NCBI GenBank assembly: GCA_017408915.1
Contig: JAFQTS010000003.1
Location: 1-50,949, forward strand
DNA: 50,949 nt
Direction: 5' to 3'
Origin: Oscillospiraceae bacterium
GTDB lineage: Bacteria; Bacillota; Clostridia; Oscillospirales; Oscillospiraceae
The first letter of the stretch is position 1, and every line of letters begins with the position of its first letter. Positions 1 through 50,949 of this stretch are shown in pieces. The notes beneath the pieces are model-generated. The model made no database searches and had not been told where the DNA came from. It saw only the letters and a program-made list of their open reading frames with translations. A program made the translations under genes and the position numbers.

Positions 1-1455
1 GATGCTGCTGTCGCCACCGACACCCTCGTGGTGCTGTCTTCCGGCGCATTCCAGGGCACCTGGGATCCCACCGGTAACACCATCCTCTCCAACAAGCATC
101 TGGAGTGGGTCGTCTTCGATCACCTGATCCGTAAGGATGCCGACGGCAACCATGTTCCCGGCATGGCTGAGTCCTGGGAGTACATGGAAGATGGCTACAC
201 CCTGCAGATCAAGCTGCGTGAGGGCATCAAGTTCCACGACGGTTCTGACTTCGACGCTGAAGACGTCGCTGCTACCATCGCTTGGACCACTCGTCCCGAG
301 TCCTCCCGTTACGGCGACTGGGGCTGCAAGTGGGAGTCTGAGATTGTGGATCCTCTGACCATCAAGATTTGGCCCACCAATCAGATGCCCTGCGCTGAGC
401 TGTATGACCTGCTGTACGTGGACGCTATGCTGTCCGCTGACGACGTCGCTGCCGGCACTCTGAACGATACCATGAACGGTACCGGCGCTTACAAGTTCGT
501 CAAGTTCGAGAATGAGACCGCTTACCTCGAGGCCTTTGCTGATTATTGGGATCCCGCCAATGCAGCCAAGATGCCCAAGTGCGAGTATAAGTATGTTGCT
601 GAGTCCTCCACCCGTATGGCAGCTCTGCAGACCGGCGAGGCTCACCTGATCGAGCGTGTTGATATCGAGCAGGTTCCCGTCCTGGAGGCTGATGCCAACG
701 TCAAGGTCATCAAGGCTTACGTGGACGAGCAGAAGTACATGATCTTCAAGTGCACTCAGGACGTGATGCAGAACGAGCTGGTCCGTAAGGCTGTCTCCTA
801 TGCTATCGACCGTGAGACCATCGTCAACGACATTCTCCAGGGTTACGGCGTCCTGGCTGACTCCTACACCTCTCATGTGAACCCCATGTATGTCCCCGCT
901 GAGGGTCTGCCCACCTACGATCCCGAGAAGGCTGCTGCTCTGCTGGAAGAGGCTGGCTATCCCGGCGGCGAGGGCCTGCCCAAGATCAAGTACATCACCT
1001 CCGTGGGTCTGTATCCCAAGACCAAGGAGTATGCTGAGTACATCGTTTCCACTCTGACTGAGGTCGGCTTCGATATCGAGCTGGTGGTCGAGGAGACCGC
1101 TATCTGGGAGCAGCACCTCTATGAAGAGGATTCCTGCCTGATGTGCGACACCGGTTGGATGAACGTCGGCGGTGCTACCAACTTCATCCTGGGCACTCAC
1201 TACAGAGGACCCGGCCGCTGCAACTTCTCCAGCTATCCTGAGGTCGACGCAGCTCTGGATGCAGAGTCCACCTGCACCGATCCCGCAGAGCGTAAGGCTA
1301 TCATCAAGGATCAGCTCTATCCTCTGCTGGTCGAGACCAATACCAACATGCCTCTGTTTGACTCCGTGCTGGTGTACGCTTGCGCCGCCAACATGCAGGG
1401 TCTGGAGATCATGCCCACCTCCAACATCAACTTCGCCGCTCTGTCTCTGGGCTAA
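1..1455 (+). CDS. Oligopeptide/dipeptide ABC transporter substrate-binding protein (5' partial)
   Basis: Extracellular solute-binding protein of family 5 (OppA/DppA type), which captures peptides or similar solutes for the permease and ATPase genes that follow. The frame is open from base 1, so the signal peptide and lipobox lie outside the window; the GTG at 28 is probably not the true start. The visible 484 residues hold the family's typical blocks: an early ...HLEWVVFDHL... segment, WEYMEDGYTLQIKLREGIKF (about residues 57-76) and HDGSDFDAEDVAATI just after it, then PYDPEKA-like text (PTYDPEKAAALLEEAGYPGG) near residue 303. It ends 49 bases before a strong hairpin and 138 bases before the first permease. 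The ligand cannot be predicted; family 5 also contains nickel, glutathione and sugar-oligomer binders. Confidence 0.9.
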   Translation, partial: DAAVATDTLVVLSSGAFQGTWDPTGNTILSNKHLEWVVFDHLIRKDADGNHVPGMAESWEYMEDGYTLQIKLREGIKFHDGSDFDAEDVAATIAWTTRPESSRYGDWGCKWESEIVDPLTIKIWPTNQMPCAELYDLLYVDAMLSADDVAAGTLNDTMNGTGAYKFVKFENETAYLEAFADYWDPANAAKMPKCEYKYVAESSTRMAALQTGEAHLIERVDIEQVPVLEADANVKVIKAYVDEQKYMIFKCTQDVMQNELVRKAVSYAIDRETIVNDILQGYGVLADSYTSHVNPMYVPAEGLPTYDPEKAAALLEEAGYPGGEGLPKIKYITSVGLYPKTKEYAEYIVSTLTEVGFDIELVVEETAIWEQHLYEEDSCLMCDTGWMNVGGATNFILGTHYRGPGRCNFSSYPEVDAALDAESTCTDPAERKAIIKDQLYPLLVETNTNMPLFDSVLVYACAANMQGLEIMPTSNINFAALSLG

Positions 1456-1504
1456 TTCCGTAAAAGCGATTTAACTTAAGTAAGTTAATGTAAGTTAGCT
1501 TGGT

Positions 1505-1540
1505 GGCCCGGCATAGGATTCACCCTATGCCGGGCCTTTT
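1505..1540 (+). terminator. Hairpin with T-run between binding protein and permease genes
   Basis: A perfect 13-bp stem (GGCCCGGCATAGG at 1505-1517, complement at 1524-1536) with a 6-nt loop is followed by TTTT. The form is that of an intrinsic terminator. Because permease genes follow in the same direction with no obvious new promoter, it probably acts as a leaky terminator or 3'-end stabiliser that keeps the binding-protein mRNA in excess. Confidence 0.8.
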
Positions 1541-1593
1541 AAAAACGCGAAAGGAGATCGTACCCGCATCCAGTGCCGGTACCGGTAATTTCT

Positions 1594-2523
1594 ATGCTCA
1601 CTACAATCATAAAACGACTTTTACAGGGCGTACTGGTGGTCATCGCCGTTCTGGTCGTTACATTTGTGCTTTTGCGCTTGATCCCCGGCGATCCTGCGCG
1701 ATCTGTGGCCGGCAACGCCTCCGAAGAAGTCGTCGAACAGCTGCGCGAGGACATGGGTTTGAATGACCCCATCTATGTGCAGTTCGTCGATTACATTAAA
1801 AACATCTTCCACGGCGACCTGGGTTACTCCTATTTCTGTAAGGACGATGTCGACAATGTCATTGCCGGCTCTTATAAGGCCACCCTTGTTATGATCGGCC
1901 TTGCCCTGCCCTCGGCAATCATTTTGGGATTGCTGTTCGGTTTGCTTGCGTCGATATTCAAAGACACAATTATCGACAGAATCGTCAGCGCATGTGCGGT
2001 TCTTGTCCAATCCATGCCCAACTATTGGGTAGCGGTGATGCTCATTCAGATCGTCGCCGTGAAGCTGAGATGGCTTCCCGCCTCCGGCTTTAAGGGCATC
2101 GAGTATGCGATTCTGCCTGCCATCGTTCTGGGCCTGCCTTTGGCCGGCGTTTTCGCAAGAAACGTCCGCGTCAACATGCTGGGCAGTATGCAGCAGAACT
2201 TCTCCAAGGCAGCCAAGGCTCGCGGTGTCCCCTATTTCACTACACTGATCGGTTATTCCTTCCGTAATATCCTGGTTCCCTTCCTGACCCTGGTTGGCTC
2301 TCAGCTGGGTTTCATGGTGGGTAACTGCCTGGTTATTGAAAACATCTTCGGTTATCCCGGTTTAGGATTGCAGATCCTGAATGCAATTCTGCGCCGTGAC
2401 TATTATCTGGTACAGGGCCTGGTGGTGCTGTTGGCCGCTATCTTCATTATCATCAACACCCTCATCGATATTTCTTATCTGTACCTCGATCCCAGAATCC
2501 GCAAGGCACAAGGAGGTCTGTAA
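1594..2523 (+). CDS. Peptide ABC transporter permease, OppB/DppB type
   Basis: Integral membrane subunit of the peptide importer. About 310 residues with an N-terminal membrane helix (LTTIIKRLLQGVLVVIAVLV), the usual LRLIPGDPA motif after it, and an EAA-like cytoplasmic loop (KAAKARGVPY, near residue 205) that contacts the ATPases. I chose ATG 1594 because it gives the N-terminus usual for this family; an in-frame GTG at 1573 is also open, but AAGGAG (1551-1556) is 16 nt from the GTG and 37 nt from the ATG, so neither spacing is good. The stop is followed after one base by the second permease. Confidence 0.92.
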   Translation: MLTTIIKRLLQGVLVVIAVLVVTFVLLRLIPGDPARSVAGNASEEVVEQLREDMGLNDPIYVQFVDYIKNIFHGDLGYSYFCKDDVDNVIAGSYKATLVMIGLALPSAIILGLLFGLLASIFKDTIIDRIVSACAVLVQSMPNYWVAVMLIQIVAVKLRWLPASGFKGIEYAILPAIVLGLPLAGVFARNVRVNMLGSMQQNFSKAAKARGVPYFTTLIGYSFRNILVPFLTLVGSQLGFMVGNCLVIENIFGYPGLGLQILNAILRRDYYLVQGLVVLLAAIFIIINTLIDISYLYLDPRIRKAQGGL

Positions 2524-2524
2524 T

Positions 2525-3418
2525 ATGGCAGCGAACGTTTCTAAAGAGGCCTCGGCCGCCAAGAAAGGCAGCAATTGGTTCAAGAACTTCCTTAAGTTCT
2601 GCAAGAAGAATCCTGCCTTCACCATTGGTTTTGTGATCATGCTGGTCATCGTGATCATTGCCGTCTTTGCCGAGCAGATTGCACCCCATGACCCCACCTT
2701 GAACAACCCCAAGATGGCCCTGCTCAAACCCTTTGTTGATCCTGAATATCCTCTGGGCACAGACTACATTGGCAGATGCCTGCTGTCTCGTATGATTTTC
2801 GGTATCCGCACCTCGGCTCTCCTGTGCGTGACCGCCGTTGTCTGCGCCGTGGCTCTGGGTGTGAGCGTCGGTATCATCTCCGGTATGAACTATCCCGGCA
2901 AGACCGACAACGTGCTGATGCGCGTGGTTGACGTGCAGATGGGCTTCCCCTTCATCGTGCTGGTCATCATCCTCATCTCCCTGTTCGGTACCACCCACTC
3001 GGCACTGATTCTGGTGCTTGCGCTGTCCTTCTGGGCACCGTACGCCCGTAATATCCGCGGTTCCGTCATGGTGGAAAAAGAAATGGACTACATTTCTGCC
3101 GCCAAGCTGATGGGTGCCAGCAAGCTCCGTATTGCCATTAACTATCTGGGCCGCAACGTGCTGCCCGGCGTGCTGCCCGTTGTCCCCATGGACCTCTCTG
3201 CCGCCATCGTTATCGAGTCCCTGCTGGCATACATGGGCCTCGGCGTCCAGCCTCCCGGAATCTCCCTCGGTAACATCATGGGTGACGGTAAGAACTATAT
3301 TGCTACGCACTGGTGGATCACGGCTATGCCCGGTATCCTGATCGTCATCATGGCTATCGCCCTGACGCTGATCGGTGATGCACTGCATAAGCACTTCGAT
3401 CCCAAGCTGAAGGATTGA
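2525..3418 (+). CDS. Peptide ABC transporter permease, OppC/DppC type
   Basis: Second membrane subunit of the importer, 297 residues. The N-terminal 30 residues are polar and lysine-rich, then a first helix (NPAFTIGFVIMLVIVIIAVFA), the OppC-type HPLGTD-like text (PEYPLGTDYIGRCLLSRMI) and an EAA loop (ISAAKLMGASKLRIAINYLG, near residue 189). ATG 2525 lies one base after the upstream stop, with AAGGAGG (2511-2517) inside the previous gene at good spacing; a longer open frame from 2381 only reads through the upstream gene. Translational coupling with the first permease is likely. Confidence 0.92.
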   Translation: MAANVSKEASAAKKGSNWFKNFLKFCKKNPAFTIGFVIMLVIVIIAVFAEQIAPHDPTLNNPKMALLKPFVDPEYPLGTDYIGRCLLSRMIFGIRTSALLCVTAVVCAVALGVSVGIISGMNYPGKTDNVLMRVVDVQMGFPFIVLVIILISLFGTTHSALILVLALSFWAPYARNIRGSVMVEKEMDYISAAKLMGASKLRIAINYLGRNVLPGVLPVVPMDLSAAIVIESLLAYMGLGVQPPGISLGNIMGDGKNYIATHWWITAMPGILIVIMAIALTLIGDALHKHFDPKLKD

Positions 3419-3436
3419 CGTAGCGGAGGTATTATC

Positions 3437-4462
3437 ATGGAACAGAACAAAAATAATGATATGTTGTTGGAAGTCAAGGACCTTCGTACTTACTTCCATA
3501 TGCCCAACGGCGTAGTGATCAAGGCTGTTGAGGGCGTGAACTTTACGCTGAAGAAGGGTAAGGTTCTGGGCATCATCGGTGAGTCCGGCTCCGGTAAGAG
3601 CGTTACCTCCCGTGCCATTATGCAGATCGTGGACAAACCCGGCCGCGTCGAGAGCGGTGAAGTCATCTTCAAGGGTGAAGACCTGCTGAAGAAGAATGAC
3701 CGCGAGATGTCCCGTATCCGCGGCCAACAGATCTCCCTGATCTTCCAGGACCCCAATACATCCTTTAACCCCTATATGACCATTGGCGCCCAGCTGCGTC
3801 AGGCATACCGTGTCCATAAGAAAAAGGCCACCAAGCAGGAGTGCGAGGACGCTGTGCGCGATGCACTGAAACTGGTGGGTATCAACAACTGGGAAGAGGT
3901 CTGCAAGTGCTATCCCTGCCAGTTCTCCGCCGGTTTCCGTCAGAGAATCTTCATCGGTATGGCAATGATCTTTAAACCCGACCTGCTGATCGCCGATGAG
4001 CCTACCACCAGCCTCGGCATCACCATTCAGGCTGAGATCATTCAGGCGCTGAACGATATCAAGGAGAAGGTGGGTAACTCCGTTATCATCATTACCCACG
4101 ACTTCGGTGTTGTTTCTCAGTTTGCTGATGACATCTTCGTTATGTATGCTGGCCGCTGCGTGGAGTATGCTCCTAAACGCGATCTGCTGGTTGCACCCCG
4201 CCATCCCTATACTGTGGGTCTGCTGCGTTCCGTGCCTCTGCTGGAAGCACGCAAGACCAAGCGCCTCAAGTCCATCCCCGGCTTCCCGCCCGACATGGCC
4301 AATCCTCCCAAGGGTTGCCCCTTCGCCATTCGTTGCGATCACGCACAGCCCAAGTGCTTCGAGGAGCAGCCTGAGCTGGTGCGCATCAGTGACGAGCGTC
4401 TGGTGGCCTGCCACTATCCGCTGATGGATTATGAGACGTCTCAGGATACACAATTGGATTGA
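3437..4462 (+). CDS. Peptide ABC transporter ATP-binding protein, OppD type, with degenerate signature and D-loop
   Basis: Cytoplasmic ATPase of the importer, 341 residues. Walker A is GESGSGKS (residues 48-55), the Q-loop is IFQDPN, Walker B is LLIADEP, and the C-terminal cysteine-rich oligopeptide-transporter extension (NPPKGCPFAIRCDHAQPKC) is present. Two normally invariant elements deviate: the signature reads FSAGFRQR (163-170) rather than LSGGMRQR, and the D-loop after DEP reads TTSLGIT, with Gly194 where SALD/TALD would give Asp. The partner OppF-like subunit is canonical, so the transporter may have one weakened ATP site. GGAGG precedes ATG 3437 at normal distance. Confidence 0.9.
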   Translation: MEQNKNNDMLLEVKDLRTYFHMPNGVVIKAVEGVNFTLKKGKVLGIIGESGSGKSVTSRAIMQIVDKPGRVESGEVIFKGEDLLKKNDREMSRIRGQQISLIFQDPNTSFNPYMTIGAQLRQAYRVHKKKATKQECEDAVRDALKLVGINNWEEVCKCYPCQFSAGFRQRIFIGMAMIFKPDLLIADEPTTSLGITIQAEIIQALNDIKEKVGNSVIIITHDFGVVSQFADDIFVMYAGRCVEYAPKRDLLVAPRHPYTVGLLRSVPLLEARKTKRLKSIPGFPPDMANPPKGCPFAIRCDHAQPKCFEEQPELVRISDERLVACHYPLMDYETSQDTQLD

Positions 4463-4473
4463 GGTGAATGAGC

Positions 4474-5499
4474 ATGGCTGAACCTATTTTGAAAGTTGAT
4501 GGCTTGAAGAAGCATTACCCCATTTGCAAGGGTATGTTCAACAAGCAGGTTGCCACCCGCTACGTTGTGGATGGCGTCGATATTGAAGTTTTCCCCGGCG
4601 AGACGGTTGCGCTGGTCGGCGAGTCCGGTTGCGGCAAAACCGTGCTGCTGCGCGTGCTGCTGGGTATTGAAGATCCCACCGAGGGCGAGGTTTACTACTA
4701 CGGCAAGAACCTGAAGGAAATGAGCAAGCAGGAGCGCCGTGAGATCCGCCGTAAGGTGCAGATGATCTTCCAGGATGCCGCTTCCGCCCTGCATCCCCGT
4801 TTCAGCATCCTTGAGTCCCTGTCCGAGCCTTTGATCCTGGGCGGCATGACTGACAAGGCTGAGATTGAGAAGCGTGTTTGCGAAACGCTGGAGAAGGTGG
4901 GTATGGAGCCCAGCTACCGCTTCCGTAACCCCGACTCTCTCTCCGGCGGTCAGCGTCAGCGTATTCTGATCGCCCGTGCGCTGGTAGAGCGCCCCGAGCT
5001 GATCTTGGCCGACGAGCCTATTTCCGCACTGGACGTGTCCTTGCAGGCACAGGTGCTGAATCTGCTGATGGATCTGCAGGAGGAGTATAAGCTCTCTATG
5101 CTGTTCGTGGCCCATGACCTGGCCGTGGTGCGTCAGATCGCCACCTACATTCTCATCATGTATGCCGGTCACATTCTGGAGTCCGCTCCCGCTTCTGAGA
5201 TCTATTCCAATGCAATGCATCCCTATACGCAGGTGCTGCTGGAGTCCGCTCCCAGCATTTCCAAGGGTGTGCGCAACGAGGACTTTAACCTGAACCTGAA
5301 GGTGGGCGACGCCCCCGATCCGGCCAATCCTCCCTCCGGCTGTGTGTTCCACACCCGCTGTGTCTACGCCGACGAGCGTTGCTGCTGCGAGGTGCCTCAG
5401 CCTGTGGAGGTCTCTCCCCATCACATCGTTCGCTGCCACAAGGCAAAAACCGCTGCTGAGTTTGCCAAGGAGCTGAAGAAGCAGGACGCAGAGGCGTAA
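4474..5499 (+). CDS. Peptide ABC transporter ATP-binding protein, OppF type
   Basis: Second ATPase of the importer, about 341 residues. Walker A GESGCGKT (near 49), canonical signature LSGGQRQR (near 156), Walker B LILADEP followed by ISALD, and the C-terminal extension NPPSGCVFHTRCVYADERC with its cysteines. I prefer ATG 4474 over ATG 4468, two codons earlier, because GAGGTG (4461-4466) overlaps the stop of the upstream gene and leaves 7 nt to 4474 but only 1 nt to 4468. This overlap implies coupled translation with the OppD-type gene. Confidence 0.92.
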   Translation: MAEPILKVDGLKKHYPICKGMFNKQVATRYVVDGVDIEVFPGETVALVGESGCGKTVLLRVLLGIEDPTEGEVYYYGKNLKEMSKQERREIRRKVQMIFQDAASALHPRFSILESLSEPLILGGMTDKAEIEKRVCETLEKVGMEPSYRFRNPDSLSGGQRQRILIARALVERPELILADEPISALDVSLQAQVLNLLMDLQEEYKLSMLFVAHDLAVVRQIATYILIMYAGHILESAPASEIYSNAMHPYTQVLLESAPSISKGVRNEDFNLNLKVGDAPDPANPPSGCVFHTRCVYADERCCCEVPQPVEVSPHHIVRCHKAKTAAEFAKELKKQDAEA

Positions 5500-5518
5500 G
5501 CGAGGGAGAGGAAGAGTA

Positions 5519-6997
5519 ATGGATAACCGTTTTGTGGTCGCTTACGACCTTGGTACCAGCGGCGTAAAAGTTGCGCTGGTGAACATGTCCGGCGAGGTTC
5601 TCGCCGTCGCTACCGCATCCTACCCTCTGTACGTGGAGCACGAGAGCTGGGCAGAGCAGGATCCTGATCTGTATTGGGATCGTGTCTGTCAGGTGACGAA
5701 GGAGGTCATGGCCAAGAGTGGCTTTGACCCCGCCAATGCAGCAGGTATGGCTTTTTCCACCATGTGGAAGGGCATTATCCCGGTGGACAAGGACGGAAAT
5801 GTGCTGCACAATTCTATCATTTGGCTGGATTGCCGCAGTGTTGAGCAGGCGGCCCGACTCAACGCCCGCTTTGGCGAGGGTCGGTTTGTCCCCAGTGACT
5901 ATTGGCCCAAGCTTTTGTGGCTGAAGGACAATAAGCCTGAGATTTTGGATAAGGCAGAGATGGTGTTGGAGGTCAACTCCTTCCTGAAGTGGAAGGCCAC
6001 CGGCGCTGCCGCTGTGGATATTTCCAACAACTTTATCCACTCCTTTGATGGCGATTTAGATTCCTTCTACAGCGATGTGATGGAGTTCTGCGGTATTGAC
6101 AAGAGCAAGTTCCCCGGTTGGGTGGAGGCATCCGACTTTGTCGGCAATGTTACTGAAAAGGCTGCCGTCGAGTTGGGTTTGGCACCCGGCATCCCTGTTT
6201 TTGGCGGCTGCAGTGATATTTCTGCCATCGCCATCGGCTCGGGTTGCTCCGATTTGGGCCGCGTCCATCTGTATTTCGGATCCTCCGGCTGGATCGGACA
6301 CTGCCTGCCTCACGCATCCAACGAGCTGTACAACTCCCCCTTTGACACAAAACGTGACATTTCCATCGACAGTATGCAGGCCATTGGTCTGGCTTTCAAC
6401 TGGGTGGTGGACCGTCTTTATGGCCACGAGCATAAGGAAATGGGCGACGGTGTGTACGACCTCATCAATACCGAGATTGCGCAGATCGGCCCCGGCAGCG
6501 ACGGGGTGATCGCTACACCTTGGTTCTACGGTGAGCGTCCTCCCATGCTCAGCGAAAACTCCCGAGGCTCCTTTATGAATCTGGCGGCACCTCATGACCG
6601 CCGTCATATGGCCCGTGCCATCCTCGAGGGTGTGTGCTATACCTTGAAAATGCGGAGCCTCTACCGTCAGAAGACGAAGGGCACCGTTTGGCCCCCTGCG
6701 GTGCTCAACGCCGTAGGCGGCGGTTCCTTGAGCGACCCGTGGATGCAGATGCTGGCAGACATTATGAATGTTCCTGTCTGCGTTCCATATTCTCCTCGCC
6801 ATGCCGGCGCAGTCGGCACAGCTTACTGCGTATTTGTCGGCCTTGGTGTGTGCAAAGATTTGAATGAGGTTGCACAAACTATGCGCTTTGAGCGCCGCTT
6901 TGAGCCTAATCCTGAGGCTGTAAAGGCTTACGAGGCTGGTTTTGCAGCATTCCTGCATACTTGTGGACTGGATCAGTCCATGGAAGGAGATGTTTGA
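5519..6997 (+). CDS. FGGY-family carbohydrate kinase (copy 1)
   Basis: Predicted cytoplasmic sugar or polyol kinase, 492 residues, normal for the FGGY family (xylulokinase, glycerol, erythritol, AI-2 kinases). The N-terminal phosphate-binding loop is AYDLGTSGVKVAL; GCSDISAIAIGSG carries the catalytic-base Asp (Asp233); the C-terminal domain has NAVGGGSLSDPWMQMLADI and HAGAVGTAYC. It sits 19 bases after the transporter ATPase and its last codons contain the ribosome site of the M81 gene, so the three parts are one transcription unit. A paralogue with the catalytic Asp at the same residue number lies at 24464. The substrate is not predictable; closest overall feel is xylulokinase-like. Confidence 0.9.
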   Translation: MDNRFVVAYDLGTSGVKVALVNMSGEVLAVATASYPLYVEHESWAEQDPDLYWDRVCQVTKEVMAKSGFDPANAAGMAFSTMWKGIIPVDKDGNVLHNSIIWLDCRSVEQAARLNARFGEGRFVPSDYWPKLLWLKDNKPEILDKAEMVLEVNSFLKWKATGAAAVDISNNFIHSFDGDLDSFYSDVMEFCGIDKSKFPGWVEASDFVGNVTEKAAVELGLAPGIPVFGGCSDISAIAIGSGCSDLGRVHLYFGSSGWIGHCLPHASNELYNSPFDTKRDISIDSMQAIGLAFNWVVDRLYGHEHKEMGDGVYDLINTEIAQIGPGSDGVIATPWFYGERPPMLSENSRGSFMNLAAPHDRRHMARAILEGVCYTLKMRSLYRQKTKGTVWPPAVLNAVGGGSLSDPWMQMLADIMNVPVCVPYSPRHAGAVGTAYCVFVGLGVCKDLNEVAQTMRFERRFEPNPEAVKAYEAGFAAFLHTCGLDQSMEGDV

Positions 6998-6998
6998 G

Positions 6999-8516
6999 AT
7001 GAATGAGCGTAAGCGTGTGTTGGTCTGCGAATTTCATCAGGAGAGCGACACGTTTAACCCCCTGATATCCACGATTGAAAACTGTTTTGAGAAGGTGCGC
7101 TGCGCCTACGGAAAAGATGCCTACGATAAGGCCAAGCTGGTACCCTGTGCGCTGCATGGTATGATCGATGCAGTGGAGGAGTTCGGCGGTGAGCTGATCC
7201 TCTCCCAGTCCCTCTTCGGCGGCAGCGGCGGTCGTGTGGCTGACGATGTGCTGAACTTCCTGAAGGAGAAGGTCAGTGCCGACATCGCCAAATACAGCCC
7301 TCTTGATGCGGTTTTCGTCTCTCTCCACGGTGCTTGCTGCACCGAGAGCGAGGATGACGCCTCCGGTGCGCTTCTGTCTTACATCCGCGAGTTGGTGGGT
7401 CCCGATGTGGTCATGGCCGCCTCCTGCGACCTCCACGCGAATACCACGCCTTTGATGTTGGCTTCCGCCGACATCATCTGCGGCTATCAGACGTATCCCC
7501 ATGTGGATTTCTACGAGACCGGCTATCGTGCTGCCTCTCTTGGTATGCGTAAGCTGGCAGGGGAGAAGGTGTGCCTTGCCGCCACCACCATTCCCATGAT
7601 GACGCCTCCCGCCGGCTACACCACCCAGAGCGAGCCTTTCAAGGGCGTGGTGGATTATGCCAAGTCCTTGGTTGCCGACGGAACGCTGCAGGATTACACC
7701 ATCTTCAATGTTCAGCCCTGGCTGGATATTGAGACCATCGGCTGCACCATTATTGCTGTTGCTGAGGACGAGTCCGTTGCCTGCCGCTATGCCGACGAGC
7801 TGGCGCAGCGCTTCTTCGCGATCCGCGACGGTCTGTGGCCCGAACTGATGAGCGTGGACGAGATCATTGATCTGGCTGAGGATCCCAACACCCCCAAGCC
7901 TGTGATCTTGGTGGACAGTGCCGACTCTCCCAACGGCGGTGCCGTGGGTGACAGTGCTGAGGTTGCCCTCCGTCTGCAGGCACGCAACGCTACCATCCGC
8001 AGCGGTATGTTCGTCAAGGATCCCGAGGCAGCCAAGAAGGCTTTCGAGGTGGGCGTTGGCAACAAGGCCTATTTCGAGGTGGGTAACAAGTTCACCCCCG
8101 ATATGCCCGCACCCTTGAAGGGCGAGGCTGTGGTGCGTTCCCTCCACGACGGCGCCTTCCTGCAGGAAGGTCCTGCCGGCAAGTTCCAGCCCTGCAACGT
8201 GGGTCTGGCTGCCGTGCTGAGTTTTGGCTTTGCCGATATTATGGTCTGCGAGCAGCCCGGTGCTTCCGGCGATCCTCAGATCCTGCGCCACTTCGGTATT
8301 GAGCCCAAGGTGTACGACCTCATCGTGGTGAAGGCCAACACGTCTTTCCGCGTGCCCTACAGTGCCTTTGCCACTGTTATGTGCAACGCTGACACCCCCG
8401 GTGCCGGTACGTCCAATCTCAAGCGTCTTACCTGGCGCAAGCTGCCTAAGAACTATTATCCCTTCGACTTGGCGGAGGACTATGTCCCCGCTCCGGCCAC
8501 CATCCGTCGTGGATGA
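6999..8516 (+). CDS. M81 family (MlrC-like) metallohydrolase (copy 1)
   Basis: Predicted zinc hydrolase of the M81/DUF1485 family, 505 residues, with the N-terminal MlrC domain and the C-terminal MlrC_C domain. Asp144-x-His146 (in CDLHAN) and His168 (in YPHVDFYETGYRA) have the same D-x-H-x21-H spacing as the metal ligands described for microcystinase MlrC; His110 lies in SLHGACCTESEDDASGA. ATG 6999 is chosen because GGAAGGAG (6982-6989) is 9 nt away; it starts one base after the kinase stop (TGA 6995-6997). The family is named for peptide cleavage, but most members lie in catabolic clusters with unknown substrates, so peptidase activity is not assured. It ends in RRG and runs directly into a remnant sequence. 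Confidence 0.88.
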   Translation: MNERKRVLVCEFHQESDTFNPLISTIENCFEKVRCAYGKDAYDKAKLVPCALHGMIDAVEEFGGELILSQSLFGGSGGRVADDVLNFLKEKVSADIAKYSPLDAVFVSLHGACCTESEDDASGALLSYIRELVGPDVVMAASCDLHANTTPLMLASADIICGYQTYPHVDFYETGYRAASLGMRKLAGEKVCLAATTIPMMTPPAGYTTQSEPFKGVVDYAKSLVADGTLQDYTIFNVQPWLDIETIGCTIIAVAEDESVACRYADELAQRFFAIRDGLWPELMSVDEIIDLAEDPNTPKPVILVDSADSPNGGAVGDSAEVALRLQARNATIRSGMFVKDPEAAKKAFEVGVGNKAYFEVGNKFTPDMPAPLKGEAVVRSLHDGAFLQEGPAGKFQPCNVGLAAVLSFGFADIMVCEQPGASGDPQILRHFGIEPKVYDLIVVKANTSFRVPYSAFATVMCNADTPGAGTSNLKRLTWRKLPKNYYPFDLAEDYVPAPATIRRG

Positions 8517-8616
8517 AGCGCTGACGCTGGCTCGCGCCCGTAAAGGCGAGCAGGCGAAGGTCACGGTGATCCCCAACGGGATCTCCGTCATGGTAAAGGG
8601 AAAGGGAAAGGGATAA
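8509..8616 (+). pseudogene. C-terminal remnant resembling a LarA (lactate racemase) family protein
   Basis: In the frame one base behind that of the M81 gene, 35 codons read VDEALTLARARKGEQAKVTV and then IPNGISVMVK plus a KG-rich end, stopping at 8616. This has the look of the extreme C-terminus of LarA/DUF2088 nickel-dependent racemase-like proteins (an EALxLAR..G..A+VTVIPDG pattern). There is no ribosome site and nothing of the upstream 400 residues, so it is best read as the scar of a deletion that joined the end of the M81 gene to the end of a lost gene. The second M81 copy at 26028 has no such tail. The family match is from memory of the motif and needs a search. Confidence 0.5.
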
Positions 8617-8645
8617 TTCTCTCTGTACCAACCAAAAGGAATCAC

Positions 8646-8683
8646 AAAAAAACACACCATCGTCTTTGATGGTGTGTTTTTTT
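8646..8683. terminator. Bidirectional terminator between M81 copy 1 and exodeoxyribonuclease III
   Basis: Inverted repeat AAACACACCATC / GATGGTGTGTTT with a 6-nt loop (8662-8667), flanked by an A-run on the left and a T-run on the right, so it gives a U-tract on either strand. It lies between convergent genes and serves both. Confidence 0.9.
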
Positions 8684-8692
8684 ATTTTGCAG

Positions 8693-9442
8693 TCATGTCA
8701 GTTCGATCAGCACAGGGCAGTGATCGCTGCCGAAGATCTCACCGTGGATCTCCGCCGCAGCGATGCGGGGGAGCAAACGCTCGGACACAAGGAAATAGTC
8801 AATGCGCCAGCCTGCGTTCCGCTCCCGTGCCTTGAAGCGGTAGGACCACCAAGAATACTCCACTGCATCGGGATGGAGACGGCGGAAAGTGTCGGCAAAG
8901 CCGCTGTCCAGCAGCGTTTTCAGCGCCGTCCGCTCCTCGATGGTGAAGCCTGCGTTCCGCTCGTTGGCCTTGGGGTTCTTAATGTCCATCTCCGTGGCCG
9001 CCACGTTGAGGTCGCCGCAGTAAATGACGGGCTTGAGGTTATCCAACTCCATCAAATACTCCCGCAGCGCCGCCTCCCACTCCAAACGGTAGTCAAGACG
9101 CTTCAAACCATCCTGGGAGTTGGGGGTATAGCAGCACACGAGGTAGAACTCCTCGTACTCCGCCGTAATAATGCGCCCTTCATGGCGGTGGACATCCTCG
9201 CCAAAGTCGTAAGTCACATTGATGGGCTCAGTGCGGGTAAAGATGGCCGTGCCCGAATAGCCCGCCTTGTCGGCGCTGTTCCAAAAGCGGTGGAAGCCCT
9301 CCAGCTCAAAATCCGCCTGTTCGGGGCGCATTTTCGTCTCCTGCAAGCAGATGATGTCGGGGGCAAGTCCTGCCATAGACTCCAAAAACCCCTTGCCCAA
9401 TGCGGCGCGGAGACCGTTTACATTCCAAGATACCAGTCGCAT
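8693..9442 (-). CDS. exoA: Exodeoxyribonuclease III
   Basis: AP endonuclease / 3'-5' exonuclease of base-excision repair, 249 residues, typical length. Family blocks in order: LVSWNVNGLRAAL at the N-terminus, CLQETKM with the metal-binding Glu, YCGDLNVA, the RNAGFT motif, YSWWSYRFKARERNAGWRIDY, and SDHCPVLIEL with the catalytic Asp-His near the end. It starts only 6 bases after the alcohol dehydrogenase stop and has no clear ribosome site of its own, so it is probably read from the same mRNA. A repair gene is an odd partner for the oxidoreductases; position rather than function probably links them. Confidence 0.95.
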   Translation of the reverse strand: MRLVSWNVNGLRAALGKGFLESMAGLAPDIICLQETKMRPEQADFELEGFHRFWNSADKAGYSGTAIFTRTEPINVTYDFGEDVHRHEGRIITAEYEEFYLVCCYTPNSQDGLKRLDYRLEWEAALREYLMELDNLKPVIYCGDLNVAATEMDIKNPKANERNAGFTIEERTALKTLLDSGFADTFRRLHPDAVEYSWWSYRFKARERNAGWRIDYFLVSERLLPRIAAAEIHGEIFGSDHCPVLIELT

Positions 9443-9448
9443 AGCCGT

Positions 9449-10618
9449 TTACCGATAGGAGCGCTCATAGATCCCCACGCAATCCTCGTCAGTGAGGGGG
9501 CTGGGGTCTAAGTCGAACTGAGAACCCATAGTGGCGCGGGCATCGTGTGCCATGCGGGGGAACTCGTCGGGGGTGATGCCGTAGTCGCTCATCTTCAGCT
9601 GATCCACATCGCAGGCCTTCTGCAGTTTCACCAACTCCTCCACGAAGTCCATGGGATCGCTGGCGTCGGTCTTGCCCAGCGCCTTGGCCATGGCGATAAG
9701 CCGCTCGTCACAGGCGTGACGCTCGGCGAAGATCTTGTACCACTCGCGGGAGATCATAATAAGACCTGCACCGTGAGCCAGCTGGGGATGAAAGGCGCTG
9801 AGGGAATGTTCCAGCGGATGCTTGGAGCAGGTGGCACTCAGCATCATGGCATAGCCCGAGAGCATATTGGCAAAGGCCATGCCCTCGCGCGCCTCCATAT
9901 CGGTGCCGTCGCGGTAAGCGCGGGCGAGATACTTGCCCACATTCTCAATGGCGGTCAAACACACCATGTCGGACATGGGATTGTGGGTATTGGAGAGGTA
10001 GACCTCCGTTGCGTGGAACAAGGCGTCGAAGCCCTGATAGGCGGTAAACTGGGGCGGTACCGACACCATCAGCTCGGGATCGACGATGGCCAGCACAGGC
10101 GTGATGCTCTCGTGGACAAGACCTGTCTTTTCCTGGGTGTCGGGATTGGAGATGACGCCGCCGAAATCCACCTCGCTGCCTGTGCCTGCCGTGGTGGTGA
10201 TGGCCACCACGGGGAGAGAGTCGTTGGGCGCTACAGCACGCTTGGAAGTAGGTGCTGCCACATAATCCCACACATCCCCCTCGTTGACTGCCATCAGTGC
10301 CATGGCCTTGGCCGCGTCCATGACGCTGCCGCCGCCCAGTGCCACCACGAAGTCGCAGCCGTTGTCCTTACAAAAGGCTGCGCCCTCCATGACCACGTTG
10401 CGGGTGGGATTGGCGCCCACCTTGTCAAAGACCACCGTTTCGACGCCTGCCAGCTTCAGCTGTTCCAGCGTCCGATCCAGCGCGCCGCTTTTCTTGGAGG
10501 AATTGCCGTTGGAGATGACCACCATGGCCTTATTGCCGGGCATCTTGCGTTTGCCCAGCTCGTTCAATGCACCTGCGCCGATAAACACGCGGGTGGGGAG
10601 ATAGATCATATACCTCAT
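9449..10618 (-). CDS. Iron-containing alcohol dehydrogenase
   Basis: Group III (Fe-dependent) alcohol dehydrogenase, 389 residues, NAD(P)-linked interconversion of an alcohol and aldehyde or ketone. Visible features: the nucleotide-binding GGGSVMDAAKAMA, the ITTTAGTGSEVD motif, and the metal-ligand region CSKHPLEHSLSAFHPQLAHGAGL, with histidines at the expected intervals. Start ATG is preceded by AGGAG. It lies 22 bases downstream of the aldo/keto reductase, probably co-transcribed. It resembles butanol dehydrogenase-like and 1,3-propanediol dehydrogenase-like proteins; substrate unknown, but aldehyde reduction next to an acetoin- or 2-oxoacid-dehydrogenase complex would be a plausible electron sink. 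Confidence 0.93.
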   Translation of the reverse strand: MRYMIYLPTRVFIGAGALNELGKRKMPGNKAMVVISNGNSSKKSGALDRTLEQLKLAGVETVVFDKVGANPTRNVVMEGAAFCKDNGCDFVVALGGGSVMDAAKAMALMAVNEGDVWDYVAAPTSKRAVAPNDSLPVVAITTTAGTGSEVDFGGVISNPDTQEKTGLVHESITPVLAIVDPELMVSVPPQFTAYQGFDALFHATEVYLSNTHNPMSDMVCLTAIENVGKYLARAYRDGTDMEAREGMAFANMLSGYAMMLSATCSKHPLEHSLSAFHPQLAHGAGLIMISREWYKIFAERHACDERLIAMAKALGKTDASDPMDFVEELVKLQKACDVDQLKMSDYGITPDEFPRMAHDARATMGSQFDLDPSPLTDEDCVGIYERSYR

Positions 10619-10640
10619 GGGCTCACTCCTATCCTGCCCT

Positions 10641-11480
10641 TTAGGCCAGCGTCATGAACATCTCCACGATCTCGGGATCGTAGTGCTTGAAGAACACCGT
10701 CTGCTGCTGATCCAGTGCGCGGATGGCGTTCATCTCCTCCTCGGTCAGAGCAAAGTCGAAGATGTTGATATTCTCTGCCATGCGCTCCTTGCGGGAGGAC
10801 TTGGGGATCACCACCACGTCGCTCTGGACGAGGAAACGGAGGATGGTCTGTGCGGCGGTCTTGCCGTACTTCTCACCGATACCGCAGATGACGGGATTCT
10901 GCAGCAGGCCATTCTTGCCCTCACCCAAGGGAGCCCATGCCTCGTGGACGCAGCCGTACTTGGTCATGTACTCGTGGTCGATCTTGCGCTGATGGATAAT
11001 GTGGGTCTCGATCTGGTTGACCATGGGCTTGATCTCGGAGAAGTGATGGAGGTCAATGAGACGATCGGGGAAGAAGTTGCTGACGCCAATGGCACGGAGC
11101 TTGCCAGCCTTGTAGGCCTTCTCCATGGCACGCCAAGTGCCGTAGTAGTCGCCGAAAGCCTGATGGATCAGCATGAGATCGAGATAATCGGTCTTCATTT
11201 TCCGCAGCGTCTCGTCGATGGACTTCATGGCCTTCTCTTCGCCTGCTTCGCTGATCCAGATCTTGGAGGTCAGGAACAGCTCCTCGCGAGCCACGCCGGA
11301 CTTGACCCATGCCTCGCCAACGCCTTCTTCGTTTTCGTACTGCTGTGCCGTATCGATGGAGCGATAGCCCACCTCGATCGCGTCGCTGACACAGCGAGCG
11401 CACTCCTCGGGAGAGATCAGATACACGCCGTAACCTACCTTAGGCATCTGCACGCCGTTGTTCAAAGTGATGTACTCCAT
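10641..11480 (-). CDS. Aldo/keto reductase
   Basis: NADPH-dependent carbonyl reductase of the AKR superfamily (AKR5-like, 2,5-diketogluconate reductase/YvgN type), 279 residues. The catalytic tetrad can be seen: Asp and Tyr in YRSIDTAQQYENEEGVG, Lys in FLTSKIWI, and His in LMLIHQAFGDYYGTW; the C-terminal coenzyme site includes VVVIPKSSRKERMAENI. An AAGGAGG ribosome site precedes ATG. It heads the AKR-ADH-exoA unit, with a palindrome-bearing control region in front. The substrate is not readable. Confidence 0.93.
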   Translation of the reverse strand: MEYITLNNGVQMPKVGYGVYLISPEECARCVSDAIEVGYRSIDTAQQYENEEGVGEAWVKSGVAREELFLTSKIWISEAGEEKAMKSIDETLRKMKTDYLDLMLIHQAFGDYYGTWRAMEKAYKAGKLRAIGVSNFFPDRLIDLHHFSEIKPMVNQIETHIIHQRKIDHEYMTKYGCVHEAWAPLGEGKNGLLQNPVICGIGEKYGKTAAQTILRFLVQSDVVVIPKSSRKERMAENINIFDFALTEEEMNAIRALDQQQTVFFKHYDPEIVEMFMTLA

Positions 11481-11539
11481 AGTTGTTCCTCCTTGATGAT
11501 GTATTTGTTTGTGGTTTCGTAATTTCTTCTAATTTCACT

Positions 11540-11555
11540 ATACTATATATAGTAT
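11540..11555. promoter_or_regulatory. 16-bp perfect palindrome upstream of the aldo/keto reductase
   Basis: ATACTATATATAGTAT is its own reverse complement and lies 60 bases upstream of the aldo/keto reductase start, downstream of the convergent-side end of the DeoR gene. On the minus strand it includes TATAGT, a possible -10 element, but I see no convincing -35. It could be an operator overlapping the promoter; the binding protein is unknown. Confidence 0.45.
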
Positions 11556-11598
11556 TATGATTCCGTTATCCTGCTCTTTCGCCCATCGGGGAGAGGGG

Positions 11599-12396
11599 TC
11601 AGACGTCCTCTTCTTCGTCGGGCTCGTCCACTGCGGGTGCGAGGATCAGCTCCAGATTGCGCCACTTGCTCAAACCCTCGCGGAACTCACGGCTGAGATT
11701 CTCGTCGGATACCACCACATCAATGTCGTTAAAGGTGCACACGGAGGCAAAAGCGTTAGTGCCGAATTTGGCGCTGTCCGCCACCAGCACCGTCTGATCG
11801 GCTCGCTTGATGATAGCTTGCCGCACGATGGCCTCTTCGCTGTTGTAATCGGAAATACCGTGTTCCAGCGTCACACCGCCTGCGCCGATAAAGGCGCGAT
11901 CCACAAAGAATTGCTGCAGTGCGTCCGTCGTCACCTTGCCGTACATAGAAAGCTCATCGGAGTTGAGCCGACCGCCGAGACAGTACACCGTTACCTGCGT
12001 CCCTGCCAGCTCGTTCATGATGGGCAGGGAATTGGTCAGCACCGTAATGCCGCTGATGTTGCTCAGATGACGGGCGATTTCCAAGGTAGTAGAGCCGATA
12101 TCGAGGATGATGGTTTCACCGGAGTTGACGAGGGAGGCAGCTGCCCGTCCGATAGACGACTTCTGCGAGCGGCGCACATGGGCGTGGGGCGCTTGGTGCA
12201 GCCCTGCGGTATTGCCGCCCAAAAGGATGGCGCCGCCGTAAATACGCTTAAGCTGCTCTGTGTCCTGTAAATACTCCAAATCGCGGCGTGCCGTCTCGTT
12301 GGAAACGGAGAAGCGCCGGGAAATATCGGAGATTTTAATGATCTTATCCTTGCGCAGGATCTCCATAATAATAGCATGTCGTTCTTTTGCCAGCAT
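11599..12396 (-). CDS. DeoR/GlpR-family transcriptional regulator
   Basis: Repressor of 265 residues with an N-terminal helix-turn-helix (KIIKISDISRRFSVSNETAR, about residues 18-37, then RDLEYLQDTEQLKRIYGGAI) and a C-terminal DeoR sensor domain (DIGSTTLEIARHLS, then VDRAFIGAGG) that senses sugar phosphates. ATG 12396 is preferred over the longer frame from 12510 because GGAGGT lies 7 nt before it. It is divergent from the ribose-type ABC transporter operon, across a region with an inverted repeat over a promoter, and upstream of the AKR-ADH genes on the same strand. It is the natural candidate for controlling either or both, with a phosphorylated product of the FGGY kinases as possible inducer. 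Confidence 0.92.
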   Translation of the reverse strand: MLAKERHAIIMEILRKDKIIKISDISRRFSVSNETARRDLEYLQDTEQLKRIYGGAILLGGNTAGLHQAPHAHVRRSQKSSIGRAAASLVNSGETIILDIGSTTLEIARHLSNISGITVLTNSLPIMNELAGTQVTVYCLGGRLNSDELSMYGKVTTDALQQFFVDRAFIGAGGVTLEHGISDYNSEEAIVRQAIIKRADQTVLVADSAKFGTNAFASVCTFNDIDVVVSDENLSREFREGLSKWRNLELILAPAVDEPDEEEDV

Positions 12397-12842
12397 AGCA
12401 ATTACCTCCGAAAGCAGATCAATACTCGTGCGTTCCTGTCGATTGTGGCATCTCCACAACGGCGTTGGTGAAATTGCGGAAAAATAAGAAAAATTGCCGA
12501 TATGAAGCATAAAACAAGCTTAGAATCGAGTAGAGTATAGCACAGTATCACAAAGAATGCAATAGAAGTTGCGGAAAACCACACAGAAAACCAAAGAAAA
12601 ATGAAATGTGTAGGTAAATCCCACATTTTTTCACCGAATCATTATAACGAAAAAACGGTACAACAACATGATTAGAACGAAAATACAATTTTTTTAACAA
12701 CTATTAGCAAAAATGACGAACAGATTTTTCTTATGAAAATGGCGAAAAATTAAAAAAACAGGAAAAAAGAATAATAAAATTGCGACTTATTTGGAGTTCT
12801 GAAAAAATATGTGACAAATCAAACAAAAAAGAGCCGTGACCG
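12397..12842. other. AT-rich intergenic region
   Basis: About 450 bases without a supportable gene. From roughly 12480 to 12840 the sequence is full of A- and T-runs and clearly lower in GC than both flanks. A possible -10 for the DeoR gene, TATACT on the minus strand (12534-12539), is visible, but its -35 is poor. No RNA gene or insertion sequence is recognised. It may be a curved-DNA or H-NS-like-protein target, or simply promoter-dense spacer. Confidence 0.6.
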
Positions 12843-12871
12843 TTGACAAGTGAAAGAAAAATTGTTACATT
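12843..12871 (+). promoter_or_regulatory. Promoter of the ribose-type ABC transporter / dehydrogenase operon
   Basis: TTGACA (12843-12848), exactly 17 bases, then TACATT (12866-12871): a perfect -35 and a 4/6 -10 for the housekeeping sigma factor. It faces the permease gene at 13043, giving a leader of about 165 bases. Confidence 0.7.
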
Positions 12872-12877
12872 TCACTT
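12848..12877. promoter_or_regulatory. Inverted repeat over the promoter, candidate DeoR operator
   Basis: AAGTGAAA (12848-12855) and its exact complement TTTCACTT (12870-12877) are separated by 14 nt and straddle the spacer and -10 of the promoter above. Placement is that of a repressor operator. The divergent DeoR-family gene is the obvious candidate to bind it; that link is inference. Confidence 0.55.
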
Positions 12878-12964
12878 ACAGAAAATGTGGCGGCGGGATT
12901 GTGCCTGTTTTACCCAGCGTCCCCGTGCTGCGCTGCAAATAAAAAGGTGAGTTTGTTTGTTCCC

Positions 12965-13005
12965 AAAACCCCTAGGGGTTTTCCTATTTGCCATCGGCAA
13001 ATAGG
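12965..13005 (+). promoter_or_regulatory. Two abutting palindromes in the operon leader
   Basis: AAAACCCCTAGGGGTTTT (12965-12982) is an 18-bp perfect palindrome. It is directly followed by a 10-bp stem CCTATTTGCC / GGCAAATAGG with a 3-nt loop (12983-13005). Neither is followed by a T-run. They lie 38 bases or more before the ATG at 13043. They could be operator sites or a structured leader; no known riboswitch class is recognised. Confidence 0.5.
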
Positions 13006-13042
13006 ATCACTATTGCACTATATCTGAGAAGGAGTAACGGCA

Positions 13043-14125
13043 ATGAAAGAGGAAAAGAGAAAGGTCGGCAAGCGGCGCTTTTTGACAAAGGATCAGCTGA
13101 TACCTCTTTGTATCCTGATTGTGATCTGTGTGGTCAGCGGTATCGCCAATCCCGTGTTCTTTACATGGGCCACTTGGCAGAACATTCTGATGCAGGTCTC
13201 CAACGTGGGTATCATTGCTCTGGGTGCCATGTTCGTGGTGGCCAGCGGTGGTCTGGACTTTACCGCAGGTGACGGTGTGTCTCTGGCAGGTGTGGCAGCA
13301 GCCTTTACCTTCCTCGCCACCGGCTACAACGTGGTGCTGACGGTGCTGGCAGGTATCCTCACCGGTGCAGCCATGGGTGCGGCCAACGGCTTGATCATCA
13401 CGAAGCTCCGCATCAATCCCTTCGTGACTACGCTGGCTATGATGACCCTGATCAAGGGCGTGATGCTGGTGGTGGCCGAGGGTCACATCATCCACTTGGA
13501 TATCCCCGAGTCCAACTTCGTGCAGATCGGCCGCGGCATCATCCCCGTGTTCGGTCAGGGCAAGGGCATCCCCGTTGCATTTTGTATCTTTATGCTGATG
13601 GCGGTGATCGCCTTCATCCTGCTGCGTCACACCCGCTTCGGCAGTGCCGTGCTGGCGCTGGGCGGCAATGAAGAAGCAGCCCGCCTCAACGGCGTGAAGG
13701 TCAAGTGGTATCGCTTCCTCGTCTTCATGGTGGCCGGCACCTTCACCGGTATCGGTGCTATCATCACGCTGGCCCGCGTGGGCGGCATCGGCATCACCCT
13801 CGGCGGTACCGTGCTGCTGATGGACGTTATGGCAGCCGTGGTTATCGGCGGTACCAGCGTCTCCGGCGGTAAGTGCAACATCTTCGGTGTTGTCATGGGT
13901 ACGTTCGTTATCATCACCATTTCCACCATGCTTACCTACATCCACATCGACACCAACTGGCGTGACGTGGTCAAGGGCGCCATCATCCTCGCCGCTCTGA
14001 TCATCGACGTGGTGGGTAAGAAGTTCGAAGAGGCCCGCGAGGCAAAGACCATGGCGGCTCTGAAGGCTGAGCATCATAAGGAACTGCTGGCTCAGCTGGA
14101 GGCACAGGAAGCCACTCAGGCCTAA
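13043..14125 (+). CDS. Ribose-type (CUT2) ABC transporter permease
   Basis: Membrane permease of the RbsC/XylH/AraH family, 360 residues. It has the family's ASGGLDFTAGDGVSLAGVAAA segment, the AALGGNEEAARLNGVKV-like motif (here VLALGGNEEAARLNGVKV, near residue 203) and GGTSVSGGKCNIFGVVMGTF near the C-terminus. AGGAG sits at proper distance from ATG 13043. It is the first gene of the large catabolic operon and unusually precedes its binding protein; a second permease is fused to the ATPase downstream. The C-terminal 25 residues are charged and cytoplasmic. Confidence 0.93.
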   Translation: MKEEKRKVGKRRFLTKDQLIPLCILIVICVVSGIANPVFFTWATWQNILMQVSNVGIIALGAMFVVASGGLDFTAGDGVSLAGVAAAFTFLATGYNVVLTVLAGILTGAAMGAANGLIITKLRINPFVTTLAMMTLIKGVMLVVAEGHIIHLDIPESNFVQIGRGIIPVFGQGKGIPVAFCIFMLMAVIAFILLRHTRFGSAVLALGGNEEAARLNGVKVKWYRFLVFMVAGTFTGIGAIITLARVGGIGITLGGTVLLMDVMAAVVIGGTSVSGGKCNIFGVVMGTFVIITISTMLTYIHIDTNWRDVVKGAIILAALIIDVVGKKFEEAREAKTMAALKAEHHKELLAQLEAQEATQA

Positions 14126-14217
14126 GGTTTTCCCTTTACTGTAGTCCCTATTTTAACGGTGATTCCCCCGTCTTCTGGGGTTTCATAAAAAACACAAATT
14201 TACTAGGAGGTACCAAG

Positions 14218-15285
14218 ATGAAGAAGGCTTTAGCTATTTTGCTGGCTCTGTGCATGATGTTCGCACTGGTTGCTTGCGGCCAGCAGGCTCCCGTTGAGGA
14301 CGAGCAGCCTGGCGACGAGGTCGTTCAGGACGATGGTTATGTGTTCGGTGCTGTTATGCAGTCCCTGAGCGCTCCCATTTGGATCGAGCTGATGGACCAT
14401 GGTGACAAGTGCGCTGCTGAGTACAACGCCACCGTGGATTGGAAGTCCGCTGAGGGCTCTCTGGAGAACCAGATCGCTCTGATCGAGGCTTTCATTGAGC
14501 AGGGCGTGGATGTCATTCTGATCGACCCCATCGACAAGAATGCTCTGATCCCCGTCATCCAGCAGGCTCTCGAGGCTGGTATCGGCTTCGTGACCATGGG
14601 CAACCTGGTTGAGGGCGGCATCTCTGATGACGTCTACAACGTCTGCACCACCTACCCCGATGCACGTGACTCCGCTGCTATGACCGATCTGATGATCAAG
14701 GTCAATGGCCCCGGCACCTACGTCATGGTCAACGGTTCCGCTGGTAACTTCGTCTCCGACGTCCGCGGCGAGGCCTTTGCTAAGGCTTGCACCGATGCTG
14801 GCGTGAAGTACGAGATCCAGGATGGTAACTGGGATCCCACCACCGTCACCAAGGTCACCGAGGATATGGTCACCGCCGCTGGCGCTGATCTGAAGGGCCT
14901 GTACAACATGGACGACTCCTGCCTGGGTTACTCCATGGGCGTCACCATGCCCGAGGGCACTGTCCTGGCCGGCCACAACGGTGAGGAGAGCGTTTACACT
15001 GCTATCGAGAACGGCGATGTCCTGTGCACCACTCTGATCGGTGGCGCTCACATCGGTTACTGGAACATCCTGACCGCTGTTAAGATCGCTCAGGGCGAGG
15101 ATGTGCCTCACCAGGTCTATCTGAAGACCTACATCGTCATGACCGAGGAGACCGAGAATACTTACTGGGCCGGCGAGCTGGCTGAGAAGTATCCCTCCCT
15201 CGAGGCTATCACCCCCGCTGAGGCTCGCGTGATCGCTATGGAGCCCGCTGAGATGGTTACCGCTGAGGAGATCGGCCTGGCCTAA
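14218..15285 (+). CDS. Sugar ABC transporter substrate-binding lipoprotein
   Basis: Periplasmic-binding-protein-like (type 1) sugar receptor, 355 residues. The N-terminus is a lipoprotein signal with lipobox LVAC, lipidated Cys at residue 20, followed by an acidic linker. DPIDKNALIPVIQQALEAGIGFVTMGN is the sugar-binding signature of the RbsB family. TAGGAGGT precedes the ATG. It lies between the two permease genes. Ligand: probably a monosaccharide or related small polyol or AI-2-like molecule, not determinable here. Confidence 0.92.
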   Translation: MKKALAILLALCMMFALVACGQQAPVEDEQPGDEVVQDDGYVFGAVMQSLSAPIWIELMDHGDKCAAEYNATVDWKSAEGSLENQIALIEAFIEQGVDVILIDPIDKNALIPVIQQALEAGIGFVTMGNLVEGGISDDVYNVCTTYPDARDSAAMTDLMIKVNGPGTYVMVNGSAGNFVSDVRGEAFAKACTDAGVKYEIQDGNWDPTTVTKVTEDMVTAAGADLKGLYNMDDSCLGYSMGVTMPEGTVLAGHNGEESVYTAIENGDVLCTTLIGGAHIGYWNILTAVKIAQGEDVPHQVYLKTYIVMTEETENTYWAGELAEKYPSLEAITPAEARVIAMEPAEMVTAEEIGLA

Positions 15286-15349
15286 GTCAGACTGTATACT
15301 GATACCGGATCACAACATCTGTTGCGTAACGGTGTAAAGTAAACCGCAA

Positions 15350-15380
15350 CCCGGCGGGGCAACCGCCCCGCCGGGCTTTT
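15350..15380 (+). terminator. GC-rich hairpin with T-run after the binding-protein gene
   Basis: An 11-bp perfect stem (CCCGGCGGGGC, 15350-15360; complement 15365-15375), loop AACC, then CTTTT. As after the peptide-binding protein, it probably trims transcription so the binding protein is made in excess over the membrane components. Confidence 0.75.
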
Positions 15381-15423
15381 CCTTAAAGAGAACTATTATC
15401 CCGTAAGTTTGGAGAGTAAAGCT

Positions 15424-17997
15424 ATGAAAGGGTTTGTGAAAAGAAATGCACGAGAACTGATCCTGGTACTCGTCATCGTTGTCCTGATCGCTTTGTTCAG
15501 TGCTGTGTCTGACAGCTTCTTTGCTGTTGGTACGCTGATGAATTTCCTGAGGCAGAACGTCGTGCTGCTGATTGCTTCCCTGGGTATGCTGCTGTGCATG
15601 CTGACGGGCGGTCTTGATCTGTCTGTCGGTGCCACGGGCGGCATTGCCGCCATGTGTGCGGCGCTGGCCATGCAGGCTGTCGGCGGCGAAGGCTTTGCCA
15701 CAGCGCTGGTTGGTTTCGTTGTGGCCACGGCAGTTGGTTGCTTGGTTGGCTGCATCAATGGTTATTTCATCGGTTATGTGGGCATCAGCCCCTTTATGAC
15801 CACGCTGGCAACGCAGGCAATGTGCGGCGGTGCCATGCTGGCCATCTCCGGCAATACCCGTATTGCCGTAGCACCCAAGGCCTATCTGTGGCTGGGCGCT
15901 ACCAGCATTAAGATCCCTCTGGGCGGCACCACGGCAAGACTTCCTGTCTCCCTGCTGCTGGCCGCTGTAGCGATCGTTTTCGTCTACATCATCCTTCGCA
16001 AGACCGGCTATGGTCGAAAGATTTACGCTGTGGGCGGTAACCAGACGGCTGCCACCTGCTCCGGTATTCGTTCCAAGAAGGTCATTTTCAGTACTTATGT
16101 CATCAACAGTACGATGATGGGTATCGCCTCCATCGTCTGGGTGGGCCGTACCATGGCCGCCACCCCTGTTATGGGCGATGGCCTGGAGTTCCAGGTCCTG
16201 ACCGCCGTCATCCTCGGCGGTGCATCCCTCGCCGGCGGCAGCGGTACCATTATCGGTACTGTCCTCGGTGTCATCATCTATGCCACCATCTACACCGGCC
16301 TGAGCATGACCAGCGCACCCCAGTCCCTTATCTACGTCATTCAGGGCGTGCTGATCATTATCTCCGTCTACATCGACATCACCATGCGTACGGCTTCCGG
16401 CCGCTCCCTCAAGAAAAAGAAGAAGGAGACCGCTGCTGCAGCCGCAGCACCCGTCCATGCCGAGAACGAGGAAGTTGTCAAGATGGTCACCGCAGATCAG
16501 CAGAGTGTCCTGCAGCTGCGTAACATCTCCAAGTCCTTCCCCGGTGTTAAGGCGCTGAGCGATGTCAGCATGGATATCGAACGCGGTAAGGTTCACGCCA
16601 TCATGGGTGAGAACGGTGCCGGTAAGTCCACGCTGATGAAGATCCTCACCGGTGTTTACACCAAGGATGAAGGTCAGATCATGGTGGACGGTCACCCCGT
16701 CAACGTGAAGAATCCTACGGAAGCTCGCCGTCTGGGTATCTCTATCATCTATCAGGAGATGGCACAGGTGCCTCTCATGACCGTGGCAGAGAACATCTTC
16801 CTGGGCAAGGAGCTGAAGAAGAAGTTCCCCCTGTTCCTGGATCGCGGCACCATGAAGGCCCGGAGCCGCAAGCTGCTGGATGACTTCGGCCTGACCATGG
16901 ATGTGAATACCCTCATTCAGGACTGCCGTGTCGGTCAGCAGCAGATGGTGGAGATCGCCAAGGCCATTTCCGCAAAGTCTTGGGTCGTGGTCATGGACGA
17001 GCCTACCGGCGCTATCTCCGAGGAGGATACCAAGCGTCTGTTCAACCTGATCGCCGAGCTGAAGAAGCAGAATGTGGCCATCGTCTACATCTCCCACCGT
17101 ATGGCGGAGATCTACGAGATCGCTGATCAGATCACCATCCTCCGCGACGGTCAGCACATCCTCACCAAGGATGTGGCCGACATCAGCGAGCAGGAGCTGA
17201 TCCGCGCCATGGTTGGCCGCGACGTCAACAACGTCTTCGACCGCGAGAAGGCCGAAATCGGCGAGGTGGTGCTGGACGTGCAGAACATCAGCCGCGAGGG
17301 CGTGTTCGAGCCTATCAGCTTCCAGGTCCATGCCGGCGAGGTGCTGGGCTTCTCCGGCCTCATCGGTGCAGGTCGTACCGAGATCATGCGCTGCCTGTTC
17401 GGTCTGGATAAGATGGACAGCGGCACGATCACCCTCAATGGTCAGCAGCTCCGTATCCACGGTGTGGCAGACGCCGTTAAGGCCGGTATCTGCATGGTCT
17501 CCGAGGACCGTCGTCGTGAGAGTATCGTACCTCTCATGAGCGTGAAGGAGAACATCGCACTGCCCTCCTTGAAGCAGATGTCCAAGAACGGCATGCTGGA
17601 CTTCAAGGCCATCGACGAGACGGCACAGCACTATGTGGATTCCCTCAGCATTAAGACCCCCACGCTGGAGCAGCAGTTGGGTAACCTCTCCGGCGGTAAC
17701 CAGCAGAAGGTGTGCTTGGCCAAGTGGCTGGCACGCGATCCCAAGGTCCTTATCTTCGACGAGCCTACCCGCGGTATCGACGTGGGTGCCAAGGCCGAGA
17801 TCCACAAGCTCATCGAGCGTCTGGCAAAGTCCGGCATGGCGATTATTATGATCTCCTCCGAGCTGCCCGAGCTGTTGGGTGCTTCCGATCGTATCATCGT
17901 CCTCTACGAGGGCATCAAGACCGGCGAGTATGTGGTGGATGAGACCCTTACCCAGGAGAAACTTATGGCAAGCGCATCGGGTTTGACTACCTGTTGA
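15424..17997 (+). CDS. Fused permease / double ATP-binding subunit of a ribose-type ABC transporter
   Basis: 857 residues. About residues 1-325 form an RbsC-like permease (LTGGLDLSVGATGGIAAM, then RKIYAVGGNQTAATCSGI and GGASLAGGSGTIIGTVLG). A lysine/alanine linker (near 326-350) joins it to an RbsA-type double ATPase: Walker A GENGAGKST (near 395), degenerate first signature VGQQQMVEIAKA, then a second half with the family's altered Walker A (GLIGAGRTEIMR) and canonical LSGGNQQK (near 755) with FDEPTRGIDVGAK. ATG 15424 is chosen over TTG 15409 because GGAGAG (15411-15416) sits 7 nt before it. Permease and ATPase are usually separate; the frame is uninterrupted, so the fusion looks real. Confidence 0.93.
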   Translation: MKGFVKRNARELILVLVIVVLIALFSAVSDSFFAVGTLMNFLRQNVVLLIASLGMLLCMLTGGLDLSVGATGGIAAMCAALAMQAVGGEGFATALVGFVVATAVGCLVGCINGYFIGYVGISPFMTTLATQAMCGGAMLAISGNTRIAVAPKAYLWLGATSIKIPLGGTTARLPVSLLLAAVAIVFVYIILRKTGYGRKIYAVGGNQTAATCSGIRSKKVIFSTYVINSTMMGIASIVWVGRTMAATPVMGDGLEFQVLTAVILGGASLAGGSGTIIGTVLGVIIYATIYTGLSMTSAPQSLIYVIQGVLIIISVYIDITMRTASGRSLKKKKKETAAAAAAPVHAENEEVVKMVTADQQSVLQLRNISKSFPGVKALSDVSMDIERGKVHAIMGENGAGKSTLMKILTGVYTKDEGQIMVDGHPVNVKNPTEARRLGISIIYQEMAQVPLMTVAENIFLGKELKKKFPLFLDRGTMKARSRKLLDDFGLTMDVNTLIQDCRVGQQQMVEIAKAISAKSWVVVMDEPTGAISEEDTKRLFNLIAELKKQNVAIVYISHRMAEIYEIADQITILRDGQHILTKDVADISEQELIRAMVGRDVNNVFDREKAEIGEVVLDVQNISREGVFEPISFQVHAGEVLGFSGLIGAGRTEIMRCLFGLDKMDSGTITLNGQQLRIHGVADAVKAGICMVSEDRRRESIVPLMSVKENIALPSLKQMSKNGMLDFKAIDETAQHYVDSLSIKTPTLEQQLGNLSGGNQQKVCLAKWLARDPKVLIFDEPTRGIDVGAKAEIHKLIERLAKSGMAIIMISSELPELLGASDRIIVLYEGIKTGEYVVDETLTQEKLMASASGLTTC

Positions 17998-18043
17998 GCG
18001 ATATAACTGTTATCAAGGCAAAATTTGTAAGGAGGTTTGCAGA

Positions 18044-19018
18044 ATGTCCTACGATAAAGCATTTAAGATGAGCATGTATCGCAACATGCTCGAGCAGCGA
18101 GTATTTGAGAAGGCAGTGCAGGAGCAGTACGAAGAGGGTAACATCCCCAACTCCGCTCACCTGTATCTGGGTCAGGAAGCTATCGCCGCCGGTGTCTCCA
18201 TGGCACTGCGTCCCGATGACTATATCCTGCCTTCCCACCGTGGCCATGCCCAGATTCTGGCAAAGGGCTGCGACATGAACCGCATGATGGCTGAGCTCTT
18301 CGGCCGTGTGGACGGTTACTGCAAGGGTAAGGGCGGCTCCATGCATCTGGCAGTTGCAGAGCATGGCGTGCTGGGCTCCATCGGTATCGTCGGCTGCAAC
18401 ATGGCTCTGGCCGTCGGCGCCGGTATGGCCGCCAAGAAGAACGGCACCGGTCAGGTGGCTGTCTGCTACTTCGGTGACGGCGCTTCCAACCGTGGTACCT
18501 TCCATGAGGGTATGAACCTGTGCTCCATCCAGAAGCTGCCTGTCATCTATGCTCTGGAGAATAACCACTATGGTATGTTCTCTGACTACCGTGACATGGT
18601 CAATGTCGAGCACATTTCCTGCCGCGCCGCCGGTTACGGCGTTCCCGGTGAGACTGTGGACGGCAACGATCCCTGGGCTTGCTACGAGGCAGCCAAGAAG
18701 GCCATCGACCGCGCTCGCGCCGGCGAGGGTCCCTCTATGATCGAGTTCATGACCTGGCGTCACAACGGTCACTTCGAGGGTGACCCCGATGCTCGTGAGT
18801 TCCTGTTCCGTGATCCCAAGGAGCACGAGGCATGGCTCAAGCGCGATCCCATCGTCGTGGTGCGCAAGCAGCTGATCGACGAGGGTACTTGCACTGAGGA
18901 CGAGATGGTCGCTATGGAGGCTGAGGTCCGCAAGCAGGTGGACGAGGCTGTTGCCTTCGCTCACGCTTCTGCATGGCCTCCCGTTTCCGAGGTCTACACT
19001 GACGTGTACGCCGACTGA
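18044..19018 (+). CDS. Thiamine-dependent dehydrogenase E1 component, alpha subunit
   Basis: Alpha subunit of an acetoin / pyruvate / branched-chain 2-oxoacid dehydrogenase E1, 324 residues. The thiamine-diphosphate motif is GDGASNRGTFHEG ending in ENN (in YALENNHYGM); the YKGKGGSMH-like region (CKGKGGSMHLA) and SHRGHAQILAKG typical of AcoA/PdhA are present. AAGGAGG precedes the ATG. Its length and sequence feel fit the acetoin-dehydrogenase subgroup (AcoA), which cleaves acetoin to acetaldehyde and acetyl-CoA, but the subgroup cannot be fixed by eye. It is followed by the beta subunit, E2 and E3. Confidence 0.92.
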   Translation: MSYDKAFKMSMYRNMLEQRVFEKAVQEQYEEGNIPNSAHLYLGQEAIAAGVSMALRPDDYILPSHRGHAQILAKGCDMNRMMAELFGRVDGYCKGKGGSMHLAVAEHGVLGSIGIVGCNMALAVGAGMAAKKNGTGQVAVCYFGDGASNRGTFHEGMNLCSIQKLPVIYALENNHYGMFSDYRDMVNVEHISCRAAGYGVPGETVDGNDPWACYEAAKKAIDRARAGEGPSMIEFMTWRHNGHFEGDPDAREFLFRDPKEHEAWLKRDPIVVVRKQLIDEGTCTEDEMVAMEAEVRKQVDEAVAFAHASAWPPVSEVYTDVYAD

Positions 19019-19056
19019 GCAGTCTGTATCAAAACGATAGAAAGGATGTATTAAGT

Positions 19057-20031
19057 ATGCGTAAAATGACTTATAGAGACGCCATCATCGAAGCGTTGGA
19101 TATGGAACTGGCCCGCAACCCCAAGGCTTACATCGCAGGTGAGGACGTTGCCAGTAAGATGGGCGGCGCTTTCGGCGCTACCAAGGGTTTGGTCGACAAG
19201 TACGGCAAGGATGTCGTCATTGATACCCCCATCAGCGAGACCGCTCTGATGGGTATGGGCGTTGGCTCCGCAGTGCTGGGCTATCACCCCTTCATCGAGA
19301 TCATGTACATGGACTTCATCGGCGTGTGCATGGACGAAATCATGAACCAGGCAGGTAAGTTCCGCTACATGTTCGGTGGTCAGATGAGCGTGCCTCTGAT
19401 GATCCGCATGGTCGGTGGTTCTACCGTTTACGGTGCAGCTCACCACTCTCAGTGCCTTGAGAGCATGCTGTGCCACATCCCCGGCATCAAGGTCGTGTGG
19501 CCCTCCACCCCCGCTGATGCTAAGGGTCTGATCGCTGCTGCAGCCCGTGACAACAACCCCGTTATCGTTGTTGAGCACAAGGGTCTGTACAACATGGTGG
19601 GCGACTGCCCCGAGGGCGAGTACATCGTTCCCATCGGCAAGGCAGAGGTCGTCCGCGAGGGTGCTGATGTCACCGTCGTCACTTGGGGTCTGATGCGCCA
19701 TAAGTGCATGGAAGCCGCTGAGAAGCTGGCTGCCGAGGGCATCGACTGCGAGGTCATCGACCTGCGCTCCCTCAAGCCCATTGACACCGAGACTCTGTTC
19801 GCTTCCGTGGCTAAGACCAACAAGCTGGTCATCGTCCACGAGGCTAACAAGACCTGCGGTCTGGGCGCTGAGATCGCCGCTCTGGTTGCAGAGAGCTGCA
19901 TCGACGAGCTGGACGCTCCCGTGGTCCGCGTTGCCGGTCCCGACACCTCCGTGCCCTTCAGCCCCCCGCTGGAAGAGGAGTTCCGTGTCGCACCCGAGAA
20001 TATCATCGCCGGCGTTAAGACGCTGTTCTAA
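19057..20031 (+). CDS. Thiamine-dependent dehydrogenase E1 component, beta subunit
   Basis: Beta subunit of the E1 heterotetramer, 324 residues. MTYRDAIIEALDMELARNP, GEDVASKMGGAFGATKGL and TPISETALMGMGVGSAVLG are the classic transketolase-pyrimidine-domain blocks; the C-terminal transketolase domain includes EVIDLRSLKPIDTETLF and VHEANKTCGLGAEI. AAAGGATG precedes the ATG. It works with the alpha subunit at 18044 and feeds acyl groups to the E2 at 20097. Confidence 0.93.
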   Translation: MRKMTYRDAIIEALDMELARNPKAYIAGEDVASKMGGAFGATKGLVDKYGKDVVIDTPISETALMGMGVGSAVLGYHPFIEIMYMDFIGVCMDEIMNQAGKFRYMFGGQMSVPLMIRMVGGSTVYGAAHHSQCLESMLCHIPGIKVVWPSTPADAKGLIAAAARDNNPVIVVEHKGLYNMVGDCPEGEYIVPIGKAEVVREGADVTVVTWGLMRHKCMEAAEKLAAEGIDCEVIDLRSLKPIDTETLFASVAKTNKLVIVHEANKTCGLGAEIAALVAESCIDELDAPVVRVAGPDTSVPFSPPLEEEFRVAPENIIAGVKTLF

Positions 20032-20042
20032 TTGAGAATCGC

Positions 20043-20073
20043 GAGAAAGCCGTATGAAGAATACGGCTTTCTC
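20043..20073 (+). promoter_or_regulatory. Hairpin between E1 beta and E2
   Basis: GAGAAAGCCGTAT (20043-20055) pairs perfectly with 20061-20073 around a 5-nt loop. There is no T-run, so it is more likely an mRNA stability or processing element than a terminator; it ends 8 bases before the E2 ribosome site. Confidence 0.6.
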
Positions 20074-20096
20074 CATCGTACCAAGGAGGAATCGAT

Positions 20097-21695
20097 TTGG
20101 CACAGAAAGTGATCGTCCCCCGTCTGGGACAAACGATGACCGAGGGCACTGTTGCCCGCTTCTACGTTAAGGACGGGGATAGTGTCCAGGCGGACACCAA
20201 TATTTACGAACTGGAATACGACAAGTCCACCGCCCCCATCCCCGCCAAGAAGGCCGGCACCATCCGTCTGCTGGTTGCAGAAGGCGCCGTGGTGCCCGTG
20301 GGTCAGCCCGTGGCCGTGGTTTTGGAAGATGGCGAGACGCTGGAGAGCGTCCAGTCCGGCGGCGCCTCCGCGGTAGCTAAGGAGACCCCTGCTCCTGCAG
20401 CAGCTCCCGCTGCTGCTCCTGCCCCCGTCGCCGCCGCTGCCGCTCCCGCCGCCAAGAGTGCCTACTCTGCCGCACCTCGTATTAAGGCGCTGGCAAAGGA
20501 GATGGGCATTGATCTGGCCGCAGTGGTGCCTGCCAACGGCAAGCGCATCACCCAGGAGGATCTGGAGGCCTACGCCGCCGCTCAGAAGGCTGCTGCCGCC
20601 CCCGCTAAGAGCGCTTACTCCGCCGCACCTCGTATCAAGGCGCTGGCAAAGGAGATGGGCATTGATCTGGCCGCAGTGGTGCCTGCCAACGGCAAGCGCA
20701 TCACTCAGGAGGATCTGGAGGCTTATGCCGCCGCTCAGAAGGCCGCTCCCGCTGCTGAGGCTGCACCCGCTGCAGCACCTGCTACCGGCGGTTACAAGGC
20801 ATCTCCCTTGGCCCGTAAGGTCGCCGAGAGCCTTGGCGTTGACATCAGCAAGGTCGTCCCCAAGGATGGCAAGCGTGTCAACCGCGATGACGTGGAGGCT
20901 TATGCCGCCGCGCAGAAGAGCGACACTTCCGTCAACTTCCACGGCGGCCCCGAGTGCGGCACTACCTGCCGCCGCTGCAACTGGACTGCCCCCGAGGCAC
21001 CCACTGCTGATCGCCGCGAGAAGATGAGCGGCATGCGTAAGGTGATCTCTCAGCGCATGACGGAGAGCGCCAACCTGTATCCTTCTGCTACCCTGACCAC
21101 CAAGGTGGATATGACTGAGCTTCTCAAGGTTCGCCAGCAGCTCAACAAGGAGCTGGCTGCCCGCGGCGTGAAGCTGACCGTCACCGACCTGCTGGTGAAG
21201 GCCACTGCCAAGGCCCTGCGTGAGAATGAGATCATCAACACCACGCTCGAGGGTGATGAGATCGTCTATCGCGCCGATGTGAACATCGGCATCGCTGTGG
21301 CACTGGACAATGGTCTGGTGGTTCCCGTGGTGCGCAATGCTGATAAGCTGAGCCTGCCCGAGATCAATGCTGAGAGCAGCCGCCTCATTAAGAAGGCAAA
21401 GGGCGGCGGTCTGTCCGGCGCTGACATGGCCGATGGTACGTTCTCCATCACCAATCTGGGCATGGTGGGTATCGATGCATTCACCCCCATCATCAATATG
21501 CCTCAGAGCGCCATTCTGGGCATCGGCCGTACCGTGGAGGAGCCCGCTGTGTATAACGGCGAGATCACCATCCGCTCCAAGGCCGTGCTGTCCATTACCC
21601 ACGACCACCGCGTTATCGACGGTTATCCTGCAGCACTGTTCCTGCAGTCCATGACCAAGTACATCGAGAATCCCGTCCTGCTTCTGCTGGACTGA
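20097..21695 (+). CDS. Dehydrogenase complex E2 acyltransferase with three E3-binding domains
   Basis: Lipoamide acyltransferase, 532 residues, starting at TTG 20097 with AAGGAGGA in front. Order of domains: one lipoyl domain (1-77, lipoylated Lys43 in EYDKST), an Ala/Pro linker, three peripheral-subunit-binding domains (about 120-168, 171-219, 232-277), a short segment with Cys287, Cys291 and Cys294, and the catalytic domain with the active-site block DHRVIDG near the C-terminus. E2 proteins normally have one E3-binding domain. Domains 1 and 2 are almost identical in DNA with a 153-bp period; the third has diverged. Acts as the core of the complex formed with E1 and E3. Confidence 0.93.
   Translation: MAQKVIVPRLGQTMTEGTVARFYVKDGDSVQADTNIYELEYDKSTAPIPAKKAGTIRLLVAEGAVVPVGQPVAVVLEDGETLESVQSGGASAVAKETPAPAAAPAAAPAPVAAAAAPAAKSAYSAAPRIKALAKEMGIDLAAVVPANGKRITQEDLEAYAAAQKAAAAPAKSAYSAAPRIKALAKEMGIDLAAVVPANGKRITQEDLEAYAAAQKAAPAAEAAPAAAPATGGYKASPLARKVAESLGVDISKVVPKDGKRVNRDDVEAYAAAQKSDTSVNFHGGPECGTTCRRCNWTAPEAPTADRREKMSGMRKVISQRMTESANLYPSATLTTKVDMTELLKVRQQLNKELAARGVKLTVTDLLVKATAKALRENEIINTTLEGDEIVYRADVNIGIAVALDNGLVVPVVRNADKLSLPEINAESSRLIKKAKGGGLSGADMADGTFSITNLGMVGIDAFTPIINMPQSAILGIGRTVEEPAVYNGEITIRSKAVLSITHDHRVIDGYPAALFLQSMTKYIENPVLLLLD
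20454..20746 (+). repeat. 153-bp tandem duplication inside the E2 gene
   Basis: Two in-frame copies start at 20454 and 20607 (period 153 bp, 51 codons). Each encodes KSAYSAAPRIKALAKEMGID and the rest of an E3-binding domain; only scattered third-position changes distinguish them in the core, and the stretch from the second Lys codon of each (AAGGCGCTGG...) is identical for more than 60 bases. This points to a recent duplication or ongoing conversion. Confidence 0.9.
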
Positions 21696-21724
21696 TTTCC
21701 GGTAGTAGCTAAGGAGGAATCAAA

Positions 21725-23449
21725 ATGGCACAGAAAGTAATTGTCCCCCGTCTGGGACAGACTATGACCGAGGGTACTGTGGCTCGCTTCTTCGTGAAGG
21801 ACGGCGACAAGGTCACCGAGGGTACCCCCATTTATGAACTGGAATACGATAAGTCCACGGCTCCCGTTGCTGCCAAGCGCGGCGGTACTGTCCGCCTGCT
21901 GGTGAGCGAGGGTACTGTGGTGAAGCTGGGCAACCCCGTGGCAGTGATTCTGGAAGATGGCGAGACGCTGGAGAGCGCCGGTTTCGGTGATGCTCCCGCT
22001 GCTGCCGCTCCCGCCGCTGCTGCACCCGCTCCCGCTGCAGCGCCTGCTGCTGCCGCTGCCAGCTACGATGCCGACGTGATCGTCATCGGCGGCGGCCCCG
22101 GCGGCTACGTCTGCGCCAACAAGCTGGGCATGCTGGGCAAGAAGGTCATCCTCGTTGAGCGCGACCGCGTTGGCGGCACCTGCCTCAACCGTGGCTGCAT
22201 CCCCACCAAGGCTCTGCTCCAGAGCGCTGAACTGTATGAGAGCGTGAAGAACGGCGCTGCAATGGGCGTCGAGGTGGAGGGCCTGAAGGCCAATCTGGCA
22301 CAGGTGGACGCTTTCCGCGAGAAGATCGTCAATGGTCTTGTCCGCGGTGTTGAGAGCCTGCTGCGCGCCCGCAAGGTGGAGACCGTTCGCGGTCAGGCCA
22401 GCTTCGTGGATGCCAAGACCATCAAGGTGGTGGACGGCACCAATGAGCGCAAGCTCACTGCTGAGAATATCGTCATTGCCACCGGCTCCAAGACCATGAA
22501 TCCCCCCATCCCCGGTCTGGACGGCAAGAACGTCCTCACCAGCACCGAGGCACTCCATGTCACCAACCTGCCCGAGAGCGTTGCCATCATCGGCGGCGGC
22601 GTCATCGGTATGGAGCTGGCAGTGGTCTACGCCAACTTCGGCGCTAAGGTCACCGTCATCGAGGCACTGGATAAGCTGGTTGCCATCATGGACGGCGAAG
22701 TCTCTGATGAGTGCGCACGCCTGCTGAAGGACAAGATGGATATCCGTCTGTCCGCCCGTGTCTCCTCCGTGTCCGATAAGGGCGACAAGAAGGTCGTTAC
22801 CTTTACCGAGAACGGTCAGGAGCAGCAGGTGGAGGCCGATTGGGTGCTGGCAGCTCTGGGCCGCGGCCCCGAGTTTGACGGTCTGGGTCTGGAGAACATC
22901 GGCATCAAGGCCGATCGCAAGAGCGGCATCCCCGTGGACGAGAACTTCATGACCTCCGTCCCCGGCGTGTACGCCATCGGCGACTCCAACGGCATGGGCA
23001 TGCTGGCTCACGTTGCTTCCGCTGAGGGTATCACCGTGGCTGAGCATCTGTGCGGCCATGTTTCCAACATCAACATGAAGGTGGTTCCCAGCTGCATCTA
23101 CTGCGAGCCCGAGATCGCCTCTGTCGGTATGACCGAGGAGCAGGTGAAGGCCGCCGGTATCCCCTACAAGACCGGCAAGTTCCCCTTCCGCGCCAACGGT
23201 CGTTCCATGATCGTGGGTCAGCCTGTTGGCTTTGTGAAGATCATCGGTCAGGCCGAGACCAACGAGGTGCTGGGCGTCCACATCATTGGCCCCCACGCCA
23301 CCGAGATGATCGGCGAGTGCGCTGCCGTGATGAAGCTGGAGGGCTGCGTCGAGGATATCGCGCAGACCATCCACGCACACCCCACCGTCAGCGAGTCCAT
23401 TATGGAAGCTGCCGAGTCCTACATGGGCGGCAGCATCCATAGTCTGTAA
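21725..23449 (+). CDS. lpdA: Dihydrolipoamide dehydrogenase (E3) with N-terminal lipoyl domain
   Basis: Flavoprotein that reoxidises the lipoyl groups of E2, 574 residues. Residues 1-77 are a lipoyl domain (Lys43 in EYDKST) very like that of the E2 gene, then an Ala/Pro linker, then the FAD/NAD fold: VIGGGPGGYVCANK, the redox-active CLNRGC (Cys153, Cys158), NAD site IIGGGVIGME, ATGSKTMNPPIPGLDG, and the C-terminal HAHPTVSE with His552 and Glu557. AGGAGG precedes the ATG. Lipoyl-bearing E3 proteins occur in Gram-positive acetoin and pyruvate complexes, so this is uncommon rather than new. Confidence 0.95.
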   Translation: MAQKVIVPRLGQTMTEGTVARFFVKDGDKVTEGTPIYELEYDKSTAPVAAKRGGTVRLLVSEGTVVKLGNPVAVILEDGETLESAGFGDAPAAAAPAAAAPAPAAAPAAAAASYDADVIVIGGGPGGYVCANKLGMLGKKVILVERDRVGGTCLNRGCIPTKALLQSAELYESVKNGAAMGVEVEGLKANLAQVDAFREKIVNGLVRGVESLLRARKVETVRGQASFVDAKTIKVVDGTNERKLTAENIVIATGSKTMNPPIPGLDGKNVLTSTEALHVTNLPESVAIIGGGVIGMELAVVYANFGAKVTVIEALDKLVAIMDGEVSDECARLLKDKMDIRLSARVSSVSDKGDKKVVTFTENGQEQQVEADWVLAALGRGPEFDGLGLENIGIKADRKSGIPVDENFMTSVPGVYAIGDSNGMGMLAHVASAEGITVAEHLCGHVSNINMKVVPSCIYCEPEIASVGMTEEQVKAAGIPYKTGKFPFRANGRSMIVGQPVGFVKIIGQAETNEVLGVHIIGPHATEMIGECAAVMKLEGCVEDIAQTIHAHPTVSESIMEAAESYMGGSIHSL

Positions 23450-23484
23450 TTAACTAGTCAACTAACGAAAGGTAGGATACCACT

Positions 23485-24363
23485 ATGAAGCGTAAGATCG
23501 GTTTTGTCGGCGTTGGTAACATGGGTAAGGGCATCTGCCACAACCTGATTCTGGCCGGTAACGATGTCAGCATCTTCGACGTGATGGCCGACAATATGAA
23601 GCGTTTTGAGGGCGAGGCCTATATGTGCTCCAGCGCCAAGGAAGTCTTTGAACGCAGCGAAGTCACCTTTATGTCCCTGCCCAACTCCGCCGTCATCGAG
23701 GCCACCATGGCACAGTTCTTCGAGGCCGGCGTCGAGGGCAAGGTCGTTGTGGACCTGTCCACCAGCTATCCCACCTCCACCAAGGAGCTGGCAAAGAAGA
23801 TGAAGGATGGCGGCGGCGCCATGATCGACTCTCCTCTGCTGGCCGGTCCTCAGGAAGCTTGGGACGGCACGCTGCCCGTCGTGGTTGCCGGTGATAAGGA
23901 AGTCATCGACAAGTATGCCGATATGTTCGAGAGCTACAGCGGCTCTTGGAAGTATGTGGGCGAGAGCGGCACTGGCCACCTGATGAAGCTGGCTCAGAAC
24001 TGGGCAGGTCTGCTGCAGGCCATTATGTACGCTCAGCTCTATCCCGTCATGGCTGCTCACGGCTTCGCTCCCGATAAGCTGTATGACGTGCTGAACACCG
24101 AGTTCTATGACACCTGGTTCTTCCAGTTCTACTCCAAGAAGTACATCGAGAAGAACTATCATATGGACTTCGCTCTGAATCTGGGTCTGAAGGATCTGAC
24201 CTACATGAAGAAGCTCTGCGACGAGGTTGGCGTTCCCGGCTTCATGCTGGATGGCGCAATCGACCTGTGCCGTGTGGCGCTGAAGGAAGGTAAGGATCGC
24301 GGCATCGTTCAGGATATGTCCCACGTTGCTGATACCATGTATCAGTATGTTGGTCTGGAATAA
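23485..24363 (+). CDS. NAD(P)-dependent beta-hydroxyacid dehydrogenase (3-hydroxyisobutyrate dehydrogenase-like)
   Basis: Oxidoreductase of 292 residues. N-terminal Rossmann motif GFVGVGNMGKGICHNL; the substrate-binding block reads DSPLLAGPQEAWDGTLPVVVAG where DAPVSGGxxGAxxGTL is usual; the catalytic Lys lies in GTGHLMKLAQNW. Members oxidise 3-hydroxy acids such as 3-hydroxyisobutyrate, tartronate semialdehyde, glycerate-type or sulfolactaldehyde compounds. The altered substrate block (LLAGPQEAW) suggests a ligand different from the well-known members. It sits between E3 and kinase copy 2 in the same operon. Confidence 0.9.
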   Translation: MKRKIGFVGVGNMGKGICHNLILAGNDVSIFDVMADNMKRFEGEAYMCSSAKEVFERSEVTFMSLPNSAVIEATMAQFFEAGVEGKVVVDLSTSYPTSTKELAKKMKDGGGAMIDSPLLAGPQEAWDGTLPVVVAGDKEVIDKYADMFESYSGSWKYVGESGTGHLMKLAQNWAGLLQAIMYAQLYPVMAAHGFAPDKLYDVLNTEFYDTWFFQFYSKKYIEKNYHMDFALNLGLKDLTYMKKLCDEVGVPGFMLDGAIDLCRVALKEGKDRGIVQDMSHVADTMYQYVGLE

Positions 24364-24407
24364 GCCGAATCGTATCTTTAATCAGAATGTAGTTTGAACC
24401 ACCATGA

Positions 24408-24440
24408 GCAGGGCGCTGTGCAAGTGCCGGCGCCCTGCTT
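24408..24440 (+). promoter_or_regulatory. GC-rich hairpin upstream of kinase copy 2
   Basis: GCAGGGCGC (24408-24416) pairs with GCGCCCTGC (24430-24438) around a 13-nt loop, followed by TTCTGT rather than a full T-run. It may be a weak attenuator between the dehydrogenase genes and the second kinase/M81 module. Confidence 0.5.
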
Positions 24441-24463
24441 CTGTGCTGTCAGGAGAAAACGCT

Positions 24464-25945
24464 ATGAAAAATACATACATTGCCTCCTATGACTTTGGCA
24501 CCAGCGGTGTCAAGGCCGTGCTGGTAACGGTAGACGGCGCTGTGCGCAGCCATGCCACCGCATCCTATCCGCTGTTGACGCCTCGCAGCGGCTGGGCAGA
24601 GCAGGAGCCCGATGCCTATTGGCGCGGCGTGTGCCAAGCCACCCACCAAGCCCTTGCTGCCGGCGATGTGAAGCCGGAGGAAGTGGTCGGTGTCGTGTTT
24701 GGCACCATGTGGAAGGGCATCATCCCCATCGACAAGGATGGTAACGTGCTCCACAACTGTATGATCTGGCTGGACGCCCGCGGTGAGAAGCAGGCCAAGG
24801 TGCTCAACGAGCGGCTCAAGACCGACCGTTTCTGCGCGCAGGACTACTGGGCCCGCCTTATGTGGCTGCGGGACGAGCATCCCGACATTTACGCCGCCGC
24901 CGACTGCATTCTGGAAAACAATGCGTATCTGAAATTTAAAAGTACCGGCAAGAAGGGTGTAGACTTGACCAACTGTCTCGTCAGCTCCCCCAAGGCCGAT
25001 CTTGAACGGGAATATGCTGCCATTATGTCGGCTGCAGAGCTGGACATGGCAAAATTCCCCCCCATCATGATGCCCTGGGAGACCCAAGGTGGTCTGACGG
25101 CACAGGCAGCGCAGGAACTGGGCCTCTGTGAAGGCACTCCCGTGTTCGGTGGCTGCGGTGATATCCCTGCCATCACCATCGGCTCCGGCAGCAGTGCCAT
25201 GGGAGCAGCCCATATCTACTTAGGTTCTTCCGGTTGGCTGGGCATCACTGCCCCCGAGCGGAAAGAGGATGTAGGCGAGGTGTATCAGTCTCTTGACCGT
25301 GAAAAAGAGATCCTCCTCTACACCATGCAGTCTGCCTGCATGAGTTTTGACTGGACCATCCGTCAGTTCTACAACGCCGAGTGGAAAGAGCTTGGCGGCG
25401 GTGTCTACGATGTGGTGAACCGCGACCTGACCGAAGTGCCTCCCGGAAGCGGCGGCATGCTGGCAGCACCGTGGCTCCACGGCGAGCGTCCGCCTCTGTC
25501 GGATAAGGCCCGCGGCGTCTTCTTCAATCTGGACGCCAATCACGATCGGCGTTACTTTGTGAACGCCATGCTGGAGAGTATTTGTTATATGCTGCGCTGG
25601 AAGCTGGAAGCGTACCGCCGCGAGTCGGGGAAGGATATCCCCATGCTCCGTGTGGTAGGCGGCGGCACAGGCAGCGCCCATTGGATGCAGATGCTGTCCG
25701 ATATTCTGCAGCTTCCCATTGAAGTCCCTGCCGATTCCCGCCACGCCGGGGCCATCGGTACGGCCTATTGTGCCCTCATCGGCCTTGGGAAGTGCTCTGA
25801 CTTTGAAGATATCAACCGTATGATCCGTATCGAGAAGCGCTACGAGCCTCGTCAGGATCACATGGCTGTTTACGACAAAATGTATCACCTGTTCCAGCGT
25901 CTGTATCCGACGCTGCAGGAGCTGTATCAGGAACTGAACGGCTAA
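24464..25945 (+). CDS. FGGY-family carbohydrate kinase (copy 2)
   Basis: Paralogue of the kinase at 5519, 493 residues. Phosphate-binding loop SYDFGTSGVKAVL, shared GTMWKGIIPIDKDGNVLHN block, catalytic Asp233 in GCGDIPAITIGSG, and C-terminal VVGGGTGSAHWMQMLSDI. ATG 24464 is chosen over the longer frame from 24404 since AGGAG lies just before it and the N-terminus then matches copy 1. The two proteins are clearly similar but much less so than the two M81 proteins, so they may act on different substrates or the kinase copies evolve faster. Confidence 0.9.
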   Translation: MKNTYIASYDFGTSGVKAVLVTVDGAVRSHATASYPLLTPRSGWAEQEPDAYWRGVCQATHQALAAGDVKPEEVVGVVFGTMWKGIIPIDKDGNVLHNCMIWLDARGEKQAKVLNERLKTDRFCAQDYWARLMWLRDEHPDIYAAADCILENNAYLKFKSTGKKGVDLTNCLVSSPKADLEREYAAIMSAAELDMAKFPPIMMPWETQGGLTAQAAQELGLCEGTPVFGGCGDIPAITIGSGSSAMGAAHIYLGSSGWLGITAPERKEDVGEVYQSLDREKEILLYTMQSACMSFDWTIRQFYNAEWKELGGGVYDVVNRDLTEVPPGSGGMLAAPWLHGERPPLSDKARGVFFNLDANHDRRYFVNAMLESICYMLRWKLEAYRRESGKDIPMLRVVGGGTGSAHWMQMLSDILQLPIEVPADSRHAGAIGTAYCALIGLGKCSDFEDINRMIRIEKRYEPRQDHMAVYDKMYHLFQRLYPTLQELYQELNG

Positions 25946-25993
25946 GGAAACAAAAAAGAGAGAAAAAAGAACAGCGCAGTCATTTGCGCCCAT

Positions 25994-26010
25994 ATGGACA
26001 TAGTGTCCAT
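25994..26010 (+). promoter_or_regulatory. Small hairpin just before the M81 copy 2 ribosome site
   Basis: ATGGACA and TGTCCAT pair around TAG, and the bases after it (CCATGGAAGGAG) match the same position before M81 copy 1, where GGACT-GGATC-AGTCC forms a comparable hairpin inside the kinase 3' end (6965-6979). The shared text shows that the upstream sequence was duplicated with the gene; a role in translation control is possible. Confidence 0.45.
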
Positions 26011-26027
26011 GGAAGGAGCTGTTATCA

Positions 26028-27542
26028 ATGAGTGAACGTAAACGCGTGTTAATCTGTGAGTTCCATCAAGAGAGCGACACGTTTAATCCTCTGATATCTA
26101 CCCTTGAAAATTGTTTTGAGAAGGTGCGCTGTGCCGAGGGTCAGGAGGCCTATGACATGGCCAAGCTTGTCCCCTGCGCACTGCATGGTATGATCGACGC
26201 TGTGGAGGAGTTCGGCGGTGAGCTGATCCTCTCCCAGTCCCTCTTCGGCGGCAGCGGCGGTCGTGTGGCTGACGATGTGCTGAACTTCCTGAAGGAGAAG
26301 GTCAGTGCCGACATCGCCAAGTACAGCCCTCTTGATGCCGTGTTCGTATCCCTCCACGGTGCTTGCTGCACCGAGAGCGAGGATGACGCCTCCGGCGCAT
26401 TGCTGGCGTACATCCGTGGCTTGGTAGGCGAGAAGATGGTTATGGCCGCCTCCTGCGACCTCCACGCCAACGCCACCCCCAAGATGCTCAGCAATGCTGA
26501 CATCATCTGCGGCTATCAGAGCTATCCCCATGTGGATTTCTATGAGACGGGCTATCGCGCCGCCTCTCTGGGTATGCGCAAACTGGCAGGTGAGAGCGTG
26601 TGCCTCGCCGCTACTACGCTGCCTGTCATGACGCCTCCCGCCGGCTATACCTCCCGTGAGGAGCCCTTTAAGAGTGTTATTGATTACGGCAAGTCCCTCA
26701 TTGCCGATGGCACGCTGCAGGACTTCACCGTGTTCAACGTGCAGCCTTGGCTGGATATCGACACCATCGGCAGCACCATGATCGCGATCGCTGCTGATGA
26801 GGCTGTCGCCTGCCGCTGCGCCGATGAACTGGCACAGAAATTCTTCGCCATTAAGGACGAGCTGTGGCCCGACCTGATGAGCGTGGACGAGATCATCGAT
26901 TTGGCAGAGAATCCCACCACCCCCAAGCCTGTGATCTTGGTAGACAGCGCCGACTCTCCCAACGGCGGCGCCGTGGGCGACAGTGCCGAGGTAGCTCTGC
27001 GCCTGCAGGCACGGAACGCCACCATCCGCAGTGGTATGTTCGTCAAGGACCCCGAGGCCGTCAAGAAGGCCTTTGAAGTCGGTGTGGGCAACAAGGGCTA
27101 TTTCGAAGTGGGCAACAAGTTCACCCCCGATATGGGCGAACCCTTGAAGGGTGAGGCCGTGGTGCGTTCCCTCCACGATGGTTCTTTCCTGCAGGAAGGC
27201 CCTGCCGGTAAGTTCCAGCCCTGCAATGTGGGCTTTGCCGCTGTGTTGAGCTTCGGCTTTGTGGACATCATGGTCTGTGAGCAGCCCGGCGCTTCCGGCG
27301 ATCCTCAGATCCTGCGTCACTTCGGTATTGAACCCAAGGTCTACGATCTCATTGTGGTGAAGGCCAACACCTCTTTCCGTGTGCCGTACAGTGCCTTTGC
27401 CAGCGCTATGTATAACGCCGATACGCCCGGTGCCGGTACATCGAATTTGAAGCGTCTCGTGTGGCGTAAGCTGCCCAAGAACTTCTATCCCTTCGACTTG
27501 GCAGAGGACTATGTCCCCGCTCCTGCCACCATCCGCCGTTGA
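26028..27542 (+). CDS. M81 family (MlrC-like) metallohydrolase (copy 2)
   Basis: 504 residues, collinear with copy 1 over the whole length, no indel seen in the N-terminal half. The metal-ligand set is kept (Asp and His of CDLHAN, His of YPHVDFYETGYRA). Residues from about 59 to 123 are nearly identical to copy 1, including 119 nucleotides without a single difference. GGAAGGAG lies at good distance from ATG 26028. Last gene of the operon, closed by the terminator at 27622. Role as for copy 1: a zinc hydrolase of unknown substrate. Confidence 0.88.
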   Translation: MSERKRVLICEFHQESDTFNPLISTLENCFEKVRCAEGQEAYDMAKLVPCALHGMIDAVEEFGGELILSQSLFGGSGGRVADDVLNFLKEKVSADIAKYSPLDAVFVSLHGACCTESEDDASGALLAYIRGLVGEKMVMAASCDLHANATPKMLSNADIICGYQSYPHVDFYETGYRAASLGMRKLAGESVCLAATTLPVMTPPAGYTSREEPFKSVIDYGKSLIADGTLQDFTVFNVQPWLDIDTIGSTMIAIAADEAVACRCADELAQKFFAIKDELWPDLMSVDEIIDLAENPTTPKPVILVDSADSPNGGAVGDSAEVALRLQARNATIRSGMFVKDPEAVKKAFEVGVGNKGYFEVGNKFTPDMGEPLKGEAVVRSLHDGSFLQEGPAGKFQPCNVGFAAVLSFGFVDIMVCEQPGASGDPQILRHFGIEPKVYDLIVVKANTSFRVPYSAFASAMYNADTPGAGTSNLKRLVWRKLPKNFYPFDLAEDYVPAPATIRR

Positions 27543-27621
27543 TAGGGCATTCAAGAACTTTCCATAAACAGCGTTGATTCTTTTCTTTCCTTACGATATC
27601 AATGCTAACATTTCTCCTTAC

Positions 27622-27664
27622 AAAACCATACACCGCCGTCCAAAAGACGGCGGTGTATGGTTTT
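27622..27664. terminator. Bidirectional terminator between M81 copy 2 and ftsZ
   Basis: A 19-bp inverted repeat, AAAACCATACACCGCCGTC (27622-27640) against 27646-27664, with loop CAAAA and T-/A-runs on both sides. It serves the convergent catabolic operon and ftsZ. Confidence 0.95.
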
Positions 27665-27683
27665 TATGTTTTATGTTGTTATG

Positions 27684-28775
27684 TTAGTTACTGCCGCGAT
27701 TGAAGATGGCGAGAATGTCCTCAAAAGACTTGTCCACCTCCTGTGCCTCGGCGGAAGGCTCTGCGTCAGCAGCCTCGGCAGCCACGGGAGTGGGAGCTGC
27801 TGCCTTGTACTTGCCCTCGCCCTCGGCAAAGCCCGTGGCGATGACGGTGACGCGCATCTCGTCGTCCAGCGTCTCGTCGAAGGTAGCGCCGAAGATGGTC
27901 AGTGCCTCGGGATGCACCGCCTGCTGCACCAGTGTGGCGGCCTGCTCCACTTCCTCGAGGCCAATGTCGGGAGAACCGGTGATGTTGATAAGCACACCGC
28001 GAGCGCCCTCGATAGAGGTCTCCAGCAGGGGGCTGGAAATGGCCATGCGGGCGGCCTCCTCGGCCTTGCCCTTGCCGGCGGCGCGGCCCACGCCCATGTG
28101 GGCAAGACCTGCCTCCTTCATAATGGCGGTCACGTCGGCGAAGTCCAGGTTAATGAAGCCCGTGTCGCGAATGAGGTCGGAGATAGACTGCACCGCCTGA
28201 CGTAGCACATCATCGGCGATCTCAAAAGCGTTGGCGAAGGTGATCTTCTGATCGGTGGCGTACTTCAAACGCTCGTTGGGGATAATGACGAGAGAGTCCA
28301 CCTTGTCCCGCAGTGCCTCAATGCCCGCCTCGGCGGCGCGCATACGGCGAATGCCCTCAAAGCCGAAGGGCTTGGTCACCACGCCCACCGTCAGCACGCC
28401 CTGCTCACGGGCCACCTCTGCCACGATGGGAGCAGCGCCCGTGCCCGTACCGCCGCCCATACCGGCGGTGACGAACACCATGTCCGTATCCTCCAGGGCC
28501 TTGCCGATCTGGGTACGGCTTTCCTCAGCGGCCTGACGGCCCACGTCGGGGTTAGAGCCTGCGCCCTTGCCGCCCGTCAGCTTCTCGCCGATCTGCAGCT
28601 TATAGCCGGCAGCAGAGGCGTTCAGCGCCTGCTTATCCGTATTCACAGCGATAAAATCAACGCCCTGCACGCCGCCGCGCACCATGCGGTTCACCACATT
28701 GTTGCCGCCGCCGCCCACGCCGATGACCTTAATCTTTACCACGTTTTCCACGCCCGTTTCCATTCCGAAAGCCAT
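27684..28775 (-). CDS. ftsZ: Cell division protein FtsZ
   Basis: Tubulin-like GTPase that forms the division ring, 363 residues. N-terminal [13 protein letters not shown], the GTP-binding [10 protein letters not shown] signature, PNERL and the T7-loop NLDFADV are all present; the C-terminal peptide ends [16 protein letters not shown] 28775 is chosen since GGGAGGA sits 6 nt upstream; a TTG start 5 codons earlier lies inside that ribosome site. It has its own promoter (28842-28870) and lies after the ftsQ terminator, so it is transcribed apart from the rest of the cluster. Confidence 0.97.
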
Positions 28776-28841
28776 ATTGCATCCTCCCAAAGAGATGGTA
28801 TATTAAGAGGGTTTATCCTTTGTCGAAATACTATATCTTGT

Positions 28842-28870
28842 ATTATATTGCGATTTTCCCCGTAGGTCAA
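28842..28870 (-). promoter_or_regulatory. ftsZ promoter
   Basis: On the minus strand TTGACC (28865-28870), 17 bases, TATAAT (28842-28847): a near-perfect housekeeping promoter about 65 bases before the ftsZ start. Confidence 0.85.
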
Positions 28871-28889
28871 GGGGAAAGCGGCGAAATAT

Positions 28890-28933
28890 AAAAAAACTTA
28901 CACGCCCCCGACAGGATTCGGGGGTGTGTAAGT
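28890..28933 (-). terminator. Terminator after ftsQ
   Basis: Minus-strand stem ACTTACACACCCCCGA (28918-28933) with its near-perfect complement at 28896-28911 (one G-T pair), 6-nt loop, then a run of seven T. It ends the long mraZ-to-ftsQ transcript just before the ftsZ promoter. Confidence 0.88.
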
Positions 28934-28958
28934 GTAATTTATGGAAATATTTGCCGTT

Positions 28959-29723
28959 TTACGACTGCTGAGGGATAAAGCTGGCCTTATCCTCCTGTGT
29001 CATGTCGATGCGGCCCTTCTCGTTGACCTCCAGCCGCTCCACCACTGCCAAGAGGTATTCCAGCTTATAGTTGAGGTCGGCATCCCGCCGCAGTGTCACC
29101 TCGAAGCGGTCTAAATATTTCAGCGTCAGCAGCGAGGCGTCGCTTAAGTCGATCTGCTGCACATCGGCCAGCATGTTTTTCTCGGCCAGTAGGGGCAGCA
29201 GTTCCCGCAGCAGCGCTTCCGAGGCGGCGCACTCCTCGGTAACGGCGATGGGCATGCCCACCTGCGCCTCGGTAAGGGTAAGGCCCAGCACCTCGGCGTA
29301 CTGGCTTGCAGCCGACAACGCCTTGGAATCCACCACCTTACACTGGGCCGACAGCAGCCACGTTTTGCCTCCGTGGCGCACGGCGGCAGGGGCATTACAC
29401 TCCGTCACGGCGATGACGATGCCGTCGGGGAGGGCACGGCGGATCTGCACCGTCTCAATATAGGGCAGAGCCGAGGTGATCTGATCGGACACCTCGTACT
29501 TGTTCATAAAGAACATATTGTCCTCGAATTGGATGCCCGAGGCGTCAATGATCTTCTGCTGGGTATAGCGCTCTGCGCCAATAACGTCAATGCGCTCCAC
29601 CTTGAAAAACAGCGTCAAGGCCACGGCAATGGCAGCGCAAATGACCAAAAACGTCAGCAGCTTATAAAGGAGGGAAAAGCCGCCCCGCCGCCGTTTTCGA
29701 TTGTACCGATTGCGTCGTGCCAT
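28959..29723 (-). CDS. divIB: Cell division protein FtsQ/DivIB
   Basis: Bitopic divisome protein, 254 residues: a very basic N-terminal tail (MARRNRYNRKRRRGG), one membrane helix (about 18-40, LLYKLLTFLVICAAIAVALT), a POTRA domain starting VERIDVIGAERYTQQKI, then the FtsQ domain. The short ATG start at 29723 is chosen since the upstream part of the open frame overlaps murA and AAAGGA precedes the ATG. It links FtsL/FtsW/PBP in the septal machinery. Confidence 0.9.
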   Translation of the reverse strand: MARRNRYNRKRRRGGFSLLYKLLTFLVICAAIAVALTLFFKVERIDVIGAERYTQQKIIDASGIQFEDNMFFMNKYEVSDQITSALPYIETVQIRRALPDGIVIAVTECNAPAAVRHGGKTWLLSAQCKVVDSKALSAASQYAEVLGLTLTEAQVGMPIAVTEECAASEALLRELLPLLAEKNMLADVQQIDLSDASLLTLKYLDRFEVTLRRDADLNYKLEYLLAVVERLEVNEKGRIDMTQEDKASFIPQQS

Positions 29724-29736
29724 AACGGTGTCCTTT

Positions 29737-30987
29737 CTATGTGGTAAAGGTAATGTCTGCGCCGAGGGCGCGGAGATCACGGCTGATGTCCTCGTAGCCC
29801 CGCAGTATGTGGTGAATGTCGGATAGGGTGGTCGTTCCCTCTGCCTGCAAGGCCGCCACCGTAAGGGCTGCGCCGCCCCGCAGGTCGGTGGCGTGTACTT
29901 CCCCACCGTAGAGCCGCTCCACGCCGCTTAGCAATGCTACTTTTCCCTCCAAGCGGATGTCCGCCCCCATCCTCGTTAGCTCCGCCACCTGTCGGTAGCG
30001 GTTTTCAAAAATGTTCTCCACGAACATGGTCGCCCCCCTTGCACGCAGCAGCGCCGCCATCAGCACAGGCTGGGCATCCGTGGGAAACCCGGGGTAGGGG
30101 TAGGTGCGCACAGGTGGCAAGGAACGAAGCTGCCCCGTAGAGCGGAGGGTAATGCTGTCCTCGCGGCAGCGTAGGCAGCAGCCTGCTTGGTGCAGCGCCG
30201 TCGTCACAGGGGCAAGGTGTCGATAGTCGGTGTCGCGGAGAGTGATCTCCCCGCCGCAGGCAGCGGCAGCACAGAGATAAGTCGCCGTCACAATGCGGTC
30301 GGGAATGGGGCGGTGGGTCGTCTCGTGAAGGGGCGCCCCGCCCCGAATGGTAATGGTGGATGTCCCCGCCCCGTGGATGGAGATTCCCAATTTTTGCAAA
30401 AAGTCCTGTAAATCTACGATTTCGGGCTCTCGCGCCGCGTTGGAGATGGTGGTGCTGCCCTTCGCCGCCGTCGCCGCCAGCATGGCGTTTTCCGTTGCCC
30501 CCACGCTGGGGAAGGGCAGGAGGATTTCGCAGCCCCGCAGCTTGCCGCGGCAGCGTAAAATGCCCCCTGTTTCCTCGATTTCTGCCCCCAATGTCCGTAG
30601 TGCGGCAAGGTGCAGGTCGATGGGTCGCGGCCCTAACTCGCAGCCTCCCGGGTAGCTTAAGGTTGCCTCGCCGCACCGTGCGAGGATGGCTCCCAAGAAC
30701 ACCACTGAGGAGCGGAATTGGCTCATTAAGGAGGGTGGAATGTCGGCGCGGGTAACCTGCGTGGCGTCCACCACCAAGTCGCGACCCTCCCAATGGACGC
30801 GGCAGCCCAGATGCTCCATAATGTCTCTCGCTGCCCCGACATCACTGAGCCGTGGGCAGTTCTCTATGCGGCAGCTGCCCCTATGTAGCAGCGCCGCCGC
30901 CAACAGAGGAAGGACGCTGTTTTTTGCCCGCTGTACGGTCACTTCACCCCGCAGGGGCGCAGTGCCGTGAATGGTGATGTGGCTCAT
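29737..30987 (-). CDS. murA: UDP-N-acetylglucosamine 1-carboxyvinyltransferase
   Basis: First committed step of peptidoglycan precursor synthesis (enolpyruvyl transfer from phosphoenolpyruvate), 416 residues. The KNS of RAKNSVLPLLAAAL and the active-site loop YPGGCELGPRPIDLHL with Cys116 (the fosfomycin target) are visible. GGAGAGGAT precedes ATG 30987; the longer frame adds ten residues with no better site. It lies between murG and divIB, as in many Clostridia. Confidence 0.96.
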   Translation of the reverse strand: MSHITIHGTAPLRGEVTVQRAKNSVLPLLAAALLHRGSCRIENCPRLSDVGAARDIMEHLGCRVHWEGRDLVVDATQVTRADIPPSLMSQFRSSVVFLGAILARCGEATLSYPGGCELGPRPIDLHLAALRTLGAEIEETGGILRCRGKLRGCEILLPFPSVGATENAMLAATAAKGSTTISNAAREPEIVDLQDFLQKLGISIHGAGTSTITIRGGAPLHETTHRPIPDRIVTATYLCAAAACGGEITLRDTDYRHLAPVTTALHQAGCCLRCREDSITLRSTGQLRSLPPVRTYPYPGFPTDAQPVLMAALLRARGATMFVENIFENRYRQVAELTRMGADIRLEGKVALLSGVERLYGGEVHATDLRGGAALTVAALQAEGTTTLSDIHHILRGYEDISRDLRALGADITFTT

Positions 30988-31046
30988 ATCCTCTCCGCCT
31001 TTCGTGATGGAAATCACTCCATCCTATGCAGCGAAGAGGCAGATGG

Positions 31047-32159
31047 TCACACCAGAGACATCACCGTTTCATAAATTCTCGCCGTGGCATCGGGGATGCC
31101 CAAGGCGCGGGAGGCCTTCTCCATCTCCTCCCGCTTACCGCTGTCAGAGAGGATGGCTGCTGCCGCGTCATAAAGTGCGCTGCCGTTAGCCTCTGCCTCC
31201 GTCAGCACCACCGCGCCGCCGTGCTTTTCCAAGAGGCGTGCGTTTTTCTCCTGATGGTTCGCCACCACGAAGGGGGAGGGGACAAGAATTGCCGCCTTGC
31301 CCAGCGCCGTCAACTCACTCAAGGTGCTTGCTCCCGCGCGGGAGATAACCAAATCCGCCGCCGCCATGACCACGTCCATATTGTGGATATACTGCCGCAA
31401 ATCCAGCATTTCATCGTGGAGGGACAGTTTCTCTACCGCCTCGGAGAGGGCAGCCCAACTGCCCTTGCCTGCGGCGTGAATGTGATGGAAGGGATAGAAG
31501 TCCCCTTTCTCCCGCTGGAAGAACTCCAGCATCCGCTCGTTCATGGTGGAAGCCCCGAGGCTGCCCCAGAAAGAGGCCACCAGCGGCTTATCGTCCGTGT
31601 AGCCGAGAGCGGCGCGGGCTTCGGCGCGGGTCAGCGCGAAGAAATCGCCCCGCACAGGCGTACCCGTCACCACGATTTTCTCGGGGTGCTTATAGTGTCG
31701 GCGGCAGTCCTCAAAGCCCACCATGACGCACTTAACGCGCTTTTCCAGCATCTTTGTGGTGAGCCCTGGAATCATATTGGACTCGTGTACCGCCGTGGGA
31801 ATGCCCAGTTTAGAGGCCGCCTTCACAGCGGGGAAGCTGGCGTAGCCGCCAGTGCCCACCACCAAATCCGCCTTGAAGCGGCGAATGATGTCCTTGGCCT
31901 TGCGCTCGGAAGAGCTCAGCAGCTTCACCGTGCGGAGATTGTGGCGAATCCCCTTGGGGGAGAGGTCACGGTGGAAATTGCTGACTTCCACGCCCTCGAA
32001 GTCGTAGCCCGCCTTCTCCACCAAATCCCGCTCAATGCCGTTGGGCGTGCCGATGAACAGCACCTTCACGGTGCTGTCCTTTTCCTGCATATATCGTGCC
32101 AGCGCCAGCGCGGGGTTCACATGACCCGCCGTGCCGCCGCAGGTAAAAATCACGTTCAT
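31047..32159 (-). CDS. murG: Undecaprenyl-PP-MurNAc-pentapeptide GlcNAc transferase MurG
   Basis: Makes lipid II from lipid I at the inner membrane face, 370 residues. N-terminal glycine loop TCGGTAGHVNPALALA, mid-protein GTGGYASFPAVKAA and the donor-site block SRAGASTLSELTALGKAAILVPSP are diagnostic. AAAGGAG precedes the ATG. A 203-base gap full of inverted repeats separates it from the upstream ftsW. Confidence 0.97.
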   Translation of the reverse strand: MNVIFTCGGTAGHVNPALALARYMQEKDSTVKVLFIGTPNGIERDLVEKAGYDFEGVEVSNFHRDLSPKGIRHNLRTVKLLSSSERKAKDIIRRFKADLVVGTGGYASFPAVKAASKLGIPTAVHESNMIPGLTTKMLEKRVKCVMVGFEDCRRHYKHPEKIVVTGTPVRGDFFALTRAEARAALGYTDDKPLVASFWGSLGASTMNERMLEFFQREKGDFYPFHHIHAAGKGSWAALSEAVEKLSLHDEMLDLRQYIHNMDVVMAAADLVISRAGASTLSELTALGKAAILVPSPFVVANHQEKNARLLEKHGGAVVLTEAEANGSALYDAAAAILSDSGKREEMEKASRALGIPDATARIYETVMSLV

Positions 32160-32229
32160 ACGTTGCTCCTTTGCTCTGTGCTAAAAGCATCTGCAATTTC
32201 CCACTGAAAAAGTAGAAAAATATTTAATC

Positions 32230-32351
32230 ATTTTTTGTCGCGACCTGCGCGTGACAAAAAATACTTCTCGCGTAGCGGAGTGTAGTATTTTTGCCTGCAA
32301 AAATACTGCGCGTAGCGAAGTGTATTGGCATCAAAACGCTTTGCGTTTTGA
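32230..32351. repeat. Compound inverted/direct repeat element between ftsW and murG
   Basis: Three hairpins in 122 bases: ATTTTTTGTC / GACAAAAAAT (32230-32239, 32253-32262), AGTATTTTTGC / GCAAAAATACT with a 2-nt loop (32284-32307), and TCAAAACGC / GCGTTTTGA (32331-32351). Between them lies a direct repeat, CGCGTAGCGGAGTGTA (32269-32284) and CGCGTAGCGAAGTGTA (32309-32324), 15/16 identical. It has the look of a REP/BIME- or MITE-like extragenic element rather than a normal operon gap. Confidence 0.7.
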
Positions 32352-32362
32352 GCCAGTTTTAC

Positions 32363-33562
32363 TTACCCTTCCCGTTTTGCGGGAATCTGTCGTGATACGC
32401 TCAATACCAAGCCGATTTCCACCAGCTGCAGCAGTAAGGCTGTACCGCCGTAGCTGAAGAAGGGGAGGGAGATACCCGTGGCGGGTACAAGACCTGTGAC
32501 CACCGCCACATTTAAGAATACCTGCAAGCCAAGATGGGACATAACGCCCACCACCAGCAGTGTGCCGAAGCGGTCGCGGGCATGGAGTGCGATCCAAAAG
32601 CCACGCAGCAGCATGAGGGCGAACACCAAGAGAATCAAGCTCGCACCAATAAGCCCCAACTCCTCACAGACGGTGGAGAAGATGAAGTCGTTGCTCTCCT
32701 CGGGGAGATAGAGGAACTTTTGCCGTCCCTTGCCCAAGCCTGTGCCGAGCAATCCGCCCGAGCCGATGGCGATGAGGCTCTGCACCATCTGATAGCCGTC
32801 GTCGGAGCTGTCCAGCCACGGGTCGTGCCACATATTGATGCGGCTTGCGCCGTAGGAGATAATGCCTGCATCCACCAGCGCCACGAAGCCCCATGCAGCG
32901 GCGGCAACGCCGCCTATACCTGCGCCAATGAGCCACGCGGGCATGCCGCCCACCGCCATCATAATAGCGCCCGTGCCCACAATGAGGATGGTGCCCGACA
33001 GGTGGGGCTCCAGGAGCATCAGCACGGCGATAACCGCCAGCCACACGCCGTAGGGCAGCACACCCTCGCGCAAGTCTCGCATCCGCTCTTTTTTCTTGGA
33101 AATACTGTCGGCAAAATAGACGATGACCGCCAGCTTGGCGATCTCCGAAGGCTGGAAGGTGAGGACACCGTCAACGCCCAGCCAGCGGGTGGCGTTATTC
33201 TTGGTAATACCCACCCCTGGGATAATGACCAACAGCAGCAGGAAGATGGCTAAAACCATGAGTATTTTCGCAGCACCACGCCAGCGCTGATAGTTAAACC
33301 GTCCCACCACCAGCATGGCCACGATGCCTGCGGCGGCGAACACCGCCTGACGCTTGAAATAGTACCCTGCGCTGCCCGTCTCGTAGTAAGCCGAGGGGAA
33401 GGAGGCGGAGAAAAGCATCATGAGTCCAATGCCCGTCAGCAGGAGGGCCAAGAGGAGGAAGGGAATATCCATCGAGCCCTTACCCGCCAGATAGTGCTTC
33501 CGCGCCATGTCTTTTTTATGCTGTTCCTGCGCTTTTCGTGCGTGGTGTTCCTCTCGCGTCAC
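32363..33562 (-). CDS. ftsW: Septal peptidoglycan polymerase FtsW/SpoVE (SEDS family)
   Basis: Lipid II glycosyltransferase of the SEDS family, 399 residues, about ten membrane helices after a basic N-terminal tail. Diagnostic text: NATRWLGVDGVLTFQPSEIAKLA, GLGKGRQKFLYLPEESNDFIF, and VTGLVPATGISLPFFSYGGTALL near the C-terminus. Start is GTG 33562 behind AAGGAGGGG; an ATG at 33508 would remove 18 residues of the tail. Only one SEDS gene is in the window, so FtsW versus SpoVE cannot be settled. Confidence 0.93.
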   Translation of the reverse strand: MTREEHHARKAQEQHKKDMARKHYLAGKGSMDIPFLLLALLLTGIGLMMLFSASFPSAYYETGSAGYYFKRQAVFAAAGIVAMLVVGRFNYQRWRGAAKILMVLAIFLLLLVIIPGVGITKNNATRWLGVDGVLTFQPSEIAKLAVIVYFADSISKKKERMRDLREGVLPYGVWLAVIAVLMLLEPHLSGTILIVGTGAIMMAVGGMPAWLIGAGIGGVAAAAWGFVALVDAGIISYGASRINMWHDPWLDSSDDGYQMVQSLIAIGSGGLLGTGLGKGRQKFLYLPEESNDFIFSTVCEELGLIGASLILLVFALMLLRGFWIALHARDRFGTLLVVGVMSHLGLQVFLNVAVVTGLVPATGISLPFFSYGGTALLLQLVEIGLVLSVSRQIPAKREG

Positions 33563-33624
33563 GGCTTCGTTCCCCTCCTTCCTTTAGAATTGCTGTTTTT
33601 TGAAAAATGATACCTTAGAAAAAT

Positions 33625-34620
33625 TTACACATTGAAAAATCGACCTGCCACGCCGAAATAGGCGATGAGGCAGCCCACGGCGCTGACGATGGTGAACACC
33701 GCCACCACCTTCCGCTCATTCCAGCCGCACATCTCGAAATGATGGTGCAGCGGCGCCATCTTAAAAAAGCGCTTGCCATGGGTCAGCTTAAAGTAGCCCA
33801 CCTGAATGATGTCGGAGAGGGTCTCGCAGATGTAGACGATACCCACCAAAATGAGAATGAGGGGCATATCGTAGGCGAAAGCCAGCGCCGCCACGGCGCC
33901 GCCGAGGAACAAAGAACCCGTATCGCCCATAAAGACCTTGGCGGGGAAGTGGTTATAGAGCAGGAAGCCCAGCAGACCGCCCAGCATAGCGCTGCCGAAT
34001 AGACCCAGCTGCTCATAGCCCTGCCACGCAACGCCCACCGCCGTGAAGAAGGCCGCCACAGGCAGCGTCACGGAGGAGGAAAGGCCATCGAGACCATCGG
34101 TGATGTTCACAGCGTTCACCGTGCCCACGATGACGAAAGCGGCAAAGACGAGATAGAGCCACCAAGGCAGCACCAAATGCCCGTGCCAGAAGGGGATGTA
34201 GAGATTGGGGCTCAGCATCCCCTCATAGCGCATAAGGCAGATAAAGGCGACAGCCGCCGCCAGCTGCAAAAGGAACTTCTGAGGCGCGGTGAGGCCCGTA
34301 TTCTGCTTATGGCGAATCTTCTGCATATCGTCAATGCAGCCGATGCCGCCGAAAATGAGGGCGAACACGAACACGTAGATGTGGCGGAAATCCCCTGCCA
34401 GCATCCCCTTCCAGCCCATGATGACAATGGCGATGCCGATGCCCACCATGAACATCAAGCCGCCCATGGTAGGCGTGCCCTGCTTCGTCATGTGCCACGT
34501 AGGGCCGATTTCCTTAATGCTCTGTCCCGCCTTCAATCTCTGCAGTGCGGGAATGAGAAACTTGCCCACCACAGCCGTCACAACGAAGCTGATGACGAGG
34601 GCGAAAAGAATGCTTTTCAT
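33625..34620 (-). CDS. mraY: Phospho-N-acetylmuramoyl-pentapeptide transferase MraY
   Basis: Forms lipid I on undecaprenyl phosphate, 331 residues, about ten membrane helices. KQGTPTMGGLMF, the aspartate motif VNITDGLDGLSS, the FMGDTGSLFLGG loop and the PLHHHFEMCGWNERKVV histidine motif identify it. AAAGGAT precedes the ATG and a GC-rich hairpin lies just upstream. Directly after it comes ftsW with no murD in between. Confidence 0.97.
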   Translation of the reverse strand: MKSILFALVISFVVTAVVGKFLIPALQRLKAGQSIKEIGPTWHMTKQGTPTMGGLMFMVGIGIAIVIMGWKGMLAGDFRHIYVFVFALIFGGIGCIDDMQKIRHKQNTGLTAPQKFLLQLAAAVAFICLMRYEGMLSPNLYIPFWHGHLVLPWWLYLVFAAFVIVGTVNAVNITDGLDGLSSSVTLPVAAFFTAVGVAWQGYEQLGLFGSAMLGGLLGFLLYNHFPAKVFMGDTGSLFLGGAVAALAFAYDMPLILILVGIVYICETLSDIIQVGYFKLTHGKRFFKMAPLHHHFEMCGWNERKVVAVFTIVSAVGCLIAYFGVAGRFFNV

Positions 34621-34636
34621 ATCCTTTGCTCCTTTT

Positions 34637-34658
34637 GCCGCCCCCGAAAGAGGGCGGC
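34637..34658 (-). promoter_or_regulatory. Hairpin between murE and mraY
   Basis: GCCGCCC and GGGCGGC pair around an 8-nt loop in the 51-base gap, ending just before the mraY ribosome site (minus strand AAAAGGAG). No T-run; possible mRNA processing or translational element. Confidence 0.5.
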
Positions 34659-34671
34659 GATGGTAAAATCC

Positions 34672-36108
34672 TTAGTGTTTCAAATGCTCCGCCACGATGA
34701 CACGCTCATCCATGGGGAAGTGCTCGTGGTTGATCTCCTGATAATCCTCGTGTCCCTTACCCGCCAGCACGATGACATCGCCATCCTGTGCGTTGTCCAT
34801 GGCGTAGTGGATGGCCTTCACGCGGTCGGGCTCCACGGCATAGGCCGCCCCCTCGGGCATACCCGTGAGAATCTCCTCAATAATGAACATGGGATCTTCC
34901 GTGCGGGGATTGTCGGAGGTGACGATGGAGAAGTCGGCAAGCCGTGCGGCGATCTCGCCCATCACGGGGCGCTTGGTGCGGTCGCGGTCACCGCCGCAGC
35001 CGAACAGCACCACCACGCGACCCTTGGCGAAGGCCTTCGCCGCCACCAGCACCTTTTCCAGTGCATCGGGCTTGTGGGCGTAGTCGTTCAAGATGGTGTA
35101 GTTCTTCCCGGGGGTGGGAATAATTTCCATTCTGCCCTTCACGCCGTGATTCCGCGCCAAAGCATCGGCGCAGTCACCCAAGGATACGCCCAAGTTCCAG
35201 CAGCAGCTGATGGCGTCCAAGGTATTATATACGGTGAACTCGGCGGGAATGCCCACGCGGACATGATTCCACTCAATATCCGCCTCTGCGTCAAACTCCA
35301 CGCTGCCGGCCAGAAGCTGCACGTTCTTCGCCATCAAGTCCGCCTTACCGCGGACGCTGTAGCTGAACTTGCGGCAGGGGCAGCTTTGGATCATCCGCTC
35401 ACTCCACGGATCATCGGCGTTGTAAATGGCCAGATCGCAGCGCTGGAAGAGGATGGCCTTGGCGTCGCAGTACTCCTCCATGGTCTTATGGAAGTCCAGA
35501 TGGTCGCGGCTGAGGTTCGTGTAGATACCCACGGCGAAGCGGATGCCATACACGCGATCGAGGCTCAGTGCGTGGGAGGAGACCTCCATCACCACATGGG
35601 AGCAGCCCGCGTCCGCCATCTGACGGAACAGGCGGTGCAGCTCGAAGGATTCGGGGGTAGTGCGCTCCGTAGGCAGCACTTCCTTGCCAATCATGTTCTG
35701 AATGGTGCCCACGAGACCCACCTTTGCACCAGCCTTCTGCTCCAAAATGCTCTTGATAAGGTAGGTGGAGGTGGTCTTGCCGCTGGTGCCCGTCACGCCG
35801 ATCATGGTCATTTCGCAGGCGGGATGGTCGAACCAGTTTGCGCCCATGAGTGCCAGCGCTTGGCGGCTGTTTTCCACCACCACGCAGGGGATGCCCTCCA
35901 CAGGGCGCTCCACCACGGCGCACACCGCGCCCTTTTCTGCCGCCATGGGGACGAATTTGTGTCCATCTACCGCCTCACCGGAGATGGCAACGAAGATGTC
36001 GCCCTCCGCTGTGGTGCGGGAATCGTAACTCACGCCGGTAATGTCCATATCCATATCTGCCGTGGCAGACACGATGGGGATGCGATGCAGCAGGTCTTTC
36101 AGTTTCAT
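34672..36108 (-). CDS. murE: UDP-MurNAc-L-Ala-D-Glu ligase MurE (meso-diaminopimelate type)
   Basis: Adds the third stem-peptide residue, 478 residues. ATP site GVTGTSGKTTSTYLI, substrate block FTNLSRDHLDFHKTMEEY-like (YTNLSRDHLDFHKTMEEYCD), and DNPRTEDP near residue 406: the DNPR form marks enzymes using meso-diaminopimelate rather than lysine. ATG 36108 follows AAGGAG; the TTG two codons earlier is less likely. Confidence 0.96.
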   Translation of the reverse strand: MKLKDLLHRIPIVSATADMDMDITGVSYDSRTTAEGDIFVAISGEAVDGHKFVPMAAEKGAVCAVVERPVEGIPCVVVENSRQALALMGANWFDHPACEMTMIGVTGTSGKTTSTYLIKSILEQKAGAKVGLVGTIQNMIGKEVLPTERTTPESFELHRLFRQMADAGCSHVVMEVSSHALSLDRVYGIRFAVGIYTNLSRDHLDFHKTMEEYCDAKAILFQRCDLAIYNADDPWSERMIQSCPCRKFSYSVRGKADLMAKNVQLLAGSVEFDAEADIEWNHVRVGIPAEFTVYNTLDAISCCWNLGVSLGDCADALARNHGVKGRMEIIPTPGKNYTILNDYAHKPDALEKVLVAAKAFAKGRVVVLFGCGGDRDRTKRPVMGEIAARLADFSIVTSDNPRTEDPMFIIEEILTGMPEGAAYAVEPDRVKAIHYAMDNAQDGDVIVLAGKGHEDYQEINHEHFPMDERVIVAEHLKH

Positions 36109-36222
36109 AGGCAAGTTCTCCTTTTATCCGGTGATAGCGCGAAAAACCGCGCAGAATTGATGATACCAGTTCCAAGGGGTCGCTGAACATAACTGAGATT
36201 GCTTAAATTTTGCAGATATTGC

Positions 36223-38484
36223 TTAGTCGCGGACGGCGGTATCGCCGAGGCGCACGGTGACGACCGAGCCTGCCTCCAGCTGTGTGCCGTGTTCTGTCTC
36301 TTGGGAGAACACGCGGACAGTGCTGGACTCTCTTCCCGTTGTGCCGGTAAAGCGGAGGAAGAGGCCGGAGTTGGCCATAACGGCGTTGGCCTCCGAGGGG
36401 GTCATACCCACCAAGTTGGGCACGGTGCAGAGGTCTGTGGGCTTTTCTGCGCCCATGTAGATGATCACCGTGGACTTGCCGGGGATCAGCACGCCGCCAA
36501 CGGGGGTCTGGTCGGTGACGGTGTCCCCATCGCCCACCACGCGGCAGCCAAAGCCACGCTCCGTGAGCTTACTCTTGGCCTCCTCAAGACCCATGCCCAC
36601 CACACTGGGCACGGTGGTGTCGATACCCAGCAGCTCTTCTGCGCTGTAGCTGGGCTCGAAGCCGAGGTAGGGGAGAATTTCCGCCATAATGGCGCTGGAA
36701 TAGGGTGCCACCATGTTACCGCCCGACACGTACACGTTGGTGGCGCGGCTGGGGGTATCCATGGTAATGAGCATCATGATTTCGGGATCATCGGCGGGGG
36801 CAAAGCACACGAAGGAGACCACGACGTCGCCCGTCTGTCCCTTATCTGCCGTACCCGTCTTGCCGCCGATGCGGTAGCCCGCCACCTGTCCGTTCTTACC
36901 CGTACCGCCGCTGACCACGTACTCAAGGCACTCCCGCACCTCGGCGGAGGTCTCCTCAGAGATGACCTGACGGATGGGGGTGGCATCGTGGCGATAGAGG
37001 ACGTTGCCATCGCTGTCGCGGCTCTCCTCCACCAAATAGGGCTCGTAGAGATAGCCGCCGTTGACGCAGGCGGCCTGCGCCGCAATAAGGTTGAGGGGCG
37101 TCACGGTGAAGTTCTGTCCAAAGGCGTAGCAGGCAAGGTCAAGCTGGGTAAAGGCGTCCTTCTGGGCAAACACGCCCTGTGCCTCACCGCCCAAGTCCAC
37201 CCCCGATGTGCCGTGGAGGCCGAAGGAATCGAGATAGTCGTAGAAAGTATCCGTGCCCAGCCGCAGACCGTAGGTGATAAAGGCGGGGTTGCAGGAATTA
37301 CCCACCGACTGCATCAGCGTTTGCTGTCCGTGACCTTCCTTCTGTGAGCAGTGGATGGTCTCGCCCGACACCTCCGTGTGACCTGCGCAGAATACGGTGG
37401 TGGTCGCATCCACCACGTCCTCTTCCAAAGCCGAGGCCAGCGTCAAAATCTTGAAGGTAGAGCCCGGCTCGTAGGTGTCGTTTAAGCACTTGTTGCGCCA
37501 CTGTGTCAGCTGGGCTTGGGATTCGGTGATCTCCTCCCGCTCGATCTGCTCCAAGAGCGTTTGGTCGGTGACCACGGAGAAGTCGTTCAGGTCATAGTTG
37601 GGGTAGGAGGCCATACCGAGGATGGCACCGGAATTCACATTCAGCACAACGCCCGCCGCGCCGTTGGCGGGGGAGAAGGCGTCACACATCTCCTCAATGC
37701 CCTTTTGCAGGTAATACTGCACCGTGGCATCCAGCGTCAGCTCCAAGTTCTCGCCATGCTCGGGGGCGAAGTACTGGGAGTATTCAAAGAGCATATCGTT
37801 TTCGGCGGCATCCTTCGCCGTCACCACCAAGCCCGACTCACCCTGCAGCCGCGTTTCATACTCCGCCTCAATGCCGTAGAGGCCCGTATAGTCCGTACCC
37901 ACAAAGCCGATGACATGGGGTGCTAAGTCGCTGTAGGGGTAATAGCGCTTGGCATCGGTGGCGAGATAGATGCCATGGACGCTGTATTCGTTGATAAATT
38001 CCCGCACCTTATCGGCAATGTCCTCCTCCACGCGGAAGGCGAGAACTTCGTACTCAGAGTAGGTGCGCTCCATCTTCTTGTAGATGCTCTCCTCGCTGAT
38101 GTCAAGGATCTCAGCGAGGGTCTCGGCCAGCTGCGTTTTCGTCCACTTGGCGGGCTTTTCCGTGTCCTTCAGCTGTGCGTCCAGCTCAAGAGGGGAGAGG
38201 AACACCGTCTCCGCCGTGGAGGAGATGGCGAGGATGTTGCCCGAGGCGTCGTAGATGGTGCCGCGGGAGGCCGTCACCACCGTGGAGCGTGTCTGCTGGC
38301 TCACGGCGAGAGACTGGAGCTCTTCATGGCGCACGATCTGCAACGAGAACAGCTTAAAAAACAGCACCACGAACATCGCCACGCCCATAATGAGCATGAG
38401 AATAAGGGTGCGACGCTGAATTACGCGGTTTGCGCGGCGCACGGACTCGTCTTTTCTGTTGTGCTGAGGGGTCATAAAAGCCAC
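36223..38484 (-). CDS. Class B penicillin-binding protein, FtsI/SpoVD type with two PASTA domains
   Basis: Septal transpeptidase, 753 residues: short cytoplasmic tail, membrane anchor (about 26-47), dimerisation domain, transpeptidase with Ser342 in PGSTFK, SCN of GNSCNPAF, and KTG in GGKTGTADK, then two C-terminal PASTA domains (beginning TTVPSVVGMGLEEAK and CTVPNLVGMTPSEAN). Start is GTG 38484, 7 nt behind GGAGG; the ATG three codons later is too far. Sporulation SpoVD usually has one PASTA and vegetative Gram-positive PBPs two, so this could be the only or the main division PBP. Confidence 0.94.
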   Translation of the reverse strand: MAFMTPQHNRKDESVRRANRVIQRRTLILMLIMGVAMFVVLFFKLFSLQIVRHEELQSLAVSQQTRSTVVTASRGTIYDASGNILAISSTAETVFLSPLELDAQLKDTEKPAKWTKTQLAETLAEILDISEESIYKKMERTYSEYEVLAFRVEEDIADKVREFINEYSVHGIYLATDAKRYYPYSDLAPHVIGFVGTDYTGLYGIEAEYETRLQGESGLVVTAKDAAENDMLFEYSQYFAPEHGENLELTLDATVQYYLQKGIEEMCDAFSPANGAAGVVLNVNSGAILGMASYPNYDLNDFSVVTDQTLLEQIEREEITESQAQLTQWRNKCLNDTYEPGSTFKILTLASALEEDVVDATTTVFCAGHTEVSGETIHCSQKEGHGQQTLMQSVGNSCNPAFITYGLRLGTDTFYDYLDSFGLHGTSGVDLGGEAQGVFAQKDAFTQLDLACYAFGQNFTVTPLNLIAAQAACVNGGYLYEPYLVEESRDSDGNVLYRHDATPIRQVISEETSAEVRECLEYVVSGGTGKNGQVAGYRIGGKTGTADKGQTGDVVVSFVCFAPADDPEIMMLITMDTPSRATNVYVSGGNMVAPYSSAIMAEILPYLGFEPSYSAEELLGIDTTVPSVVGMGLEEAKSKLTERGFGCRVVGDGDTVTDQTPVGGVLIPGKSTVIIYMGAEKPTDLCTVPNLVGMTPSEANAVMANSGLFLRFTGTTGRESSTVRVFSQETEHGTQLEAGSVVTVRLGDTAVRD

Positions 38485-38540
38485 GGAAAAACCTCCAAAA
38501 AGGGGAAAATGGTCACAAAATTCCTATTTCTAAATGCCAA

Positions 38541-38574
38541 GCAAGGAGCAAGAAGAACCCTTCTTACTCCTTGC
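38541..38574 (-). promoter_or_regulatory. Hairpin between ftsL-like gene and the PBP gene
   Basis: GCAAGGAG (38541-38548) pairs with CTCCTTGC (38567-38574) and, after one mismatch, five more pairs follow inside, leaving a 6-nt loop. No T-run follows on the minus strand, so it is an mRNA structure or partial attenuator. Confidence 0.55.
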
Positions 38575-38601
38575 CTATTTCTTTGAAACTATACGCCGAC
38601 A

Positions 38602-39141
38602 TCATCGGAAAAATTCCACCACCGACACGGCACTGCGCTGCACATTGGCAAAGACCTGTGCGGTGATCCCCGGCTCTTCGCCGTAGACCACGGCGCTGTC
38701 ATTGCCGCTGAGGTCAATGTATTGGATCTGTCCCGACGAGGGCTTGGACATGCCCTCTGCCTCTGCCACCGCCTTAATGGTAGCGAGGTCGAAGGTCTTT
38801 TCATACTCCGTTAAGAGCGCCACGTGCTCCGTCTCCAAATCGGACAGCTCGTTGGTCATCTGGGAGATGGAAGCGCCCACTGCCGTCAGCTGCACATAAC
38901 CCAGCAGCAGGATCACCACGAGGGCGCAGGTGGCGGCAACGCCCATGGCCAGCAGGGGAGAGGGACGGGTCTTTGCCTTAGGCTGTGCCTCGGCGCGGCG
39001 GCGCTGCACAGGGGCAGCCTCGGCGCGGCGCTGGGGCATGGTGCCCGCTTCTTCCAGCTGACGCTCCAACACGAGGGCATCGAGATCATAGGCGAGGCTT
39101 CCGTAGACTGCGCTATCATTGACGCGATATTTCTTTGCCAC
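38602..39141 (-). CDS. FtsL-like cell division protein
   Basis: Bitopic protein of 179 residues: a basic, Ala/Arg-rich cytoplasmic region (1-62), one membrane helix (about 64-86, LLAMGVAATCALVVILLLGYVQL), then a leucine-zipper-like heptad segment (ISQMTNELSDLETEHVALLTEYEKTF) and a short tail. Position between rsmH and the PBP gene, and the topology, match FtsL; sequence identity of FtsL is always low. The start is GTG 39141 behind AAGGAGGGG. The N-terminal cytoplasmic part is longer than in most FtsL. Confidence 0.85.
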   Translation of the reverse strand: MAKKYRVNDSAVYGSLAYDLDALVLERQLEEAGTMPQRRAEAAPVQRRRAEAQPKAKTRPSPLLAMGVAATCALVVILLLGYVQLTAVGASISQMTNELSDLETEHVALLTEYEKTFDLATIKAVAEAEGMSKPSSGQIQYIDLSGNDSAVVYGEEPGITAQVFANVQRSAVSVVEFFR

Positions 39142-39173
39142 GAAAACCCCTCCTTTCTCTCAACTGCTTTTTT

Positions 39174-40139
39174 TTACAATTTCTCTGCCACGCGGAGCTT
39201 GGCGCTTCTGGCGCGGGGATTATATTCCAGTTCCGCTGCACCCGACACGATGGGCTTGCGGCTCACTAACTTCATCTTCGGCTTCTTGCCGCAGACACAT
39301 ACGGGGAAATTGGGCGGGCAGGTGCAGCCTGTAGCCAACTCCTGCATGGTCTTTTTAATAATGCGATCCTCTAAGGAATGGAAGGAGATGACCGCCAAGC
39401 GACCACCTACGTTCAATACCTCAGCCGCCGCCTCCAGCATGGGGGGCAGTGCATCCAACTCACCGTTGACGGCGATGCGGATGGCTTGGAAACTACGCTT
39501 GGCAGGATGCTGCTTTTCCCGCAGCGCCGCAGGGGGCATGGAGGACTTGATAATATCCACCAGCTGCGCCGTGGTCTCAATAGGTGCTACTTCTCTTGCG
39601 CGGCAGATGCCGCGGGCTACAGCGGGTGCGTACCGCTCTTCACCGAAGTCGAAGAGAATGCGCCGCAGCTCTTCGTAGCTCCACTCGTTCACCACATGGC
39701 GGGCGGTCAAATAGGCCGTGCGATCCATGCGCATATCGAGGGGTGCGTCGTTCATATAGCTGAAGCCGCGCTGGGCCTCATCCAGCTGGGGAGAGGACAC
39801 GCCCAAGTCGAAGAGCATCCCGTCCACGCCGCTGATATTGAGTTCTTCCAAGATCTCCCCCACGCGGTCAAAGTTACTGTGCACCAGCGTGACGCGATCC
39901 ATGTAGTCTGCCAAGCGCTCCTTGGCGGCTTCGATTGCCGTTTCGTCGCGGTCGATGGAAATGAGGCGGCCTGTGGTAAGGCGGCGGGCGATCTCCAAGG
40001 AGTGTCCCGCGCGGCCCAGTGTGCCGTCGATGTAAATGCCGTCGGGACGGATATTCAGCGCCTCGAGGCACTCGTCCAGCAGTACAGGTCGATGTCCGTA
40101 GCGCTGATCCTCGGCGGTGTCGTGCACGTGCTTGTCCAT
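39174..40139 (-). CDS. rsmH: 16S rRNA (cytosine1402-N4)-methyltransferase RsmH
   Basis: SAM-dependent ribosomal RNA methylase (MraW), 321 residues. HRPVLLDECLEAL, the SAM site DGTLGRAGHS, DLGVSSPQLDEAQRGFSY and the C-terminal HSLEDRIIK are diagnostic. ATG 40139 shares a base with the mraZ stop (TGATG), so translation is coupled. Confidence 0.96.
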   Translation of the reverse strand: MDKHVHDTAEDQRYGHRPVLLDECLEALNIRPDGIYIDGTLGRAGHSLEIARRLTTGRLISIDRDETAIEAAKERLADYMDRVTLVHSNFDRVGEILEELNISGVDGMLFDLGVSSPQLDEAQRGFSYMNDAPLDMRMDRTAYLTARHVVNEWSYEELRRILFDFGEERYAPAVARGICRAREVAPIETTAQLVDIIKSSMPPAALREKQHPAKRSFQAIRIAVNGELDALPPMLEAAAEVLNVGGRLAVISFHSLEDRIIKKTMQELATGCTCPPNFPVCVCGKKPKMKLVSRKPIVSGAAELEYNPRARSAKLRVAEKL

Positions 40140-40555
40140 CACAGTCCCAGCTCCTCCATGGCCTTTTCAAGGTCGCCCGTATCGAGGGCGGCGCTCTCAA
40201 GTTCAGCCCAGCGAGCGGCGTTCCAAATCTCCACACGGTCAAAGCTGCCGATGACCACCACATCTTTCTCCAAACCTGCATACTCGCGGAGCTTGGCGGG
40301 GAGGAGGATACGACCCTGTCCGTCGGGCTCACAGTCGGCGGTGAGGGCGAACATGGCGCGGAGGCGCTTCACCTCGGAGTAGTTCATGGTGCGAAGCTTG
40401 TCCATAAAGGCAGCCCAGCTCTCGTCGGAATAGACGCTGAGGCAGTGGTTCTGTCCCACCGTCACGTGGAAGGTGCTGCCCAACTCCTCACGGAGCTTGG
40501 CAGGGATGAACAGACGACCCTTCGCGTCGATGGTATGTGCGTAATGACCCGTCAT
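40139..40555 (-). CDS. mraZ: Transcriptional regulator MraZ
   Basis: AbrB-fold DNA-binding protein that represses the dcw operon, 138 residues, with two copies of the MraZ domain (GHYAHTIDAKGRLFIPAKLR and, in the second half, DGQGRILLPAKLREYAGL). GGAGGTGAG precedes the ATG. First gene of the cluster; binding-site-like repeats lie in its own leader (40616-40651). Confidence 0.96.
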   Translation of the reverse strand: MTGHYAHTIDAKGRLFIPAKLREELGSTFHVTVGQNHCLSVYSDESWAAFMDKLRTMNYSEVKRLRAMFALTADCEPDGQGRILLPAKLREYAGLEKDVVVIGSFDRVEIWNAARWAELESAALDTGDLEKAMEELGL

Positions 40556-40615
40556 GTTCTCACCTCCTCACAGCGATGTCATTTCCGTGGTTTTGGGGCA
40601 AACCGTGGGATTTCT

Positions 40616-40651
40616 CCCCACAAATAGGGGCACTACCCCCACAATTCCCCA
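40616..40651 (-). promoter_or_regulatory. MraZ-box-like repeats
   Basis: On the minus strand TGGGG begins at 40651, 40641 and 40620, i.e. spacings of 10 and 21 bases, about one and two helical turns, with a reversed GGGG on the plus strand at 40627-40630. MraZ is known to bind TGGGN repeats spaced by 10 bp in front of mraZ; these lie just behind the predicted -10, where they would block transcription. Confidence 0.7.
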
Positions 40652-40662
40652 CTAATGAGATA

Positions 40663-40691
40663 AGTATACATAAAACACCCCAAAATTGCAA
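40663..40691 (-). promoter_or_regulatory. mraZ (dcw operon) promoter
   Basis: Minus strand TTGCAA (40686-40691), 17 bases, TATACT (40663-40668). The same two hexamers with the same spacing occur before the copper ATPase gene at 47202-47230. Confidence 0.75.
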
Positions 40692-40770
40692 GGAAAAATT
40701 TTTACGTAAACCACCTGCAAAGGGCAGAAAATCCCCTATTTTTTGCCAAAAATGGCACAAAAAATAAAAC

Positions 40771-40828
40771 GCCCGTTTCAGAAAAACGGACATAAAAAAG
40801 CTGAGACACAATATCTTGTGTCTCAGCT
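40771..40828 (-). terminator. Tandem terminators of the HAD-to-coiled-coil unit
   Basis: First hairpin on the minus strand: AGCTGAGACACAA paired perfectly over 13 bp (40799-40811 with 40816-40828), followed by TTTTTT. A second, 8-bp hairpin (40771-40778 with 40784-40791) is followed by GTTTTATTTT. Together they isolate the mraZ promoter from upstream transcription. Confidence 0.88.
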
Positions 40829-40916
40829 CGTAGCAACCACAATATTTCGACTTATAGAAGATGTGGAGAAATCTTCGCCACTTTTTTGTTGGTTTTCCAC
40901 AAAGGGGATTTTACCC

Positions 40917-41426
40917 TTATTCGGCGGCTTTCTGACGGAGATGTTCCTGTGCGGCCTGCATCTGCTCCTGAGAGGCGGCGCGGAACTGAGTGCGGGAATT
41001 CTGCACCTCGGCCAACGCAGACTGGATGGCCTCCTCGGTACGGCGCAATGCGTCCTCGGTGTAGGTGTTGGCCACGCGGTACAGCTCACGGCTGCGGTCC
41101 TCGGCGCGGCGGACGATGTCGTTGGCCTTCTGACGGGCCTGCTGCAGCACCTCGCTCTCGGAGACGATGGTCTTGGCGTCCAATTCGGCCTGACGCAGCA
41201 TCTTCTCCACTTCCTTCTTCGCCCCTGCCACATACTCGTTGCGGGCGGCGATCAGCTCCTTGGCCTTTTTCAGCTCCAGAGGGAGCTTGCCGCGGATCTC
41301 ATCGAGGATATCCAGTGCTTCGTCGCGGTTGATGGTGCATTTCTCGGCGCTGAAAGCTACGCTCTTGGCGTCGTCGATCATGCTGTAGAGCATATCCAGT
41401 AATCTCTGTACGTCCTTCTCTTCCAT
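40917..41426 (-). CDS. Coiled-coil protein of unknown function (DivIVA / ATP-synthase-b-like)
   Basis: 169 residues, almost wholly charged helix with heptad pattern from about residue 45 onward (KKAKELIAARNEYVAGAKKE, AELDAKTIVSESEVLQQARQ). There is no membrane segment or enzymatic motif. Similar proteins are a regular neighbour of coaD in Clostridia and are loosely annotated as ATPase or DivIVA-like; real function unknown. It starts one base after the coaD stop, and its ribosome site lies in coaD. Possibly a cell-envelope or division scaffold, which would fit the neighbouring dcw cluster. Confidence 0.8.
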   Translation of the reverse strand: MEEKDVQRLLDMLYSMIDDAKSVAFSAEKCTINRDEALDILDEIRGKLPLELKKAKELIAARNEYVAGAKKEVEKMLRQAELDAKTIVSESEVLQQARQKANDIVRRAEDRSRELYRVANTYTEDALRRTEEAIQSALAEVQNSRTQFRAASQEQMQAAQEHLRQKAAE

Positions 41427-41427
41427 C

Positions 41428-41907
41428 TCAGTCCCGTCCTTTCATCAATTCCTCCGCGACAGCCGCGGGTACATACTTTTCAAGAGGCTGGTGATAGCGG
41501 ATCATCTCCCGCGCCATGGTGGAGCTGAAATGCTCAAACTCCGCGCTGGCGGGCAGCAGCACCGTCTCTAAGGTAGGCTCAATGCCGCGGTTGATCCGCG
41601 CCATCTGCATCTCCATATCGAAGTCCGTCACGTTCCGCACACCCTTAATGAGGATGTTCGCGCCCTTCTGACGGGCATAATCCGCCAACAGGCCCGAGAA
41701 ATTCTCCGCCTCGGCGTTGGGGATATGGGCGATGGACTTTTGGATCAGCTCCAAGCGCTTCTCGCTGGTAAACATAGGCTGCTTCTTATCACAGTTCACC
41801 ATCACGCACACCAGCACCTTGTCAAAACAGGCGGCGGCACGCTCGATGATGTCCAAATGCCCCAAGGTAATGGGGTCGAAGCTGCCGGGATAGATCGCAA
41901 TACTCAT
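41428..41907 (-). CDS. coaD: Phosphopantetheine adenylyltransferase
   Basis: Penultimate step of coenzyme A synthesis, 159 residues, the standard length. N-terminal AIYPGSFDPITLGHLDII with the HxGH-type motif (TLGH), then KGVRNVTDFDMEMQMA and the SSTMAREMI C-terminal block. ATG 41907 is chosen since the upstream extension overlaps rsmD and GAGGA precedes it. Confidence 0.96.
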   Translation of the reverse strand: MSIAIYPGSFDPITLGHLDIIERAAACFDKVLVCVMVNCDKKQPMFTSEKRLELIQKSIAHIPNAEAENFSGLLADYARQKGANILIKGVRNVTDFDMEMQMARINRGIEPTLETVLLPASAEFEHFSSTMAREMIRYHQPLEKYVPAAVAEELMKGRD

Positions 41908-41909
41908 GC

Positions 41910-42461
41910 TCAGTCCTCGTTTCCGCTGCGATGATACACACTCAGCTTGATCTTGCCGTAGCGGTACTCCCGATACAGCGAATAGGGGGGCGCAACAGGG
42001 GGTAATTCCGTCTCCACGGCGCTCTCTGCCACAATTATACCATGTTCTCGACAAATGTCAAACTTTGTGATCTGCTCCAACGCCTCTCCAAGGAGCTTAG
42101 AGCCATAGGGGGGATCGAGGAAGATAATGTCGAACTTCTCCCCGCTCTTGAGATAGGCCATGCTGTCCCCCTGCCGCACCACGGCATTGTCGGTGAGATC
42201 GCACAGCTTCACATTCTCGCGGATGAGATTCACAGCATCCTTCCGCTGGTCGATGAACACGCACTCCCGCGCGCCGCGGCTCAGTGCCTCAATGCCCAGC
42301 TGACCCGTACCTGCAAACAGGTCGAGGACGCGGCGACCCTCAATATCAAACTGCAAAATGGAGAAGATGCTCTCCTTCACCTTACCTGTGGTGGGGCGGG
42401 TCTCCATGCCCTCCAGCTCTTTCAAACGTCTGCCGCGGGCAGAACCGGTAATCACTCTCAT
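41910..42461 (-). CDS. rsmD: 16S rRNA (guanine966-N2)-methyltransferase RsmD
   Basis: 183 residues. MRVITGSARGRRL, RPTTGKVKESIFSIL, the SAM-site block VLDLFAGTGQLGIEALSRGA and the catalytic DPPY (FLDPPYGSK) are diagnostic. ATG 42461 follows AAGGA. The rsmD-coaD pairing is conserved across Firmicutes. Confidence 0.96.
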   Translation of the reverse strand: MRVITGSARGRRLKELEGMETRPTTGKVKESIFSILQFDIEGRRVLDLFAGTGQLGIEALSRGARECVFIDQRKDAVNLIRENVKLCDLTDNAVVRQGDSMAYLKSGEKFDIIFLDPPYGSKLLGEALEQITKFDICREHGIIVAESAVETELPPVAPPYSLYREYRYGKIKLSVYHRSGNED

Positions 42462-42467
42462 ACTCAA

Positions 42468-43301
42468 TTATTCCTTTCCGTAAGGATCGAATTGTTCAAA
42501 AATCACGGTGCATCCTGCGCCCTCTGCCTCCTGCATCTCGCGGCGGGAGGTGATGGTCCAGCTAAACTCCGCCACGCGGTAGAGGGTGCGGCACAGGCGT
42601 ACCGCCAAGCACTTGCGGTCTGAGAAGCGGTAGGCAATAAAGTCGGGTCTGGTGAGAAAATTGGTCAAGAGATTGCCCAGCATCCACAGCACGAATTTAC
42701 TCTGCTTGCCGCCATCCCCGTGGCGCAGGAACTTCTCGCTCAGCTGTCCCCGCACGATCTCATCGCGGTTGCGCTTGAGCCACATGAGGCAGCGTGGGTC
42801 AAAGGACTCGATGCAGTAGGCCACGCGGTACTTGTCCAGCTCTTCTACCGCCGCGGCGGTGAGGGCATCGTGGTTGCCCCGCTCTGCCTTCAGCTCCACA
42901 ATGATGGGTGCGCGTCCTTCAAAGAGGGAAAGCACCTCACCCAGCAGAGGAATCCGCTCCTCCGTGCCCTCAAGGCGATACTTCTTCAAATCCGCCACCG
43001 TCAAGTCCTCGATCATCACGTCTGCTCCCGCCGTGCGAAGGAGGGAGGCGTCGTGGATCACCGCCAAATTGCCGTCTGCCATCAAGTGGACATCCAGCTC
43101 CACACCGTAGAAGTTATCCAGTGCGCGGCAAAAGGCCGCCATGGAGTTCTCGGGGATGGTGGGCTTATCGTGTAAGCCGCGATGTGCGTAGCGGAAGGTG
43201 CGGAGTGTTTTCATAAAGGGGTGATTCCTGCGGCACTGGATGGCTAAAAACCACAGCTCCAGCAGGATGACGATTACCAACGCGATACAAAGCCAAGTCA
43301 T
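42468..43301 (-). CDS. Glycerophosphodiester phosphodiesterase family protein
   Basis: 277 residues with an N-terminal membrane anchor (about 2-22) and a GDPD TIM barrel: YAHRGLHDKPTIPENSMAAF (catalytic His and Arg), GVELDVHLMADGNLAVIHD (metal ligands Glu and Asp, second His). It would cleave glycerophosphodiesters to glycerol-3-phosphate. The last 50 residues do not show the usual barrel end clearly. ATG overlaps the stop of the transporter gene by ATGA. Confidence 0.9.
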   Translation of the reverse strand: MTWLCIALVIVILLELWFLAIQCRRNHPFMKTLRTFRYAHRGLHDKPTIPENSMAAFCRALDNFYGVELDVHLMADGNLAVIHDASLLRTAGADVMIEDLTVADLKKYRLEGTEERIPLLGEVLSLFEGRAPIIVELKAERGNHDALTAAAVEELDKYRVAYCIESFDPRCLMWLKRNRDEIVRGQLSEKFLRHGDGGKQSKFVLWMLGNLLTNFLTRPDFIAYRFSDRKCLAVRLCRTLYRVAEFSWTITSRREMQEAEGAGCTVIFEQFDPYGKE

Positions 43302-44869
43302 TCGCTTGCCTCCGTATCCTCCATGGCGGTGGGCTTGTCCACCACCGTCAGTTCCTCGGCCTTTGCGCTGTCACCGTGACGGACGAACCACATGGTGAGG
43401 AAGGCCAGCGCCACAAACACGGCGGCGTAGGGGAACAGGATGCGCATACCAAAGGTATCCATCAAAAGACCCGACAGCATGGGGGTGACGATTTGCGCCG
43501 CCATAGAGGCAGTGTAGTAAAAGCCCGTGTACTTGCCCACGTTGCCGCCCGATGCCAGCTCCACCACCATGGGGAAGGAGTTGACGTTGATGGTGGCCCA
43601 GCCGATACCCGCCAGTGCGAACATGGCGTTCATCAAGAGGGTAGAGCTGTTAGCCCCCATAAAGCAGGCCACGAAGAAGGCGGTGGTCAGCATGACGATA
43701 CCTGCCTGAATTGCCCGCTTACGGCCAATCTTGGAGGAGATAAAGCCCACAGGCAGATAGGCGATAATAGCCGCCGCCTGTGCGATGATGAGGGTCAAGT
43801 TATAGTCCTTATGGAGAATGTTGCTGGCGTAGACAGAGTACTTGCTGATAACGGCATTATAGCCGAAGAACCACAGCACGATACTCAGCATAATGAACAC
43901 GAGGGAGCGCTTTTCCTCTTTGGTGAGCTTCCGCGTTGCGGCGCTGCCCTCGGCGGTAGCCTCCTCAATGCCGTATTCAATGCTCTCCTTTTCCATCTCC
44001 GCGCTCCATTTCGGCTCACGGACAGTGAGAAGGAAAATGACGAGAGAGGCCAGCATCAATGCCGCCACCACGCCGAAATAGCCCATGTAGCTCATCATGG
44101 CGTTCTCCACGGCGGCGGTGGCGAACACCATGCCAAGACCCAGTACCAAGATGCCGCCTACGGCGCCCATAAGGTTAATAATGGCGTTTGCCTTGGAGCG
44201 AAGGGGCTTTAGTGTCACATCGGGCATCAGCGCCACGGCAGGCGAACGGAACACCGCCATGGAGAGGAGGACAAACAGCAACAGCACCACAAACACAATG
44301 AGGGTAGAGGGATTCTGTGCCGTCACATCAGCGACGTAGGCTTGACGGGCAGGCACAACGAAGTTGGTATAGTCGCCGTTGGTGACCTCCGCGCCGTCCA
44401 CCGTTACCTTGGCGGTAATGGCGGTGAACTCTGCGCGGCTGAACTCCTCGCTCAGCACGAATTCCACGCCGCTGGGGGTCATCAGCTGGGCATCCTTCTG
44501 GGCATCGTAGATGACCTCAAGACCTGCCACGCTGTCCACCTCGGACACGGCATCAATGTGCTTTAACTGCGCGTTATCGGCAAAGCTGAGGAACACCAGC
44601 AAAATGGCGGCGCACAGCGTACCCACCACAATGAAGGGGGTGCGGCGTCCCGAGCGGTGACGGCACTTATCCGACAGCGTGCCAAACAGGGGCAGTAAGA
44701 TGACCGCCAGCACATTGTCCGCCGCCATGATGACGCCCGACCATGCCTGTGACATGCCGAACTTATTGGTCAAAATCATGGGGATGGTGGCATCATAGGC
44801 CTGCCAAAAGGCGCAGATGAGGAAGAAGGCAAAGCCCACCAAAATCGTCCGCTTATAGTTCAGTTTCAT
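43298..44869 (-). CDS. MFS-type transporter with a large extracellular insert
   Basis: 523 residues, about 12 membrane helices, of the major facilitator / GPH-like group. The block LFGTLSDKCRHRSGRRTPFI between helices 2 and 3 is the family's cytoplasmic loop. An insertion of roughly 80 residues (about 106-185, HIDAVSEVDSVAGLEVIYDA onward) sits between helices 3 and 4 and would be exposed outside; it is not usual for the family. Substrate unknown; sugar or glycoside import is common in relatives. Overlaps both neighbours by 4 bases (ATGA). Confidence 0.85.
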   Translation of the reverse strand: MKLNYKRTILVGFAFFLICAFWQAYDATIPMILTNKFGMSQAWSGVIMAADNVLAVILLPLFGTLSDKCRHRSGRRTPFIVVGTLCAAILLVFLSFADNAQLKHIDAVSEVDSVAGLEVIYDAQKDAQLMTPSGVEFVLSEEFSRAEFTAITAKVTVDGAEVTNGDYTNFVVPARQAYVADVTAQNPSTLIVFVVLLLFVLLSMAVFRSPAVALMPDVTLKPLRSKANAIINLMGAVGGILVLGLGMVFATAAVENAMMSYMGYFGVVAALMLASLVIFLLTVREPKWSAEMEKESIEYGIEEATAEGSAATRKLTKEEKRSLVFIMLSIVLWFFGYNAVISKYSVYASNILHKDYNLTLIIAQAAAIIAYLPVGFISSKIGRKRAIQAGIVMLTTAFFVACFMGANSSTLLMNAMFALAGIGWATINVNSFPMVVELASGGNVGKYTGFYYTASMAAQIVTPMLSGLLMDTFGMRILFPYAAVFVALAFLTMWFVRHGDSAKAEELTVVDKPTAMEDTEASE

Positions 44870-45666
44870 GTGTTGGATTCCTCCATTTTACGATAAAGTT
44901 CGGCAACATCCTCCATGACCCATGTGGGCTGGATGTTCATCTCTTCAATGTCCTGCACCGTGCCCTCACCCGAGAGAACGAACACCGTGTCTATCCCCGC
45001 ATTCACGCCGCAGGCGATGTCGGTATAGAGGCGGTCACCTACCATGACGGCTTCTTCGGATGCAAAGCCTGTCTTTTCAAGGGCCAGATGCACCATGTCG
45101 GGCTGGGGCTTACCGATGAAGCGGGGCGTTTTCCCTGTGGCCTTCGTCAGCATCTGGCAGACGCTTCCGCAATCGGGCACATAGCCGTAGGCGGTGGGGC
45201 AGACCCAGTCGGGATTGGTGGCAAGCCATGTAACGCCGCGGTTTAAGAGGATACAGCTGTCCTCCAATTTTTGGAAGGTAAGCTCCGTATCAAAGCCCGA
45301 GAGGAGCAGGTCAATATCGTCACTCAAGGTATCCCGCACCGCAATCCCTGCGTCCGTCAGCTGACGGCGGAAAGAGGCCGTCCCCGACACATAGCACACG
45401 GCGTTGGGGAACTCCTTTTTCAGCGTGTGAACGGTGGCGTGTACCGAGGTGAGGAAGTCCTCGGGCTCTGCCTCTATCCCAAGGCGGCGGAGCTTTTTTA
45501 CATAGTCCTCCACGCCTTTTGAGGAGTTGTTGGTAAGGAACAGATACCGCCCGCCACGCCCCTTTACGGCGGTGAGGAAGTCCAATACACCGTCAAATAA
45601 ATTGTCGTCCAAATACAGCGTGCCGTCCATATCCAGCAAAAACAGCTTTTTCTCCTGTAAGGACAC
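44866..45666 (-). CDS. HAD-superfamily (subclass IIA, NagD-like) phosphatase
   Basis: 266 residues. Motif I LLDMDGTLYLDD, motif II LTNNSSK, and motif III/IV in KPQPDMVHLALEKTG and MVGDRLYTDIACGVNAG, with the alpha/beta cap of IIA phosphatases. Likely dephosphorylates sugar phosphates or nucleotides. Start is GTG 45666, 9 nt behind GGAGG. First gene of the six-gene unit; divergent from spoVAD. Confidence 0.92.
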   Translation of the reverse strand: MSLQEKKLFLLDMDGTLYLDDNLFDGVLDFLTAVKGRGGRYLFLTNNSSKGVEDYVKKLRRLGIEAEPEDFLTSVHATVHTLKKEFPNAVCYVSGTASFRRQLTDAGIAVRDTLSDDIDLLLSGFDTELTFQKLEDSCILLNRGVTWLATNPDWVCPTAYGYVPDCGSVCQMLTKATGKTPRFIGKPQPDMVHLALEKTGFASEEAVMVGDRLYTDIACGVNAGIDTVFVLSGEGTVQDIEEMNIQPTWVMEDVAELYRKMEESNT

Positions 45667-45722
45667 TGTCCCTCACCTCCGAAAAATGCACATAATATCC
45701 TAATCTATAACGATACCATGTT

Positions 45723-45760
45723 TTTCCCTTTCGCGCAATAATTTTCTCCCAAAAGGGAAA
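45723..45760. promoter_or_regulatory. Inverted repeat in front of spoVAD
   Basis: TTTCCCTTT (45723-45731) and AAAGGGAAA (45752-45760) are exact complements separated by 20 nt, between the divergent HAD and spoVAD genes. I looked for a forespore sigma-G promoter (GNATR...CATNNTA): CATAATA occurs at 45691-45697 but without a fitting -35. Confidence 0.45.
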
Positions 45761-45791
45761 GACTATGGGAAAATGTGAGGTGAATCGAAAC

Positions 45792-46805
45792 ATGGAAATG
45801 AAAAAACTGGGCCGCGTGACCGCTTTTTCCCGTGGTATCAGCCTTCTCTCCTGCGCCGCCGTAGGGGGCAAGCAGGAGGGGGAAGGGCCTTTGGGCCACC
45901 ACTTTGACGAAATCGACACCGATTCTTTCTTAGGCTGTGATTCTTGGGAACAAGCCGAGTCGGAATTGCAGCGCCGCGCGTTGCAGCATGCTCTCCGCAA
46001 GGGCGGCATGACCATGGAGGACTTGGACACGGTGCTGACGGGCGACCTCTTAAACCAGTGCATCGGCGGCAGCTTCGCCCTCCGCAACGAGCCTTTGGCT
46101 GTAGCGGGGCTCTATTCCGCCTGCGCCACCATGGGGGAGGGCTTGGTGCTGAGTTCTCTTTTAATTGCAGGGGGCGCCATGAAGCGCGCGGCAGTCATGG
46201 CCTCGTCCCATTTCTGCGCCGCCGAGCGGCAGTACCGTATGCCTCTGCCCTACGGCAGCCAGCGCAGTCCCACCGCCCAGTGGACAGCCACCGCCGCAGG
46301 CTGTTGCCTCTTGGGCAGGGAGGGGGACGGCCCGTATCTCACCCACGCCATTTTAGGCCGCATTGTGGACATGGGCATTACCGACCCTACCAACATGGGC
46401 GCCGCCATGGCACCCGCCGCCATCGACACCCTCACCGCCCTCTTTCAAGATACCCACACAAAGCCGCAGGACTACGACCTCATCGTCACAGGGGACTTGG
46501 GCGCAGTCGGTCACGGCATTGTGGCGGATTTGATGGGGCGGGATGGCTTTTTGATGGACGAGCGGTATACCGACTGCGGCCTTTTGCTCTATGACCGCAA
46601 AAAACAGGATATGCACGCGGGCGGCAGCGGCGCAGGGTGCAGTGCCTCGGTGCTGTGCGCCTACCTCTTGGAGGGCATCAAGGGGCGGCGGTGGAAGAAA
46701 ATCATCTTCGCCCCCACGGGGGCACTTTTAAGCCCCACCACCACCTTTCAAAAAGAGAGTATCCCCGCCGTGTGCCACGCGGTGGTACTGTCGGCAGAGC
46801 GATAA
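45792..46805 (+). CDS. spoVAD: Stage V sporulation protein AD
   Basis: Thiolase-fold protein needed for dipicolinic-acid uptake into the spore, 337 residues. Family text: SCAAVGGKQEGEGPLGHHFD, LNQCIGGSFALRN, ATMGEGLVLSSLLIAGGAMK, YDLIVTGDLGAVGH and GGSGAGCSASVLCAY. ATG 45792 is preferred over ATG 45765 because GAGGTG lies at the right distance and the length then equals that of known SpoVAD. Followed by spoVAE at 13 bases; spoVAC, which normally precedes it, is not in the window. Confidence 0.95.
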   Translation: MEMKKLGRVTAFSRGISLLSCAAVGGKQEGEGPLGHHFDEIDTDSFLGCDSWEQAESELQRRALQHALRKGGMTMEDLDTVLTGDLLNQCIGGSFALRNEPLAVAGLYSACATMGEGLVLSSLLIAGGAMKRAAVMASSHFCAAERQYRMPLPYGSQRSPTAQWTATAAGCCLLGREGDGPYLTHAILGRIVDMGITDPTNMGAAMAPAAIDTLTALFQDTHTKPQDYDLIVTGDLGAVGHGIVADLMGRDGFLMDERYTDCGLLLYDRKKQDMHAGGSGAGCSASVLCAYLLEGIKGRRWKKIIFAPTGALLSPTTTFQKESIPAVCHAVVLSAER

Positions 46806-46818
46806 GGAGGATAAGGAA

Positions 46819-47178
46819 ATGATGGACTATCTATGGTGCTTTCTCTGCGGCGGCGTACTCTGCGCCGTGGGGCAAATCCTCATTGACCGCACCAATCTCA
46901 CCCCCGCCCGCATTTTGACGGGCTATGTGGTGGCGGGGGTTTTCCTCACCGCCATCGGGGTCTATGAGCCTGTGGTGGCGCTGTGCGGCGCGGGGGCAAC
47001 TGTCCCCCTCACGGGCTTTGGCTACTGTCTTGCCAAGGGGGTGAAGGAATCCGTCGCCGCCGATGGCTTTCTCGGCGTATTTTCGGGCGGCCTCACCGCC
47101 TCTGCCTGCGGAATTGCGGCGGCGGTGGTGTTCTCTTTGCTCTTCGCCCTCTTGGTGCGCCCCAAAGAGAAGCGGTAG
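46819..47178 (+). CDS. spoVAE: Stage V sporulation protein AE (SpoVAEb type)
   Basis: Small membrane protein of the dipicolinate channel, 119 residues, four predicted helices; the start MMDYLWCFLCGGVLCAVGQI and the LIDRTNLTPARIL loop are typical. GGAGG lies 8 nt before the first ATG. Confidence 0.93.
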   Translation: MMDYLWCFLCGGVLCAVGQILIDRTNLTPARILTGYVVAGVFLTAIGVYEPVVALCGAGATVPLTGFGYCLAKGVKESVAADGFLGVFSGGLTASACGIAAAVVFSLLFALLVRPKEKR

Positions 47179-47188
47179 GGTGTTTTCT

Positions 47189-47201
47189 GTGACAATGTCA
47201 C
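47189..47201. promoter_or_regulatory. Palindrome next to the copper ATPase promoter
   Basis: GTGACA-A-TGTCAC touches the -35 of the copA promoter. It resembles, but does not equal, the TACAnnTGTA boxes of CopY/BlaI-family repressors (one base instead of two between the half-sites). Probably the operator of a metal-responsive repressor encoded outside the window. Confidence 0.5.
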
Positions 47202-47230
47202 TTGCAAACAGCGCCCTTTTGTGCTATACT
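47202..47230 (+). promoter_or_regulatory. Copper ATPase promoter
   Basis: TTGCAA (47202-47207), 17 bases, TATACT (47225-47230), about 45 bases before the start codon. Confidence 0.75.
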
Positions 47231-47274
47231 TCCCAACAGTTACCCAACGCTAACTTTGAAGGAAGTGATGATAG

Positions 47275-49770
47275 ATGAAAGAGAATTTCGCCGTAACGGG
47301 TATGACCTGCGCCGCTTGCTCCGCCCATGTGGAGCGCGCCGTAGGGAAACTCAATGGCGTGGAGCAGGTGTCGGTAAATCTGATGCTGGGCTCCATGGTG
47401 GTCAACTATGACGAGGGGCAAGTGACCCCCTTGGACATCATCGCCGCCGTGGAAGAAGGGGGCTATGGGGCACAGCTTGCCGCAGAGGCGGAAAAGCGTG
47501 ACCTCTCCAGCGAAAATGACGCAGAGCTTAAGCAGATGCGCCGCCGCCTTTGGTGGTCGGTGGGCTTCCTTGTGCCCCTATTTTACCTCGGCATGGGGCA
47601 TATGCTGGGCCTTCCCATCCCCACAGTGTTTATGGAAAAACCCATGCTCTATGCGTTGGCGCAGCTGGTGCTGACAGTGCCCATTTTGATTTTCAACCGC
47701 AAGTATTTCACCGTGGGCTTCTCTCGCCTCTTCAAATTGTCCCCCAACATGGACACGCTGGTGGCCTTGGGCGCTGGGGCGGGCATTGTCTACAGCTTGA
47801 TTGAAATGGCGCTGCTGGCAGCGGGCAGGGTAGGGGGCGGCATGCTCCACCTGTACTTCGAGTCGGCAGGCATGATTTGCACGCTGGTGACGGTGGGCAA
47901 GTTCATGGAGACCCGCTCCAAAGGTAAGACAACCTCCGCCATCTCCGCTCTCCTCGCCCTCGTCCCCACCTCCGCTGTGGTGCGCCGTGAGGGCAAGGAA
48001 ATGACCATCCCCGCAGAGGACATCCGCGTGGGTGACACCGTCATCGTCCGACAGGGCGGCGCTATCGGCGTAGACGGCGTGGTGAGCGCAGGCAGCGGCT
48101 CGGTGGACGAGTCGGCGCTGACAGGTGAGAGTATGCCTGTGGAAAAGTCCGTGGGCGATGCTGTCACCTCCGCTACCACTCTTCGCAGCGGTTATGTGGA
48201 GTTCACCGCCACGGCGGTGGGTGATGATACCACCCTCTCCCAAATCGTCCGCTTGATGGAGGAGGCCGCCTCGGGCAAAGCCCCCATCTCCCGCCTCGCC
48301 GATAAGGTCAGCGGCATCTTCGTCCCTGTGGTGATGGTCATTGCCGCTGCCGCCGCGCTGCTGTGGAGCCTCGCAGGCGGGCAGGACATCCACTTTGCCA
48401 TCACCGTTGCTATTGCCGTGCTGGTCATCTCCTGTCCCTGCGCACTGGGACTTGCCACTCCCGTCGCTATCATGGTGGGCACGGGGAAGGCCGCCGAGCA
48501 GGGCATCTTGATTCGCTCCGCCGCCGCGCTGGAGCTGATGGGCCGTGTAAAAACGGTGGTCTTGGATAAGACGGGCACGGTGACGGAGGGTAAACCCCGC
48601 CTCACCGACATGGCCTGCAACAATATCGCCGAAGAAGAACTTCTCCGCCTCGCCGCCGCGGTGGAGCAGCCCAGCGGTCATCCTCTGAGCCTCGCCGTAC
48701 TGGAAGCGGCGGAGGAGCGGGGCATCGAAATTCCCGCCGTCACCGAGTTCGCCCAGCGTGAGGGCGGCGGTGTGTCCGCCATTTGGGAGGGTCACCGCCT
48801 CTACGGCGGCAACGGCAAATACATGACAGAACTGGGCGTGGACATCGCCTACATGGAAAAACTTTCCACCGCGTGGGCAAACGAGGGCAAAACCGTCCTC
48901 TACTTCGCCGCCGAGACCACCCTTTTGGGCGCACTGGCGGTCGCCGACACGGTGAAAGCCGACAGTGCCGCCGCCATCGAAGCCCTGCAAAAGAGCGGAC
49001 ATAAGGTCGTCCTTTTGACGGGCGACAATGAGCGCACCGCCCGCGCCATCGCCGCACAGGTGGGCATCTCCGAAGTCCGCGCCCAAGTCCTCCCCGCCGA
49101 CAAGGCGGCGGTGGTTGCCGACTTGCAGAAAAACGGCGATTTGGTCGCCATGGTGGGCGACGGTGTCAACGACGCCCCCGCCTTGGTGCAGGCCGATGTG
49201 GGTCTTGCCATCGGCGCAGGCACGGACGTTGCCATCCGCTCCGCCGACATCGTGCTGATGAAGAGTACCCTCGCCGATGTGGCCTCTGCGGCGGAACTGT
49301 CCCGCGCCGTGCTGAAGAATATCCGTCAGAATCTATTCTGGGCATTTTTCTATAACGTCATCGCCATCCCCGTGGCGGCTGGCGCGCTGTACCTGCCCTT
49401 CGGCATCTTAATGAACCCCATGCTGGGCGCGGCCTGTATGTCCCTCAGCTCCGTGTGCGTGGTGTCTAACGCATTGCGCCTGCGTACGTGGAAAAGCAGT
49501 CTTTCCCAGCTGAAAAAGGAAGAAATCCAAACAAATAACGAAGAAATTATCATCAAGGAGGAACCCGCTATGAAGAAGGTAATGACCATTGAGGGCATGA
49601 TGTGCATGCACTGCTCCGGCCGCGTGGATAAGGCGCTGAACGCACTGGAAGGTGTCTCCGCCGTGGTGGATTTGGAGGCCAAGACCGCCACCGTCACCGG
49701 CGATGTCAGCGATGACGTGCTCCGCAAGACCGTGGAGGACGCAGGCTACACCGTGGTCAGCATCGACTAA
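47275..49770 (+). CDS. copA: Copper-exporting P1B-type ATPase with C-terminal CopZ-like domain
   Basis: 831 residues. N-terminal heavy-metal domain with GMTCAAC (Cys12, Cys15); membrane ATPase core with TGES, CPC in the membrane (Cys387-Pro-Cys389, copper type), phosphorylation Asp431 in DKTGTVTEG, the SGHPLS motif, and GDGVNDAPAL; then, after a polar linker, a second metal domain with GMMCMHC (Cys777, Cys780). A metal domain at the C-terminus is unusual. The start of that domain has its own ribosome site and ATG (see 49570). GAAGGAAGTGATG precedes the main start. Confidence 0.96.
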   Translation: MKENFAVTGMTCAACSAHVERAVGKLNGVEQVSVNLMLGSMVVNYDEGQVTPLDIIAAVEEGGYGAQLAAEAEKRDLSSENDAELKQMRRRLWWSVGFLVPLFYLGMGHMLGLPIPTVFMEKPMLYALAQLVLTVPILIFNRKYFTVGFSRLFKLSPNMDTLVALGAGAGIVYSLIEMALLAAGRVGGGMLHLYFESAGMICTLVTVGKFMETRSKGKTTSAISALLALVPTSAVVRREGKEMTIPAEDIRVGDTVIVRQGGAIGVDGVVSAGSGSVDESALTGESMPVEKSVGDAVTSATTLRSGYVEFTATAVGDDTTLSQIVRLMEEAASGKAPISRLADKVSGIFVPVVMVIAAAAALLWSLAGGQDIHFAITVAIAVLVISCPCALGLATPVAIMVGTGKAAEQGILIRSAAALELMGRVKTVVLDKTGTVTEGKPRLTDMACNNIAEEELLRLAAAVEQPSGHPLSLAVLEAAEERGIEIPAVTEFAQREGGGVSAIWEGHRLYGGNGKYMTELGVDIAYMEKLSTAWANEGKTVLYFAAETTLLGALAVADTVKADSAAAIEALQKSGHKVVLLTGDNERTARAIAAQVGISEVRAQVLPADKAAVVADLQKNGDLVAMVGDGVNDAPALVQADVGLAIGAGTDVAIRSADIVLMKSTLADVASAAELSRAVLKNIRQNLFWAFFYNVIAIPVAAGALYLPFGILMNPMLGAACMSLSSVCVVSNALRLRTWKSSLSQLKKEEIQTNNEEIIIKEEPAMKKVMTIEGMMCMHCSGRVDKALNALEGVSAVVDLEAKTATVTGDVSDDVLRKTVEDAGYTVVSID
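49555..49572 (+). promoter_or_regulatory. Internal ribosome site and start for a CopZ-like chaperone
   Basis: AAGGAGG (49555-49561), 8 nt, then ATG 49570, in frame inside copA. This is as good a translation start as any in the window, far better than chance within a coding region. Confidence 0.7.
49570..49770 (+). CDS. copZ: Copper chaperone CopZ-like protein from an internal start within copA
   Basis: 66 residues, MKKVMTIEGMMCMHCSGRVD to the copA stop: exactly the length and fold pattern of a free CopZ/Atx1-type chaperone with an MxCxxC-type metal site (MMCMHC). It shares frame and stop with copA, so it may be made both as a domain of the pump and as a separate chaperone. The likely origin is loss of a stop codon between ancestral copA and copZ. 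A free protein is inferred from the ribosome site only. Confidence 0.6.
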   Translation: MKKVMTIEGMMCMHCSGRVDKALNALEGVSAVVDLEAKTATVTGDVSDDVLRKTVEDAGYTVVSID

Positions 49771-49774
49771 GGAA

Positions 49775-49803
49775 TTGACACCGCCGCCGCCATAGGGTAA
49801 AGT
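49775..49803 (+). promoter_or_regulatory. Promoter of the aminotransferase gene
   Basis: TTGACA (49775-49780), 17 bases, TAAAGT (49798-49803), 35 bases before the start codon and right after the copA stop. Confidence 0.65.
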
Positions 49804-49837
49804 AGAGGCAGAAAAACACCAAAACGGGGTGACAGAC

Positions 49838-50932
49838 ATGAAAATCAGAAACGAATTGCTCTCCAAAGTGCGTACCTACGCGGGACATACCCCCCACGTG
49901 ACGGCTGACACGCTGGATTGTTCCATGGGGGTGAACCCCTACGGCTTCCCCGAGGCGGTAAAGGCGGCCTTCACCGCCTTCGACCCCGAGCGATTCTATA
50001 ACTATCCCTCCTCCGATGCCCCCCAGCAGGCCATCGTGGACTACTGGGCGGACTACGCCTTCATCGAGCCCGAGAACATCGTGCTGACAGACGGCAGTGT
50101 GTCGGCGCTGTACTTACTTTGCAACATCCTCGCCAAGAAGGGCGCGGAGGTCATGGGCTTCATGCCCACCTTCACCGACATGGTGGAGTACTCCCGCATG
50201 ATGGCTATGCGCTACGTGGGCATCCCTGCGCGGCAGGAGGACGGCTGGCGTATGGAGGTCAGCGACTTGGTGGATGCCATCAGCGCAGACACCAGTCTTG
50301 TGTACATCGACCGCCCCAATAACCCCACAGGTCAGACCTTGACCCTCGCCGAGGTGGAGCAGATTTTGGCAAGATGTGAGCAGTTGGGTGTCTACTGCAT
50401 CGTAGACGAGGCCTACGGCGACTTCATCCCCCGTGAGGAGTCGGCGGTGACGCTGGGCCCCAAGTATAAGAACATCATCATTGTCCGCACCTTCTCCAAG
50501 GGCTTTGGCTTGGCAGGTCTCCGTGCAGGCTACATCATCACGACGCAGGATTTGATTCGCTACATCTCCAAGGTGTCCAACCCCTTTATGATGAGCGAAC
50601 TGTCCCGTGAGATGGCGGCTGCCGCCCTGTCTGACCGCACCTATGGCGACTCCCACAGCGGCGATTTCATCGCTATGAAAACCGCCCTGCGCGAGGCTTG
50701 CGGCGAGAACCTCACCATGGCCTGCACCGATGACCGCGTGCCCATTTGCCTGCTGCAGCACCGCGATGAGCGGCTCGACTTGCAGGAAGAGCTGATGAAG
50801 CACGGTGTCCTGTGCTGCTCGGGCACGGAGTTTGAGCCCATGGAGCGCAACAGTGTCCGCCTCCGCGTGCCCCGCGCCGAGGAGATGGGAAAGCTCCTCG
50901 CTGCCATCGAAGCTGTTGGAAAAGGCGAATAA
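49838..50932 (+). CDS. Class I/II (fold type I) PLP-dependent aminotransferase, HisC/CobD-like
   Basis: 364 residues. SMGVNPYGFPEAV, the YPSSDAPQQAI region, DRPNNPTGQTL, the cofactor-binding DEAYGDFI and the Schiff-base lysine in RTFSKGFGLAGLRAGYI identify a histidinol-phosphate aminotransferase / threonine-phosphate decarboxylase relative. ATG 49838 is preferred over GTG 49829 since GGGGTG lies 7 nt before it and overlaps the GTG. No histidine or cobalamin genes are nearby, so the substrate is open. Confidence 0.88.
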   Translation: MKIRNELLSKVRTYAGHTPHVTADTLDCSMGVNPYGFPEAVKAAFTAFDPERFYNYPSSDAPQQAIVDYWADYAFIEPENIVLTDGSVSALYLLCNILAKKGAEVMGFMPTFTDMVEYSRMMAMRYVGIPARQEDGWRMEVSDLVDAISADTSLVYIDRPNNPTGQTLTLAEVEQILARCEQLGVYCIVDEAYGDFIPREESAVTLGPKYKNIIIVRTFSKGFGLAGLRAGYIITTQDLIRYISKVSNPFMMSELSREMAAAALSDRTYGDSHSGDFIAMKTALREACGENLTMACTDDRVPICLLQHRDERLDLQEELMKHGVLCCSGTEFEPMERNSVRLRVPRAEEMGKLLAAIEAVGKGE

Positions 50933-50949
50933 AAAAGAGTAAAAAAATC

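Follow-up and report, generated by a model that had tools for sequence, protein, structure and literature searches.

Two separate operons built around a recurrent FGGY kinase-M81 hydrolase gene pair in an Oscillospiraceae bacterium

Results

A gene for an FGGY-family kinase lies directly beside a gene for an M81 zinc hydrolase at two places in the window, that is, the whole 50,949-nucleotide stretch of Oscillospiraceae DNA analysed here. As counted from sequence, this adjacency occurs in related genomes well above chance and, since the pair is found again in other gut bacteria, it is to be read as a real degradation system. Judged from gene arrangement, the architecture is that of two separate operons (modules 1 and 2) and not of the single pathway, bracketed by the two pairs, that a first-pass annotation had described. 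All gene families named in that annotation were found as open reading frames with Pfam or NCBIfam domain matches, and its inventory was accurate save for an exonuclease III gene, which it had left out. The features are as follows.

28-8516, plus strand: module 1 (DppABCDF, FGGY kinase K1, M81 hydrolase A1)
28-1455, plus: DppA, module 1 importer (Pfam matches of the importer as a whole: SBP_bac_5, BPD_transp_1, ABC_tran with oligo_HPY)
1573-2523, plus: DppB, module 1 importer
2381-3418 (open reading frame), plus: DppC, module 1 importer
3437-4462, plus: DppD, module 1 importer
4468-5499, plus: DppF, module 1 importer
5519-6997, plus: FGGY kinase K1, W-[KR] clade, motif MWKG (Pfam FGGY_N/FGGY_C; tree; motif)
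6999-8516, plus: M81 zinc hydrolase A1 (Pfam DUF1485 and MlrC_C)
8644-8685, minus: hairpin resembling a terminator, following module 1 (consensus scan, which is no evidence of function; a shorter form on the plus strand spans 8658-8674)
8693-9442, minus: exonuclease III gene, between module 1 and the parts of module 2
9449-10618, minus: iron-containing alcohol dehydrogenase (Pfam Fe-ADH)
10641-11480, minus: aldo/keto reductase (Pfam Aldo_ket_red)
11599-12510, minus: DeoR-type regulator (Pfam HTH_DeoR and DeoRC)
12843-12871, plus: promoter-like site upstream of module 2 (TTGACA-17-TACATT; consensus match only)
13043-27542, plus: module 2 (ribose-type importer, E1/E2/E3, 3-hydroxyacid dehydrogenase, K2, A2), with the divergent DeoR-aldo/keto reductase-alcohol dehydrogenase set alongside
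13043-14125, plus: ribose-type permease, module 2 importer (Pfam matches of the importer as a whole: BPD_transp_2, Peripla_BP_4 and ABC_tran)
14218-15285, plus: ribose-type binding protein, module 2 importer
15409-17997, plus: fused permease-ATPase, module 2 importer
18044-19018, plus: E1 alpha (Pfam/NCBIfam)
19057-20031, plus: E1 beta (Pfam/NCBIfam)
20097-21695, plus: E2 (Pfam/NCBIfam)
21725-23449, plus: E3 with lipoyl domain (Pfam/NCBIfam)
23485-24363, plus: 3-hydroxyisobutyrate-type (3-HIBADH-type) dehydrogenase (Pfam NAD_binding_2/NAD_binding_11; no NCBIfam model above its own cut-off)
24464-25945, plus: FGGY kinase K2, W-[KR] clade, motif MWKG (Pfam FGGY_N/FGGY_C; longest open reading frame from 24404)
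26028-27542, plus: M81 zinc hydrolase A2 (Pfam DUF1485 and MlrC_C; 89% identical to A1)
27622-27664: hairpin resembling a terminator, following module 2 (stem of 19 pairs; from the consensus scan alone)

For K2, the start at 24464 given by the first-pass annotation is preferable to that of the longest frame, because residue 1 of K1 aligns there. Promoter-like consensus sites numbered 11 in the region against 8.9 expected, and Rfam (gathering threshold) and tRNA scans gave no match across the window.

The pair was then considered from the kinase side. Compilation of the counts revealed that (i) 11 of 13 W-[KR] kinases adjoin an M81 gene, three of these kinases being the window genome's own, (ii) among relatives, with the same three included, 8 of 10 clade kinases do so, (iii) elsewhere in the class, all three motif-bearing kinases adjoin M81, in each case the only M81 of its genome, and (iv) kinase and M81 distances are correlated (r = 0.94 for 13 pairs; 0.81 for all 14). 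Co-inheritance of the two genes is demonstrated at the level of sequence. Adjacency in relatives, whose absence the first-pass annotation had named as refuting its reading, was upheld. When clade kinases were compared with other FGGY genes for M81 adjacency in four genomes, a table tallied by hand gave a Fisher p of 0.0007. A peptide-pattern scan of genome contigs yielded only 8 loci, its patterns being narrow. M81 genes do occur elsewhere alone or with other partners, as would be expected if a peptidase with no link to the sugar kinase had come to lie beside it by chance; the kinase-first counts, the co-divergence, the motif link and the Fisher test make such a coincidence scarcely credible.

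Both hydrolases belong to the M81 (MlrC) family, with DUF1485 and MlrC_C scores far above the Pfam cut-offs. The matches to MlrC (PDB 7YLQ; E 1.1e-41) and to the M81 structure 3IUU (E 1.1e-59) span nearly the full length, and the MlrC zinc ligands E39, D167, H169 and H191 (the last printed once as H196 in the MlrC paper) correspond to E15, D144, H146 and H168 in A1, residues shared without exception by A1-A3. By contrast, A1 has Leu at the column of the MlrC general base, E70, which is thus not retained, and the NCBIfam MlrC model gave A1 and A2 only 141 and 139 of 999 bits; an assignment as microcystinase MlrC proper was rejected on these two grounds. The partner also differs, being an FGGY kinase here and mlr genes for MlrC. 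Dpp-M20-M81 loci, which combine an ABC importer with M81 and M20, are known from Proteobacteria (L059, Rhizobium; L075, Sulfitobacter) and resemble a third kinase-M81 pair, with Dpp and M20 genes, elsewhere in the window's genome; unlike that pair, the Proteobacteria stretches carry no annotated FGGY kinase.

The loss of E70 means that the substrate pocket differs from that of MlrC, and both gene orders are conserved (kinase-M81 at 14 of 17 pair loci; M81-kinase at L036, L039 and L052), so neither step is clearly first. Both points leave room for a scheme in which the intact imported conjugate is phosphorylated before M81 acts on it, the phosphorylated form being the one hydrolysed, as happens in other routes for phospho-conjugates. 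We consider this order unlikely, since many M81 genes of the same clade lack a nearby kinase and M81 thus seemingly needs no phosphorylated substrate.

FGGY_N, FGGY_C and the catalytic Asp column are all present in K1 and K2, which identifies them as FGGY carbohydrate kinases of the fold family of the xylulokinase/gluconokinase branch (PDB 2ITM, 5VM1, 3GBT, 3IFR). The best NCBIfam model was XylB, at 259 (K1) and 256 (K2) bits against a cut-off of 380. The pair kinases form a single clade (support 100/100), and the alignment places Trp-Lys/Arg of the clade at the columns of the xylulokinase Met-His substrate motif, so that the substrate pocket is probably altered, the basic residue occupying the XylB His78 column, while 3IFR itself has Leu-Pro there. 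Xylulokinase was rejected as an identity on the score and on WK replacing MH. A term search of a paper on FGGY evolution (PMC3245297) gave no occurrence of MlrC, DUF1485, peptid-, unknown or uncharacterized.

The first-pass annotation had called the modules duplicated. This applies to the hydrolases (A1 and A2 are 89% identical as protein and 84.6% as DNA, the DNA similarity beginning shortly before the gene and stopping where the gene stops) and not to the kinases, which are 46% identical and fall in different subclades of the tree. In the congener RGIG1691 (L025), blastn showed that window positions 9445-27691 are absent as one 18.2-kb block between xth and ftsZ, with module 1 and both flanks collinear with the window (L025 11685-12427 matching 8702-9444, and 12497-13705 matching 27692-28900). 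Joint inheritance of the modules thus failed, RGIG1691 keeping module 1 without the block; likewise, no match to E1/E2/E3 was seen within the stretches compared around the Dpp-kinase-M81 operons in L029 and L032. A single route for one sugar-amino-acid conjugate, uniting the two modules with the dehydrogenases, could draw on the near-identical M81 copies and on the modules being neighbours. It is weakened by the indel and the separate occurrence of the modules, by the differing kinase subclades and importers, and by the third pair in the genome, and we regard it as quite improbable.

Importer types around the pair vary between loci. A peptide importer, which the first-pass annotation had feeding the first pair, is the commonest type: of the 17 pair loci examined, 6 have Dpp genes. 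M20 peptidases occur at 2 loci, C19 and L029, together with Dpp. LarA was found at three pair loci, transaldolase at two and malic enzyme at one; of 11 strong LarA genes across nine genomes, no more than 2 adjoin a pair. A sugar-amino-acid conjugate as substrate is unproved, and the neighbouring LarA, 3-HIBADH and malic-enzyme genes are more suggestive of hydroxy acids.

E1/E2/E3 also adjoins a kinase-M81 pair in L057/L069, and in L062 it lies close to an M81 gene that lacks a pair-type kinase. In the window's genome, 18044-19018 is the sole E1 alpha match; it falls below the pyruvate dehydrogenase cut-offs (329.7 against 393.9), and E1 beta exceeds that of subfamily PRK09212 (355 against 321). 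Because the genome has two complete PFORs, the complex need not be a house-keeping pyruvate dehydrogenase, and that role seems less likely. With separate E1 alpha and beta, E2 and E3, the set resembles the acetoin dehydrogenase complex (AcoABCL), from which it differs in lying inside an importer-kinase-M81 operon. Relatives of E1 alpha include a first-listed plasmid one (44.6%) with an acetoin reductase gene nearby and, at 44-45%, one labelled pdhA next to glucitol PTS genes. Thiolytic acyl-CoA formation would be consistent with these families.

Acetoin-type E1/E2 genes elsewhere also lie within sugar or polyol operons. Together with the ribose-type importer of module 2, SBP_bac_8 proteins at L033, L037, L052 and L072, and the transaldolases and DeoR regulators at pair loci, this fits operons that degrade plain sugars or polyols (through kinase, transaldolase, dehydrogenases and E1/E2/E3), with M81 acting not as an amidase but on an intermediate derived from sugar, as a lactonase or another kind of hydrolase. 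On the other side, the Dpp and M20 genes fit amides, and the characterised M81 enzyme, MlrC, cleaves an amide bond according to PMC9982164 and PMC12474180. Such a sugar or polyol route seems to us unlikely, too.

Discussion

The reading that we prefer, though tentatively and at a little less than an even chance, is of two independent catabolic operons with a common core of M81 and W-[KR] FGGY kinase, serving import, hydrolysis, phosphorylation and acyl-CoA formation. A hydroxylated acid held in an amide, ester or lactone linkage would enter by the Dpp-type importer (module 1) or the ribose-type importer (module 2), M81 would split the bond in the cytoplasm, and the kinase would phosphorylate the hydroxylated, probably carboxylate-bearing product, whose negative charge its Lys/Arg may sense. 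In module 2, the 3-hydroxyacid dehydrogenase would oxidise a product and the acetoin-dehydrogenase-like complex cleave the resulting keto compound to acyl-CoA, the two modules presumably handling related yet different substrates. Against this preferred reading stand the kinase-less M81 genes of the same clade, the lost general base, the few LarA genes adjoining a pair, the transaldolase neighbours, which fit a ketose phosphate better than an acid, and the fact that one basic residue is not proof of an acidic substrate.

A broader proposal, possible but doubtful, is that W-[KR] kinases constitute a new class phosphorylating hydroxy acids or hydroxyacyl conjugates. With M81 they would form a two-step hydrolyse-and-phosphorylate entry into a so far undescribed pathway by which gut Clostridia use hydroxyacyl amides of dietary or microbial origin. 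Importers would be swappable, and so would the downstream branches, namely LarA/malic enzyme, transaldolase, or a 3-hydroxyacid dehydrogenase with an acyl-CoA-forming complex. In the open-licence papers searched, microcystin breakdown is the only setting in which M81 enzymes have been characterised; here the family is tied to a distinct kinase clade across several Clostridia lineages. No described kinase-M81 pathway appeared among the open-licence literature matches listed. If true, the proposal would give M81 a natural catabolic role, supply annotation with a kinase class that two residues suffice to identify, and open the search for a nutrient imported via at least two, probably three, parallel operons in this bacterium.

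The operons are probably under DeoR control. A DeoR operator common to the pair loci was sought by k-mer comparison of DeoR-side intergenic stretches (11 of 12, the overlong L038 being excluded) and rejected, as word sharing was not above that of shuffles. The word CCACAT/ATGTGG, chosen after its sighting in L025 and L029 and not claimed as an operator, occurs at 8 places in 4 of the 12 stretches, a count reached in one of 200 shuffled versions of the 11. In a DeoR tree of 16 rows, the 10 pair-locus regulators do not form one clade; their distribution takes 3 changes against a shuffled mean of 5.1, and 18-19 of 500 shuffles were as low, which weakly backs their grouping.

Gene content of the two modules

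All gene families named in the first-pass annotation were recovered by Pfam and NCBIfam scans. The FGGY kinases (K1, K2) and the hydrolases of the MlrC-type M81 family (A1, A2) lie in two operons, modules 1 and 2.

Features of the window
28-5499, DppABCDF importer, module 1
5519-6997, FGGY kinase K1, module 1
6999-8516, M81 hydrolase A1, module 1
8644-8685, terminator-like hairpin after module 1 (consensus match only)
8693-9442, exonuclease III (xth), between module 1 and the remaining genes
9449-12510, Fe-ADH, AKR and DeoR genes, in the opposite direction to the modules
12843-12871, promoter-like site upstream of module 2 (consensus match only)
13043-17997, ribose-type importer with fused permease-ATPase, module 2
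18044-23449, E1a/E1b/E2/E3 dehydrogenase complex, module 2
23485-24363, 3-hydroxyisobutyrate-type dehydrogenase (3-HIBADH), module 2
24464-25945, FGGY kinase K2, module 2
26028-27542, M81 hydrolase A2, module 2
27622-27664, terminator-like hairpin after module 2 (consensus match only)
from 27684, minus strand, cell-wall and division genes downstream of module 2

According to Pfam, the ribose-type permease and a double ATPase are fused in a single 862-aa ORF (15409-17997). The E2 gene contains a tandem repeat of 153 bp (20449-20752; two copies matching at 93%), by which the E3-binding domain is duplicated; counting a third copy, Pfam finds three such domains in this one protein.

The kinase-M81 pair is a conserved unit

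M81 is rare: it is present in 16 of the 295 genomes from the order and in 8 of the 32 from the genus, and both figures include the own genome. That genome (1.85 Mb, 78% complete) has three M81 genes, each adjoining an FGGY kinase of the same clade, termed W-[KR] for the Trp-Lys/Arg found where xylulokinase has Met-His. The third pair, on contig C19, is accompanied by Dpp genes and an M20 peptidase. Near it (locus L004, 726-6671) lies the gene for a protein of 1981 aa containing LPD38 and ART-PolyVal domains, probably belonging to a mobile element.

Searches were run from the kinase, which avoids choosing loci through M81. In a set of 40 relatives that includes the own genome, 25 of them from the genus, 10 clade kinases (the own three among them) were found and 8 adjoin M81; by manual count, the same is true of 1 of the 13 remaining FGGY genes in the four genomes concerned (Fisher p 0.0007). 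Across 391 genomes of the class, the threshold of E 1e-95 was passed by four kinases that do not belong to the own genome. Three of these (L070, L071 and L072) have the W-[KR] motif, and each adjoins the sole M81 of its genome; no M81 was found in the 20-kb stretch around the fourth (L073), which lacks the motif. Taken together, 11 of 13 W-[KR] kinases adjoin M81 (8/10 without the own three), the exceptions, L034 (M81 8.5 kb off, on the other strand) and L035, both coming from genome G304. Over all loci read, many of them found through M81, an M81 gene lies within 2.5 kb of 17/19 W-[KR] kinases vs 2/10 other FGGY genes. Kinase and M81 distances are correlated (r 0.94 over 13 pairs and 0.81 over all 14; permutation p 5e-5 each), module 2 being the outlier. 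Judged from these sequence comparisons, the pair is a real unit, and the adjacency first noticed in the window is conserved in related genomes; the observation stands on firmer ground than its reader could have known.

The gene families are already known. As far as the literature searched shows, neither the pair as a conserved unit nor the kinase signature with its link to M81 appears to have been described, and no kinase-M81 pathway turned up among the papers listed. Of papers that mention M81, PMC12474180 concerns microcystin breakdown, and an M81 gene appears in expression tables of PMC8305402 and PMC9608346.

Neighbours of the pair

We compared 17 pair loci: both window pairs, L004, L025 (orthologous to module 1), L026, L029, L032, L033, L036, L037, L038, L039, L052, L057, L070, L071 and L072. 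The kinase precedes M81 in 14, the order being inverted in L036, L039 and L052. A DeoR-type regulator is present at 12 of the 17; module 1 and L026 start at contig ends. Importers differ, with full Dpp sets at six loci (module 1, L004, L025, L029, L032, L070), the ribose-type importer at module 2, SBP_bac_8 binding proteins at L033, L037, L052 and L072, and a branched-chain-amino-acid type at L036. Further partners are a class-V aminotransferase (L029, L032, L070), M20 (L004, L029), a LarA-type racemase (L026, L036, L072), malic enzyme (L036) and transaldolase (L033, L057). Dpp proteins of the module-1 type in L029 and L032 match their window counterparts at 71-82% identity, above the kinase (53-56%) and M81 (57-58%) next to them.

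Different histories of the two modules

The proposal that the modules are duplicates held for M81 only: A1 and A2 show 89% protein identity, and their DNA agrees at 84.6% across 1541 bp that begin shortly before the gene and reach its end, while K1 and K2 share only 46% and differ in tree position. K2 clusters with L033 and L057 (support 89/87) and K1 with L025 and L026 (96/94); A2 groups with A1 and L025 (100/100), apart from the M81 of L033/L057. The M81 adjoining K2 is thus of the K1 type, and on these trees module 2 reused a copied M81, not a copied pair.

In RGIG1691 (L025), an Oscillospiraceae MAG from goat caecum, gene order follows the window through module 1, xth, ftsZ and the genes further on (DNA identity 77-90%), and the block 9445-27691 is absent as a whole from this locus. 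The account of a single pathway spanning both modules does not hold in its original form. The pattern would fit a loss in RGIG1691 and equally a gain of the block, and the block could lie elsewhere in that assembly (taken as G322; 66% complete). Since A2 is about as far from the RGIG1691 M81 (85.0%) as from A1 (84.6%), the M81 split looks older than that of the two species.

The dehydrogenase complex

Three genomes of the genus (G000, G304, G321) have both M81 and a separate-subunit E1a, and in all of them the complex lies within ~14 kb of M81. In G308, a fourth with M81, the sole match is a distant E1-like one (31%) located on a different contig, and no E1a match was found in four further M81-bearing genomes of the genus. 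Beyond its pair, L057/L069 has two SDRs, a zinc dehydrogenase, a glyoxalase-like protein and E1/E2/E3; in G304 (L062) a further E1/E2/E3 set is found upstream of DeoR, Dpp and M81 genes that lack a pair-type kinase. The E1a proteins of the window, G321 and G304 are only 44% alike, no nearer than to plasmid relatives; this may mean that the association arose repeatedly, or that it has diverged widely.

Some E1/E2/E3 sets have no M81 close by, in L067 with a ribose-type importer and FGGY, and in L063 and L068 of the same genus with TRAP components (L068: only DctM scanned) and a 3-hydroxyacid dehydrogenase, perhaps an organic-acid route. The window E1a scores below PDH cut-offs, and two complete PFORs are present in the own genome. 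Of the plasmid relatives of this E1a, the first listed lies near an acetoin reductase gene; another near relative, labelled pdhA, stands beside glucitol PTS genes. In unrelated bacteria, acetoin-type E1/E2 genes sit among genes for sugars or polyols: adjoining glucitol PTS genes in Priestia (L078), and together with an SDR, a Gfo/Idh gene and a ribose-type importer in Sinorhizobium (L080).

Active sites and a possible reaction order

The MlrC zinc ligands, as named in PMC9982164, correspond in A1 to E15, D144, H146 and H168, which do not vary among A1, A2 and the third M81 (A3), so that the window M81 proteins are likely zinc hydrolases; the MlrC general base E70 is not kept. The W-[KR] kinases have Trp-Lys/Arg at columns where xylulokinase (2ITM, 5VM1) and gluconokinase (3GBT) have Met-His and 3IFR has Leu-Pro. 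Their catalytic Asp column is kept. His78 of E. coli XylB contacts xylulose, and a basic residue in its column would suit an anionic substrate.

Alpha-hydroxy acids are the substrates of LarA homologues, which include malate racemases and gluconate epimerases (PMC7583248). Together with 3-HIBADH and malic enzyme, LarA neighbours point to hydroxy acids, and M20 and Dpp neighbours, found at pair loci and near M81 in Proteobacteria, to an amide-type bond. On these indications the substrate would be imported, its amide-type bond hydrolysed by M81 and the product phosphorylated by the FGGY kinase; in module 2, oxidation and then acyl-CoA formation would follow. Against this reading, the transaldolase partners suit a ketose phosphate, and of the 11 strong LarA genes that nine genomes contain, 2 adjoin a pair; the W-[KR] clade may serve mixed substrates.

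M81 genes outside the pair

M81 genes of the same clade often stand without a kinase in the fetched stretch (e.g. L011, L017, L021, L030, L031, L053, L062), which also counts against the reading above. Mapped on the M81 tree, adjacency to a clade kinase requires 7 changes (shuffled mean 12.5; 0/500 as low); by this measure, such M81 genes are clustered, not one clade. L009, L016 and L028 combine M81 with DeoR and a related DAO-type flavoprotein (by Pfam in L016, by BLAST cluster in the others), L016 and L028 having an additional Pyr_redox_2 protein nearby; FGGY was not found in these three stretches, that of L016 stopping just after M81. L048 and L050 have M81 genes in tandem (three in L048, two ORFs separating the last two; two in L050), adjoining a distantly related FGGY gene (24-25% identity) encoded on the opposite strand.
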